Source: Agelas oroides
Lineage: Eukaryota > Porifera > Demospongiae > Agelasida > Agelasidae
Length of the DNA stretch: 64,000 bases
Assembly: GCA_949130485.1 (NCBI GenBank)
Contig: OX422183.1
Location: forward strand, 11,506,543 to 11,570,542
Reading direction: 5' to 3'
Translations under genes and position numbers: made by a program
Part shown: piece by piece, positions 1 to 64,000 of the stretch
Layout of the letters: each line of letters starts with the position of its first letter
Numbering within the stretch: the stretch's first letter is position 1
Notes under the pieces: model-generated
Seen by the model: the letters and a program-made list of their open reading frames with translations, nothing else
The model's database searches: none
Told to the model about the DNA's origin: nothing

Positions 1-52
1 ACTTGTGATCACATGACTATAAAGCCATTTGTACCTGTATACCCTGTGACGA
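1..52. repeat. Direct repeat copy; empty target site of the MITE at 226-1006
   Basis: Bases 1-36 recur at 185-220, and the sequence after the TA at 31-36 continues as on the right side of the MITE (ccctg-gacgagca at 1009-1022). This is therefore a paralogous unoccupied copy of the integration site, showing that the element added itself plus a TA duplication. The repeat probably begins before the window. Confidence 0.7.
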
Positions 53-225
53 GCAGACACACAGACCAAGTACCGTAACCCTCGCTGCGCATGCGCGCCG
101 AGGGTTAATTACAATTTTGTCTCTCCTAAGCCTTTGTAGTCAAGATAGTCAAACGCAGGTACTGTAGCTAAACAACAACGGCACACTTGTGATCACATGA
201 CTATAAAGCCATTTGTACCTATATA

Positions 226-1006
226 CCGTATAGCGGGAAATTTTCGAGGGGTCCAATTTTCGTGGTTTTCGCGGTTGATTGGCAAACCACGAAAATTAAA
301 CCCGCAAAATAAAAACCTATACGCAAGTTTTCGCGCGCGATTAAGAGGGGGCGTGGCTATCGTGATTTACACGCTGCTCGATCGATCAGCCGGTCTACTT
401 CACACCAGTTCGTTGTTGTTGAACTTCTACAGGAATGTCTCTGTTACGTTATTTTAAGGCGTCTAGCGATACTACCAAGCTTCCTGATCCACGTGGCCCC
501 TGCGATCTAACGGTGCCATGGTAAACACAGCCATAGTTATGAGTCAGCGCGCAAGGTACTTCTAATCCCCCTTGAGGAAGATCTTTAGAATAGCGTCTGC
601 CGCCGGTACCTCTGCAGCTGATAGTCCCACCTGGTCTTAAAAACATCGAACATACCGACGATTACTCCCGATCTTACCACTGCTACAGCGAACGGATCGC
701 GATAGTTCTCCACTTCTCTTATGCAAAATAGCATATGGCGAAAAAAGACATTGAGATCCAGCCAGGATTCGAACCTGGGTCTTCTGAATTCTAGTCAGAT
801 GCTCTTACCAACTGAGCCACTGGGGCTCTGGCATTGGAGCAGAGGATAGATGGTATTTATCCATAGACACATTTCGAATCAGGAGTCAACCAGGTATTGT
901 GGGCGGAGCAGTTCTGGAACGGCCATCCGCGAAAATTAGACCGCGAAATCTTTGAAGATTGCCCTTCCGCGAAAATTGGACCCCTCGAAAATTTCCCGCT
1001 ATACGG
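226..1006. mobile_element. TA-flanked non-autonomous DNA transposon (MITE), CCGTATAGCGGG termini
   Basis: The termini are inverted copies over about 37 bp (CCGTATAGCGGGAAATTTTC... at 226 and its complement ending at 1006). Both sides are flanked by TA (224-225, 1007-1008), and an empty copy of the site lies at 1-52. Inside are more short CGCGAAAATT-type inverted blocks but no transposase frame. The TA duplication fits Tc1/mariner-like or other TA-targeting families; the family cannot be fixed from ends alone. A tRNA-like sequence sits inside (754-826). Confidence 0.8.
754..826 (-). tRNA. tRNA-like sequence inside a MITE (possible tRNA pseudogene)
   Basis: Read on the minus strand it has a D-arm/A box (TGGCTCAGTTGG), a 5-bp anticodon stem (TCTGA/TCAGA) with loop CTAGAAT, and a full T-arm/B box (GGTTCGAATCC). 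The acceptor stem pairs at only 5 of 7 positions, and the apparent anticodon AGA (Ser) is not matched by the long variable arm that serine tRNAs have. It is therefore probably a captured or decayed tRNA, or a SINE-type head, rather than a working tRNA. The Pol III promoter boxes look intact. Confidence 0.55.
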
Positions 1007-1008
1007 TA

Positions 1009-1960
1009 CCCTGGGACGAGCAAATTCATTGCAGTACAGTTCAATGGTGAAGGAAGGACACGTCTGACTGGAGGGAGATGGGGGGCTGAGTAACGAGAGT
1101 GTGTGAAAGCACCTGGCAGGTAGGGGGTGAGAGGCATGCTTCCTCTGATAAATGTTTAAAATTAGATACTCTGAGATTGCTTCTGAGGCCATTTTGGGGG
1201 CCATAACAGCCACACTCATAGGCGTAGGAAGCAAATTTGAAGTGTAGAGGCCATGTTGTACCGCGCGAAAATGTAAAATAATTTCGCCGCGCGTAGCGCG
1301 GCGGCGAATTTTTTAAAAGTGTGCACCTTTAGACTGCAAAATAAAGCTTTTTTTCAAGGGTATAAGCTTTCAGACCTTCCCAACCGTCCAGTAAAATATT
1401 TGGAAAACAGTAAGATTATGCATACTGACTTCGTCGTTGTTCCCAGGAGACCGCCCAGCTTTCGTCGCTTGTAGTAGTCTCTGTGAAAATGTGCACTAGC
1501 CTCGTACCAAGCCATCTCACTGCCAAGATTTTGATTGCTTTGTAGTGTACTTTAAGCGGAAATGTACGCATGTAACTGCAGATGAGACTGGTGCAACGAA
1601 GAGGCTGCTTGAGCTTAGGCTCATTCCCAGGGAACGAGGCTAGCTTTAGCTTTAGCAGGTTATGAATATTAATTTGCGGCCTAAAAAGTGTAGCGGCCAA
1701 AGCCGCTACGGCCGCTACGGTTCCTACGCCACTGACTGTGACACTGCAAAAACAAAATTGTTATTTTATCTAAGTATTTGGTTACCACAGTTGCGTGACT
1801 ATCAAATTCTATGAATGCAGTGGGAGCTGATACTATCCTCCCACAAAATGTTTTACAAGTACCACATTCTTTGAATTAGCACAGGAAGGACAGTCACATA
1901 ACCAAATGATTTGCAAAAACAGCAATTTTGTTTTTACTGTGCACTACTGCCTGCTATCCT
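1009..1960. other. Gene-free stretch with repeat fragments
   Basis: No convincing coding region. At 1285-1312 there is a GC-rich palindrome (CGCCGCGCGTAGCGCGGCGG) in AT-rich surroundings. A block near 1160-1195 (gattgcttctgaggccattt) recurs at 25145 and 35069 beside G-rich foldback sequence. Fragments resembling the TAGCCTCGTTCCC foldback family lie at 1435-1470 and 1618-1652. Confidence 0.6.
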
Positions 1961-1967
1961 GCTAAAA

Positions 1968-2000
<33 letters not shown>

Positions 2001-2020
2001 CTATATATATATATATATAT
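1968..2020. repeat. Microsatellite (ATCT)n followed by (AT)n
   Basis: About eight ATCT units run directly into an (AT)n tract; the next base starts the repeat element at 2020. Confidence 0.9.
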
Positions 2021-3570
2021 CAGAGAGTCGGTAGACTCTCTATGTAGGGATGGCGCCGACGCGCAATATATGCAATACTTAAGCAAAAGCCGCATAACTT
2101 CACCACAAGCACACCAAAAGCTTATTTAAGCGCCCAGGTTTCCTCTTTGAGTGCCTTTGTGATCAGCAAGACTCATAAGTGGCCAAAAGCCACGCGGAAG
2201 GCAGCTAAATGCAAAAGTGTGCGGTACCGAAAGTGCCATTTTTCGTATTCTTCTTCTTCAGCCCACTATGTTCAAGAATGATATCTCGAAAACGGTTTAA
2301 GTACTCACCGTTGTTGTAGCACGAAACGGATGCTTGTCACAGCGCGGAGCTCTACGACTACTCAGCGTCTTCATAGCTTCAAATTCACCCTGGTCAACAA
2401 AAGCCATTCACAACACACTGAGGCTGCTGTCCGTTGCTTAGGACGCCATTTTCTAATTTTGTACGCATGCGCACACGAAGTCTCGTTCCCAGACCAAAGA
2501 CCACGGTCATTGGTCTGGAAGCGAGATAGATAGATAGATAGATAGATAGATAAAATTTTATTTTTGTTAACGCAGGAATGCAGTATCCACAGAACACAGG
2601 GTGGTTTTTCGTACTGGTCCTGCCACAACAAAGCAAACAACTACACATGTACACTGTACACTGTAAAGAATATAAAGTTCGTATCTGAAACAATAAAACA
2701 GTACTAACTAATCACTGATGACTACGTTTTTCAATACTGACAGAAATGCATTCTTTGTTTAGCGATGTCGGGGTGAAAATCAAAATTCGTTTATCACAAC
2801 AACAACCTTTATTTTTGAAAAGAGCATAATATGGCGATTCCAACGGTACCCATATCAATGGGATTGGGTGAATACAGCAAGCGGTACGGTCTTCGAAATG
2901 TAACTGGTTTACGAAATTTTTTCTACGTCATTTTAGCGCAATATTCCGGTCACTACCTTTCCGGAAGCCGCTGTAAGCCCGATCAGAATGAAACTCGCTG
3001 TGAAAGATAGTCTGTACCTATTCAGTCCAATGAAGGTTGTGGATTTTAGATATCTAGTATAATCCTTGCACTAGGCTTGATAAATGCTTAAAAAACGGCA
3101 TTTTGTGGCCATAAATAGTTGCATTTCCGGGGAAGTTGGAGTAAGATTCCAATCAAAAACCTGTACCATCCCATTGGGCAACTACTCTAGTATACAGAAC
3201 TGGTTGTGCTTTGTTGAATATTAAAGTAGCTGTGAGCAGCATTACAAAATGTCTTAATACTTCAACAATTTGCAGAAAAGTAGCGAGATGTGACAAAAAA
3301 TTGTGTGCAGTTCTGATCGAGGCGGATATTTTTAACAAAGCTGTGCAAGGAAATATACCCAAGCCTCTAAGGAACCTCTATACTAAATTTGATGTGAATA
3401 CATTAAGACTTTGTGGAGAAATGGCCTGGGTAGAAGAGCATTTGCATACTTTTGGAAACTCTGACATCGCTACTTTGTTGTTGTGCTTTTAACACAGTCT
3501 GGAAGGTGATAGACTAGTCACAAGCGAAATCGGCAGCGGGCAGTAGCATGGCTGGCACGGTCTTTTCCCC
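2020..3570 (+). mobile_element. Interspersed repeat with hairpin ends, split by a 984-bp insertion
   Basis: 2020-2526 and 3511-3570 together match one continuous sequence in reverse orientation at 11326-11889. The left edge is a hairpin (AGAGAGTCGGTAGACTCTCT); an internal palindrome at 2480-2526 pairs gtctcgttcccagacc with ggtctggaagcgaga. No coding frame is kept. The break falls at 2527-3510, flanked by AGA on both sides, so the second sequence inserted into this one. A leading TC and palindromic end are reminiscent of Helitron ends, but no CTRR terminus is clear. Confidence 0.6.
2527..3510 (-). mobile_element. Insertion ending in (TATC)n, probable LINE 3' part
   Basis: The insertion begins on the plus strand with (GATA)n followed by aaaattttatt, which on the minus strand is a 3' tail ending in TATC repeats. 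Such simple-repeat tails are typical of CR1/L2/RTE-like retrotransposons. It is absent from the other copy at 11326-11889, so it is a true insertion. No reverse transcriptase motif is visible; a 93-codon frame at 3211-3492 (+) is unrecognised. Confidence 0.4.
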
Positions 3571-3670
3571 CCGCGGCATTGGGCAAGGCTTATGAACATC
3601 ACGTAGGTAAGGCGCTGCATTCAGCTGCCTACTTGTAGCTACACTAAAATAGCCTACTCACAGCTTTAGC

Positions 3671-5334
3671 ATGTAGTCTGTCCCCTGGTTACCCCGAGAG
3701 GGGTGCCAGGGGAAGGCTTGTCCGTCCTGCATGTAGTCTGTCCCCGGGTTACCCCGAGAGGGGTGCCAGGGGAAGGCTTGTCCGTCCTGCATGTAGTCTG
3801 TCCCCTGGTTACCCCGAGAGGGGTGCCAGGGGAAGGCTTGTCCGTCCTGCATGTAGTCTGTCCCCGGGTTACCCCGAGAGGGGTGCCAGGGGAAGGCTTG
3901 TCCGTCCTGCATGTAGTCTGTCCCCTGGTTACCCCGAGAGGGGTGCCAGGGGAAGGCTTGTCCGTCCTGCATGTAGTCTGTCCCCGGGTTACCCCGAGAG
4001 GGGTGCCAGGGGAAGGCTTGTCCGTCCTGCATGTAGTCTGTCCCCGGGTTACCCCGAGAGGGGTGCCAGGGGAAGGCTTGTCCGTCCTGCATGTAGTCTG
4101 TCCCCGGGTTACCCCGAGAGGGGTGCCAGGGGAAGGCTTGTCCGTCCTGCATGTAGTCTGTCCCCTGGTTACCCCGAGAGGGGTGCCAGGGGAAGGCTTG
4201 TCCGTCCTGCATGTAGTCTGTCCCCGGGTTACCCCGAGAGGGGTGCCAGGGGAAGGCTTGTCCGTCCTGCATGTAGTCTGTCCCCGGGTTACCCCGAGAG
4301 GGGTGCCAGGGGAAGGCTTGTCCGTCCTGCATGTAGTCTGTCCCCTGGTTACCCCGAGAGGGGTGCCAGGGGAAGGCTTGTCCGTCCTGCATGTAGTCTG
4401 TCCCCGGGTTACCCCGAGAGGGGTGCCAGGGGAAGGCTTGTCCGTCCTGCATGTAGTCTGTCCCCGGGTTACCCCGAGAGGGGTGCCAGGGGAAGGCTTG
4501 TCCGTCCTGCATGTAGTCTGTCCCCGGGTTACCCCGAGAGGGGTGCCAGGGGAAGGCTTGTCCGTCCTGCATGTAGTCTGTCCCCGGGTTACCCCGAGAG
4601 GGGTGCCAGGGGAAGGCTTGTCCGTCCTGCATGTAGTCTGTCCCCTGGTTACCCCGAGAGGGGTGCCAGGGGAAGGCTTGTCCGTCCTGCATGTAGTCTG
4701 TCCCCGGGTTACCCCGAGAGGGGTGCCAGGGGAAGGCTTGTCCGTCCTGCATGTAGTCTGTCCCCGGGTTACCCCGAGAGGGGTGCCAGGGGAAGGCTTG
4801 TCCGTCCTGCATGTAGTCTGTCCCCGGGTTACCCCGAGAGGGGTGCCAGGGGAAGGCTTGTCCGTCCTGCATGTAGTCTGTCCCCGGGTTACCCCGAGAG
4901 GGGTGCCAGGGGAAGGCTTGTCCGTCCTGCATGTAGTCTGTCCCCGGGTTACCCCGAGAGGGGTGCCAGGGGAAGGCTTGTCCGTCCTGCATGTAGTCTG
5001 TCCCCGGGTTACCCCGAGAGGGGTGCCAGGGGAAGGCTTGTCCGTCCTGCATGTAGTCTGTCCCCTGGTTACCCCGAGAGGGGTGCCAGGGGAAGGCTTG
5101 TCCGTCCTGCATGTAGTCTGTCCCCGGGTTACCCCGAGAGGGGTGCCAGGGGAAGGCTTGTCCGTCCTGCATGTAGTCTGTCCCCGGGTTACCCCGAGAG
5201 GGGTACCAGGGGAAGGCTTGTCCGTCCTGCATGTAGTCTGTCCCCGGGTTACCCCGAGAGGGGTGCCAGGGCAAGGCTTGTCCGTCCTGCATGTAGTCTG
5301 TCCCCTGGTTATCCCGAGAGGGGTGCCAGGGGAA
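3671..5334. repeat. 60-bp minisatellite, about 27.7 units
   Basis: Perfectly phased 60-bp units, nearly all identical except one site that is either T or G (cccctggtt / ccccgggtt). In order the 28 units read T at 1, 3, 5, 9, 12, 17, 24 and 28 and G elsewhere. Private changes occur only in the last units (5161-5334), as expected at an array edge. Because 60 is a multiple of 3 and the unit lacks stops in three frames, long frames exist on both strands (3703-5403 +, 3658-5292 and 3666-5387 -). These are a consequence of the array rather than evidence of a protein. Confidence 0.95.
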
Positions 5335-5867
5335 GACTCCTGTCTATCTTTCACCACCAAGTGTTTCGTTTGGTACCCTGACATCACACTGTCTCATTTT
5401 TAATTCACCTGCGCTGTTTCACTACTTCCCTTTGTTCTAACATATTCCATGCTGTTATTATTTTTGGTTGTACACATATAGTTCGAGAATTTCCAGTTTA
5501 TCCCTTTCGTATTATAGACTGTCTCATAAGCCTGTTTAGGCTTGTTGCTTTTGTGCAAGTGACATTAAAAATTTTGATTGATTGATTGATTGATTTAGTG
5601 AACTGTAAAGCTAGGATGGTCAGTTGTCAGTATGATAGTTTTCTGTGCTGCAGCTGGTCAGTCGTGATTGACAACTGAATCATGAATTTGGCTTCACAAA
5701 GTTTGGTACGGCGAGTGGTTGGCCCTTCATCAGGTTATTACATGCCTGGAACCACTACTAAACTATCAACGCCGTTTCAAGTTCTTTCTGGTGTTGTGGT
5801 TACACTTGACTTACACTAGGTCTACCGGGTAACTGTAACTGAGATTAACATCAAAAAAGTACAGAAA
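5335..5867 (+). other. Gene-free stretch; (GATT)n-tailed probable LINE 3' end
   Basis: 5335-5596 ends in acattaaaaattt followed by (GATT)5 at about 5574-5596, the shape of a CR1/L2-like 3' terminus on the plus strand. No coding motif remains. 5600-5867 holds nothing recognisable. Confidence 0.4.
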
Positions 5868-6288
5868 CAAGACTTAAAAAACATTAAAAATGTAAATAGA
5901 TGTAGGGATGGCATGCCAAAAAGTATGCAAACAAGGTAGGGATAATGCATGAAAGCAAAGGTCAACATATTGGCAAAGCCCCATCCCTACATCTTTTTCA
6001 CACTACAGTTAGACAGTGCATGGGGGTCTTCCTAAAACGTACCACGAGTTCACAACCTTTACTGGCAGTATGGCTGTAGCCTCGTTCTCAGGCCATTTCC
6101 TCCTCCCACGTGGCCTGGGAATGAGGCTAGTATGACCCTCAGCTGTAGTGTTAAAAAGATGTAGGATGGGGCTTTGCCAATAATTATGTTGACCTTTGCT
6201 TTCATGCATTATCCCTATACCTTGTTTGCATACTTTTTGGCATGCCATCCCTACATCTATTTACATTTTTAATGTTTTTTAAGTCTTG
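5868..6288. mobile_element. Foldback element with about 130-bp inverted arms
   Basis: The left arm (caagacttaaaaaacatt..., through gatgtagggatggcatgcc and ggcaaagccccatccctacatc) is repeated in reverse complement up to 6288. The short middle (about 6003-6150) contains a TAGCCTCG-type hairpin at 6077-6129. A second copy at 11016-11325 has the same left arm but its middle is reversed and its right arm is cut short. Confidence 0.85.
6077..6129. mobile_element. 53-bp TAGCCTCG foldback micro-element
   Basis: TAGCCTCGTTCTCAGGCC pairs with GGCCTGGGAATGAGGCTA. It is a member of the small hairpin family that elsewhere in the window (29483, 60859) is flanked by 9-bp duplications. Here the flanks (gtatggctg / gtatgaccc) match only partly, consistent with an older insertion. 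Confidence 0.6.
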
Positions 6289-7257
6289 TCAAGTACCAAG
6301 GAGTAAGCCAAAATTTGGCAAAAAATCTTCACTTTTTGGCTGGTTCTAACTCTAAAGCCATACAGCATATAATGCTGAAATTGATGGTGGATGCTGTCTC
6401 AACAGACACTATGTAAGAACTAAGTTTCATCCAAATCCATGAGTGTCAGTTTTGACGTGGAATGATCCTTATCTGTACATATTCATTTTTTTGCTGTTCA
6501 TGTACGCATCATTATCTCAGAAGCATGGATGCTACATGGGACACTTGTTTTCAAATCAGTAGCTGAAGAGCTAACTCAGCAGACAATGAATTTCCATATT
6601 TAAAAATGGCATACATACACATGCATGCATGCAGAGAAGCAGATAATCATTCATGTACTCCTGGAGTTGGGGGAGGGGGTTGCAGAGTACAAGAATTTCC
6701 AATGCAATATTCATTTATCACATGATTGCACCGAATTCATGCAGGTTATAGGATTCGTTGTTGAACTCTATGCAGTCTGGGTATAATGACGAAAGCTTCA
6801 ACTTTAGCCTCCTAAGTGACAAAGGGTAGAAAGTGGACAAAGGTCAGTGGTCTGGCTCAATCTTAAACTTGAGAAGCCTTCATTGTCATTTAGCTCGGTC
6901 AGCACTGAACAAGCAAAGCAAAGGCCATATAATGGCAATAGCCTAAATGAGTTATTTAACTCAGTGTACGTACCATCCAATATGTACTTCAGTGCCACAA
7001 ATGACTACCACCAGGTTCAGTTATGTTGTGGTTAGCCCCTCACTTGTAATACTACTGAATGTTCTTTGTGTGCCATGTTCCCTTCACATGTTGTTGGCAA
7101 ATTCATTGAAAATAAATGAATATACACGAGAAGCAACAACACATCTATGAATGATACATGCAGCCATATTGAAATTTGCCCAGACACAGTAAATATTGTC
7201 TTACAATCTGTACAGACACACTAAATACTTATTCAAAAGCCATTTTGTAAGTCATGT
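6289..7257. other. Gene-free stretch, downstream flank of the glycine-zipper gene
   Basis: No supported coding region. Several short frames at 6804-7150 lack any recognisable motif. An AATAAA-like signal is not evident close to the minus-strand stop at 7258. Confidence 0.5.
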
Positions 7258-8013
7258 TTACTCAATAGCTCTTTTGTTGTAAGTCATGTTAAAAGATCCA
7301 CTGACAGATCCTCCAGCAACTCCTCCAATTATGCCACCAACTATGCTTCCAACAAATGTACCCACTCCTGGCAAGAAAGCAGTTCCTATTACAGCACCTG
7401 CTGTACTTCCAGTAAGAGAAACAGCTGCACCAACTGAGTAACGCTGTGCACGTTCGCCAAATTCTTCCTGGGATATTTTCCCGTTTTCTTTTTTCTTATA
7501 ATCTTGTAAGAGGTTGTAGCCCAAGAAAACTCCCTCAACAAGAGCACCGCATCCAAATGCTGTTTTAGCAGTACTTTTCAGAGTTGTTTTGGCAGCTTCA
7601 GCAGCTGCTTTCTTGGCAACTTCAGCAGCTGCTTTCATGGCAGCTTTAGTAATTGCTTGCTCAGCTGCTCCCTGTGCAGCTATTTTTAAACTTTCTTGTG
7701 TTAGTTGTTGCATTGCGGCTTTTGCAGCCTCTTTAGTAAATGATATTGGTTCCGCCAATATATTTACTCGAATTAGCAGGTTTTGGGCCTCCACAGTGAG
7801 TACAAATCTCACATTCTCAATAGACACTTTCAGCTCCTTTGTCACTTTGACAGTCCAAATAAAATCAATCACTTTTATCATGCATGTTGGACCCAGTTGA
7901 GGAATAACAGATCTCAGATACTCAGTGTTCTCCGAAAAGGCAGTGACAATTAGTTGAGCAAGCCCCTTATCAATGCACCTGCATATGCTTCCCATTTTGA
8001 CAAATGCTGGCAT
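7258..8013 (-). CDS. Intronless 251-residue glycine-zipper protein
   Basis: A single uninterrupted frame from ATG (8013) to TAA (7258). The N-terminal third (1-95) is mixed hydrophobic/charged and may form a compact alpha/beta fold. Residues about 96-150 are strikingly Ala/Lys/Glu-rich (repeated [10 protein letters not shown]), predicted as an amphipathic helix. A charged stretch follows around 171-190 ([20 protein letters not shown]). Residues 195-240 form a glycine zipper (GxxxG steps, [17 protein letters not shown]), a motif that inserts into membranes or drives helix packing. There is no signal peptide, so it is probably cytosolic or membrane-associated. Similar zipper tails occur in pore-like and immune-associated proteins, but no specific function is claimed. 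It is not part of any repeat in the window, and its length and codon order look like a real gene. Confidence 0.75.
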
Positions 8014-9281
8014 AAATAGACAAATTATGGTGTAAGTGTAATGTTATTATCTGCCTAGCTATAGTAGTTCAGCACTTGTACATGTCTGCATTGGTGATAG
8101 AGCCTAGATCCCCTCTCCACCTTTGCTCAAATTTAGTGTTGCCCCACCATCCAAAGTGCTCAAAATTGCAAAAACTATTGTTTAAAGGGGCTGCAGACAC
8201 ACAATGGGTAGACGACAATGGGCAATTTATTAAATTTGTGATACTCAGTTCCCTTTTCGGTAATCTGTTAAGCGAGGCCCTCGCTAATGTTTTTCTATCA
8301 GCCTATTTTGAATCTGCTGGAGAAAAAAGTGACCACTGATGAAGATCCTCGGATCGAAACGTTTTGACCTCGTAATTGAAGTTCATTGTTCTGTGCTACG
8401 TAAGAGCTCAACAAGAGGATTGGCTGTGTACATGTAAAATATCACAAACCGCGACTCCTGCACGGTTGCATGAATAGCTACCACTCGCTTCTGTTTATAA
8501 GAAGCCATACACCAACAAGACTTACCTCCCTTGGGTTTGTGACCACTTAGAGAAGTTGGACTAGCAAGCAGCTTGTTTCCGCCCAGTATATAGAGTTCAG
8601 TAGACAGAGCACTACCTGAAGGTGGTGTGGCGCAAGTCTACATAGAAAAGAATCGCTAATATATTAATTATTCATAAGTCGTTATTTTAACCCCGTACAT
8701 CCTTGTATGCTTGACAACGCTAACGCTCTCATATATCCAGGTTGAGGCGTAGATATTATAGACTAGTAACCTAGTCTATAATATCTATGGTTGAGGCAAG
8801 CTCCTTCTCTCTGTGGAGGTATAGAATCTACATAATCTACATAAGATACTGTTGTAGATGTTGGTCCATTTGGAAGTGTTGGTTGTGTGGCATGAGTTCC
8901 AAGTATGGCCCGTCTTTGATATCTCGGTCCTCAACTAACCAGCTAGTCTTGTCCCCAGCTCTCCTGCACGACCATCAAATTGTGGTGACGAGGTTAGATT
9001 TGTCTTGCATGGTAGTAGTCTTGCCTGATAGACTTTTGAGTGCTACAGTGTTGTGTGTGTAGAAGCAAAAGCAGTTTCAGAGACTACAAGTCTGCATGTA
9101 AGCATATCAGTGCTGGGAGAAGCCATGGTCTGGCAGGCAAGACTATTTATAGGATTTAAGCAATGGCAAGGTTACATTGAGCTGCCAAATGTGACGTAAT
9201 CATTACCAGTAGTGCATGAAGTCAATGGTGGCTTGATATGCCCTCAGTATAAATGTTTGTGTGATTGGTATGTCATGGCAT
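8014..9281. other. Gene-free stretch with repeat remnants
   Basis: At 8330-8365 a gatgaagatcctcggatcgaaacg block resembles sequences common near the ends of invertebrate LINE/Penelope-type elements. At 8752-8786 there is a 16-bp inverted repeat (gatattatagactagt/actagtctataatatc-like). Nothing codes convincingly. Confidence 0.4.
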
Positions 9282-9290
9282 ATTCTGGTG

Positions 9291-9587
9291 TAGTCTTGTG
9301 CCCAGCCTGCGCCGTGCCTCCCGGCGAGAAACGGTCTGGTGAAACAAGTCAAATTTCTTAGACTTATTCCCCAAAAGTGGTAAGGACCAATGAGATTGCG
9401 AGATTGGTAATTATTACGTAGCACTTCCCTTACAACAATAAAATCTTTTATCTCTACTTGAGTATCCGTACCTTTTTTGAGCGGGTTAGGTGACACTGTC
9501 GCAAAAGTGTGCACTAGCCCAAGAAATTTTACTTGGTTCACCAGATCATTTCTCCTTGTGAGAGGGTGGGGTCTGGGGACGGGACTA
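9291..9587. mobile_element. Non-autonomous MULE-like MITE with 9-bp target duplication
   Basis: Inverted termini of about 67 bp (TAGTCTTGTGCCCAG... and its diverged complement ending GGGACTA) are flanked on both sides by ATTCTGGTG (9282-9290 and 9588-9596). Long terminal inverted repeats plus a 9-bp duplication are the hallmark of Mutator-like elements. No transposase frame is present. Confidence 0.8.
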
Positions 9588-9625
9588 ATTCTGGTGATGC
9601 TCAGTTAGTTAATTCTGGTCACCCC

Positions 9626-9661
9626 GTGAGATTGGGCACCCCCGGTGACAAATCTCACGGT
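9626..9661. repeat. Hairpin
   Basis: ccgtgagatt pairs with aatctcacgg around an 18-base loop. Confidence 0.6.
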
Positions 9662-9817
9662 AGATTGGTACCCCCCTCGTGAGGATGGTAACCCCCTAAA
9701 TTGGTTATGGTACCCTTTGACCCTTTGAAGCGTTTGAACTTTCACTGAAGGTTAATAGCGTAGAGAGAGTCTAAACCTGTCAAGGATCTCAAGAGCTGTC
9801 AAGGATTATCTATGGCT

Positions 9818-9825
9818 TATAAAAG
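9818..9825 (+). promoter_or_regulatory. TATA box of the integrase gene
   Basis: TATAAAAG lies 42 bases before the proposed start codon at 9867, leaving room for a transcription start near 9848 and a short 5' leader. Confidence 0.5.
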
Positions 9826-9866
9826 AGTCCAAGTAGCTGTGAGCTACACAAACTACAATCTGGACG

Positions 9867-12686
9867 ATGGAGGATACGACGGAAACAGCAAACACTTTCG
9901 GGCGATTCAGCCCTAGCATTATCTACGACTACATCAAAGATGGTGTCTATCCCGATTCATTCTCTAAGGCAGATAAGGGCTCTCTCAGAAAGAGAGCGAA
10001 GTTTTTCACCGTGAAAGACGCAGAGCTGTACTACCAGAGTCGCTCAAAAGCAGGTAAGACACGACATGATTTATAACCATTGTTTTTGAGCACTAACTCG
10101 TACAGCATGATGATGCCATTCAATGATGGAATATTACTGATTGATACACTTTACTTGATCTTACAGGAGTAATAGAGGAAAGATTGGTGGTGGAGGATGT
10201 GAACAAGAGGAGCAGAGTCATGGAGAGCATCCACAACAGCAGCCATTTTGGAATCAACCGCACTTTGGACTTGGTTTCCTCAAAATATTACTGGCCAGGA
10301 CTAACTAATGATGTCAAGCAATATGTAAGTACTACATGCACTAACACTACATATCTAGCTTGTGTCTGTTACAGTATGTGTATGTGTCATGTGTCCTAAA
10401 GATTGATCATAATCTCATTATATTTTTCAGGTTCGCTCGTGTGATATATGTCAAAGAAACAATCACAAGCTGCAGAAGGCTCCAGGGTCTCTAAGGCCAA
10501 TTCCAGTTCCATCAAAGCTATGGTCTCAAGTGGGTATGGATTTGATTGGCCCATTGCCTAAGACGTCTAGAGGAAATCAGTACATAGTAACTCTCACAGA
10601 CTATTTCACAAAATGGGCTGAGGCAGCACCACTTCCAGACAAATCAGCTGTTGGAGTGGCAAGGTTCATTTACTCTGTAAGTTTCTATCATTAGCATGTT
10701 ATTGGGTACTTTATGTAGAAGTAGGAGTAAGCACAATATGCTAGCATAATAGGTGAGAGCATAGCATATTATTGATAGGAGTGTAGTACAGCTGACCACT
10801 TCCTGGGTGATATTAATATCTGTTTTTGTTCTCATAGGTCATGTCGAATGGGTTGCCCTGAGACTCTGATCACCGACCAAGGTAGAGAGTTTGTAAATGA
10901 ATTGTCATCCGAGCTATACCAAATCACCAACACTGATCACAGGATAACTAGTGCCTATCATCCACAGGTTTGTTTTGTTTTTGTTTAGGTTAGCTGAGAT
11001 GCTTACTATTACAATACTTAAAAAACATTAAAAATGTAAATAGATGTAGGGATGGCATGCCAAAAAGTATGCAAACAAGGTAGGGATAATGCATGAAAGC
11101 AAAGGTCAACATATTGGCAAAGCCCCATCCTACATCTTTTTAACACTACAGCTGAGGGTCATACTAGCCTCATTCCCAGGCCACGTGGGAGGAGGAAATG
11201 GCCCGAGAACGAGGCTACAGCCATACTGCCAGTAAAGGTTGTGAACTCGTGGTACGTTTTAGGAAGACCCCCATGCACTGTCTAACTGTAGTGTGAGAAA
11301 GATGTAGGGATGGGGCTTTGCCAATGGGGAAAAGACCGTGCCAGCCATGCTACTGCCCGCTGCCGATTTCGCTTGTGACTAGTCTCGCTTCCAGACCAAT
11401 GACCGTGGTCTTTGGTCTGGGAACGAGACTTCGTGTGCGCATGCGTACAAAATTAGAAAATGGCGTCCTAAGCAACGGACAGCAGCCTCAGTGTGTTGTG
11501 AATGGCTTTTGTTGACCAGGGTGAATTTGAAGCTATGAAGACGCTGAGTAGTCGTAGAGCTCCGCGCTGTGACAAGCATCCGTTTCGTGCTACAACGACG
11601 GTGAGTACTTAAACCGTTTTCGAGATATCATTCTTGAACATAGTGGGCTGAAGAAGAAGAATACGAAAAATGGCACTTTCGATACCGCACACTTTTGCAT
11701 TTAGCTGCCTTCCGCGTGGCTTTTGGCCACTTATATGAGTCTTGCTGATCACAAAGGCACTCAAAGAGGAAGCCTGGGCGCTTAAATAAGCTTTGGTGTG
11801 TTTGTGGTGAAGTTATACGGCTTTTGCTTAAGTATTGCGTATATTGCGTGTCGGCGCCATACCTACATAGAGAGTCTACCGACGCTCTGATGAAGTACTT
11901 ACTAATTCACAGAGCAATGAACTGACAGAGCGCTTCAACCAAACACTTTCAAGATGCCTGGCCAAGATCACGGATGAATCTCACTCAGACTGGGATATGA
12001 AGATAGACACAGTTCTGTTAGGCTACAGGGCATCACGACAGAGATCAACAAAGTTCTCTTCCTACTTCATGCTTTTCCAGCAGGAAATGAGACTCCCGAT
12101 CCATAACGATGTCGGACCCAAGAGTAGTATGGGTGATTGTGAAAAGCATGATGTAAGTCATGTGTGTTATGAATAATCATTGTTTGATGTCATGTGTGTA
12201 TACGTATGTGTAGATGTGTTTGAAGTCGTGTGTTATACATGTGGTTGTGAACAATAATTTTTTGTTTGTATACAGGACTCTGAGAAAACTCCTACTCCAC
12301 CAGACACCCAATCGGATGAAAGCACCACTTCCAGAGACACTGATGCTCTCATTGAGGCGCTACTTGCAGCACGCAAGCAAGCGTTTAGCAAAGCTGAAGA
12401 AAACATCACAGCAGCACAGAAAAAGCAGAAAGAGGAATATGATAGAAAGCATCAGCCTAAAGTGCTCAAAGTTGGAACTGTAGTGTTGTTAGAAAATACT
12501 ATGCAGAAGCAGCGGAAGGGAGGAAAGCTTGAGCCTCTCTGGTTAGGGCCTTATACCATCCACAGAGATCTTGGAAAGGGCTTGTATGAGTTGTCCAACC
12601 AGGCTGGAATGGTGCTGAAGAAAAAGGCCAACATTGCACGACTCAAAGAATATGTCATAACATATTTTGTCCAGGCAACAGTATAA
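9867..12686 (+). CDS. Intron-bearing Gypsy-type integrase gene (GIN/Ginger-like)
   Basis: Encodes a DDE-type integrase. In order along the locus: an H2C2 zinc-binding domain (His pair near 10220-10250, Cys pair in SCDICQ near 10440); the catalytic core with the first Asp in MDLIGPLPK (about 10540), the second in ITDQGREF (about 10880) and the Glu in TERFNQTL (about 11930); and a C-terminal GPY/F-like module (LGPYTI, about 12545). The coding blocks are separated by about five short GT-AG introns, one of which (10970-11912) is enlarged by two inserted repeats. LTR elements lack such introns; this exon pattern is known from Ginger DNA transposons and from domesticated GIN genes. It looks whole or nearly so, with at most about one apparent break. 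No long terminal repeats were found around it. The final codons and stop lie in segmental repeat A (from about 12657), so the 3' end may not be the original one. Single-copy status in the window favours a domesticated gene or a lone Ginger copy. Confidence 0.7.
11016..11325. mobile_element. Foldback element, second copy, truncated right arm
   Basis: Same left arm as 5868-6288. The middle (11145-11300) is present in the opposite orientation and the right arm stops at ggcttt-gccaat, where another repeat begins. It lies in an intron of the integrase gene. Its inner TAGCCT hairpin is at 11164-11217. Confidence 0.8.
11326..11889 (-). mobile_element. Interspersed repeat, unbroken inverted copy of 2020-3570
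   Basis: Reverse complement of 2020-2526 joined to 3511-3570, lacking the 984-bp insertion. It begins with ggggaaaagaccg and ends with the AGAGTC..GACTCT-type hairpin. It sits in the integrase intron directly beside the truncated foldback copy, suggesting one inserted into the other. Confidence 0.8.
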
Positions 12687-12848
12687 CCAGCAGTATAATT
12701 ATCACATCAACACCAGTATCATAGTTGCTATATAAAAGTGACTACCTTATAGAGACAACTTGCATGTACTTCCGTTTGCATGATGTAAATATTCATGACC
12801 TCAACTGTTATGGTATGAACACAGGATATATCTTGCAAGAAGTGTCCA

Positions 12849-12862
12849 GTCACCATGGCAAC
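12849..12862 (+). promoter_or_regulatory. RFX-type X-box, unit A
   Basis: GTCACCATGGCAAC matches the palindromic RFX consensus (GTNRCC..GGYAAC). It lies about 40 bases upstream of TATATATAG at 12902-12910. Confidence 0.5.
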
Positions 12863-12901
12863 AGAAATTCATCGTTTGTATCCTATAAATTGTGCCTGTC
12901 C

Positions 12902-12910
12902 TATATATAG
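12902..12910 (+). promoter_or_regulatory. TATA-like box, unit A
   Basis: TATATATAG inside the most strongly conserved noncoding block of all units (attgtgcctgtcc before, tatcacctgagg after). Confidence 0.45.
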
Positions 12911-13558
12911 TATCACCTGAGGATCATATTTCACATGAATTCTGTTATATACCAATGAACACTTAGCCTCCAACCATTGGATGTTTACTAGGGGTAATTA
13001 GGAAACTGTGTGCTTATACAAGTACGGGTAAATGCCTTAGTATGTTCTGCCTGAAAATCTAACTCAAATTCACAGGCAAAATGTGCAACAATCCACTAAA
13101 TGACAATGCTCATAATTATGGTTTTCTCCTTGATCAATGATCAATGAGGTACATTTTCTAAAATTGTTTGAAACGCCTTGTCTCATCTATTGGGTTTGTA
13201 GTTAGGCTTTTTTGAGTAATGAATCAGAGATACAAAACATTAATGCAGCACAATACTGGCATCTTACTGCTGTTTGCCTTGTGGAATTGATGATGACATT
13301 TAATACAGATCAACAATAACACATCACACTAGTGGCAGATAAAGTAAACAATGAGACAAATGTGCCTTGTATGTAGCACTGACTATAGTGGGGTAGAAGT
13401 ATGTCTTAGCCACTTTCAAAAAGTGTTGCCAGCAGTGTGAAGTTTCAGCATGCAAAAAATATTATGCTTGTTCTTCTGTTGCTGATTGATTGACTGGGCA
13501 GTTGTGGTTACTCAGGTCTTCTACTCTGTACTCTGCACATGACTATTAGATGTTGTAC

Positions 13559-13643
13559 TACAATAGCCCAAACACAAGAAATGCATGCTTGCCTCATCGA
13601 TTATGATACAAGCATGCATTTCTTGTCTTTGGGCTATTGTAGT
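13559..13643. repeat. Inverted repeat unique to unit A
   Basis: ctacaatagcccaaacacaagaaatgcatgctt (first half) is mirrored at 13610-13643. In the other units only the right-hand arm exists (cttcttgtctttggactattgtag), so the left arm is a local inverted duplication. Confidence 0.75.
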
Positions 13644-14034
13644 TTCAATTTATCAAGAAGTAAGCTTTTATACTAGCAATGTTCCACTCTATGTACAACA
13701 TATCTAATATCTAACAGTCATAATGTTTTGTTGAATCAACAATAGACGAATGTCTAGCCCACTAGGCAATGAATTTGCTTACACAATCTGCCTTATCATG
13801 GCGTACGGTAGTACGCCATATGTAGGGATGACCCCGAAAAAAAATGGCGGCCACATTCAAAGTGCACAAATGACACGCTCGAAATGTCCGCGTTAGATAA
13901 GTCAACGGCCTCCATGAGCCATATCAGACATTATCGAGTGCTTCCATGGGCAACAGGATCGTTAAATTTGCTGGAAAGCATCGCTAAGTACCTGACAGTC
14001 AAGTCGCTAAAAAAGGCAAATCGTCTATCTTCTG

Positions 14035-14035
<1 letters not shown>

Positions 14036-14065
<30 letters not shown>

Positions 14066-14072
14066 CTTCTTT
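14036..14072. repeat. Microsatellite (TTC)n
   Basis: About twelve TTC units. Confidence 0.9.
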
Positions 14073-14440
14073 TGCTCACCACGATAGCACGACAACGGCT
14101 GAAGCTATTACAACAATTCAAACGCGAAAGATCAGCATAAATTACTGGGTATTATACCCACCACTCATCGTTCTCAAAGAAAGAAGTCGAATTAATCGGC
14201 GATTCTCAGGTAACCCCACGCTTATGCTTGCTGCTATACGCCATTTTGTTAGAATAGAATATTCATAGCGATTACGTCAACAGAAGTTCAACAGCTACAG
14301 CACGTGAAGTTGGCATGCAGCTGCGGTTATTCTACTTCCGTAGAGAGCTTGACGATCGATTGATTCCCAAACGATTGCATATGTTGCTACTTTCATACAG
14401 CAGTTGACGTACTTGTGCTGGATTTGACAAGGAACGCAGT

Positions 14441-14602
14441 ATGTGTAACGTCCACAAGAAACGGGCGCGGGATAAGCAGAACTATCTGCGAAACAAAGAA
14501 AGCAAAAGGCAAGCGTCCCGTAACAAGTACTGGAAGAACCCGGAAAAACACTCTTACTCTCCAAGGGTTCCTTTACCACAGTTATGCCTTACCTCTTTAT
14601 GA
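14441..14602 (+). CDS. Short Lys/Arg-rich frame, possible transposon protein N-terminus
   Basis: A 53-codon frame with many basic residues and the motif NKYWKNPEK. Repeated K-x-NPE-type motifs with basic helices are common at the N-terminus of Helitron/PIF1-type replicase proteins of marine invertebrates, so this may be a fragment of one. It may also end at a splice donor. It lies inside the composite insertion. Confidence 0.3.
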   Translation: MCNVHKKRARDKQNYLRNKESKRQASRNKYWKNPEKHSYSPRVPLPQLCLTSL

Positions 14603-14951
14603 CCTATGTACCTGCCACCCACCATACACAACCTACACACACCTGCCCACAATGTATAACCAGCTATAGAAACTGTTCCTTGGACAACACACAACATACA
14701 GTGTTACAACCCTGTCATACAACAGAACAGGTAGACAGTCATGTATATACCACAGTGCCTTAGAACAACCACTCACACACACATGCACATACCCAATTAG
14801 ACAACAGTTACACCCATGATTCCATTGTCAAGTGGACAAGTGCAAACAGCTAACATCCTCCAGAAATCCATCAACATCAACAATAAACTACATAACAAGT
14901 CATTTCACTTGGGGTGTGGTTACACAACAACAACAAAAAAACAACAGAAAC

Positions 14952-15629
14952 AAGTCACAAAAAAGTTTGCCAAACGCAAACAAGCACATGTAGGGATGAA
15001 ATCCTCAAAAACCAACCAAACAAGACGGGAACGACACCACAATACTTTTACACCATCCCTACATCTTGTGCCATTTTGCCACCTGTACACAACACAAAAC
15101 CCTCTACATTTGTACTTATTAGCCCACACCAACCACAAACAAACATAGTACTTCACTCCATTCAACTATCTCACAAAATAACCCATCCTTCACAAAGCAT
15201 TACAAAATTACCGCTACTCACTTCACAGCCACCTGTATACAAGACAACCCATATCTATCATGCTAAACAGGCATAAAACTTAACAACATAATGCACATTC
15301 CAACATAACACACACACTCACCACTCCTCACTCACTCCACACCTTCTACACACAACTTGGACCATACCTGCTACACTCAGTAGCAACCACCAACAACACA
15401 ACATACTCACTATGCACAACACACCCACGCCACACCCTTCCATCTACAAGACAACCCTCTTCTACACACAACTAAAAAACAAATACAAACACACAGTTTT
15501 GGCAAAATGGCACAAGATGTAGGGATGGTGTAAAAGTATTGTGGTGTCGTTCCCGTCTTGTTTGGTTGGTTTTTGAGGATTTCATCCCTACATGTGCTTG
15601 TTTGCGTTTGGCAAACTTTTTTGTGACTT
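14952..15629. mobile_element. Foldback element with about 130-bp arms and C/A-rich centre
   Basis: The left arm (aagtcacaaaaaagtttgcc ... ccatccctacatcttgtgcc) is repeated in reverse at 15490-15629. The centre is strongly C/A-rich on the plus strand with almost no G. The frames crossing it (14816-15276) are low-complexity and not supported as genes. The arms contain the same tgtagggatg word as the elements at 2020 and 5868. Confidence 0.85.
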
Positions 15630-15866
15630 TATACAGAGAAGCAGATGGCTAGTCATTCTAAGACCTTGTGCACACCACACCTACAGTCTGTGGGGGGTGC
15701 AATTCCTTGTGATAATATATTCATAACTGTGTTATCCCATGTCCAATATATTTATTCATTTATTACATGATTGGACCAAACAAGGGATGAACAACACAAG
15801 CAGTATTGAAATCTTTTATTGCATGCCATATCTTTAACCCCTAAGTGACAAAAGGCAGCTTAGAAG

Positions 15867-16132
15867 GTGACTTCCAAGCAAGCTGTCAACACCAACCACC
15901 TTCTGAGTCCCATCCGCTTCTTCCTTGTCAACATCACTGAATACCCAAATGGGTCACCAAACACCTTGAATATTTCAGCTGATGATACATCAGGAATCAT
16001 TCAGTCATTAACTATGTTCGAAAGGCGGCGGACAGTTTTGGCGTATTATGTGGAGGTTGACTATGTGTTTGCTGTGGCAGCAGAAAATGATATTTGTGTC
16101 AGAGAGTTCAGTAATGCAAGCAAAGCAGCATG
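15867..16132 (+). pseudogene. FN3 exon remnant, unit A
   Basis: The deduced piece keeps an FN3 core: PIRFFLVNITEY (C strand), TLNISADD, then VDYVFAVAAEN (F strand) and EFSNAS (G strand). The frame is continuous here, unlike in units B and C, where the same exon lacks 8 bases before the MFERR block. The first part of the domain is shortened, the exon end is replaced by a MITE (16138-16491), and no TM or tail exons follow in this unit. It is therefore a non-functional relic that preserves the ancestral frame. Confidence 0.65.
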
Positions 16133-16137
16133 CCTAG

Positions 16138-16259
16138 CAGGGTTTCATACAGGATTTTGAGATGGGGGGGGGGGGGGGGGGGGGGGGGGAAACAGGATGG
16201 TAGCAGGATGATCATAGTGTGCGAAACATGTGCATGCCTACTAATGGGGTCTGGGGGCA

Positions 16260-16295
<36 letters not shown>

Positions 16296-16491
16296 AGGAA
16301 AATTTTGAATTTACATCCTCTCAGATTGCTTCTGACGCAATCTGGGACAAAATTTCGATGACACATACTTATGTTCAGTAACATGTATATAGCAACTATA
16401 CTCAATTTCAAGATTTCTGGGGGGGGGGAAATTGTGGCTGGGGGTGGAAAATTCCAGCCCCCCCCCCCCCGCCCCTCTGTATGAAACCCTG
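16138..16491. mobile_element. hAT-like MITE with CAGGG ends, 5-bp duplication, in the FN3 exon
   Basis: Termini CAGGGTTTCATACAG and complement; flanked by CCTAG at 16133-16137 and 16492-16496. The inside is dominated by a 26-base G run (16164-16189), a 34-base C run (16262-16295) and smaller G and C runs that can fold back. CAGGG ends with 5-bp duplications fit the hAT5-type group. Confidence 0.75.
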
Positions 16492-17094
16492 CCTAGGTAT
16501 AAGCACACATATGTTAGGTAGTTAACTACTGAAAGATTTACAGATTGCTGACAGGGTAAGATAGCGTCTTCAGGATGAATGCAGAATTTCTAATAGCTTG
16601 CCATTCATCAAAGTCCTAAAACGAACTTAGGACCCCTATTTCCACAACTAAGTCAATCTTACTTTCTGTCTCTCATCTCTATTTCTGTCAGAGGTTCTTA
16701 GTGAAGGAAGTCTGAGGGTACATGCATTCCTCAATTTGAGAGCCTCTCAGGTCAATTTTGAAGCCATTTTAGGCTACTGCTTGTGATTTCTGTGCCGTAC
16801 ACCGAATGGAACTGCAAAGCAAAGTTGAATCAAGCCCCCAACAAACCAGGGATAACACTTGGTGTTTTCTCATCATAGCTGCTTCACTGCCATATCAAAT
16901 TTTGACCCTGAGTCAATGATGTTAGTGACTTCTCCAAACCTTACTATTGGTGGTACTAATACCAACGAGAGAGAGTCAAGGCTACGTTGATATTATGACC
17001 AACCTGCCCAAATTGGAGGTCAGCGATGAGAAGCTAACATCTAGTAAGTAGTCCATCTTAGTGAAGACAGATAATATACACTGGAGTAGTGTTA

Positions 17095-17434
17095 CCATAA
17101 TCTCATGAAAGAGCGCCGACTCACAAAAGAGTGCCTGCCCCCTACTTTTGGCCCAATTTCCAGTATAGGGTCAAAGTTTACTCAAATGAGCGCCCACCCT
17201 GGAGCGAGCTTAATTGAGAAGCACAGCCTCAAGCGCTATGCATTGAGGTAAGAAACTTTGTACCGTTGTATGTTATTGCTTGTCCAATTACTTACTTCGA
17301 GGGCATCGAGTCACTTTAAACATGACAAGGGCGCTCCTTGGTTAAATGTGGAAACACTTGAAAGAGCGCCCACGCCCCTCTTTGGTGGACTTGTATAAGG
17401 TGCTCCACCATGGGCGCTCTTTGTGAGACTACAG
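17095..17434. mobile_element. TA-flanked MITE, CC(A/G)TAATCTC family, unit A copy
   Basis: Ends CCATAATCTCATGAAAGAGC and GCTCTTTGTGAGACTACAG, flanked by TA. The inside holds repeated AAAGAGCGCC-type motifs. Copies are at 26317-26716, about 36190-36362, 39390-39712 and 52598-53109. Confidence 0.7.
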
Positions 17435-18556
17435 TATTTGTTTTTGTCAGATTTCTTCTTGTCTGGACCAAACAATAACGTTGGTTAGCCAATCTGAGAT
17501 GGTGTACTCCATAGTAAGACCGTATACCTGGTACCCTGCTCTTTTTCCCTCTGGCACTTGCACACATCTCTTCAGATAACTGACAGATACCCAGACAGTC
17601 TACCAAAACCAGCTATGAGCTACATGACAGATGTCTAAACACTGTTGCATGTGTGCTATCACCAGTAATCATCCTTCAGTATTGTAGTTAGGCCCATCTT
17701 TTAACTCAGCATGTGTTGATCTTTGTATACCAGTAACAACAATTTGATTGTGTGCTTCACTTTGTTATCTCACTCATCTGTGCTGTACTGTACTGCATGA
17801 AAATATAGTGCAAACTATAATGATTAGTCAGGCTAAAATACTTCATTATCCCATTTCTAAGTTTTCTGCTTGTTCTGAGTCTTTCGCTTGCAAAATCAAT
17901 GTGCCACTATTCATCCAAAACTTGCAAACTTCTGTCATCATGTGCACTGCATACATGATAAACTAAGCTATGTGGTTCTGAACAAGTTTTGTGGCAACAT
18001 ATTTATCACGCTAAGCACAGGATTTAACAACAGGCCAGCTACCTAATACTATAGGATATACTTGCGAAATTTCTGTCATTATGTACACTACGCACTTAAC
18101 TTTAACTGTGCATGCTATGGTGCCCAGCTCTCTGTTGTTCATGTTTAGAGATAGCAAAATGTGATAAATGTTGTATCCTACATGAGTGCATCTCCAATAC
18201 CTAAATTCTCATGTCAAATTTGTACAGTTACAGAACCACAAAATAACATAACATATTTTGTCCAGGCAACAGTATAACAAGCAGTATTATCACATCAATT
18301 ATTAGACCATCGCAATTAAAATCGGTCCCACGGTATGTCAATATATTTACAATTACAGACCCCCCTATACTCCATGTTTTGTCCAAGCAACAATATTACC
18401 AGCAGTATCAACAGCAGTATCATAGTTATTGTGAAAGTGTATAGCAACTGCCTGATACAGACAACTTGCATGTGCTCTTCTGGTTGCATGATGTAAATAT
18501 TCATGACCTCAATTGTTATGGTATGAACACAGGATATAGCTTGCAAGAAGTGTCCA

Positions 18557-18570
18557 GTCACCATGGCAAC
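18557..18570 (+). promoter_or_regulatory. RFX-type X-box, unit B
   Basis: GTCACCATGGCAAC, identical to units A, C and D; TATATATAG follows at 18610-18618. Confidence 0.5.
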
Positions 18571-19878
18571 AGAAATTCATCGTTTGTATCCCATAAATTG
18601 TGCCTGTCCTATATATAGTATCACCTGAGGATCATATTTCACATGAATTCTGTTATATATCAATGAACACTTAGCCTCCAACCATTGGATGTTTACTAGG
18701 GGTAATTAGGAAACTGTGTGCTTATACTAGTACGGGTAAATGCCTTAGAATGATCTGCCTGAAAACATAGTATACTATACCTCAAGTTCACAGGCAAAAG
18801 GCACATGCAAAATGTGCAACAATCCACTAATGCTCATATGGTTTTCTCCTTGATCAATGATCAATGAAGTACATTTTCTAAAATTGTTTGAAACGCCTTG
18901 TCTCATCTATTGGGTTTGTAGTTAGGCTTTTTTGAGTAATGAATCAGAGATACAAAACATTAATACAGCACAATACTGGCATCTTACTGCTGTTTGCTTT
19001 AAATATGGGATGGGATTGATGATGAAGCAGGCATGTGATGACATTTGATACAGATCAGCAATAACAACTCACAATGACATAAACAATGAGACAAATGTTC
19101 TAAATTTGTATGTAGCACTGATTATAGTGGGGTACCACTATATGTTTCAGCCACTTTCAAGAAGTGTTGCCAACATGCTGGGCAGTTGCTGTACTCAACA
19201 GTAAGTTGGTGTGAAGCGCAGCATGCAAAAAAATATTATGCTTGTTCTTCTGGAGGAGGGTGGGGCTGACTGGGCAGTTGTACGTATGTGGTTACTCAGG
19301 TCCTCTACTCTGTACTCTGCATTTGATGTCGATTCATTGATCATGATTGACAAGACTTCTTGTCTTTGGACTATTGTAGTTCCAAAGTTTCAAGAAGTAA
19401 GCTTTTATACTAACAATGTTAATTTTCCCACTCTATGTGCATAATCTAATATCCTATATGTAATCATAATGTTTTGTTGAATCAACAATAAACGGATGTC
19501 TAGCCCACTAGGCAATGAATTTGCACACATGAATTCTGCATGGTATACAGAGAAGCAGATAACTATAGTCACAGTCTGTGGGGGGTGCAATTGAGAATAT
19601 GTGAGAATATATTCATATATACTTGTGTTATTGCATGTCCATATTATTCATTTATCACATGATTGCACAAACAAGGGCTGGACCATACATGTAGTATTCA
19701 TGGTGAAATCTTTTATTGCAGTCGGCTATTGCATAGCATATCTTTAACCCCTAAGTGACAAAAGGCAGCTCAGAAGGTGACAAAGGTCAGAGATGAAGTC
19801 TAAACTGTCAGTGAGTGAGGTTGTAACCACTTTCCATTAACTGTTTAAGTTTGAGAACCCTACTTTCCCCCTTTTCAG

Positions 19879-20208
19879 GACCTCCCAGCAAGCCAACAAC
19901 ACCCATCATCAATGCCACCACCATCCAAACACTTTCTCTGTTGATTTTGGGTCAAGCCCTATCCACTTCTTTCTCGTCAACATCACTGAATACCCAAATG
20001 GGTCACCAAACACCTTGAATATTTCAGCTGATGATACATCAGGAATCATTCACTATGTTTGAAAGACGGCAGACAATTTTGGTGCATTATGTGGAAATGA
20101 GACTTTCTAGTCAATTAAACAATCAGGTTGACTATGTGTTTACTGTGGCAGCAGAAAATGATATTGGTGTTGGAGAGTTCAGTAATGCAACCAGCCCTGG
20201 ACGCCCAG
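19879..20208 (+). pseudogene. FN3 exon, unit B (disrupted)
   Basis: Bounded by a good acceptor (ccccttttcag) and donor (cccag|gtgagc). It encodes in pieces PSKPTTPIINATTIQTL, FFLVNITEYPNG, NISADDTSGIIHY, VDYVFTVAAENDIGVGEFSNA, a typical FN3 strand order. Compared with unit E the first part lacks 10 bases, and compared with unit A the middle lacks 8 bases and meets TGA. The exon therefore cannot be read through. The same changes in unit C show they predate the B/C duplication. Possible escape by exon skipping is open, because neighbouring exons are phase compatible in part. Confidence 0.6.
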
Positions 20209-21152
20209 GTGAGCTCACATAGCGTTACGTGGATTCTAGGTGTTAACTACTGAAAGGTTTAAAAATTGCTGACAGGGTAAGATAGATGGACGCAGAATTT
20301 ATACTAGCTTGCCATCCATGAAGTGTAGTTACACCTTGTACATTTTGGGGACAGAAATTTCACCGTCATCAAAGTCCTGAAATTAACTTAGGAACCCCAT
20401 TTACACAACTGAGTGTGAAGGTCAATCTTACTTTCTGTCTCTCATCTCTATCTCTTATCCATGTCCCACAACTACCTCAACTATGATGGACTGTAATCCA
20501 GAAGATGGTAAGCTTGTACGTAAGCTATTGGACTCATAATGGGATTAGTTTATTATGGTTCCTAAATGCAAGTAACATTGAATGAACAATATGAGCCCTT
20601 GCTAGCAGACAGCCTGTGAATTGCTACTATTAGTAAGTATTGATGCTTCCTGGGAAACGGTTAATTTCTGGGTGCTCCTATTAACAGACTCGGTTACAAA
20701 ATATGTACTTGTGTCCACACCTGGTATACTAAGAACTGACAAAATATCTACATGTGTACTTGTGTCTGGTATACTCACCTGCCCCCCTAGTGCAGTAAAT
20801 GACCAGCTGGGAATCAATACATTGGAGCAACCTCTACTACAAACTGTAGTACACAATTAATTTCTTGTCTCAGGGGGAGCTGGCCTTGATTTTTTTTTGA
20901 AGACCAGCTTTTTGTATATGTTGCAGTTCGGAAGAAAAATCTCACATAATTATTGTGATTGTTGAAAATATCACTAATAAGGGAGGGACCCATACCCTCT
21001 GCATCATATGCCTTATTATGTAAATATGTATGTCTGCTGCTTCATATTCATATCATATGCCTTATTATGCAAATATATATGTCTGCTGCTTCATATTCCC
21101 TTTTTCACTCAATAGTGTTTCACTAAAAACTCTTTCTCCATTTCCTCTTCAG

Positions 21153-24100
21153 CACGTGCACTCTATGGCATCATTGCTGGTGTGGTGGGAGGATTGTTGC
21201 TGGTGGTCATAATAATCTTAGTGGTGATAGTGATCATTGCAGTCAGGAAGAAGAAGAAGAAGAAGACGACGACGGGAAAAATAAGCGAGTAACATTTGAC
21301 ACGATTGACTGACTGCAGATTAACGCATGTAATTTCATTAAAAACAAACTTCAGTGGCTAGCTGCATTCAATTTGTCAAGCTTGATTCAGAACATGAGTC
21401 ACTTCTCTAACTCTGCACTAACCGAGGCTGTATAGCACAGTGATACACGATCATGCTTAATTGGCTTGCCTTGCATGAATTGTGCAACTTGCAAAGGCTG
21501 TAGTCAGAGTGTTTTAACTCTACTGACCCTGTTCATTCTTTGTAAAGAGCATTTTCTGTGAGTCCAGTAGTCCATTCCAGCAGTCCAGTCTACTGATAGT
21601 GACGAGCAATCTGATCTTCGTATCTTCATCAAATTTCAAGTTGGTGTAAAATATGTGACTTGCACTGAAAAAAGTTGAGTTGGGGGGGGATCTTTTTGTG
21701 ACAAAGATCTATTTGAAATACACACGCATACAGCTCCAATGGCTCAGCCAAGGGGCTAGGTGTATGGGGAAGTTTCTCCCAAATGAGGTTGACTATATCA
21801 GTAAAATCGTAAGTAGGATACTATATTTAACACATCCCTGTATATGCAATCCCTAAGTATTTCACCTCCAAATATTTCCCTCTAGATGAGACCTTGCTTA
21901 GGAAAATGTATGACTGAGTTTGCTAAACAAAATACAACAAACAAACAAACAAACAACTGAAATTGTTGGCTTGTAGTGGTACAACAAAACAACATACATT
22001 CTCACAATGCACTATTCAGCTCCTGTTTTTGTTGACTATCATGAAATTTTACACAAAATAGCCAATGTAAACTATTCAAGTGTGCACTCTCCATGTGCAG
22101 GCTTCAGAGTCCACCTCTTGGTAAATCAGCAAAGAGCAATGATTATCAAGAGCAGCAGCCTGAAGATCCTCCCTCACCCTACTACAACTGCCTCAGCAAG
22201 TACCAAAATGGCCTACAGGAACAGCCAAAGCAGGATTATGGAGTTGACGTTCCAGATACTGGTGTGAAGTACTTCCAGCACAACCCAGCCTACAATGACC
22301 ACATCCCTACTAACCTGGGTCAGCCGAGTCCGAAGAGTCTCCACCAAACCTCCTTGCCTCGCAGCCTTACTAACTATCAGCAAGGTAAATAGATTTAATG
22401 TTAGGGAAGGGGCATGGTAATGTGCATGTAAGTGTACCAAGGGCAGAGAAACAGACCTAGTACTGGAGGAGCTCAGCCAGGCCTATAGTATACCCATGTA
22501 GCAACCATTTCAACTTGCAGCACAGAGTTGGCCATTGGCTGAGCAGGATCGTCACTCAAATCTGTAATCAATCGTTCAATACCCCAGTGTACATGAAGTA
22601 TAGACTCAAAAATCTGGGTACGCTGGAATAACATCTTCATGCCTGGCCTGGCTTGTGGACTTTTGTCTGCAATCATTACACTAAACGAAATATTTTAGTG
22701 GGACTATAGTGGCTGTTTTAGCCTGAAAGTGGCCTCGAAGCAATCTCAGAGTAGCTAATTTCTCTGAGGGAGCACACCCCGGACCCCCTATATACCTGCC
22801 AGGTTTGGTTGTATCTAATCACTGGACTGGATTGCTAGACTGGACTGATGGACGGGATTATTATTTGCTCATGTCACATGACTTCCATCCAATGAAATGT
22901 CGTAAATTTGGTTACAGTAACTGCATTATTATAAGCTGCACTTCATCTTCTCACTGCATGCCAGGGTATGTACGAGTGCACAATGCACAAGCTACATGGA
23001 TGGATGTGTACCATGAGTTCATGGTCTACATGCAGTGAGCTCAAAGCACCCTCTGATTATGGCGAGTATGCAAAGAGCATCAAAAGTAATGACAAAGGCC
23101 TTTTCACTACAAAATGTACTGTGCCAAGGCAGGGCCGGCGGCAATGGTACGGCCGGTACGGCCATGGCCGTACCGGTTTTTGAGGGAGAAAAAATGACGT
23201 CGCTTGGATTCTAACTCACGTGTGCATTATGGAATAGCCTCTCACAGCGGTTCGTCGCAGCTTGGGACGTCTAAATAATATGACGAGGTTGTCTTTGGAC
23301 GTTTTCGAGTCTTCAAGCATCCAAAGTAGCGACCAGAGGATTGAGGCTTTCTCAATTTTCTATGGCGATATTTGAGCGCGAGACGAAATTGGGGCGGGGC
23401 TAACATGCGCACATGAAATGCCCGTGTGAGGCGGTCATTTTAGCCAGCACGGTTCAATCACTTCATGATCACTGGCTGCAGAAACTACAAGTGGGCAGAC
23501 TAGTAGCATTTTTGTCTCAGAAGCGATCTCAGAGTACCTAATTAAAAAAATTTCCCTGGGGAGCATCCCCCCAGACTACCCTAGCTTCTTCACACTTATG
23601 GCATACCCTCATCCATCGCCAATGGCTGTACCAGTTTAAAATAGCTGGCTCCGGCCCTGCAAGGAGAACACTGGTGTAAAATACCATGCTGGTTAGTGGT
23701 TACCCAGGCTATTATTACCCATAGTCTTGTTGAATGTAGCCATGTAAAAGCTATGCTTGGTCAGCGAGAGGCCTTGCATAGACTAGACTACACAGTGCCA
23801 GTTGGCCTACCAAGCAGTTCCATCTGCTTAGTTACCTTTCAAGGTCTCTTAGGCACAAAACTCCCACAGTTGTATGCATGCTGTGTCCTTTGTTTCACGG
23901 CAATCCATTAGCCACAAAGCATCAAATATGTGACCCGATTCAGCACATCTGGTTGGGGAGGTCATGCGGTACACACAATTTAAGTTCAAAGGTCAGTCTA
24001 GTAATCCAGTCCATCAGTCCAGTCAAGTGATCCAGTCCACAGTGATCCAGTCCACAATCCAGTCCAGCGATTCACATTACTCAGCCCCTCCCCCCATCCA

Positions 24101-25789
24101 ATCTGAAGTTTCACCACTGATTTGGAACTGAATTTGCTCCTCTGAGGTGTAAGTGCCTTTATGGTAGGGTTGGGAAGGCTGGGACCGATACATCGGAAAA
24201 TCGATTATCAACATCCATTTCATAATTTTCAGTGATTATCAATGTGTAGATCTACCTATATGATCGATAAGTTGGAGACATTGAGTTTTTACGCCCATAC
24301 AGTATGCCTCGTGGCATGTACTGTACTATTGACTGTACCCATTATACTATGCTTGTACATATTTATCTAATTTTTGGTCTTTGAAAAACAATTTTGTGGG
24401 AGGTCCTTCCATTATTTAAACTGATATATTGATTATCATCAGTTAGTGGAGACTGATAAAGATCACTACTGATTATTAAAAGATTTATAGTCATGTGATT
24501 GCGAGTGTGTTTAGCAACAGTAATTGTAGTTGTCATAGATGTGGAATTGGGGTGAGCTTTGAATGCCCACTGTTTGTGCAAGTCCATGGCAAGCAGCACT
24601 GCAAGAATTGTTCAGAGCTTTAGTAGATGGGGAAGACAGGAGGGCTATGTTGCCTCTTGTGATATGGTAATTGCTGCTGTTCTTGTAAAATTTCCTCACT
24701 CTGCATTAACAACACTGTTTAGCCATTTTGAGATTACCTACCATTGATAGTTTATGCTAGCGTCAGAGTGTGAACTGTGTGGCCAAGCTCTTTCTCCTAT
24801 GAGTATGTGACTATGCAGCTGCATAACATTTAGTGAGAGATCAAACTGGGGATATAAACTTGGTGGTTTTGGTGGTTTTTGAGCAAACCACATATTATCT
24901 CAACTATTTATTCCAGTGATGCCAATTGTGTGGGGTAGCTATCATTGTGCATCACTGTTACATATATGTGTATGGCTAGTGACTTCTCCTTTTGCCACAT
25001 ATTCATAATGCAGGACCGTAGCCAGGCTTTTCAGAAGGGGGGGTTACATAGATATGTGATGTGCATGTATGCATGTATAAGCATACAAAGTAGGGGGGTC
25101 TGGTGGCATGCTCCCCCCAGAAAATTTTGAAGCATAGATGCTCTGAGATTGCTTCTGAGGCCATTTTGGGACAGAAGCAGAGCCGTAGTAGCTACGTGGT
25201 CTGCAGAGTATTGCATCCAGTTTTTGCCTGTATCGTATCCATGTATGGACGTTACTAAGCCAGCTGACATCAAAGGAAATGTAGTGAGAAAACAGCAGGT
25301 GGAGTGACAAATGGTCTAGGCGTTCAGCTTCCACTTCTTTCTTGGCAGAAACTCACTAGAAGGACAAATTCTTGAGCACCTGAAACGGCGATTTAATTAT
25401 GCAACTATATTGCAGTGGCGTAAATGTGTATGCATTCCGGGTTCGCCGCTGGTCCTCAGTAACAAACGCGTTGCACAGCCAATCTTGTTTGGACAGCGGT
25501 GACTCTCAATGGCAGCAAGGCTAGTGGATAGCTTAAGAATGATAGGGCATAACGTATAGCTAGGCGGTGTATAGAATCTTTTGGAAGCTAAAAGGGGAGA
25601 TTTGAGTGAACCTCCTGGCCTGTAAATGCATTCATAATGTTTCACCTTTGTTTCCACACAGGGAATGGTCATACTGGCAGCAAGCAGTATCCTGAGTCAG
25701 TGGTGTCTGATAAACAGTTCCCTACCTCTCCCATACATGTCACCCCACTAAGAGCTCCCTTCTCAAAGAGCACACCACTGGTGAGCTAG
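21153..25789 (+). CDS. Type I receptor 3' half, unit B: TM, tail and last exon
   Basis: Three exons with sound borders. 21153-21284: transmembrane segment (GIIAGVVGG-LLLVVIIILVVIVIIAV) followed by a Lys-rich stop-transfer. 22101-22384: tyrosine-rich tail (YYNCL, KYQNG, DYGVDV, KYF, NPAY). 25662-25789: last exon ending PLVS and TAG. The donor of the TM exon is GCGAGT instead of the GTGAGT seen in unit C, and the small 49-base exon of unit C (31253-31301) is missing here. The TM and tail exons therefore do not join in phase, and the TM exon would read into a stop at 21290-21292. With the broken FN3 exon this copy is likely a pseudogene or a truncated membrane protein, although the tail exon frame itself is intact. 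Compared with C it lacks 18 bases (six codons) in frame. Confidence 0.5.
23130..23659. mobile_element. hAT-like MITE, CAGGG ends, 5-bp duplication
   Basis: Ends CAGGGCCGGCGG... and ...CCGGCCCTG; flanked by CAAGG (23125-23129, 23660-23664). Absent from unit C. A palindrome (gccggtacggccatggccgtaccgg-like) lies near the left end. Confidence 0.65.
24165..24490. mobile_element. TAGGGTTGGGA-ended element, unit B orientation
   Basis: Begins TAGGGTTGGGAAGGCTGGGACCGATACATCGG. In unit C (about 33530-34372) the same interior lies in the opposite orientation between the same flanks, as for an inverted-repeat element that flipped by recombination between its ends. Confidence 0.55.
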
Positions 25790-26316
25790 CAGAAATAAGT
25801 TATTCATGTTTTGTAAACTTGCATGGCAACAGTGATGTAGACAGGATCCTGAAGATACCTGCGGACAACAAGGGCACACAGAATTTGTCAGAGCTTGTTA
25901 GTGAAGCACACAAATATTTCAGGATGTCTGAGGGTACACACATTCCTGAATTTGAGAGCCTCTCAGGTCAGTTTTGAAGCCATTTTTAGGCTACTGCATG
26001 GCAGATGATTTCTGTGTCCTACACCGAATGGAACTGCAAAGCAAAGTTTAATCAAGCCCCCAACAAACCAGGGCTAACACTTGGTATTTTCTCATTATAG
26101 CTGCTTCACTGCCATATCAAATTTTGACCCTGAGTCAATGATGTTAGTGACTTCTCCAAACCTTACTATTGGTGGTACTAATACCAACGAGAGAGAGTCA
26201 AGGCTACGTTGATATTATGACCAACCTGCCCAAATTGGAGGTCAGCAATGAGAAGCTAACATCTAGTAGGTAGTCCATTTTAGCAAAGACAGATAATATA
26301 CACTGGAGTAGTGTTA

Positions 26317-26716
26317 CCATAGTCTCATGAAAGAGCGCCAACTCACAAAAGAGTGCCTGCCCCCTACTTTTGGCCCAATTTCCGGTATAGGGTCAAAGTT
26401 TACTGAAATGAGCGCCCACCCTGGAGTTTGGCCCAATTTACGGTATAGGGTCAAAGTTTACTCAAATGAGCGCCCACCCTGGAGCGAGCTTAATTGAGAA
26501 GCACAGCCTCAAGCGCTATGCATTGAGGTAAGAAACTTTGTACCGTTGTATGTTATTGCTTGTCCAATTACTTACTTCGAGGGCATTGAGTCACTTTAAA
26601 CATGACAAGGGCGCTCCATGGTTAAATGTGGAAACACTCAAAAGAGCACCCACGCCTCTCTTTGGCAGACTTGTATAAGGTGCTCCACCCATGGGCGCTC
26701 TTTTGTGAGACTACAG
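26317..26716. mobile_element. TA-flanked MITE, CC(A/G)TAATCTC family, unit B copy
   Basis: As the unit A copy but with a 59-bp internal tandem duplication (tttggcccaattt..., 26360-26475). Confidence 0.7.
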
Positions 26717-27824
26717 TATTTGTTTTTGTCAGATTTCTTCTTGTCTGGACAAAACAATAATGTTAGTTAGCTAAACCGAGATGGTGTACTCAACAGTAAC
26801 ACTGTATACCTGGTACTCTGCTTTTTTTCCCTCTGGCACTTGCACACATCTCTTCAGATAACTGACAGATACTCAGACAGTCTACCAAAACCAGCTATGA
26901 GCTACATGACAGATGTCTAAACACTGTTGCATGTGTGCTATCACCAGTAATCATCCTTCAGTATTGTAGTTAGGCCCATCTTTTAACTCAGCATGTGTTG
27001 ATCTTTGTATACCAGTAACAACAATTTGATTGTGTGCTTCACTTTGTTATCTCACTCATCTGTACTGTACTGTGCTACATGAAAAAATATAGTGCAAACT
27101 ATAATGATTAGTCAGGCTAAAGTACTTCATTATCCCATTTCTGAGTTTTCTGCTTGTTCTGAGTCTTTCGCTTGCAAAATCATTGTGCCACTATTCATCC
27201 AAAACTTGCAAACTTCTGTCATCATGTGCACTGCATACATGATAAACTAAGCTATGTGGTTCTGAACAAGTTTTGTGGCAACATATTTATCACGCTAAGC
27301 ACAGGATTTAACAACAGGCCAGCTACCTAATACTATAGGATATACTTGCGAAATTTCTGTCATTATGTACACTACGCACTTAACTTTAATTGTGCATGCT
27401 ATGGTGCCCAGCTCTCTGTTGTTCATGTTTAGAGATAGCAAAATGTGATAAAAGTTGTATCCTACATGAGTGCATCTCCAATACCTAAATTCTCATGTCA
27501 AATTTGTACAGTTACAGAACCACAAAATGTCCAGGCAACAGTATAACAAGCAGTATTATCACATCAATTATTAGACCATCGCAATTAAAACCGGTCCTAC
27601 GGTATGTCAATATATTACAATTACAGACCCCCCTATACTCCATGTTTTGTCCAAGCAACAATATTACCAGCAGTATCAACAGCAGTATCATAGTTATTGT
27701 GAAAGTGTATAGCAACTGCCTGATACAGACAACTTGCATGTGCTCTTCTGGTTGCAAGATGTAAATATTCATGACCTCAATTGTTATGGTATGAACACAG
27801 GATATAGCTTGCAAGAAGTGTCCA

Positions 27825-27838
27825 GTCACCATGGCAAC
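27825..27838 (+). promoter_or_regulatory. RFX-type X-box, unit C
   Basis: GTCACCATGGCAAC; TATATATAG follows at 27879-27887. Confidence 0.5.
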
Positions 27839-29123
27839 AGAAATTCATTGTGTTGTATCCCATAAATTGTGCCCGTCCTATATATAGTATCACCTGAGGA
27901 TCATATTTCACATGAATTCTGTTACATACCAATGAACACTTAGCCTCCAACCATTGGATGTACTAGGTGTAATTGTGCTTATACTAGTACGGGTAAATGC
28001 CTTAGAATGATCTGCCTGAAAACATAGTATACTATACCTCAAGTTCACAGGCAAAAGGCACATGCAAAATGTGCAACAATCCACTAAATGACAATGCTCA
28101 TATGGATTTCCCCTTGATCAATGATCAATGAGGTACATTTTCTAAAATTGTTTGAAATGCCTTGTCTCATCTATTGGGTTTGTAGTTAGGCTTTTTTGAG
28201 TAATGAATCAGAGATACAAAACATTAATGCAGCACAATACTGGCATCTTACTGCTGTTTGCTTTAAATATGGGATGGGATTGATGATGAAGCAGGCATGT
28301 GATGACATTTGATACAGATCAACAATAACACATCACACGACATAAACAACGACACAAATGTTCTAAATTTGTATGTAGCACTGATTAGTGGGGTTTCAGC
28401 CACTTTCAAGAAGTGTTGCCAACATGCTGGGCAGTTGCTGTACTCAACAGTAAGTTGGTGTGAAGCGCAGCATGCAAAAAAAAAATATTATGCTTGTTCT
28501 TCTGGAGGAGGGTGGGGCTGACTGGGCAGTTGTACATATATGGTTACTCAGGTCCTGTACTCTATACTCTGCATGTGATGTCACCTCATTGATCATGATT
28601 GACAAGACTTCTTGTCTTTGGACTATTGTAGTTCCAAAGATTCAAGAAGTAAGCTAACAGTGTTAATTTTTCCCACTCTATGTGCATAATCTAATATCCT
28701 AAATGTAATCATAATGTTTTGTTGAATCAACAATAAACGGATGTCTAGCCCACTAGGCAATGAATTTGCACACATGAATTCTGCATGGTATACAGAGAAG
28801 CAGATAACTATAGTCACAGTCTGTGGGGGGTGCAATTGAGAATATGTGAGAATATATTCATATATACTTGTGTTATTGCATGTCCATATTATTCATTTAT
28901 CACATGATTGCACAAACAAGGGCTGGACCATACAAGTAGTATTCATGGTGAAATCTTTTATTGCAGTTGGCTATTGCATAGCATATCTTTAACCCCTAAG
29001 TGACAAAAGGCAGCTCAGAAGGTGACAAAGGTCAGAGATGAAGTCTAAACTGTCAGTGAGTGAGGTTGTAACCACTTTCCATTAACTGTTTTAAGTTTGA
29101 GAATCCTATTTCCCCCTTTTCAG

Positions 29124-29450
29124 GACCTCCCAGCAAGCCAACAACACCAATCATCAATGCCACCACCATCCAAACACTTTCTCTGTTGATTTTGGGTCAA
29201 GCCCTATCCGATTCTTCCTCCTCAACATCACTGAATACCCAAATGGGTCACCAAACACCTTGAATATTTCAGCTGATGATACATCTGGAATCATTCACTA
29301 TGTTTGAAAGACGGCAGACAATTTTGGTGCATTATGTGGAAATGAGACTTTCTAGTCAATTAAACAAGGTTGACTATGTGTTTACTGTGGCAGCAGAAAA
29401 TGATATTGGTGTTGGAGAGTTCAGTAATGCAACCAGCCCTGGACGCCCAG
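29124..29450 (+). pseudogene. FN3 exon, unit C (disrupted)
   Basis: Same exon and same disruptions as unit B (19879-20208), with sound splice sites (ttttcag|g and cccag|gtgagc). The last part (VDYVFTVAAENDIGVGEFSNATSPGRPG) would be a normal FN3 F-G hairpin. The domain as a whole is not readable in one frame. Confidence 0.6.
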
Positions 29451-29482
29451 GTGAGCACACATAGCGTTACGTGGATTCTAGG

Positions 29483-29570
29483 TAGCCTCGTTCCCAGGCC
29501 CCGCCCAGCTTTCCGTCGCTTATAGTACTGCAAGCGACGGAAAGCTGGGCGGGGCCTGGGAACGAGGCTA
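29483..29570. mobile_element. 88-bp TAGCCTCG foldback micro-MITE with exact empty site
   Basis: TAGCCTCGTTCCCAGGCC... mirrored as ...GGCCTGGGAACGAGGCTA, almost a perfect 40-bp hairpin. Flanked by GATTCTAGG (29474-29482 and 29571-29579). In unit B the same place (around 20231) reads gtggattctaggtgttaac without element or duplication. The 9-bp duplication points to mobilisation by a Mutator-like transposase. Confidence 0.9.
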
Positions 29571-30393
29571 GATTCTAGGTAGTTAACTACTGAAAGGTTT
29601 AAAAATTGCTGACAGGGTAAGATAGATGGATGCAGAATTTATACTAGCTTGTCATCCATGAAGTGTAGTTACACCTTGTACATTTTGGGGACAGAAATTT
29701 GACAATCATCAAAGTCCTGAAATTAACTTAGGAACCCCATTTACACAACTGAGTGTGAAGGTCAATCTTACTTTATGTCTCTCATCTCTATTTCTTATCC
29801 ATGTCCCACAACTACCTCAACTATGATGGACTGTAATCCAGAAGATGGTAAGCTTGTACGTATGCAGCTATTGGACTCATAACGGGATTAGTTTATTATG
29901 GTTCCTAAATGCAAGTAACATTGAATGAACTAAATGAGCCCTTGCTAGCAGACAGCCTGTGAATTGCTACTATTAGTAAGTATTGATGCTTCCTGGGAAA
30001 CGGTTAATTTCTGGGTGCTCCTATTAACAGACTCGGTTACAAAATATAACCTTATGTACTTGTGTCCACACCTGGTATACTCACCTGCCCCCCTAGTGCA
30101 GTAAATGACCAGCTGGGAATCAATACATTGGAGCAACCTCTACTACAAACTGTACTACACAATTAATTTCTTGTCTCAGTGGGAGCTGGCCTTGATTTTG
30201 TTTTTGAAGACCAGCTTTTCGTATATGTTGCAGTTCGGAAGAAAAATCTCACCGGAAGAAAAATCTCACCGGAAGAAAAATCTCACCCATACCCTCTGCA
30301 TCATATGCCTTATTATGTATGTCTGCTGCTTCATATTCCCTTTTTTCACTCAATAGTGTTTCACTGAAAACTCTTTCCCCATTTCCTCTTCAG

Positions 30394-33300
30394 CACGTGC
30401 ACTCTATGGCATCATTGCTGGTGTGGTGGGAGGATTGTTGCTGGTGGTCATAATAATCTTAGTGGTGATAGTGATCATTGCAGTCAGGAAGAAGAAGAAG
30501 AATAAGACGACGGGAGAAATAAGTGAGTAACATTTGACACAATTGACTGACTGCAGATCAATGCATGTAATTGCATTAAAAACAAACTTCAGTGGCTAGC
30601 TGCATTCAATTTGTCAGGGTTGATTCAGAACATAAGTCACTCTAACTCTGCAACTAACTGGTAACGTGCATTAAATGATGCCCATTCAGGATGCAACTGC
30701 TTTATAAGCACTCAACACTTAAGTGCTGTACCCTGGTGCTTCACACTTACAAACTTTACAAATGAGCATATATAACCGAGCGCCGTACAGTCTTGGTCCT
30801 GGGTCGTATGGAACAAAGGCAGGGTGGTACATAACAAGTGCTACAAAACCACACCCATCAGTATTGACAGTGAAGTATTGACAGTGAAGTTCTCCTCCGT
30901 CAATACCCTTGCTACCAGTCTGTGAGTCCAGTAGCCCAGTTGTACACAATCATGCTTGGCTTTACTTGGCTTGCATGAATTGTGCAACTTGCAAGGCTGT
31001 AGTCAGTGTTTTATTTACCTCTATATTTTCTTCGTAAAGAGGCATTTTCCGTGAGCCCAGTAGTCCAGTCCAGTAGTCCAGTCCACTGAATAGTGATGAC
31101 CAACCAGAAATTTGTCTCTTCATCAAATTTCGAGTTGGTATAAAATAAAAATTGTTGTGATGCAAGGGAAAAAGACTGATGGGTTTCAACACAGTGTTAT
31201 GTATGGCTATATACATTTATGGAACATTTCTGCGTATGTTTAGATATTTCAGTGTCCTATGGAACTCGACCTAGTACAGCAGCAGAAACAGATGAATTTG
31301 TGTAAGTAGCAGAGTAGCAGCAAGCATGTTTATAATTGGGGAAAGTGAGGATTCGATTTCTGAAGGTTAGTCGGATGCTCTGAAGCTGTATGCTAGCTAG
31401 AGTGTTGGTAGCATTTCTCTGGCTCACACTCTACGCTCATCTAGCTCCTTCTCCTCCCCCTTCCCCCAACTCAATTGTTATTTTTAGCAGTGCAAGTCAC
31501 ATGTATTCTAAGTCTTGGGATTGGTTCATCACGGCTACTATATGCGGCACACATATGCGAATATTTCTGTTGACAGTCACCTGGCTAGCGCTAGGGGTGT
31601 TCGTGTTGTACGACTCCTTTCCACGGCTGACAGCAGGACTGAGAGGCTGCGCTCACTACTGACAGTGTCTAACAGTCGTTACTGCATCGCTTGTACGTAC
31701 CTTATCCAGCCGTTGTTGATGTCCGTGGGCTTTCCAAAGAAATAAACGCCGCCCTCGAATAGTAGTCGCACAAAACGTGCAGCGCAAAAAATAGTAGCAG
31801 CGGCGTCTGATCAAAGAAGTATGGTATACGTATATCATTACAATCGTAAGTAGGATACTCTATTTAACACAACCCTATATATGCAATCCCTAAGTCTTTC
31901 ACCCCCAAATGTTTCCTTCTAGATGAGACCTTGCTTAGGAAAATGTATGACTGAGTTTGCTAGACAAAATACAACAAACAAACAAACAACTGATTCAGAA
32001 ATTGTTTGCTTGTAGTGGTACAACAAAACAACATAAATTCTCACATTGCACTATTCAGCTCCTGATTTTGTTGACAATTAGGTCCCAGTGTAATGCGAAG
32101 CTATCATGAAATTTTACACAATGTAAATATTCAAGTGTGCATGCTAGACTCTCTCCATGTGTAGGCTTCAGAGTCCACCTCTTGGTAAATCAGTGAAGAG
32201 CAACGATTATCAAGAGCAGCAACCTGAAGATCCTCCCTCACCCTACTACAACTGCCTCAGCAAGTACCAAAATGGCCTACAGGAACAGCCAAAGCAGGAC
32301 TATGGAGTTGACGTTCCAGATACTAGTGTGAAGTACTTCCAGCACAACCCTCGGCCTGTTCCCAACCCAGCCTACAATGACCACATCCCTACTAACCTGG
32401 GTCAGCCGAGTCCGAAGAGTCCCCACCAAACCTCCTTGCCTCGCAGCCTTACTAACTATCAGCAAGGTAAATAGATTAAATGTTAGGGAAGGGGCATGGT
32501 AATGTGCATGTAAGAGTACCAAGGGCAGAGAAACAGACCTAGCACCGAAGGAGCTCAGCTAGGTCTATAGTATACAGCACAGAGTTGGCCATTGGCTGAG
32601 CAGGATTGTCACTCAAATCTGTAATCGTTCAATATACCCCAGTGTACATGAAGTATAGACTCAAAAATTTGGGTCCACTGGAATAACATCTTCATGCCTA
32701 GCCTGGCTTGTGGACTTTTGTCTGCAATCACTACACTAAACGAAATATTATAGTGGGACTATAGTGGCTGTTTTGGCCTAAAAGTGGCCTTGAAGCAATC
32801 TCAGAGTAGCTAATTTCTCTGAGGGAGCACGCCCCCGACCCCCTATATACCTGCCAGGTTTTTTCACATGCACTCATTACTCGGCCCCTCCCCCCATCCA
32901 ATCTGAAGTATTTTTTCTTCACCACTGATTTGGAACTGTACTGCAATGAATTTGCTCCTCTCAGGGTATGTAGGTGCAAGTGCCTTTACCATATTGTCCC
33001 GGGCAAGTGCCCATGGGCGCTCGCAGCTCAAGCCTCAAACATTGGGGGTGGGCGGTTACACGGAGGAGGTGCTTGAATGGTTCGAATGTCCCCACACAAG
33101 CGCCCACCCCGGATGCAAGGTTAGCTGCCGGGGTGTACTGAATCGACCTGCATCGTGGCTTTGCCCGTGCTTCAACGAGGCCAGCCCGATGGTAGAGAAA
33201 GCTATGATCGTGCTAGAAAGCAGACCGACTCGTAGCCTCATTGCCAAGCTTCTGCAGCGTTTGTCCCTTGCAGTACGCAAATTTCGTGCTGTAAGTGAAG

Positions 33301-35807
33301 AACGCTGCAAACAATGCTACGGACGGGTGTTTGCGAAACTTTGATGCCGGATGTCGTGGGACCTGAAGCACATCAGAACAACCACAGCTATGTGAGCTCA
33401 GCGGACCTACTTTCGATCCACTATGCAAAAATTTAGCAGGGTGGGCGGTTACACGGAGGACCTCAAAAAACCCCACAAAATTGTCAAAATTGAAGGGTGG
33501 GCACTTGCCTGGGACAATACGGTATAGTAGGGTTGGGAATCAGTAGCAAGGCCGTCGGAAGCGGGGCGGCTGGGGCGGCCCGGGCCACCCCATTTTTCTA
33601 GCTCTTTTCGTGGAGCTTAGAACTTTCAACACGTGTTGGTTCTGTCGTGTCAGCATAATGACCGACCAGACCCCTAAGCCTGAGATAGGTGCAAAGCGGA
33701 AGCCGCTTTCCTCAGTGTGAACTTGAAAGGACATCAGTGGTGAAGTGGTCTTTCAGGGCAGCGTTAGTGTGGTTGTGGCTTCACTACGAGGAACACAAGG
33801 ATTGTTCTGTTTTACTTGACTCTTATACCTGCGAAACCGCTTGCCAGCATTCCGTTACTTGCTTGGAGCGAACTGGGTTCTCTAAATTTAAGGAGATCGT
33901 TTTGAAATTTACTTTCTATGCACATAAACGCTGAGTGCGTTCGAGGGATGATATAGAAATGTCGGCAGATTGTTTACAAGGATAAATTTGGCTGCCAGGT
34001 GGCCGGACGTACAAATGTACGCCTTAGCCGCCCCACCTCGAATGGCCTTCCAATGGCCCTGAGTAGTTATTTTTTAAAATTGATTCTCAGTCTCCACCAA
34101 CTGATGATAATCAGTTTAAAAAAACAAAAAAATAAATAAATAAATATAATATAATAATATGGTGAACAGGAAGGACTAGGCCAAAATTAGATAAATATGT
34201 ACAAGCATGGTATAATGGGTACATGCCACGAGGGATACTGTATGAGCATGAAAACTCAATGTCTCCAATTTATCGATCATCTAAGTTGATCTACACATTG
34301 ATAATCACTGAAAATGCGAAATGGATGTTGATAATCAATTTTCCGATGTATCGGTCCCAGCCCTATAAAAATTTATAGTCATGCGATTGCGAGTGTGTCA
34401 TTGTTGTTTAGCAACAGTAATTGTAGTTGTCATAGATGTGGAATTGGGGTGAGCTTTGAATGCCCACTGTTTGTGCAAGTCCATAGCAAGCAGCACTGCA
34501 AGAATTGTTCAGAGCTTTAGTAGATGGGGAAGACAGGAAGGCTATGTTGCCTCTTGTGATATTGTAATTGCTGCTGTTCATGTAAAATTTCCTCACTCTG
34601 CATTAACAACACTGTTTAGCCATTCTGAGATTACCATTGAGATTTTGTGCTAGCCTCAGTGTGTGAACATGTGTAGCCATGCAGGCTCTTTCTCCTAAGG
34701 TGTGGTCGTGGTATGTGACTCTGCAGCTGCATAACATTACACTGACCATCTTCTACCTTAGTGAGAGATAAAAATGGAGACATTAACTTGATTGTTTTGC
34801 CATTTTTGATCACACCACCAAATTATATTCTCTCAACTATTTATGCCAATTGAGTGGGGTAGTTATCATTGTGCATCACTGTTACATATATGTGTATGGC
34901 TAGTGACTTCTCCTTTTGCCACATATTCATAATGCAGGACTGTAGCCAGGATTTTCAGAAGGGGGGGTTACATAGATGTGTGATGTGCATGTATGCATGT
35001 ATAAGCATACAAAGTAAGGGGGGGGGGGGGTCTGGTGGCATGCTCCCCCAGTTTGAAAAATAGATGCTCTGAGATTGCTTCTGAGGCCATTTTGTAACAG
35101 AAGCAGAGCCGTAGTAGCTACGTGGTCTGCAGAGTATTGCATCCAGTTTTTGCCTGTATCGTATCCATGTATGGACGTTACTAAGCCAGCTGACATCAAA
35201 GGAAATGTAGTGAGAAAACAGCAGGTGGAGTGACAAATGGTCTAGGCGTTCAGCTTCCGCTTCTTTCTTGGCAGAAACTCACTAGAAGGACAAACTCTCG
35301 AGCACCTGAAACGGCGATTTAATTACACAACTATATTGCAGTGGCGTAAATTGTGTATGCATTCCGGGTTCACCCGCTGGTCCTCAGTAACAAACGCGTT
35401 GCACAGCCAAACTTGTTTGGATGGCAGTGACTCTCAATGGCAGCAAGGCTAGTGGATGGCTTAAAAATGATAGGGCATAATGTATACTGGACAGCGGTGA
35501 CTCTCAATGGCAGCAAGGCTAGTGGATGGCTTAAAAATGATAGGGCATAATGTATAGCTAGGCAGTGTATAGAATCTTTTGGAAGCTAAAAGGGGAGATT
35601 TGAGTGAACCCCCGCGAACCTCCTTGCCTACGGGCCTGTAAATTCATAATGTGCCATCATTTCACCTTTGTTTCCACAGGTAATGGTCATACTGGCAGCA
35701 AGCAGTATCCTGAGTCAGTGGTGTCTGATAAACAGTTCCCTACCTCTCCCATACATGTCACCCCACTAAGAGCTCCCCTCTCAAAGAGCACACCACTGGT
35801 GAGTTAG
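30394..35807 (+). CDS. Type I receptor 3' half, unit C: TM, juxtamembrane, tail and last exon
   Basis: Four exons join in phase. 30394-30522: TM (GIIAGVVGG then LLLVVIIILVVIVIIAV) plus Lys-rich stop-transfer, donor A|GTGAGT. 31253-31301: SYGTRPSTAAETDEF. 32165-32466: tyrosine-rich tail. 35680-35807: C-terminus ending PLVS, TAG. Phases run 1, 2, 1. The tail has YYNCL, KYQNG (pYxN, a Grb2-SH2-type site), DYGVDVP, KYF and NPAY (NPxY, PTB or endocytosis motif) near the Pro-rich RPVPNP. It therefore looks like a signalling receptor without a kinase. The ectodomain exon at 29124 is disrupted, so the copy may be a partial gene. If transcribed it would give a membrane-anchored tail. The signal-peptide exon was not found. 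Probable promoter elements are at 27825-27887. Confidence 0.6.
32989..33522. mobile_element. TA-flanked MITE, CC(A/G)TATTGTCCC termini, unit C only
   Basis: Ends CCATATTGTCCCGGGCAAGTGCCC and the complement ending ...GGGACAATACGG, flanked by TA (32987-32988, 33523-33524). In unit B the site reads gcctttatggtagggttggg without it. The 132-codon frame at 32946-33344 lies across its border and is not a gene. Confidence 0.8.
33547..34061. mobile_element. hAT-like MITE, CA(A/G)GGCC ends, 5-bp duplication, unit C only
   Basis: Left end CAAGGCCGTCGGAAG, right-end complement CAGGGCCATTGGAAG; flanked by AGTAG (33542-33546, 34062-34066). It sits inside the TAGGGTTGGGA-ended element, which is nested in turn in unit C. 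Confidence 0.7.
35420..35560. repeat. 71-bp tandem duplication in unit C
   Basis: ggcagtgactctcaatggc... to ...gggcataatgtata is present twice here and once in unit B (25495-25560). Confidence 0.9.
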
Positions 35808-38639
35808 CAGAAATAAGTTATTCCTGTTTTGTAAACATGCATGGCAGCAGTGGTGTAGATGGGATCCTGAAGATACTTGGGGACAACAAGGGCACACAGA
35901 ATTTGTCAGAGCTTCTTAGTGAAGCACACAAATATTTCAGGAATGTCTGAGGGTACATGCATTCTTGAATTTGAAAGCCTCTCAGGTCAGTTTTGAAGCC
36001 ATTTTTAGGCTACTGCATGGCAGATGATTTCTGTGTCCTACACCGAATGGAACTGCAAAGCAAAGTTGAATGAAGCCCCCAACAAACCAGGGCTAACACT
36101 TGGTATTTCTCATTATAGCTGTTTCACTGCCGTATCAAATTTTGACACTGACATTAATGACATCTCCGAACCTTAGCCGCTGGTGGTTCCGTTGTATGTT
36201 ATTGCTTGTCCAATTATTTGCTTCGAGGGCATCGAGTCACTTTAAACATGACAAGGGCGCTCCGTGGTTAAATGCAGAAACACTCGAAAGAGCGCCCACC
36301 CCCGTCTTTGGCAGACTTGTATAAGGTGCTCCACCTATGGGCGCTCTTTTGTGAGACTACAGTATCACCTGAGGATCATATTTTTGTCAGATTTATTTTT
36401 GTCTGGACCAAACAATAATGTTGGTTAGCTAAACTGAGATAGTGTAATAGTAAGTAAGACTGTATACCTGGTACTCTGCTTTTTTTCCTCTGGCACTTGC
36501 ACACATTTCTTCAGATAACCGACAGATACTCAGACAGTCTACCAAAACCAGCTATGAGCTACATGACAGATGTCTGAACACTGTTGCATGTGTGCTAACC
36601 AATAATCATCCTTCAGTATTGTAGTTAGGGGGTCTTTAACTCAGCATGTATTGATCTTTGTATACCAGTAACAACAATTTGATTGTGTGCTTCACTTTGC
36701 CGTATGTACTGTACTGTGCTGCATGAAAAAATTATCAATATAGTGCAAACTATAATGATTAGTCAGGCTAAAATACTTCTATATCCCATTTCAGAGTTTT
36801 CTGCTTGTTCTGAGTCTTTCACTTGCAAAATCAATGTGCCACTATTCATAAAATTATGGGATATCCAAAACTTGCAAACTTCTGTCAGTATGTGCACTAC
36901 ATACACGATAAACTAAGCTGTGTGATTCCAAACAAGTTTTGGGGCACAATATTTATCAAGCTAAGCACAGGATTTAACAACAAGCCAGCTACATGTACCT
37001 TTTTTTCAATGCTATAGGAAAATAGTATTATTTAATAAAACTTGCAAACTTTTTGTCATTATGTACACTACACACTTAACTTTAACTGTGCAGGCTGTGG
37101 TGCCCAGCTCTCTGTTGTTCATGTTTAGAGATAGTATAATTATCCAAAACGTGATAAATGTTGTATCCTGCATGAGTGCATCTCCAATACCTAAATTCTT
37201 ATATTACAGACCCCCATAACATATTTTGTCCAGGCAACAATATAACGAGCAGTATATCACATCAACGTTACCATAGTTACTGTAAATGTGTATAGTGACT
37301 GCCTGATACAGACAACTTGTATGTGCTCTTCTGATTGCATGATGTAAATATTCACAACCTCAATTGTTATGGTATGAACACAGGATATATCCAGCAAGGT
37401 GTCCAGTCACCATGGCAACAGAAATTCATTGTTTGTACCCCATAAATTGTGCCTGTCCTATATATAGTATCACCTGAGGATCATGAATTCAGTTACATAC
37501 AACCGAACACTTAGCCTCCAACCATTGGATGTTTACTAGGGGTAATTAGGAAACTGTGTACTTATACAAGGGTAAATGCATTAGTCTGTTCTGCCTGAAA
37601 ATGTAATGTACTATATAAGTTCACAGCAAAAGGCACATGCAAAATTGCAACAACATACTAACTGACAATGTTCGGATGGGGTTTCCCCTTGATCAATGAT
37701 CAATGAAGTACATTTTCTAAAATTGTTTGAAACGCCTTGGATTTCTGCTTGATCAATGATCAATGAAGTACATTTTCTAAAATTGTTCGGCAGCCCAATA
37801 CTGGCATGTTACTGCTGTTTGCTTTAAATATGGGATGGGGATGAAACAGGCATGTAATGATACAGATCAGCAATAACACACTGGCAGATAAAGTAAACAA
37901 TGAGAGAAATGTTCTAAATTTGCCTTGTATGCAGCACTGATTATAGTGGGGTACCAGTATACATCTCAGCCACTTTCAAGAAGTGTTGCAACATGCTGGA
38001 CAGTTGCTGTACTCAACAGTAAGTGTGAAGATTCAGCATCCAAGAAATATTATGCTTGTTCGTCTGGAGGAGGGTGGGGCTGATTGATTGACTGGGCAGT
38101 TGTACATATGTGGTTACTCAGGTCCTCTACTCTGTACTCTGCATTTGATGTCGATTCATTTATCATGATTGACAAGCATTTCTTGTCTTGGACTATTGCA
38201 GTTCCAATTTATCAAGAAGTAAGCTTTTATACTAGCAATGTTCATTTTTCTATCTCTATGTGCATAACTAATATCTATAATCATAGTAGAGAAATGTCTA
38301 ACCTACTAGGCAATGAATTTGCTTACATGAATTCTGCATGGTATAAAGAGAAGCAGATAGCTAGTCATTCTAAGACCTTGTGCACATCACACTAGTCTGT
38401 GGGGGATGCAACTCTGTGTGATAATATGATATTATTCATACTTGTGTTATTGCATATCTCACATGATTGCACAGGACCATACAAGCAGTATTCATGGTGA
38501 AATCTTTTATTGCAGTCAGGAGAATATTACTATTGCGTGGCATAACTTAAACCCCAAAGACAAAAGGCAGCTCCAGAGGTCAGAGATGAAGTCTAAACTG
38601 TCAATTTCCATCAGCTGTTATCATTATTGCTGGGTCATC

Positions 38640-38722
38640 GGTGAGCAATCCCTCTTCCAGCACAACCAAGCTTGCAATGACCACACCCCCAACAAACTGG
38701 ATCTGTCAACAGCCACTCCTTA
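38640..38722 (+). pseudogene. Degraded tail-exon fragment, unit D
   Basis: Reads LFQHNQACNDHTPNKLDL, a decayed version of YFQHNPAYNDHIPTNLGQ from units B and C. The NPAY tyrosine is lost. It is fused directly to sequence that precedes the FN3 exon elsewhere. Confidence 0.6.
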
Positions 38723-39389
38723 ATTGCCTCACAACCTTAGGAGACCTAACGGCAGGGTAAGGTGTAACTGCAATTGATTGAGCACATTACTCATTCATCG
38801 GTGGATACAAACAGAAGTGGGGGATAAGCTAAGTTGTCTCTTGTAACCATGGTATAGCCACATCCTTCTGTGGAAGAAATTTAATGGTCATTTATGTTTT
38901 TGTAAACTTGCAGTGGTGTAGACGGGATCCTGAAGATACCTGGGGACAACAAGGGCACACAGAATTTGTCAGAGCTTCTTAGTGAAGCACACAAATATTT
39001 CAGGATGTTCTGAGGGTACACACATTCCTCAATTTGAGAGCCTCTCAGGTCAGTTTTGAAGCCATTTTTAGGCTACTTCATGGCGGATGATTTCTGTGCC
39101 CTACACCGAACGGAACTGCAAAGCAAAGTTGAATCAAGCCCCCAACAAACCAGAGATAACACCTGGTATTTTCTCATTATTGCTGCTTCACTGCCATATC
39201 AAATTTTGACCCTGAGTCAATGATGTTAGTGACTTCTCCAAACCTTACTATTGGTGGTACTAATACCAACAAGAGAGAGTCAAGGCTACGCTGATATTAT
39301 GACCAACCTGCCCAAATTGGAGGTCAGCAATGAGAAGCTAACATCTAGTAAGTAGTCCATCTTAGTGAAGATACACTGGAGTAGTGTTA

Positions 39390-39712
39390 CCATAATCTCA
39401 TGAAAGAGCGCCGACTCACAAAAGAGCGCCCGCCCCCTACTTTTGGCCCAATTTCCGGTATAGGGTCAAAGTTTACTCAAATGAGCGCCCACCCTGGAGC
39501 GAGCTTAATTGAGAAGCACAGCCTCAAGCGCTATGCATTGAGGTAAGAAACTTTGTATGTTATTGCTTGTCCAATTATTTGCTTCGAGGGCATTGAGTCA
39601 CTTTAAACATGACAAGGGCGCTCCTTGGTTAAATGTTGAAACACTCAAAAGAGCGGCCACGCCCCTCTTTGGTGGACGGTGCTCCACCCATGGGCGCTCT
39701 TTTGTGAGACTC
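39390..39712. mobile_element. TA-flanked MITE, CC(A/G)TAATCTC family, unit D copy
   Basis: Same family as 17095-17434; the right end is slightly altered (gagactcttttg). Confidence 0.65.
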
Positions 39713-40505
39713 TTTTGTGTTTTTGTCAGATTTCTTCTTGTCTGGACCAAACAATAACGTTGGTTAGCTAAACTGAGATGGTGTACTCCATAGTAAGACT
39801 GTATACCTGGTACTCTGCTCTTTTTCCTCTGGCACTTGCACACATCTCTTCAGATAACTGACAGATACTCAGACAGTCTACCAAAACCAGCTATGAGCTA
39901 TATGACAGATGTCTAAACACTGTTGCATGTGTGCTATCACCAGTAATCATCCTTCAGTATTGTAGTTAGGCCCATCTTTTAACTCAGCATGTGTTGTGTA
40001 TACCAGTAACAACAATTTGATTGTGTGCTTCACTTTGTTATCTCACTCATCTGTACTGTACTGTGCTACATGAAAATATAGTGCAAACTATAATGATTAG
40101 TCAGGCTAAAATACTTCATTATCCCATTTCTAAGTTTTCTGCTTGTTCTGAGTCTTTTGCTTGCAAAATCAATGTGCCACTATTCATCCAAAACTTGCAA
40201 ACTTCTGTCATCATGTGCACTGCATACATGATAAACTAAGCTATGTGGTTCTGAACAAGTTTTGTGGCAACATATTTATCACGCTAAGCACAGGATTTAA
40301 CAACAGGCCAGCTACCTAATACTATAGGGTATACTTGCGAAATTTCTGTCGTTATGTACACTACGCACTTAACTTTAATTGTGCATGCTATGGTGCCCAG
40401 CTCTCTGTTGTTCATGTTTAGAGATAGCAAAATGTGATAAATGTTGTATCCTACATGAGTGCATCTCCAATACCTAAATTCTTATGTCAAATTTGTACAG
40501 TTACA

Positions 40506-42915
40506 GAACCACAAAATAACATAACATATTTTGTCCAGGCAACAGTATAACAAGCAGTATATCACATCAATTATTAGACCATCACAATTAAAACCGGTCC
40601 TACGGTATGTCAGTATATTACAATTACAGACCCCCCTATACTCCATGTTTTGTCCAAGCAACAACAATATTACCAGCAGTATCAACAGCAGTATCATAGT
40701 TACCGTGAAAGTGTATAGCAACTGCCTGATACAGACAACTTGCATGTGCTCTTCTGGTTGCATGATGTAAATATTCATGACCTCAATTGTTACGGTATGA
40801 ACACAGGATATATCTTGCAAGGTGTCCAGTCACACCATGGCAACAGAAATTCATCGTTTGTATCCCATAAATTGTGCCTGTCCTATATATAGTATCACCT
40901 AAGGATCATATTTCACATGAATTCACTTACATACATTTAGCCGCCAACCATTGGATGTTTACGGGTATTTGTGCTTATACTAGTACGGGTAAATGCCTTA
41001 GAATGATCTGCCTGAAAACATAGTATACTATACCTCAAGTTCACAGGCAAAAGGCACATGCAAAATGTGCAACAATCCACTAAATGACAATGCTCATAAT
41101 TATGCTTTTCTCCTTGATCAATGATCAATGAGGTACATTTTCTAAAATTGTTTCAAATGCCTTGTCTCATCTATTGGGTTTGTAGTTAGGCTTTTTTAAG
41201 TAATGAATCAGAGATACAAAACATTAATGCAGCACAATACTGGCATGTTACTGCTGTTTGCTTTAAATATGGGATTGATGATGAAACAGGTATGTAATGA
41301 TACAGATCAGCAATAACCATCACACTGGCAGATAAAGAAAACAATGAGACAAATGTTCTAAATTTGCCTTGTATGTAGCACTGATTATAGTGGGGTATCA
41401 GTATACCTCTCATCCACCTTCAAGAAGTGTTGCCAACATGGTGGACAGCTGCTGTACTCAACAGTAAGTGTGAAGTTGCAGCTTGTTCTTCTGGAGGAGG
41501 GTGGGGCTGTACATATTATGGTTACTCAGGTCCTCTACTCTGTACTCTGCATCGATGTGATGTCGTCTCATTGATCATGATTGACAAGCATTTCTTTTCT
41601 TAGACTATTGTAGTTCCAATTTATTGTAGTTCCAATTTATCAAGAAATAAGATATTATACTAGCAATGTTAATTTTTCCCACTCTGTGTGCATAACTAAT
41701 ATCCTATAATGTTTTGTTGAATCTCTGCAAGTCAACAGTAAACGGATGTCTAGCCCACTAGGCAATCAATTTGCACAATGAATTCTGCATGGTATACAGA
41801 AAAGTCTGGGGGGGTGCATTTGAAAATATGTGAGAATATATTCATACTTGTGTTATTGCATGTCCAATATATTATTCATTTATCACATGATTGCATCAAA
41901 AAAGGGATGAACCATACAGCATTCATGGTAAAATCTTTTCATGATTGCCATCAGGAGAATATTACTATTGTGTGGCATGACTCTAACCCCTAATGACAAA
42001 AGGCAGCTCAAAAGGTGACAAAGGTCATAGATGAAGTCAATGTCAGTGAGTGAGGTTGGACCCACTTTCCATAAGCTGTTTAAGTTTGAGAACCCTATTC
42101 CCCCCTCTTCAGGACGCAAGGACAGCAAGCCAACAACACCAATCATCATCCAAACATTGACGTTCTCTTTCTCTGTTGATTTTGGTTCAAGCCCCATCCG
42201 CTTCTTCTTCAACATCACTGAATACCCCTGGAATATTTCAGCTGATGATACATCAGGAATCATTCACTATGATGGTGTACTGCACAGTATAAAACTGCAC
42301 CCTTTCCTTTCCTAGAGCTCTGGCACTTGCACACATCTCTTCAGATAACAGACAAATACTCAGACAGTCTACCAAAACCAGCTATGAGCTACATGACAGA
42401 TGTCTAAACACTGTTGCATGTGTGCTATCACCAATAATCATCCTTCAGTATTGTAGTTAGGCCCATCTTTTAACTCAGCATGTATTGATCTTTGTATACC
42501 AGTAACAACAATTTGATTGTGTGCTTCACTTTGCCATATGTACTGTACTGTGCTGCATGAAAAAATTATCAATATAGTGCAAACTATAATGATTAGTCAG
42601 GCTAAAGTACTTCATTATCCCATTTCTGAGTCTTTCACTTGCAAAATTGAATGTGCCACTATTTTTTGAGTTCATAAAATTATGGGATACCCAAAACTTG
42701 CAGACTTCTGTCAACATGTGCACTACATACACGATAAACTAAGCTATGATTGTGGTTCTGAACAAGTTTTGAGCAACATGTCCACTATTTATCAAACTAA
42801 GCACTGGATTTAACAAGCCAGCTACCTTCTTTTGATGAATATCATGGGATATCCAAAACTTGCAAACTTCAGTCCGTCAAAATGTGCACTACTTACTTAA
42901 CTTTGATGTGATGAT
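40506..42915 (+). repeat. Segmental repeat unit E (short)
   Basis: TATATATAG at 40884-40892. The X-box here is spaced differently (GTCACACCATGGCAAC), the only unit with altered half-site spacing. M1 block at 41460-41650, FN3 half exon at 42113-42280, then a direct jump into the M3 block (42320-42900). Confidence 0.8.
42113..42280 (+). pseudogene. FN3 half exon, unit E
   Basis: In frame from the acceptor (ccctcttcag): SKPTTPIIIQTLTFSFSVDF, then PIRFFFNITEY, NISADDTSGIIHYDG. This is the only copy in which the first half of the FN3 domain reads cleanly. The second half is lost by a join to other unit sequence at about 42283. Confidence 0.65.
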
Positions 42916-43150
42916 GGCTGGTTATATTGTTGCTTGGACAAAACATGTTTCAGGGTTCTGTAACTGTAAAACTTTGGCATCAGAATTTTAGTACTGGGGA
43001 TACACAACAACTATCAAGTTTTGGAAAATGTAATTCATAAACATGAACAACAGAGAGGTACCATAGCTGGCACTGCGTCAACATCAGTATCATATAGTTA
43101 CTGTAGAAGTGTATAGCAACTGCCACAGACAACTTGTGCTCTTTTGATTG

Positions 43151-44362
43151 CTCAGAACAGTTAAGGCAGCCTTAACTATACAAATCATACACCCATCACC
43201 TTTTAACATAGTAAATTTTAACTGTAAATATCTCATGAACCCATGGCAGTATGAACATGGGGTTTGCAACAATGACAACAATGATGCTCCCCGATTCTGT
43301 AAATGAAAACAATTTGTTGTCATGGCAACTAATTAACAGCAGCTGCGCTCGTGTAAACAAACCGTTTGTAGCAATAAATACAGCAAAATGCGGAACTGAA
43401 GACGTAGCCTGAGAGCTAAGCCACTGTAGCCACTATTACTACTGGTCATGGTCTAAGGCCACTCCAAATGAGACTATAGTTTCCCGTCCTCCGCCCGCCC
43501 CCTCCGGAGTCTACCGCGCCATTTGACCATTATGTCCATTATTATTCGAAATTATCTGCAACGCCGTCCATCGTACTACGCGCGCACTAGTACGCTGTAC
43601 AGTAGCAAACGTAGACTCGTGTAAAAGCATTGCGCCAAAGTTGCCAGATTCGGTGGAACGATAGTAGTGTGAATGGGTTCGACAGCTCCAGGATGCGCAC
43701 ATTCCGACACAGTTAGATTTTATTTCGGACGAATTTATAATGAGATTCATAGTAATGGTTAACGGTAATAGACCGCCCGCCCGCATGTAAAATCACAGAA
43801 GTCAGGACGGGAAACTAAAGTCTCATTTGGAGTGGCCTAACAGAAACACAGTGGCATGAAACAGCAATCCTTTTTACGGCTGCTATATAATTGAAAAGAG
43901 GCGAAAATTGGGGCATATTCGGGTAGCCCTTACCATTTAAACATTAAGGCTTTTGCAGCACAGCATTAACAGCACAAATGCCACTTGGTTATGACAACTT
44001 CAACTCCTCCTGTACACAGAAAAGCCATCAGATCTTGGTCCCAAGGCTGGCGAGTGTTCCGCATAAACCGCCAAAGACAATCGGTCATCGTCGCTCGAAA
44101 TGACTTGAGCTTTACTTCTGTCTTCTGCTCGCAGAAACACGCAGCTCTCGGTCTCAGTGATATCCCTTCTGAAGTTCGGACATTCCTACTTCACAATCAG
44201 CGCTAAAACAAAGCTATACAGAAAAGACTAACGGTCAGAACAACGATGACAAAGCTAAGAGCTTACACTCGGCAGCCATTCAATTTCCGTAAACTATTGC
44301 AATATGCTCGCGTACTTCCGTGTTACGAATAATAAATTTAAGGCCGCCTTAATTGTTCTGAG
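43151..44362. mobile_element. CTCAGAAC-ended DNA element
   Basis: Inverted ends CTCAGAACAGTTAAGGC and complement ...GTTCTGAG. It splits unit F. It contains a second element at 43456-43837. The 73-codon frame at 43985-44206 shows no known motif. Confidence 0.7.
43456..43837. mobile_element. TA-flanked MITE, AGGCCACTCC ends, nested
   Basis: Left AGGCCACTCCAAATGAGACT, right complement with about 36 bp of matching arm (including tttcccgtcc); TA on both sides. Confidence 0.7.
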
Positions 44363-44580
44363 TGTAGGTAAAATATTCACAACCACAACTGTTATGGTAT
44401 GAGCACAGGACATATCCTACATGGAAAGTCCAATTACCATGGCAACAGACTGGCATTGGCATTGTGTTCAATCCCATAAATTGTGCCTGTCCTATATATA
44501 GTATCACCCGAGGATCATATTTCACATGAATTTAGTTAAAAATGAATACTTCGGTCTCAGACCATTGAATGTTTAGGAGG

Positions 44581-45718
44581 AGAAAATAGGTATGTTCTTC
44601 ATGAAAATCACAAGAAGCTGCAGTGACTATAGGTTGCCTACAAGACAAATCCTGCACATGCAGATATAAACCACAAGCACAGGCTGAGGAAGTGCATTGT
44701 TTTTCAGGCTCATTTTTAGTACAGATCTCAGGGGCCCCAAATCACTGAAGGGTCCCCATATCACCAGAGTTCTGGGGTCACCAAGCCCCCATATCACTGG
44801 TGTATTAGGACTCCCTGGGCCCCATATCTCCAGCAATATGGAGTCCTGGGGGCCCCAATTTGGGGGTGGGGGGTAGGGCCATATCACACAGACAACGGTT
44901 TGGTAGAAGCTGCCTTGGAAACCGGCTTAAGTGCTATGTGTAGGTGCAGCTTTATGAGCTTCCCTCTTAAAAGAGTGCATATATATAATACCACAACTAA
45001 CATGTGGAAGTTTTATATCTTGTTCCACTTTTCAGATGTATGGCATTGTTGTTTGCATAGCTACATTTAATAATGGCATAAAGTTTCACAGTAGAATGTT
45101 AGTACTACACATATTGCTACACAATGAGCAAGTAAGCAGCATTGGGTGCATGTAATCTGTTTCAGATTCCAATTATTTATCTTTGGGGGAATTGCAGCCA
45201 TTTGCATCACTTTTTTATGGTGTCTTGAAGCATTAAAGTTGAAGTTGTTTTAAGCAGTCAATGTGTGACTGGAGATGAATACAGCCATCTTGCACATGCT
45301 GTTTACATGAACCAATTGGAACCAATACCTGAGATGAGAAAGAATGTAAAGTGGATAAAAACCAACTGATAATTTTTGTGCCGATAAACATTAGATCCAA
45401 ATTTATTCTCTTCAATTGATAGACATTTTCAATCACATATTCACCACTAGATATGAATATGTGAGAAGAAGTATTTTAAGAGCCCACATTTTTGGTCACA
45501 AACAAGAGTTTTGCTCCACAAACGGAAAAATACATACTATAAATAGATAAAATGTGAGGAGCTCAAAGTCTTGTCTGTCCTAAATGTAAGCTGGCCATTT
45601 TACTATTTTACTTGGACCCGGGTAAGGTGCCAAGTAGAGAAAGAAACTTTCTCCAGTGGTCCTTGATTGACAGTTGAGTGCACACTTAGCCATGCACACA
45701 GTCACCACATACACCATA
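44581..45718. other. Gene-free stretch with a degenerate tandem repeat
   Basis: 44725-44870 holds about five imperfect units of roughly 30 bp built on ggccccatatcac...g. The rest shows no feature. Confidence 0.5.
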
Positions 45719-45748
45719 TGCACACACCACACACCACACACACACACA

Positions 45749-45796
<48 letters not shown>
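45719..45796. repeat. Microsatellite (CA)n
   Basis: Interrupted CA tract; short frames through it are artefacts. Confidence 0.95.
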
Positions 45797-45943
45797 GGAA
45801 ATTTTGGACATCAGTCTCTTTTTCACACTAATTCTCACCTTTTGATGCATGGTCAATACTGGAAATGAAGTCATTTATCTGCATTATTCGATTTTGTTAA
45901 CTTTTATAGGTGAAATCCAGATTCTACATGCTATTTGCTTTAA

Positions 45944-46894
45944 GGTAGGACTGGAGTGAAAAATCAGTTCTTAGATTTTCTTGATATGTGTTCTGTATGT
46001 ACAGAACATCAAACTATGTTGAAAACTCGAGTATGGTGTAGAATAACAGTGTACTATTGGAGATACAGGCTTCCGTTTCGTTGCCAGGCTGTGGTTAACG
46101 GTACATAATAATTGCGTTCCAATGACATAACCGGCACGCCATACACACGCGTCCGTATGCAATGTTTACACGTACGAGCTAATTATTGCATTCTTTTGGC
46201 AGTTACGCGTTACTAAGGTAAGGTGGGTAGGGCTCCAGACTGAACCGCTGATGCAGCATCTATCCTATTTGACGCACAACAACACGTCACAGATGCTGCG
46301 CAAGGTTGAATTTACGGCCTGGTTGCCTCGCTGTTGGTTTCTGGCCGACATCTCGCAGTAGCCTTCAGTCAAGCAGGTAAATTGCACACTAAGATGTACA
46401 GGGGACTAGAGTTCGATAAGAATAATTGGAGTTGTGAATGTTGTATGGCTACCGAATTTGAGATGTACGTTGTTATAGCAGCCATCTAGCGTATAATCGG
46501 AGGCCGACTTCCGCGCAGTTTTGTGCATGCTCGCAGAATGCTGATTGTAATTTTGAGTGAAAACAGAAACAGAGCAGACACGGAGAATGCTAAGAAGGCG
46601 GACTCTGGTACAATGGCTGCGCGCACTAAATGTATCATCCTACCGCAATCGCAGATCTCATAGCTTGTTCCTAGACAAAGTTAAAAGCAAAACCAGAAAT
46701 TATAGTTATTTACCAAAAAATTAATAAACACTTACAGGAAGTGATGAATATGCATGAACCTTGCTGTGGAATAAGAGAACTAGTTAGATAGTATACGTTC
46801 TCAGTTTGGTCTCTACTGAATACACAGTTTTGAAGTTATGTATAATTGTTTCAAAATGTCAAATTTCAAAATTTCACTCAGATCCGGTCCTACC
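45944..46894. mobile_element. TTAA-flanked DNA element
   Basis: Ends GGTAGGACTGGAGTGAAA and complement (TTTCACTCAGATCCGGTCCTACC), flanked by TTAA at 45940-45943 and 46895-46898. A TTAA target is typical of piggyBac, though the end bases differ from the usual CCC start. No transposase frame. Confidence 0.55.
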
Positions 46895-47363
46895 TTAAGA
46901 TGATACCAATACAACAATGATACAATGTACCATCTTTCGGCCGATAGTCAGCAAAGTTCTGAGTTGCTTAAGTATGGTGTTCAAAGGCAAGGTCAAAGGT
47001 CAATTATTTTTGTCGCAGCCTTGTGCAAAATAAGCGATAGACATAAAAAAGTGTAGCCTACCGTTGTGTAGAGCGCAAGGCGAGGATATGCATGTATACA
47101 TACACATCAGATCCATGTAAACCCCCTTCTAAAAATCCCGTCTACCGGCCTGCTTTATGTTGCATATAAACCGTAGACAGTTATGGAAATGAAGGCACAA
47201 TGGTAACTTACCTTTGCAAAATGATGTAGCTGTTAACATCACAGTAAATGCAATGAGAGCCATGATTTGCCATCATCACGAGATTACATGTATGAATGCA
47301 ATTAGCTATATAGATGCTGCGCCCATGTGCCCGCATGTGACACGGGCTGTCACTGTTACTGCG
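46895..47363. other. Gene-free upstream flank of receptor 2
   Basis: No coding region or repeat recognised. Confidence 0.4.
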
Positions 47364-47424
47364 TAGTCTCGTGCCCCGCCCGCGCGCGCCTCCCGGCGAG
47401 AGGTGGGGTCTGGGGACGAGACTA
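47364..47424. mobile_element. 61-bp foldback micro-MITE with 9-bp duplication
   Basis: TAGTCTCGTGCCCCGCCC... paired with ...GTCTGGGGACGAGACTA, flanked by GTTACTGCG (47355-47363 and 47425-47433). Its ends match the 297-bp MULE-like element at 9291-9587. Confidence 0.85.
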
Positions 47425-47480
47425 GTTACTGCGTAGGACCTCAAATGCTGGACAGCTTTGCCTGAAAGTTGCTGTGTACT

Positions 47481-50400
47481 ATGGGCGAACCGAGTTTGTT
47501 TACGGTCAACCTACTCGTTCCGCTGGCCATTGTTGCAATGTTAACAAAGTCAAGTACGTAAGTTAACCGTTTAAATATTGGCGGCCGCAGGGTGTTTTGG
47601 AATCTAACCTCTGTCCACGTTTCAACCTTATCCTAGTCTCTTTCCCTTAATCTGCCTATCCCATAGGTCTTACTTCTGATTCCCATAATTGTGTTGCAAC
47701 CATTCGATATGGGGGGATGGGGGTCACATGCAGGATACCAAATTCATTCACCCAGAAACTATAGCCTCATTCACAGGCCTTCTTTGACTTGTTCATTGCT
47801 CACAGTATACATAAATTTTGGCTTGACATCCCTAGGAAAGCCTCGTACCCAGGCCGTTCGTAGGAGAAACGGCCTGGCAACCTCCCTGAGTTCAAACTGT
47901 ATACTGATATGATGTCAAGGAGATTACAGCTGCACCCATACAAGCCATGAATATTGGATAATGCATGTGATATTTGATCGTAGCCACGTGACTGTTCGTA
48001 ATGTGCAAGCGCGTTGTTGTTGCCAGCAAGACTCGTTACAGGCTTACAAGTTATATAATTTGCATGGTTGCTGTCTTGTCATCTGTAGACGCACCGCTTG
48101 CAGAAGACTCCCTCTCGCTCGCCGATGTCGATACACCCAACTGATAGTAAGTGACCGCTACTCTCGAACAGATCCTTGCTTGTAAAAAAACCGTTTTGTC
48201 CGAAGGTACTGTAGTAGTTGCACACAAGTCAGCAGAAGGAGTTCGAACAAAACCGTCATTCCAAGCGCTAGCGGTATGGGTACAGTATATTCGTTATACT
48301 GTGATGCATTTATGATGCAGTTGAAATTCTACAACTGTCACGTGAAGCATTCTGAAATCTGATTGGTACTGCCAACTCCAGAGCAGCGGAAGTCAACAGG
48401 ATAAGTTGCCAGGCCGTTTCTCCTACGAATGGCCTGGGTACGAGGCTATCCTAGGACAGACAGTAGTTTACAGATATTTCCGGAAAATTTTGAAATTTAC
48501 AACAGAGTACAGAGATATCCTAGTGTGTCAATACCCCCTGGGACAGTGACTGAAAAAATCATCCATGGGGGGACCCTATGGAATAACCTAATGTCATTGT
48601 GTTCAACACACAAAGGACAAACACCATCCCTTATTATCCTTTATTGGGGCGAGCCTGAGCGAGCCCCACACTAGCGTGACTTCATTGCGCACATGCGTAT
48701 GTATGTTTGCTTGCTTGCTTGGACCGACCACTTACCGTAAATTTTAAATGAGCGCGTTCAAATATTTCATGAAGATCGATATCGTCCGTCATCGTGAAGC
48801 ATGTGAAGGTCTGATTGTCAGAGTGCAGCATCGGCGACTGGAGCGAAGACGTCCTGAAAATTGAACGAGGTAGCCTCAATAGGTGAAGGGCAATGCTGGG
48901 CTACTGCCAGAGTGCAGCGTTGGCAACCGTAGCGGAGACGGCCAGTGAAGTTTAAACACACGGCACCTTCTTGTTTGTCACAGCAGCTCCGGACCGACCA
49001 TCAACGGCAGGCTGCTCGCAGACCGTACAAAATTATACACGGCGGGTTGAGGTAAGAGTCGTGCATAAACGACACTCATAAACGCTAGCGATTCAGCTCA
49101 TCATTTCAGCGTGAAGCTTAGTCTATTCATGTGCATGTTAGCTGCTTGCTCAGGCTCGCCCCCACAATGTTCTACATTTTCTAGTATGTACTGGTTGTAG
49201 CTCAGTGGTCATAGGACTGGCAGCTCAAGGGGTTAGAATTAGCAGCAATTGCCAGCTTTTCACTTTTTTTTGCCTCACAACATGAACGAAACCTGTCTTT
49301 ATTTCCAGCTGAGGCAAGATATGAAAGCATTGTATACATGTATATAATAAAATTAAGTCCATGCATGTAATCTTACTTCCTTCTAATGGGAATCGAAATA
49401 GAAACAAATGTAAGATTGGGTGAGCTATTTCGATTCCTGGTTACTAGGATTGCCGACATACGTATGGCTGCCAGAGTTGGGGGGTGGGGTCCGAGCGCAA
49501 AGCGCAAGGCGTCGCCAAGCGTAAAACGTGAGGCGGAGAGATGCTCCCAACGCTAGCAGTAGGCTGGCGAGCTTCAGCATTGAGGGGCCAATTTGCTCTT
49601 TTATAGAGACATAGCTACTTCATCATTGTGGGACCATGGTGTCGCAGTTATGCATGTACTGACAGAGTAGCAGTCATGTGGGTAGATGGCCACACCACAT
49701 ACAGAGCTTTGCAAGTTGCTTGTCCAGAAACTACTAGCAATAGGCGTTGACATACTCAATTAGTGGTGCCTTGACTGAGACTGAAATGTACACACCATAT
49801 ATTTATGTACACACACACTTACACACACACACTTACACACACACACACACACACACACTCACAGGCTGTGCATGTTGTTCCGATAAACCTGTCGTTGAAG
49901 ATTCCTGTTATGCAGGAACAACAGGAACTTTGATTTGGAATCCACCTGAGTCCTGTAGCAATGTGAACAGCTATGAGGTGCTATATACAAAGGCTATGTG
50001 TAGTACATCAGATGCAAATGTGGAAACAGTCAGTTTAACAAATGAAACCACTGTTTTTATGACATCGTCTTCTGATGTTTACTGCATCCAAGTGAGAGCT
50101 GTGATTAATGAGAATTGTTATTCAAGATACAGCACATGTGCTCAAGTTGCATCACTGGAACAAGGTATAAAATGCAGATGTTACTGTGCTTTTTCAATGA
50201 ATCAGATCTGGATGGGTTGACTCAGGCGAACTTCTCAGGTGTGTTAAGGACTGGGTCAGAAAAGGGCCCTCATTAAGATATGCTGTTTTGTGAATAACTC
50301 CACTTCAATACCCCAGATGGGTTAATTGATCTCCACATTATTTAAATCTCCCGGTTCTAATAGGGCCCCCACCCACTTTTGGGATCACGTGATCTAGTTT

Positions 50401-53400
50401 TTGGAATTGGGTCGCTAGACGCGTTTGCTGAAAGGCGGTTATTGTACGGACTAGCAATGGCTTTCATACTTGCACGCAGAAAAGATCTCGTAGTGACCTA
50501 ATCTGCCATAGCTGTGGAAGTGATTTCGTACTACCGCCTCTGAGAAAAACGTGTAATTCTAATTAATGCACACCACGAAAAACAGCATTTTTGCTCATAG
50601 CTCAGAAGTGGTGGTACAAAATGACTTCCACAGCTAATACATGTTACCTAGGCTTACCTAGTTTTCAAAAAACGTGGTACAGTTGGAAACAATTGCGGTT
50701 TAAATAACCGCCTTTTGCGTTTTATACCTCCCGACGTGGATCGGTGTGGAAGCCATATTCCAGCAATAAGTAGGTGGGCATGGTCAAGATTTTACCACAT
50801 GACAGAGAAGAGGTGTGGTGATATACCAAAACAGTTTGCACTCTTGCAGCAACTTTGGATACTGATATATATCACTCCAAATACTGCATAAATTAGCTCT
50901 GCTAACTCTGGTCCCAGTCCTTAACTCACCTGAGTTAGGCATGGGATATGTTGTTTTTGCCCTAGATATACAGGTATTTATGAAAATCAATAATGTGTAT
51001 TATGTATAAATCTAAAAGACCAGATGACACTTGATATGTGTATATATGAAGCCCTAAGCTATACACACGGTACCATGGAAACTGCATTTGTGGGCGTGGC
51101 TATCAATTATCACTAATATCAATTATACTGATTGTCAAAGGCGGAACAGAAGACAATGGTCGCTCACTACCAAACTTGCTATACTGATGGTACTATACAT
51201 GGAAGTATCTGGAAGAAACAGCAGCCTCCTACAGTATTCCTACATGATGCCAAAAACCATAAATATTTGCTAGCAGTGAGACACTACGCACGCTACAGAA
51301 GCACCACCAACAACAAGCTTACCTTCTTCCAGAAAGTTTTGATGGTAAGCAATCCTTCAAGCCATCTCCAATTGTTTTGTTTGGCGTTCTTCTGTTCCGC
51401 CTCGACACAAACAGTTCTCACGCGTACGGTCAGCAGTACAGAGTACAAAGGTCACTTGCAGTTGAAGCGCTCAACCACTGAACGGCATATAAAGACCACG
51501 CTTCTGTGTCCTACGTACAGCTTACAGGCCGCAGAACTCATTCGTGGGAATATGACAACGATATAGTTGCAGGGTACGATGTAGAAAGCCACGATATTCA
51601 CTCCCATTTTACGGTTACACCCACTTCTGTTAGTCATGTGAGCTTTATGTTGCGGGTACGTAAAAATTAAATCCCATGCCTTAATCGCCCTGAGGATATT
51701 ATTTTTATACCAATTTTCAAACTTGAAGAACAGGCTCTCTCTGCCAAAAATCACTGGTATCAACTGCCAGAGATTTCAGGTTTCTGCTTCACTGCATACT
51801 GTTAGTTTCTTTTCCTCTGCACATTTCAAATTGCTTGGTGACCTTGCCTCATCTGAGATCCGACCATACAATATTGGTCCCCCCAAAAATGGCTGTTGTT
51901 ACACAATGTAACAGAGTTGGATTTTGTGACTCGGCTACATAACGCAAGAACACTTGCCAAAGCAATGTGACCTCATTTGCTTGTTTATGATTTTCAGCTA
52001 GGATCTGCTATATAGCTATAGACACCGTGCCATTTGTATTAGCCTCGTTCCCAGGCTCTCCCCTCGCCCCGACGAAAAATAAAAACGGAGGGGGAGAGCC
52101 TGGGACCGATTCGCACATGATATCGCGGCACGAGGACGTCACAGCAATAATTACAAAAGTCGTGATGCAATTATGCAGCCATGTGATTGGCGGACTCGAA
52201 CAGCTACGATATTACTACTGAAACAAGTGAGCTGTGAGGGCACGGCTCAAACAGCAGTGACGGCGGAGAAGTACCCAGTACGTAGGTAAGACTTTGGCTA
52301 TTCACTGTTACCATGTTCCGCTTTAAAAAAAATTGCTACGAGGCTATGAAGAAAGACTTTAGTTGGCTAGCGCTACACTCTGGCGTACAAAATAAACTCA
52401 CAACCACATTTTAAAGCTCCAACATGGCTGCACAACAATAAACGAGTTGTAGTAACAAACTCCTGAGCTGAGAGTACTTCGCGGCTACTTCGCGGTCTTC
52501 ATGTGAGTGACGTTTCAGGTTATTTAATGGTTAGTGCAAAGTCGTCGTGCCGCAATATCACGTACAAATCGATCCCAGGTTCTTTATTATGATTATACCG
52601 TAATCTCGTGAAAGAGCACTCAGGGGCAAAGCACCTTACAAATATACCAATAAGGGGGCTGGGTGCTCTTTTAAGTGTTTCCATGAAAGAGTGCCCATGT
52701 CATGTTTACAGTGACTCGATGCACTCGATGCAAATAATTGGACAAGCAATAACATATAGTGGAGCTCCCAGCAGTTTTGAAGTCAAGTTCTGACAGCACA
52801 CAACACTCTAAATGACATCATGTCACCGTGAGCATGGTGTGGCTTGTAGTGTGCACTGGATTAGCTAGTCTCTCTATGCAAAGCAACCTAGCTTGTAGTA
52901 ACCTTCTGTGAAGTACAACACAAAGTTTCTTACCTCAGATATGCAAAGTGCTTGAGGCTGTGCTTCTTAAGACTCAACGAGTGCACTGTATCAGTCGCAC
53001 AAAGCTCGCTCCAGGGTGGGCACTCATTTGAGTAAACTTTAACCCTATACAGGAAATTGGGCAAAAAGTAGGGGGTGGGTGCTTTTCGAGGGTTTCACAA
53101 CACAACAGTATACTATACACCTGCACAGGGAGACTGGGAAATTTTGCTATTAAAATATTTTTGTCAGGGTAATGAATGCTGAAAAATACATATTGTTGAA
53201 CCATATAGAGTATCGAAATATTTTTAGTCATTAATTAGTACATATATACAGCGAGTTGTGCTGAACATTGTGTATACGTACTTCTGGATATACTATGTAT
53301 TTTATATGATTGCATACTTGCAGATCAGGTTTTCAATTTGACAATGTATGGAGAATTATGTATTCCTGTGAGCCTATGTCAGCAGGACCACACATCCAAA

Positions 53401-56400
53401 ATAATACTCAGCAACTCTCGGGAACATTTTCACCTAATTTGGAGTGAATTGGAATTGAGACACAACGTGAATCAGACATATGATAACAGAACTGATACAT
53501 TTTACTTCTGCTTTCGTAATGTGACTGAGGATTTCCTCTTCCTGGAATACTGTGATGTGACGCAATCTTGTGAAAGTGGCTCGACTTTCTGCTGCAGTGT
53601 TTGGGCTGAGTTTGTTTCAAGAACACATGTGAATGTGGCTGGCAATAGAGGTAAGGATTTCTTGACTGATGAGAATGGACTTCATTCAGAATTTGCTTGT
53701 CAACACAAGTCTCTCAGAATATTGGTTGGTTGTCCTATAAATGACAGCACGTAATCCAATCAATCTTGTAGTTAACTTGTAGTTTCCACATGTGCCATCC
53801 CACTTAGACTCATTCCTAGGCCCTGCCCAGCTTTCTGTTGCTTCCGGAACTAGGAACGAGAGTAGCAGCCATGTTGCTGGTCAACATATCGGCTTTGTTG
53901 GACTGTGTTCTTAACCCGTGGAAAAAATTGCCAGTACATGTTGGGGTATATACCTGCGTGGGAAACATGGTTCTATAATTATGTTGCACTTATTCTCACA
54001 CTAGAGTGATATTTGTCTGTGTTATAAATGATTGTACTTCTACCTGCTCACAATCATGTGAAATGGCTATAAACATTGTGTTGTTTAGAACTGTTCGTAG
54101 ATGTATGCTGAGTCATTTTGCCTTATTGACAGATGGTGGATGTTCAGACTCTCTGCTTGCTATCATGCAGTTTGGTAAGGGTAGCACAAGTATAACCATG
54201 CAGTGCTTTAAAATTTTAATGCAAAGTGTATTGGGGTAAGTCAAATAGCACAAAGGCTAATGCAGGAACTTTCCTAGCAGCATAAGAAACAAAACAGCAA
54301 AGCAAAAAGAAATAATATGTACAGTATTACACACATTAATTGAATAGGCTGAGATAACACCAAACTCACAAGAGCTGCCATGTTTTGCCTTGTTCCTATA
54401 CCACTACTAGCTTTTTCTGTGCAGACTAGATGAGGGCCTGCAGGCTAACAATTGCAAGGAGCTAAGCTTTTAGAGACAATTATGTACATGTTCACAAATG
54501 TAAAAATGATCAATCCTCAAGTTTTGCAGAGTGTATAGTCTGCCAGTGTTGTGTAGATCAATGATAGAAAAGTTATTATGAACGCATGCAATAATGTACA
54601 TTGATCAAACCTACACATATCCATGTCTTATTCTTTCACCTCAAATTTTACGTAAATATAATTATGTACCTTTGTATGCTTCTGCATAAGAGCATGAAGT
54701 ATGCTTATATGGACTATACTCCTCCACAGATGCAATAACACTGCCAACATCAAGAGTCTCCACAACACCAGGTTAGCTCCAGCAGCTGGATTACTCGGAG
54801 TGTGTACAAAAATCTCAACAAGATTATTCTTTCTCCTGACAACAGATACAACATCCATTACACAAAGCAGTATATCTCCATGTAAGCTCTTTGTATAGCA
54901 AATTATTGCTTCTATATTAATATGCTACAACTGTTATCTTACTATGGATATAAATCAGGATCAGCTGCATTACAGATTAAAGTGCAACAGCAGCAACTAT
55001 CTTCACGAACCAATGTGTAAACATGTATACCCATACCCCCTGCCTTACTATGAGTGCAACAAACAGAAATCTCCTGACAGTGGTGACTTTAGGGCTAAAA
55101 TTTAATAAGTTGCTTTTGCACCAAGCAATGCTTGCAAAATGCTATGTTGAACAACAGTGATGCTGAATTTGCTTACAGTAATCAACAGCAAATACTTATC
55201 AATTTCTGTCTGCTTCTAACTTCCACTTCCCGGACTCTAACTTTCTTACTCCATTTATGTGTGGCAGCCTCCAACTTTGATAGCTTCTGGACAAAATTAC
55301 TGGTGATGGTATTAGTACCATACTTTTACCGGTACGTATATGTAGAGTGACAGAGGTGTAGCTGTCTGTGGGCATCTAAGGGTGTCTTTAGATTGTGTAC
55401 TCCTGTTGACAGTTCTTTGTGATCCTTGTGAAAAATGTCTTTGTCTAGCAATCCATGCATGCACACTGAAACATGTTACATCTCATTGCCATTCTCAGGC
55501 ACAAATCCCTTTAGAATGATTGCAACTGGTATTTCTCACTTTCCATAGCTTCTCCTCATGGATGTTTATTAGTGTGGCTGGAAGTCCTGCTCTCAGAAGA
55601 GTTTAATTGTTGCTATTGTAGTTGACCTTTATAAGTAAACTTTTCTTCTCATTTTTTGAACCAGTTATAGTTAACCATCTGACTCCATATCACTGCATGC
55701 AATGTAGTTTTAAAGACAAGTTTCTACCATCAAAATCTCCACGGGAGCTTATGGATCCCTATTATACATAATGCAGAGCAGTTTCTGTAGCTATACTAGC
55801 CAGATAAACATTGCTTAACCATATTTATTCGTAAACCCTGCCAGCTGAAAGATTCACATGTACTTGTACAACTTTTATCATCCTAAACCCATGTGATGAG
55901 CATGTGTACACGTATTGTGATAATTATCTGTTAGTATATCTAGTTACTCTAGTATGTTTAATGATGATTATCTCACAACAGATACTAGTGTGATGTCTAG
56001 TAGTACTCCAGTTGCAACACCAAACACACCACAAGGTATTGATGAGGTACAAAATTATCAGCTGGCAAATTACTGTGACCAGATGCTGTGGCAATGCTCA
56101 TCACAATTTTGTGCAGCTACTATATGGGTGGCGTTGATTTAGGAGTAGGATCAGCATGAACACCAGTCCTGTATGTCAGTAATGTTTACATAAGTGAGTT
56201 GTTTATTCTGAAGTTATGATATCAGATTGACTAGGGCAATCATTTGGTCCAGTCTAGCCTTAGTTCATGACTCAATCTTTTGTCTGACAGATGACGACTT
56301 GATGATAGTTCTTGGTGCTCTTCTTCCAATTGCCGGTATCACCATTTTTGTTGTAACACTGACAGTATTCTGCTGCTGCTATCGGCATCTCACCAAAAAG

Positions 56401-56592
56401 ACACCACATTACCACGTAAGTGACAGCTATTTGATATCTGAATAGTTGGTTGTATAAGTATCCACTCTGTTCAGAAAAGGCACATTTCCCCCCACACAGG
56501 TTATGGAGCAGCAGCAGCCCAAACTTGAACTTAAGCCAGCTGTATACAGATCACAGGAGGACATGACTAGTGCTAAAGTAGTTCATTCATAG
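47481..56592 (+). CDS. Receptor 2: Cys-rich FN3-like type I membrane receptor
   Basis: Probable exons: 47481-47553 (signal peptide, MGEPSLFTVNLLVPLAIVAM; a donor GTACGT gives phase 1, while the next GTAAGT would give phase 2); 49865-50164 (FN3-like domain with LIWNPPESC, YEVLYT, YCIQVRAV and many Cys); 53324-53650 (second Cys-rich domain, several N-glycosylation sites such as NQT and NRT); 54133-54174, 54730-54771 and 55982-56035 (short Ser/Thr/Pro stalk exons); 56291-56415 (TM, VLGALLPIAGITIFVVTLTV, then CCCYRH); 56500-56592 (tail ...KPAVYRSQEDM...). All ectodomain exons start and end in phase 1; the TM-tail junction is phase 0. Function: cell-surface recognition or adhesion, with a short tail holding one tyrosine. 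The signal exon is the least certain part, being 2.3 kb upstream with two repeats in the intron. Confidence 0.65.
47838..48448. mobile_element. Non-autonomous MULE-like element, TAGCCTCG ends
   Basis: 44-bp ends (aGCCTCGTACCCAGGCC...) inverted at 48405-48448. Flanks tccctagga / tcctaggac match with one shift. Lies in the first intron of receptor 2. Confidence 0.65.
48646..49163. mobile_element. GGGGCGAGCCTGAGC-ended element
   Basis: 15-16-bp inverted ends; an internal block (cagagtgcagc..tggc..ac) occurs twice (about 48820 and 48910). No clear target duplication. Confidence 0.45.
49808..49862. repeat. Microsatellite (CA)n just before an exon
   Basis: The CA tract ends 2 bases before the acceptor of the FN3-like exon (49865), partly taking the place of a polypyrimidine tract. 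Confidence 0.85.
50234..50935. mobile_element. CTCAGGTG-ended foldback element in receptor 2 intron
   Basis: CTCAGGTGTGTTAAGGACTG and complement at 50908-50935; a second inner pair (aaaggcggttatt / aataaccgccttt) at about 50432 and 50704. No frame. Confidence 0.7.
51000..52039. other. Intron sequence without recognised feature
   Basis: An inverted pair (ggcggaacagaa at 51140 and ttctgttccgcc at 51388) suggests another decayed element. Frames at 51132-51566 have no known motif. Confidence 0.4.
52040..52110. mobile_element. TAGCCTCG foldback element, damaged right end
   Basis: TAGCCTCGTTCCCAGGCTC pairs with GAGAGCCTGGGACCGA; the last bases of the right arm are lost. Confidence 0.55.
52598..53109. 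mobile_element. TA-flanked MITE, CCGTAATCTC family, long copy
   Basis: Same family as in units A-D but with the inner part (cactttgc..gagcttaattgag-like) in the opposite orientation relative to the ends, and with extra sequence (52740-52920). Lies in the receptor 2 intron. Confidence 0.65.
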
Positions 56593-56770
56593 TTCAGGAA
56601 CTCCCACAATAGTTTAATTTCATTCATCTTTAGGTTTACCCTAGGTATGCACATACAGATTATGGCGCTATCTCCCATGACATGAATATTATTACCAAAG
56701 TTGGCAGCCACTACAATATAATACCGTTCATTCTTCAAGTCAGAGATTAAAATTATGATTTGTAAGGAAA

Positions 56771-58432
56771 ATGCCACTCCTAAAGACAAATTTCGTGCAG
56801 TGGCTATTCCTGGCCATGGTCACCCACTCCTTGGAATTGTCACTAGGTAAGTTACTGCACATTGTATAAAACAGTCAAGGGGTGGGGCATGTAACTGAGC
56901 AGCTTCTTGCATGCAAATTTCATTGTAGCTCCACCATGTGTGATAGCAATAGCTTATATATCTAGATCCCAAGTTAGGCACCAGTAGCTAACTACTGCCA
57001 TAATTATGCTGATATAATTATGGATTATATATGAACTATAGCTTGGGTGCCCTTAGGTGAAGCAAATTTAGTCCCCTATCATCCTCCAATCTTGACCAAG
57101 TTGTAGTCTTACATCCTCAAAATGATGCTCCTGCAATAAGGTACATTGTGCCGTGTATGATTTGGAGTGTACATGCCTGTACAGGTTACACCAAGATCAA
57201 CTACAAATTTTGAACTTATATATATTATGCAGGACAAAATGTGGTCTTCATGCGTCAGCCACAAGATACTGAAGCGGTCAGCGGCACTGATGCCTTCTTT
57301 CCCTGCACCTACACTGGTACAAGAGGAGCACCACATTGGTCAGTGAATCAGACACGTACATACCCTGTGAGTGCATTGCCTTCAGGACACAGCCACAATG
57401 ACACTGGACTGATTGTTCACAGTGTGGATATATCCATGAATGCAACCAAGTACCAGTGTTGCTTTGAATTTCATGTTGGCCAAGGAGTCATTGAACCAAT
57501 CTGCAGCACAGTAGGAATGCTAATCATCATCACTGCAGGTCAGAATTTTTTTTTTTTAAATCACCCTAAAATGGATACGGCCAGCCACTTGACTGCTGCT
57601 TTGCATGAAATAGGTTGCCCCCATAGTCTGCGCTGTCCTGTATACTGTGTGACTATATGAATTGCACTGTTGTATTACATGATGACATGAAACAACAGTA
57701 CCTACTAGGGATATCGGATTCTGATTGTTTATGTTACTGGCCATGGCCTAAATTGCTGCCTACAAGTAGCATGCTGTCACAAATAAGCAGAACTTTTTTA
57801 GCATGTAACCAGGCACTTCATGAAGTCTAGACTTGTTGGTTCTAGCCAAATGTTATGAATTTAACAAACCAGCAAGTTATCTTGCCTATAACCATTTGGA
57901 AACCGCGGCCTTTTTTGAGGCTGCTGGAAAATATATCTGCCATCACAGAGCCATATTTAAGCCTAGCACATGTTCAGCTACATTCTGATATTGCTTTATT
58001 CATTGTACTTGGCAGTAATACTCATTGCTGATTTGGACTGATCTGAATAGCTGATTATAATTCTCTTTCAGGTTTTACTCAGTATCCTACTTCAGTGGTA
58101 ACTACACCTGGTGAAGTGGGCAGATTTCTGTGCACAGTAGTTGCAACAAGTGTATGCAACATCCAGTGGAGAATCAACCACACACTCATAATAGACTCCG
58201 AAGCAGATGCATACAGTATCCCTGGTAGAGCAGGAACGGGGATGCTATCATCAACACTACACGTGCTTGCAGCACCACAACACAATAACAGTGAGGTTGA
58301 ATGTTGTACTTACAGCGAAACTGGAGAGGAAATTTGCACCAGCTCTGTGAATCTGACTATCACTGGTGTGCAAAACATACCAGGTTGGTGTGTGACTTTA
58401 TGTGTAACACACACACACACACACACATACGT

Positions 58433-58471
<39 letters not shown>

Positions 58472-61400
58472 CATACTTGCACACCGACACACACACACAA
58501 TTGCACCAATCTTGTATGTAGTTAATTCCTCTTCAGTTACAAATGTAATCAAACAATTATTATAAGATACTGTGCAGTACTTTATCACACAAAAGCAAAC
58601 TTTTAGCTAGTACCATTAATTACAGTTTGCTAGTGTCAGAAGCTTAGCTATGAACCGCTATGGGCAAGAAGACATAGCTATCCACTTTATTTTGAATAGC
58701 AATTTAGAAAACTTCTTATACGAATTTGTGTACTAAGTCACACAAGTTTGAGCTTACCACTGTGTATAGTCCCCAGACCCCACCTTCATGAGAGGGCTGG
58801 GTTTGGGCACAAGACCAACTACTATGACTACTATGTGTAGGTTAGAAACCTAACCAGAGGTTCTTAGGGCTATAGAAGCGCGAGGAAGTGTTTACATAAT
58901 TCCTGAGGGCGAAGCCCGAAGGGATTATGTAAACACTTCCGAGGCTTCTGAAGCCCTAAGAACCGAGGGTGCGGTTTCTAACCGGCTTAGAAAATGGTGC
59001 AACGTTACATAATCCGCGCCAAAATTTACAAAATGACGTCATAATCGTCGGTTAATATATAGTCGAAAAATGAGCTAGCCGTGGCTGTGGTGGCGATCGA
59101 GCTGTGGATTATACAGCCATGAAACGTGTTGTTTGAGTGTAGTAAGCCAAGCGCTATCTAAAGAAACCTGCTGTAACTTCCCTAGCCTGTCTACTTGGCC
59201 AAGAACAGTGGTGGTTGGTTTGTACCGAGTTGGATCCAATGCTCAAGCGTATTCGTTGTGATGGCAGCTGCGCTAGGGGTAGTAGGTTACTCAATCGCGA
59301 CTGTTGTGGACATGGCCTGCGATGTTGCGCTACCAGCCGCTCGCCTGTTGGACGAGATTCTTGCCGACCTGGTCAGCGAGCTGCGCTACTACTACTAGCC
59401 GCTCGCCTATTGGACGAGATTCTTGTCGACCTTGCCTGCGAGCTACGCTACTAGCCCGCTCGGCTGTTGAACGAGATTCTTGTGGACCTGACTTGCGAGC
59501 TACGCTACTAGCCGCTCGGCTGTTGAACGAGTTTCTTGCAGCACTGCTACACGAAACGGAGTGGATCGGGCTTGGTTGGGACTTGGAAGAGCTTTCCAGT
59601 TAATAATCTCAGTTAATGGTTTGTGAAACCCACAAAATACAGACCTATTCACTCAGGTTTCTATTTGAGATAGAAACCTGCATGAGGTATTCTACGTGAA
59701 ATAAAAGACCTCATTAACACTTCAACATCAAAGCTAGAATATTCATAAATTTTCTAATGATTCTCAAGAGCCACCTGCTGCAACAGGAGTGACCTCTTGG
59801 CTTTTTGAAGCATTTGCACACTGTACTCCTTATGTATGGAGTTCTATGGCGCATGGCAACTTCTTGCCATGCGCCATAGAACTCCATACTTAAGGACCAA
59901 ACTTTGGACATTTTTATAAAATCAACCATAAGGTCCAAGACTTTCATCTTTCAGATTTGGGTAATTTAGGCTACTAAAATTGACATATAAAATTGGCATC
60001 TCCATAGCAACAGGAATAATTTTAGGCCACACCCCTTGCAGCCGCTCTATATAACCGACGATTATGACGTCATTTTGCAAATTTTGGCGCGGATTATGTA
60101 ACGTTGCACCATTTTCTAAGCCGGTTAGAAACCGCACCCTTGGTTCTTAGGGCTTCAGAAGCCTCGGAAGTGTTTACATAATCCCTTCGGGCTTCGCCCT
60201 CAGGAATTATGTAAACACTTCCTCGCGCTTCTATAGCCCTAAGAACCTCTGGTTAGGTTTCTAACCTACACATAATTATATAGTAATTCTGTATTGATTG
60301 TCAAAAACCTTCCCAGCACTTCTGTCTGACCACTTTGCTGCTCATCCTGTTAGTCTACTCCTGCTGCTTCGGTAATTATGTCATAATTGCCATTGTTCGC
60401 TACATCTCCACAGGTGTCCCCACCCTCTCCCTCCTCTCTTCCACCTCCTCCTCTCTCACTGTTGAGGTACAACTATCTCCAGAGGGAGTTCCGCCTATAC
60501 TGTCCATTGCAGTGAATTTTACCAATCCTCCTGGTCTTGTACAATCAGTTCCTGGACCTTTCTCTCCTGGACAGATAGTTACAACAACTTTGAGTAACCT
60601 TGAAGCTGAGACTGAGCACAATTTTACAGTTTTTGCCTTCAACTTTAATGGAATAAGCCCTGCCTCACCTGACACTAGTTTCAGAACAGGTATGTCACTA
60701 CATGAGTTATCCCATGCACTGCATGCATTGGTTGCATGAATATATTATGACACCAAACTCATCTTGCTACATATGTGTTTCCGTCAGTGGTGTAATAAAT
60801 AGAGGGCTATAATATATAGACTCATTTCCTTTTTTCATGAGGAAGAGCCTAGGTACAAAGTAGCCTCGTTCCCGGGCTCTCCCCATGCTGCAAGCGATGG
60901 AAAGCTGGGCAAGGCCTGGGAACGAGGCTATAGGTACAAGGCTAGCCATAATAACCACATTTGGCACGAAACTAGGCTCTGCTTCTTACAAACTATCGAA
61001 TTATGTGAGTGGTTAGCCAAACATCATATTCATAACACAGCTATACTTCAATTGTGTATTAAAGCTAGCATCATTCAGCTTAATAGCTTACCATCTCTGT
61101 AAACTTTTAGCCATAGCTACATGCAAAATTGAACAATTGGTTTGGATCACTAAATGTATTAGAGAGGTTATTTGTTACTGCTTCCTTCCTCAGATCAAGT
61201 TGCAGAGGACAGCCTCAATCCTGGAATCATTGCAGGAATTGCAGTCGCCTGCATCATAACTGTAGTGTGCATCACTACAGTAATATGTTTGATCTGTACA
61301 TGTTATAGATGTAGGCGGTCCTTACCAAAATCAAGGCTTTGGTCACTTCCCACTCTTCCTACTGCAATGACTTGTGAGTCAGAATAGAGGGAGCAGTATG

Positions 61401-62444
61401 AATACATTGACATACATGCTGATGTTATCTGGTGGGAGGGGTGCATGCAGCTAATCCTTCTATATTTCAGTTTGTGGTTTATATTCAGCTAGCCATCACA
61501 AATGCAGTTGAACTTTTATTGATGTGATGTGTCAAGCAATTCTTGAACCTGCATGGTCCTTCATCACTTCAGCTCATCAGCGCAGTCGAGACATTGAGCA
61601 GCGGCCAGCTCCAGACATTCGTGAGAGGGTAACATCATCATACATTGTTGATAATACTAAACCACAGGTATTTTTATTATCATAGCTAGCTATATAGGTG
61701 CATGATATCAACACCCAAGGAAACCATAATCATAATGTAACAGGTTAGATAAAGCTTTTAAACTCAATGTTTAAGATAGTCGACAGCCACCCAACATGCT
61801 TTCCAAGGTCTTATTTTGCTTTTTTTAAGTGCATTACCTAGCTACTATATATGTATGGTGCATTGTACTGATACTGTCTACTGTGAGCTAGTTTATAGTA
61901 CTGTTACAACTATTTGTAGAAGCTGCAAGTGTACTACCCTCATGCAATTTTCAACTTCACTTTATGTCATTATTGTGTTTTGGGGCACTGTCAGACATAG
62001 CTAACAATCACACAGTGGAATATATACATAGCTAGCCTGAGCATAAAGTTGTGTTAAACTGACGTGTAGCACTATGTGAGCTTCGTCGTAAGGACTAAGG
62101 GGCATGCTCCCCTCCCAAAGTACAATTGATAGACAATAGGAGAGAACTATTACACAGAGACAACAATAACAAGGACAGAGCCTCTGATCTCTCACCATGC
62201 ATAATTTTGGCTAGCATTCTGACATCATGCAATGTACAATTTTGAATGTACTCAGGTACAGCCAGATGAGAGTAGACAAGCGTCTCGAGTCCAGTCAGAC
62301 AGCGATCCAGGCAGTCCAAGTGCTGAAGATGATCAGACAAGACATCATCATAGAATGGTGCCAGAAGTTGATCAGCTCCAGTATGAACATTCTCCATATG
62401 CTGAAAGGAGGAAACTTAGATTACCACCCAAGGAAGGACAATAA
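56771..62444 (+). CDS. Receptor 3: two Ig domains, FN3, TM, tyrosine-containing tail
   Basis: Exons: 56771-56846 (signal peptide, MPLLKTNFVQWLFLAMVTHS, donor G|GTAAGT); 57233-57538 (Ig domain: FFPCTYTG, HWSVN, DISMNATKYQCCF); 58072-58383 (Ig domain: FLCTVVA, IQWRIN, NSEVECCTY); 60414-60689 (FN3: SSLTVEVQLSPEG, ETEHNFTVFAFNFNG, SPDTSF); 61194-61373 (TM: GIIAGIAVACIITVVCITTV then CTCYRCRRS); 61573-61667 and 62256-62444 (tail with SSYIVD, LQYEHSPY, acidic SAEDD stretch, TAA). Phases: 1 for all ectodomain junctions, then 1 and 0. Every junction checks, so the model appears complete. It is a cell-surface receptor or adhesion protein, and tail tyrosines could serve as phosphorylation sites; no strict ITIM/ITAM is present. 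It starts 178 bases after the stop of receptor 2. The FN3 exon is separated from the Ig exons by a 1.4-kb element. Confidence 0.8.
58409..58500. repeat. Microsatellite (CA)n
   Basis: CA tract with interruptions in the intron after the second Ig exon. Confidence 0.9.
58834..60272. mobile_element. Palindromic-armed DNA element (TGTGTAGG ends) in receptor 3 intron
   Basis: About 225-bp inverted arms (TGTGTAGGTTAGAAACC... and complement), flanked by TA. Each arm is itself a set of hairpins (aagtgtttacataat...attatgtaaacactt; ggttagaaacc). The centre contains about four imperfect 63-bp units (59300-59548, ...gccgctcgcctgttggacgag...). No transposase frame. Confidence 0.85.
59300..59548. repeat. 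About four imperfect 63-bp tandem units
   Basis: Unit built on cgctactagccgctcg...gttgaacgagattcttg; the overlapping short frames arise from the repetition. Confidence 0.8.
60859..60930. mobile_element. 72-bp TAGCCTCG micro-MITE
   Basis: Hairpin ends TAGCCTCGTTCCCGGGC / GGCCTGGGAACGAGGCTA; flanks taggtacaa (60850-60858 and 60931-60939), again 9 bp. Confidence 0.75.
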
Positions 62445-63720
62445 ACCAGGATCTAAATGTGAATATAGAGGTAGCTAGCCATATATACTTACCATGAATT
62501 TGTGTGTGTAAAAATATGGAAAATTTTTGCAACATGCTGAGTCACTTGTATGTTCAGCTAGCTATATAATAGCTAGCTCTCAATTGAAAATTGCCATCCA
62601 GTTTTGAAGGATTTTTGTTGTTATGTTGCTGTTGAGATCTCTTTTAAAAAACATTTTTTGACAACAAAACTCTTTGAAGTTTGTAGAAATGCACAGTAGC
62701 TATAGCTGATAGTGCAGAGCTAACTAGCTATACATCTTTGTAAAATCGTGCCAAATTGGCACGGAGCAAAAACCATACCATTTTCTAATAGCCTAAGTAC
62801 ATGATGGCAACTAGCTATCAGTACACAAATAACTTGGTCGTGTAATTGCTTCCATCTAGCTTTAGCTAGTTGTATGTTCCGGCCTGATTACCATAGCAGG
62901 AACGGTCAGAGATATCAATGTAACTGAGTCCTGCCATGTTTGTAGGCAGCCTCATACCCAGGCTAGTTTGGAGGCTGCTCTGAAGTCTGCAGTGAAATGG
63001 TAGCTAACAGCCGTGGCTCACATCAGTGGGGTAGCTACATGTATGATACTGTGTATCTGTAGCATAATGGTGCAAATGCTATGGGCACACTGGCATGTCT
63101 GTAATCTGGATTACTGGACTCTAATTTCAATGCACCAAGAAACAATCTCTAATCAGCTATAGAGATTTACCTGTGGAGTTTCATAGTGCACCATGCATTA
63201 CAACCTGCTATTTTGTTGTAGTGGCACACCATTGTATTGACATTGTGTTTGGTAGCAGAGCCTTAGCTCAAGTTAGCACATAATGGATGCTTTTCTTGAC
63301 TATGGTGCCAGTGAGCATGAGATCAATCGGCTGGTAGGTATCGATAGCTAGCTTGTCAACACACATGCTAACAGACAGTGAGTTTACTTAGAATTTATCA
63401 GCACTAGAACTTTGAACAAAAGCAATACTCGGTTGTCATGGGATGGATCCGCTGTCATCTATCATTTGCAATCCTCCGGTCTGCCATCCTATGTATTTGT
63501 GGAAGCAGATCTTCTCACCACTGTCCAAAGCATGAACATCACTCTAGCCACATCAGAGGGTCGTGTTCCCTCTGCTGTGTAGTGGACATTTATAATTTAT
63601 TTTTTATACCTTCATTCCTCTTTTCTTCCTCTTTTCTTTCTTTCCATTCTAAAGTCACATCCAACCCTTTACCCTATGGAAGGGGGCTTATATCACATTT
63701 TTATTGCCAGTACATTTGTA
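62445..63720. other. Downstream flank of receptor 3, no secure gene
   Basis: A possible first exon at 63283-63333 (MDAFLDYGASEHEINRL then GTAGGT) and an open block at 63423-63582 (LSWDGSAVIYHL...) could be parts of one small gene, but their phases do not settle. Otherwise AT-rich sequence with repeated agctagctata words. Confidence 0.3.
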
Positions 63721-63738
63721 TCATTTTGTCGGGGTCTT

Positions 63739-63812
63739 CCCACTTTGTCTAATCCCATTTGGTCTAGTCCCATTTCGTCTAACAAAATGTGAAAAGGTCC
63801 CATTTGGTCTAA
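63739..63812. repeat. Four copies of a CCCATTTNGTCTAA motif, probable MULE terminal region
   Basis: At 63739, 63754, 63769 and 63799. Repeated 14-15-bp words close to the end of an element, ahead of a TATA box and a coding start, suggest the transposase-binding end of a DNA transposon. Confidence 0.5.
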
Positions 63813-63900
63813 AGCATTGATCAATTTCCACCAGTTACCATACAGGATGTTGTAGGTTAAAGTTCTGGTTAATTGACAGGTTTTGACAGGTCCAAGATTG

Positions 63901-63908
63901 TATAAAAA
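63901..63908 (+). promoter_or_regulatory. TATA box
   Basis: TATAAAAA, 40 bases before the ATG at 63948. Confidence 0.5.
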
Positions 63909-63947
63909 GGGTGGGTTAGCTGCTATGCTCATCACATTGCATCAACC

Positions 63948-64000
63948 ATGGAGTCCATAACAACAACCAAAGGAAAACCAGCTCTGATTTTCGATGGAAT
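63948..64000 (+). CDS. Start of a probable FLYWCH/MULE-type transposon gene (cut by window end)
   Basis: ATG in good context (caaccATGG), first 17 codons MESITTTKGKPALIFDG. A K-GKP-x-L-I-F-DG start resembles the first strand of FLYWCH zinc fingers, which often precede Mutator-like transposase domains. The repeated terminal words upstream support a transposon origin. Only the first residues are visible. Confidence 0.4.
   Translation, partial: MESITTTKGKPALIFDG

Follow-up and report, generated by a model that had tools for sequence, protein, structure and literature searches.

Does a row of receptor-like genes and decayed copies on one strand of this Agelas oroides chromosome form a recognition system? 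An earlier note had read the locus as three tandem receptor genes or families, one of them multiplied and decaying, and had compared it with invertebrate self/non-self loci. In the window (the whole 64,000-nt stretch that was analysed), six segmental units at 12.66-44.6 kb (u1 to u6) and two type I receptor genes with open frames, F2 and F3, were found on the same plus strand (Table 1). We consider it probable that F2 and F3 belong to small receptor families, that the units stem from a truncated 3′ copy of an upstream parent gene, P, and are mostly dead, and that the window is part of a cluster in which small type I receptor genes span 0.9 Mb of a single chromosome, the one carrying the locus (C1).

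Table 1. Units and exons located in the window, by position in the 64,000-nt stretch.
Feature	Position	Strand	Basis
Unit 1, decayed; retains just part of the last-FN3 exon (about 15906-16137)	12656-16686	+	self-BLAST, exon matches
Unit 2	16705-26130	+	self-BLAST
Unit 2, last-FN3 exon; 10-nt and 8-nt deletions giving an in-frame stop, splice sites kept	19879-20208	+	
Unit 2, TM exon, open	21153-21288	+	
Unit 2, cytoplasmic tail exon (NPAY), open, 18 nt less than the parent's	22101-22392	+	
Unit 3	25921-36151	+	self-BLAST
Unit 3, last-FN3 exon; 10-nt and 8-nt deletions as in unit 2, in-frame stop	29124-29450	+	
Unit 3, TM exon, open	30394-30526	+	
Unit 3, cytoplasmic tail exon (NPAY), open	32165-32474	+	
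Unit 4; FN3, TM and tail exons not found	36186-38603	+	self-BLAST, exon matches
Unit 5; FN3 exon fragment from 42083	38911-42227	+	self-BLAST, exon matches
Unit 6; no exon found	42318-44575	+	self-BLAST, exon matches
F2 exon 1, signal peptide	47481-47553	+	gene model
F2 exon 2, Cys-rich FN3-like domain	49865-50164	+	gene model, weak Pfam, hhalign
F2 exon 3, Cys-rich domain without known match	53324-53650	+	gene model
F2 exons 4-6, proposed short stalk exons (54133-54174, 54846-54881, 55982-56035)	54133-56035	+	splice sites and phase only
F2 exons 7-8, TM (56291-56415) and tail (56500-56592)	56291-56592	+	
F3 exon 1, signal peptide	56771-56846	+	gene model
F3 exon 2, Ig domain 1	57233-57538	+	gene model
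F3 exon 3, Ig domain 2 (I-set)	58072-58383	+	gene model, Pfam
F3 exon 4, FN3 domain	60414-60689	+	gene model
F3 exon 5, TM	61194-61373	+	gene model
F3 exons 6-7, cytoplasmic tail (61573-61667, 62256-62444), ending in the stop codon	61573-62444	+	

Gene F3 (56,771-62,444) comprised a signal peptide, two Ig domains, an FN3 domain, one transmembrane (TM) segment and a cytoplasmic tail, which is the layout of an IgSF type I receptor; the signal peptide and TM segment were assigned from reading the sequence, and the I-set match lay above the Pfam cut-off. Position 62,444, where the earlier note had ended the cluster, is the last base of F3's stop codon. The first Ig domain was present at nine loci, all at C1 11.05-11.91 Mb and the same nine with either of two queries; none of the nine matches contained a stop, and seven of the eight other copies were 32-44% identical to that of F3. 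The F3-type TM segment was seen only in F3 and in a twin at 11.914 Mb, plus a weak match at 10.83 Mb that extends across the TM segment. Weaker relatives of the FN3/TM part lay outside the segment at C1 10.83 and 10.90 Mb, and a TM-only match was located on C6.

Gene F2 (47,481-56,592) was modelled with a signal peptide, an FN3-like domain, a Cys-rich domain, a stalk, a TM segment and a short tail. Its FN3 assignment is a weak one, predicted from a Pfam fn3 match with an E-value of 0.12 and 13.1 bits against a cut-off of 25, and from an hhalign probability of 27%. At the curated Pfam cut-off neither an FN3 nor an Ig domain was detected in F2, no Ig domain was found otherwise, and the second domain had no match in the domain searches. 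Four or five F2-type loci were located at C1 11.12-11.91 Mb; two of the matches ran through stops, in at least one case beyond the end of the exon.

Both gene models had GT/AG splice sites and open frames, and the phase-1 introns of the ectodomains, the single TM segment per gene and the tyrosines in the tails, all pointed out before, were confirmed by the models and the tail scan. A second copy of the F2-F3 pair lies at C1 11.904-11.915 Mb, and the F2-type and F3-type loci combined are all at C1 11.05-11.92 Mb. This is a real receptor cluster that extends beyond the window, and a cluster of this kind is already known. Among the papers listed by a literature search, none was by its title on comparable sponge receptor clusters. 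What stands of the proposed recognition locus with rapid turnover is a receptor cluster with gene turnover, on a scale larger than the window. Many other FN3 clusters were observed elsewhere in the genome.

Comparison of paralogous ectodomain exons of F2 and F3 gave omega values of 0.09-0.41, including, against the 11.904-11.915 Mb copy, 0.18 for the second Ig domain of F3, 0.21 for its FN3 domain and 0.24 for the FN3-like domain of F2. The ectodomains of these paralogues are under purifying, not diversifying, selection. The F3 TM exon (omega 1.39) and last tail exon (0.52), each with few changes, evolved faster than the F3 ectodomain, which is unusual for a signalling tail. A pattern scan of three tails revealed no ITIM, ITAM or ITSM, and no tyrosine kinase domain was found in F2, F3 or the scanned part of P. 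Under the preferred explanation, F2 and F3 would be two complete receptor genes, each placed by its outer domains in a small family confined to this segment of C1 and growing through ordinary duplication while purifying selection acts on it; the outer domains of each would most likely bind a ligand, and the tail would signal.

These values also bear on the idea of polymorphic F3-type and F2-type receptors at C1 11.05-11.92 Mb that would control fusion or rejection in the way Alr1 and Alr2 do in Hydractinia. Alr proteins have ITAM/ITIM-like tails. Like the Hydractinia complex, this locus holds clustered single-pass IgSF receptors, with the nine F3 Ig1 loci in one interval, and the concentration of one divergent family in a single segment counts in favour of such a complex. 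However, F3 has an FN3 domain and lacks ITIM and ITAM motifs; the Hydractinia complex counts 41, compared with nine loci of the F3 type and four or five of the F2 type here, and the decayed units at the sponge locus derive from P and not from the F2 or F3 families. Part of PMC11067881 describes Alr1, Alr2 and the Alr-like proteins as a regional cluster of single-pass IgSF receptors that share little sequence identity with one another. Part of PMC7385117 reports that the freshwater sponge Ephydatia muelleri commonly has tandem clusters, and it describes tandem and segmental clusters of several gene types, among them integrins, E3 ligases and mGABA receptors. These resemble the present locus in that their members are duplicates with a common exon layout, and they belong to different gene families; a cluster pattern is therefore not diagnostic of recognition. 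Together with the purifying selection, the tails without ITIM, ITAM or ITSM motifs and a decayed array that is the 3′ end of another gene, this makes an allorecognition complex very unlikely, and a self/non-self role drew no support from anything tested.

The six mostly decayed segmental units themselves were borne out by self-BLAST of the window and by their broken or truncated FN3 exons. Identity reached 95% between 17147-20241 and 26427-29483, 89% between 16705-19995 and 39002-42227, and 87% between 12741-13431 and 18447-19172. The 5′ part of the unit (2.56 kb) had five full-length matches, including unit 2 itself, all at C1 11.47-11.76 Mb, so that chance does not explain the duplication. 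Among the 40 of 873 candidates that were scored, long matches were confined to C1 10.99-11.77 Mb, with only pieces around a dispersed 180-bp repeat elsewhere. TM and tail exons were present in units 2 and 3 only, and each of the four last-FN3 matches in the window (u1, u2, u3 and u5) was broken or truncated.

No unit contained more of P than its last FN3, its TM segment and its tail; no Ig exon and neither of the other two FN3 domains was found in the units, and a receptor repertoire was rejected on this ground. A signal peptide of their own was sought in u2, u3 and c2, a further copy. The strict cut-off gave no candidate in any of the three (7, 6 and 5 in c2, u2 and u3 on the minus strand as control), and it also missed the signal peptide of F3. 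Two looser cut-offs, at which the F2 and F3 positive controls were both recovered, gave 8, 13 and 10 candidates in c2, u2 and u3 (control 24, 21 and 18) and 8, 18 and 17 (control 35, 27 and 22), respectively. No candidate exon was common to all three copies at either setting, and a signal peptide of their own was rejected for c2, u2 and u3. As far as the evidence goes, units 2 and 3, the best preserved, would be unable to make a surface receptor by themselves. Since the units lack a receptor ectodomain set and a shared signal peptide and their FN3 exons are broken, the window holds two receptor genes rather than three families.

The source of the units is P, an NCAM/Dscam-like gene 45 kb upstream of the window, whose exons and Pfam matches showed Ig domains followed by FN3 domains, a TM segment and an NPAY tail, with fn3 and I-set above cut-off. 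Its PDB matches were spread over titin, Robo, contactin, Dscam and NCAM, with its 5′ end outside the DNA compared; three FN3 domains were found, the N-terminal end lying beyond the region examined. P resembles the NCAM, contactin, Dscam and Robo adhesion molecules in this domain order and in its PDB sequence matches and differs from them in that only three FN3 domains were found and that its 3′ end is multiplied, which is, to our knowledge, unusual for genes of this type. The last FN3, TM and tail were multiplied, whereas one Ig exon and the second FN3 were single-copy: genome-wide, these two had a high-identity match only to themselves (next best Ig at most 41% identical), and blastn found no copy of the first FN3 and its upstream Ig within the 264 kb region. 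All matches to the last FN3 and the tail lay at C1 11.46-11.77 Mb. Other genes and transposon ORFs were observed between P and the units. We propose that the ancestor of the units was a truncated copy of the 3′ end of this single large adhesion gene, with its last FN3, TM and tail, and that this copy spread as segmental duplications which then mostly died; the decayed array, once taken for receptor turnover, is the truncated end of an adhesion-type gene and not a set of recognition domains.

The exons of the units have fared differently. The last-FN3 exon was disabled in every copy of the 264 kb region except P, and the 10-nt deletion common to c2, u2 and u3 indicates that these copies multiplied (or were converted) after the break. 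The TM exon was open in six of eight matches in the same region, these six well-preserved copies retaining acceptor and donor sites, and the tail exon was open in all eight matches genome-wide, one without its first 14 residues and one without a stop codon. Tail omega was 0.03-0.43 over 28 pairs, against a pseudo-omega of 0.69-0.89. All eight indels in TM copies were multiples of three, compared with 12 of 75 in nearby non-coding DNA, some of the eight being shared between copies or lying within an AAG run. In simulations, the chance that TM and tail stay open was 0.036 for three copies and 0.004 for five at 1.8% per branch, and 0.13 and 0.03 at 1.2%. The TM and tail exons are thus conserved beyond the expectation for dead sequence, and some units may be in use.

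Such use could take the form of splicing in P from the phase-1 donor of its FN3 exons to the phase-1 acceptor of the TM exon in downstream units, so that one ectodomain would acquire many near-identical tails while the skipped FN3 exons decayed. The kept splice sites, the indel pattern, the tail omega and the simulations all agree with this arrangement. However, the broken FN3 exon also gave low omega between P and c2, u2, u3 and another copy, c574 (0.28, 0.25, 0.21 and 0.22, respectively), so that the constraint may predate the break, and low tail omega was rejected as proof of use. The copies are also mosaic (TM-tail of u3 93% identical to P over 2.3 kb), allowing gene conversion to refresh them; the shared and AAG-run indels weaken the indel count, other genes and transposon ORFs intervene, and the tails hardly differ, which makes any benefit doubtful. 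We consider this splicing improbable. Alternatively, the units may have been full or partial genes selected until recently and now all pseudogenes, in line with the omega well below 1 of the FN3, TM and tail exons in the better-kept copies, despite the disabled FN3. Yet c2, u2 and u3 carry the same disabling deletion and were probably disabled before multiplying, with TM and tail still open, and we regard recent death as rather unlikely. Copying and breakage are evident in these units, and under the preferred derivation from a truncated copy of P most of them are presumably dead now. We consider it very unlikely that the C1 11.05-11.92 Mb segment, which holds the nine loci of the F3 type and the four or five of the F2 type, is a sponge histocompatibility complex with the retained TM-tail cassettes of P in the same machinery.

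We know of no established gene for fusion or rejection in sponges, for which the aggregation factor is the usual candidate, and the Ig domains of the adhesion molecules and receptor tyrosine kinase (RTK) of Geodia cydonium are polymorphic. F3 is similar to these Geodia proteins, by description, as a sponge surface protein with Ig-like domains (the adhesion molecule in part of PMC11999971, the RTK as cited in part of PMC12018476); it differs from the RTK in carrying FN3 and in that no kinase domain was found. In an Amphimedon graft transcriptome, cell adhesion and aggregation-factor genes were not significantly enriched, according to part of PMC5450542. A compact, chromosome-specific Ig receptor family gives graft tests a small set of genes for genotyping, and the locus carries a caution: where decayed receptor-like copies lie in an array, they may amount to no more than the 3′ end of an adjoining adhesion gene, copied several times.

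Gene P, an adhesion-type gene 45 kb upstream of the window (C1:11506543-11570542), and the six segmental units of family 1 (u1-u6) were compared across 264 kb of contiguous sequence (C1:11436543-11700542, 200 kb added to the window) in a genome of 259.3 Mb and 141 contigs; GC content in the window was 0.36-0.56 per 2 kb step, mostly 0.38-0.46. A genome search with the NPAY tail exon gave eight matches, all within C1 11.461-11.769 Mb, and one of these, P, extended upstream into Ig/FN3 exons. The Ig exon and second FN3 exon of P had high-identity matches only to themselves genome-wide, and a blastn search of the 264 kb with P revealed no copy of the exons that precede the last FN3; upstream of it, matches were short and all outside exons. 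P also matched structures of titin, Robo, contactin, NCAM, and Dscam. These results identify P as a large adhesion-type gene and family 1 in the window as multiplied copies of its 3′ end.

Positions of gene models, exons, related loci, and other features (w, window position; C1, position on the contig carrying the window)
Feature	Position	Strand	Description
F2	w 47,481-56,592	+	eight exons, 349 aa
F3	w 56,771-62,444	+	seven exons, 477 aa
P FN3 exon	C1:11456874-11457362		
P FN3 exon	C1:11455519-11456492		
P Ig exon	C1:11452763-11453065		
P Ig exon	near C1:11438855		
P further Ig-like exon, end portion	at edge of 264 kb region		weak, E 0.04
Minisatellite within P	C1:11445412-11449587		4.1 kb, two frames open >1,300 codons
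F3-type Ig1 loci	C1 11.047, 11.164, 11.564, 11.688, 11.791(-), 11.863(-), 11.876, 11.899(-), 11.913 Mb		
F3 FN3/TM matches	C1 10.832, 10.905, 11.567, 11.914-11.915 Mb; C6		C6, TM only
tRNA gene	w 754-826	-	Rfam gathering score
Minisatellite	w 3669-5335		GC-rich, 60-bp, 27.8 copies, 98% match, several frames open
Single open frame	w 7258-8043	-	261 aa, glycine-zipper C-terminus (Pfam weak)
Copies of the 261-aa frame	C1 11.491, 11.617, 11.620 Mb		three
Distant relatives of the 261-aa frame	C1 32.29 Mb; C9; C22		

Further copies of the P 3′ exons (c2, c484, c574, c585, c626m, c635m, and c756) were examined together with the units. The last FN3 exon had nine matches in the 264 kb region including P, which was the sole intact one: c2, u2, and u3 had a common 10-nt deletion, to which u2 and u3 added an 8-nt deletion that regained the frame with a stop remaining, c574 contained an internal stop codon, and u1, u5, c484, and c626m were truncated. 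Two further matches (11.749 and 11.764 Mb) each consisted of two pieces in differing frames. The TM exon was open with both splice sites in six of eight matches (P, c2, c484, u2, u3, and c574), the others being one truncated and one frame-shifted; this count covers the 264 kb region, which stops short of the copies at 11.75-11.77 Mb. All eight tail matches in the genome lacked an internal stop, and seven spanned the whole query (c635m was without the first 14 residues); c756 had lost its stop codon, the end of c585 was shifted one codon later, and two additional short fragments were found. Within the window, only u2 and u3 had both TM and tail. Unit 1 had an open frame at its start (12258-12683) with a weak retroelement SH3-like match (Tf2-1 type, E 0.0036, under the cut-off), and a strong GC skew (-0.29) in one 2 kb step (14001-16000), where 14952-15081 recurs perfectly in inverted orientation as 15500-15629 (130 bp); most of this part of unit 1 was unmatched in the other units.

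That the retained TM and tail exons of the copies are used is, in our judgment, improbable. Tail omega was 0.03-0.43 across 28/28 pairs, a range identical for the 21 pairs excluding c635m, whereas five alignments of non-coding DNA gave a pseudo-omega of 0.69-0.89; however, the disabled FN3 exon gave similar values for P versus c2, u2, u3, and c574 (0.28, 0.25, 0.21, and 0.22), so the constraint may be old. Over all 36 pairs, FN3 omega was 0.21-1.79, the high values being pairs with the short fragment c484. Use would also fit the variable tail sites of seven copies (5, 9, and 15 at codon positions 1, 2, and 3), the simulated chance of remaining open (0.33 per copy at 1.8% per branch, 0.51 at 1.2%), and the TM indels of five copies, all eight multiples of three compared with 12/75 in non-coding DNA; yet several of these indels were common to copies or lay within an AAG run, and the mosaic u3 is closely similar to P in its TM-tail part (93.4% over 2,268 bp).

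The neighboring receptor genes F2 and F3 were modeled completely, exon by exon, from sequence. F2 opens with a signal peptide and continues with two Cys-rich exons (the first FN3-like, the second unmatched), three short stalk exons (putative, proposed from splice sites and phase alone), a TM exon, and a tail; F3 consists of a signal peptide, two Ig exons, FN3, TM, and two tail exons. As the earlier note had claimed for the ectodomain exons, all introns as far as the TM exon were phase 1, with GT/AG ends. Pfam returned I-set above the cut-off (4.5e-7) and Ig_3 (7e-6) and fn3 (0.0031) under it for F3, and nothing except a weak fn3 (0.12) for F2. PDB sequence searches gave weak matches of the F3 ectodomain to titin, Dscam, and DCC, and no match of the F2 ectodomain up to E 10. 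A pattern scan of the F2, F3, and P tails detected no ITIM, ITAM, or ITSM; YxxM was present in the F2 tail, and NPAY plus two YxN sites in that of P. The intron that separates the Ig2 and FN3 exons of F3 holds a 1.44 kb stretch (58832-60274) with 230-bp inverted ends, 98% identical, resembling a small DNA transposon.

The two-Ig query of F3 matched 13 places, all on C1: nine first Ig, two second Ig (F3 and its twin), and two weak at 10.28 Mb. A second, distant member recovered the same nine first-Ig loci and no others. Two of these exons (C1:11687788-11688087 and 11876139-11876438), 188 kb apart, encode identical protein; they may have been duplicated very recently, homogenized by gene conversion, or doubled in the assembly. 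The F3 FN3/TM query gave seven matches in five places. F2 had four or five loci (11.12-11.13(-), 11.56, 11.66, and 11.90 Mb), the first comprising two exons 18 kb apart, from one gene or two; at 11.66 Mb both ectodomain exons were open and a TM match was absent. The F2-F3 pair recurred at C1 11.904-11.915 Mb. The cluster is thus of mixed orientation and spans ~0.9 Mb. Clusters of FN3 exons were numerous elsewhere in the genome (150 candidates scored out of 1,900); the present cluster is therefore not unique. Amid the receptor copies lie exons (C1:11642001-11645575) that we take to resemble an Rh/ammonium transporter.

Between F3 and its twin, omega was 0.18 for Ig2 (0.09 on a shorter piece), 0.21 for FN3, 0.25 for a 104-nt Ig1 piece (2 changes), 1.39 for TM (10 changes), and 0.52 for the last tail exon. 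The F2 FN3-like exon gave 0.24, 0.36, and 0.41 against relatives, and exon 3 gave 0.16-0.17 against the 11.66 Mb copy (dS >1). The F2 and F3 ectodomains are thus conserved, unlike a hypervariable recognition surface, between paralogues, a comparison blind to balancing selection within one gene.

The analogy with Hydractinia Alr draws on three features (PMC11067881): clustering, an IgSF type I architecture, and the presence of broken copies. For the Alr-like recognition locus proposed in the earlier note, the first two hold in the F2/F3 cluster; the broken copies belong to gene P. Tandem and segmental clusters of integrins, E3 ligases, and mGABA receptors are also described for Ephydatia muelleri (PMC7385117). 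An allorecognition role for the F2/F3 cluster is possible but unsupported. The F2/F3 region is a genuine receptor cluster of a kind already known, and we conclude that its predicted function is signaling or adhesion.
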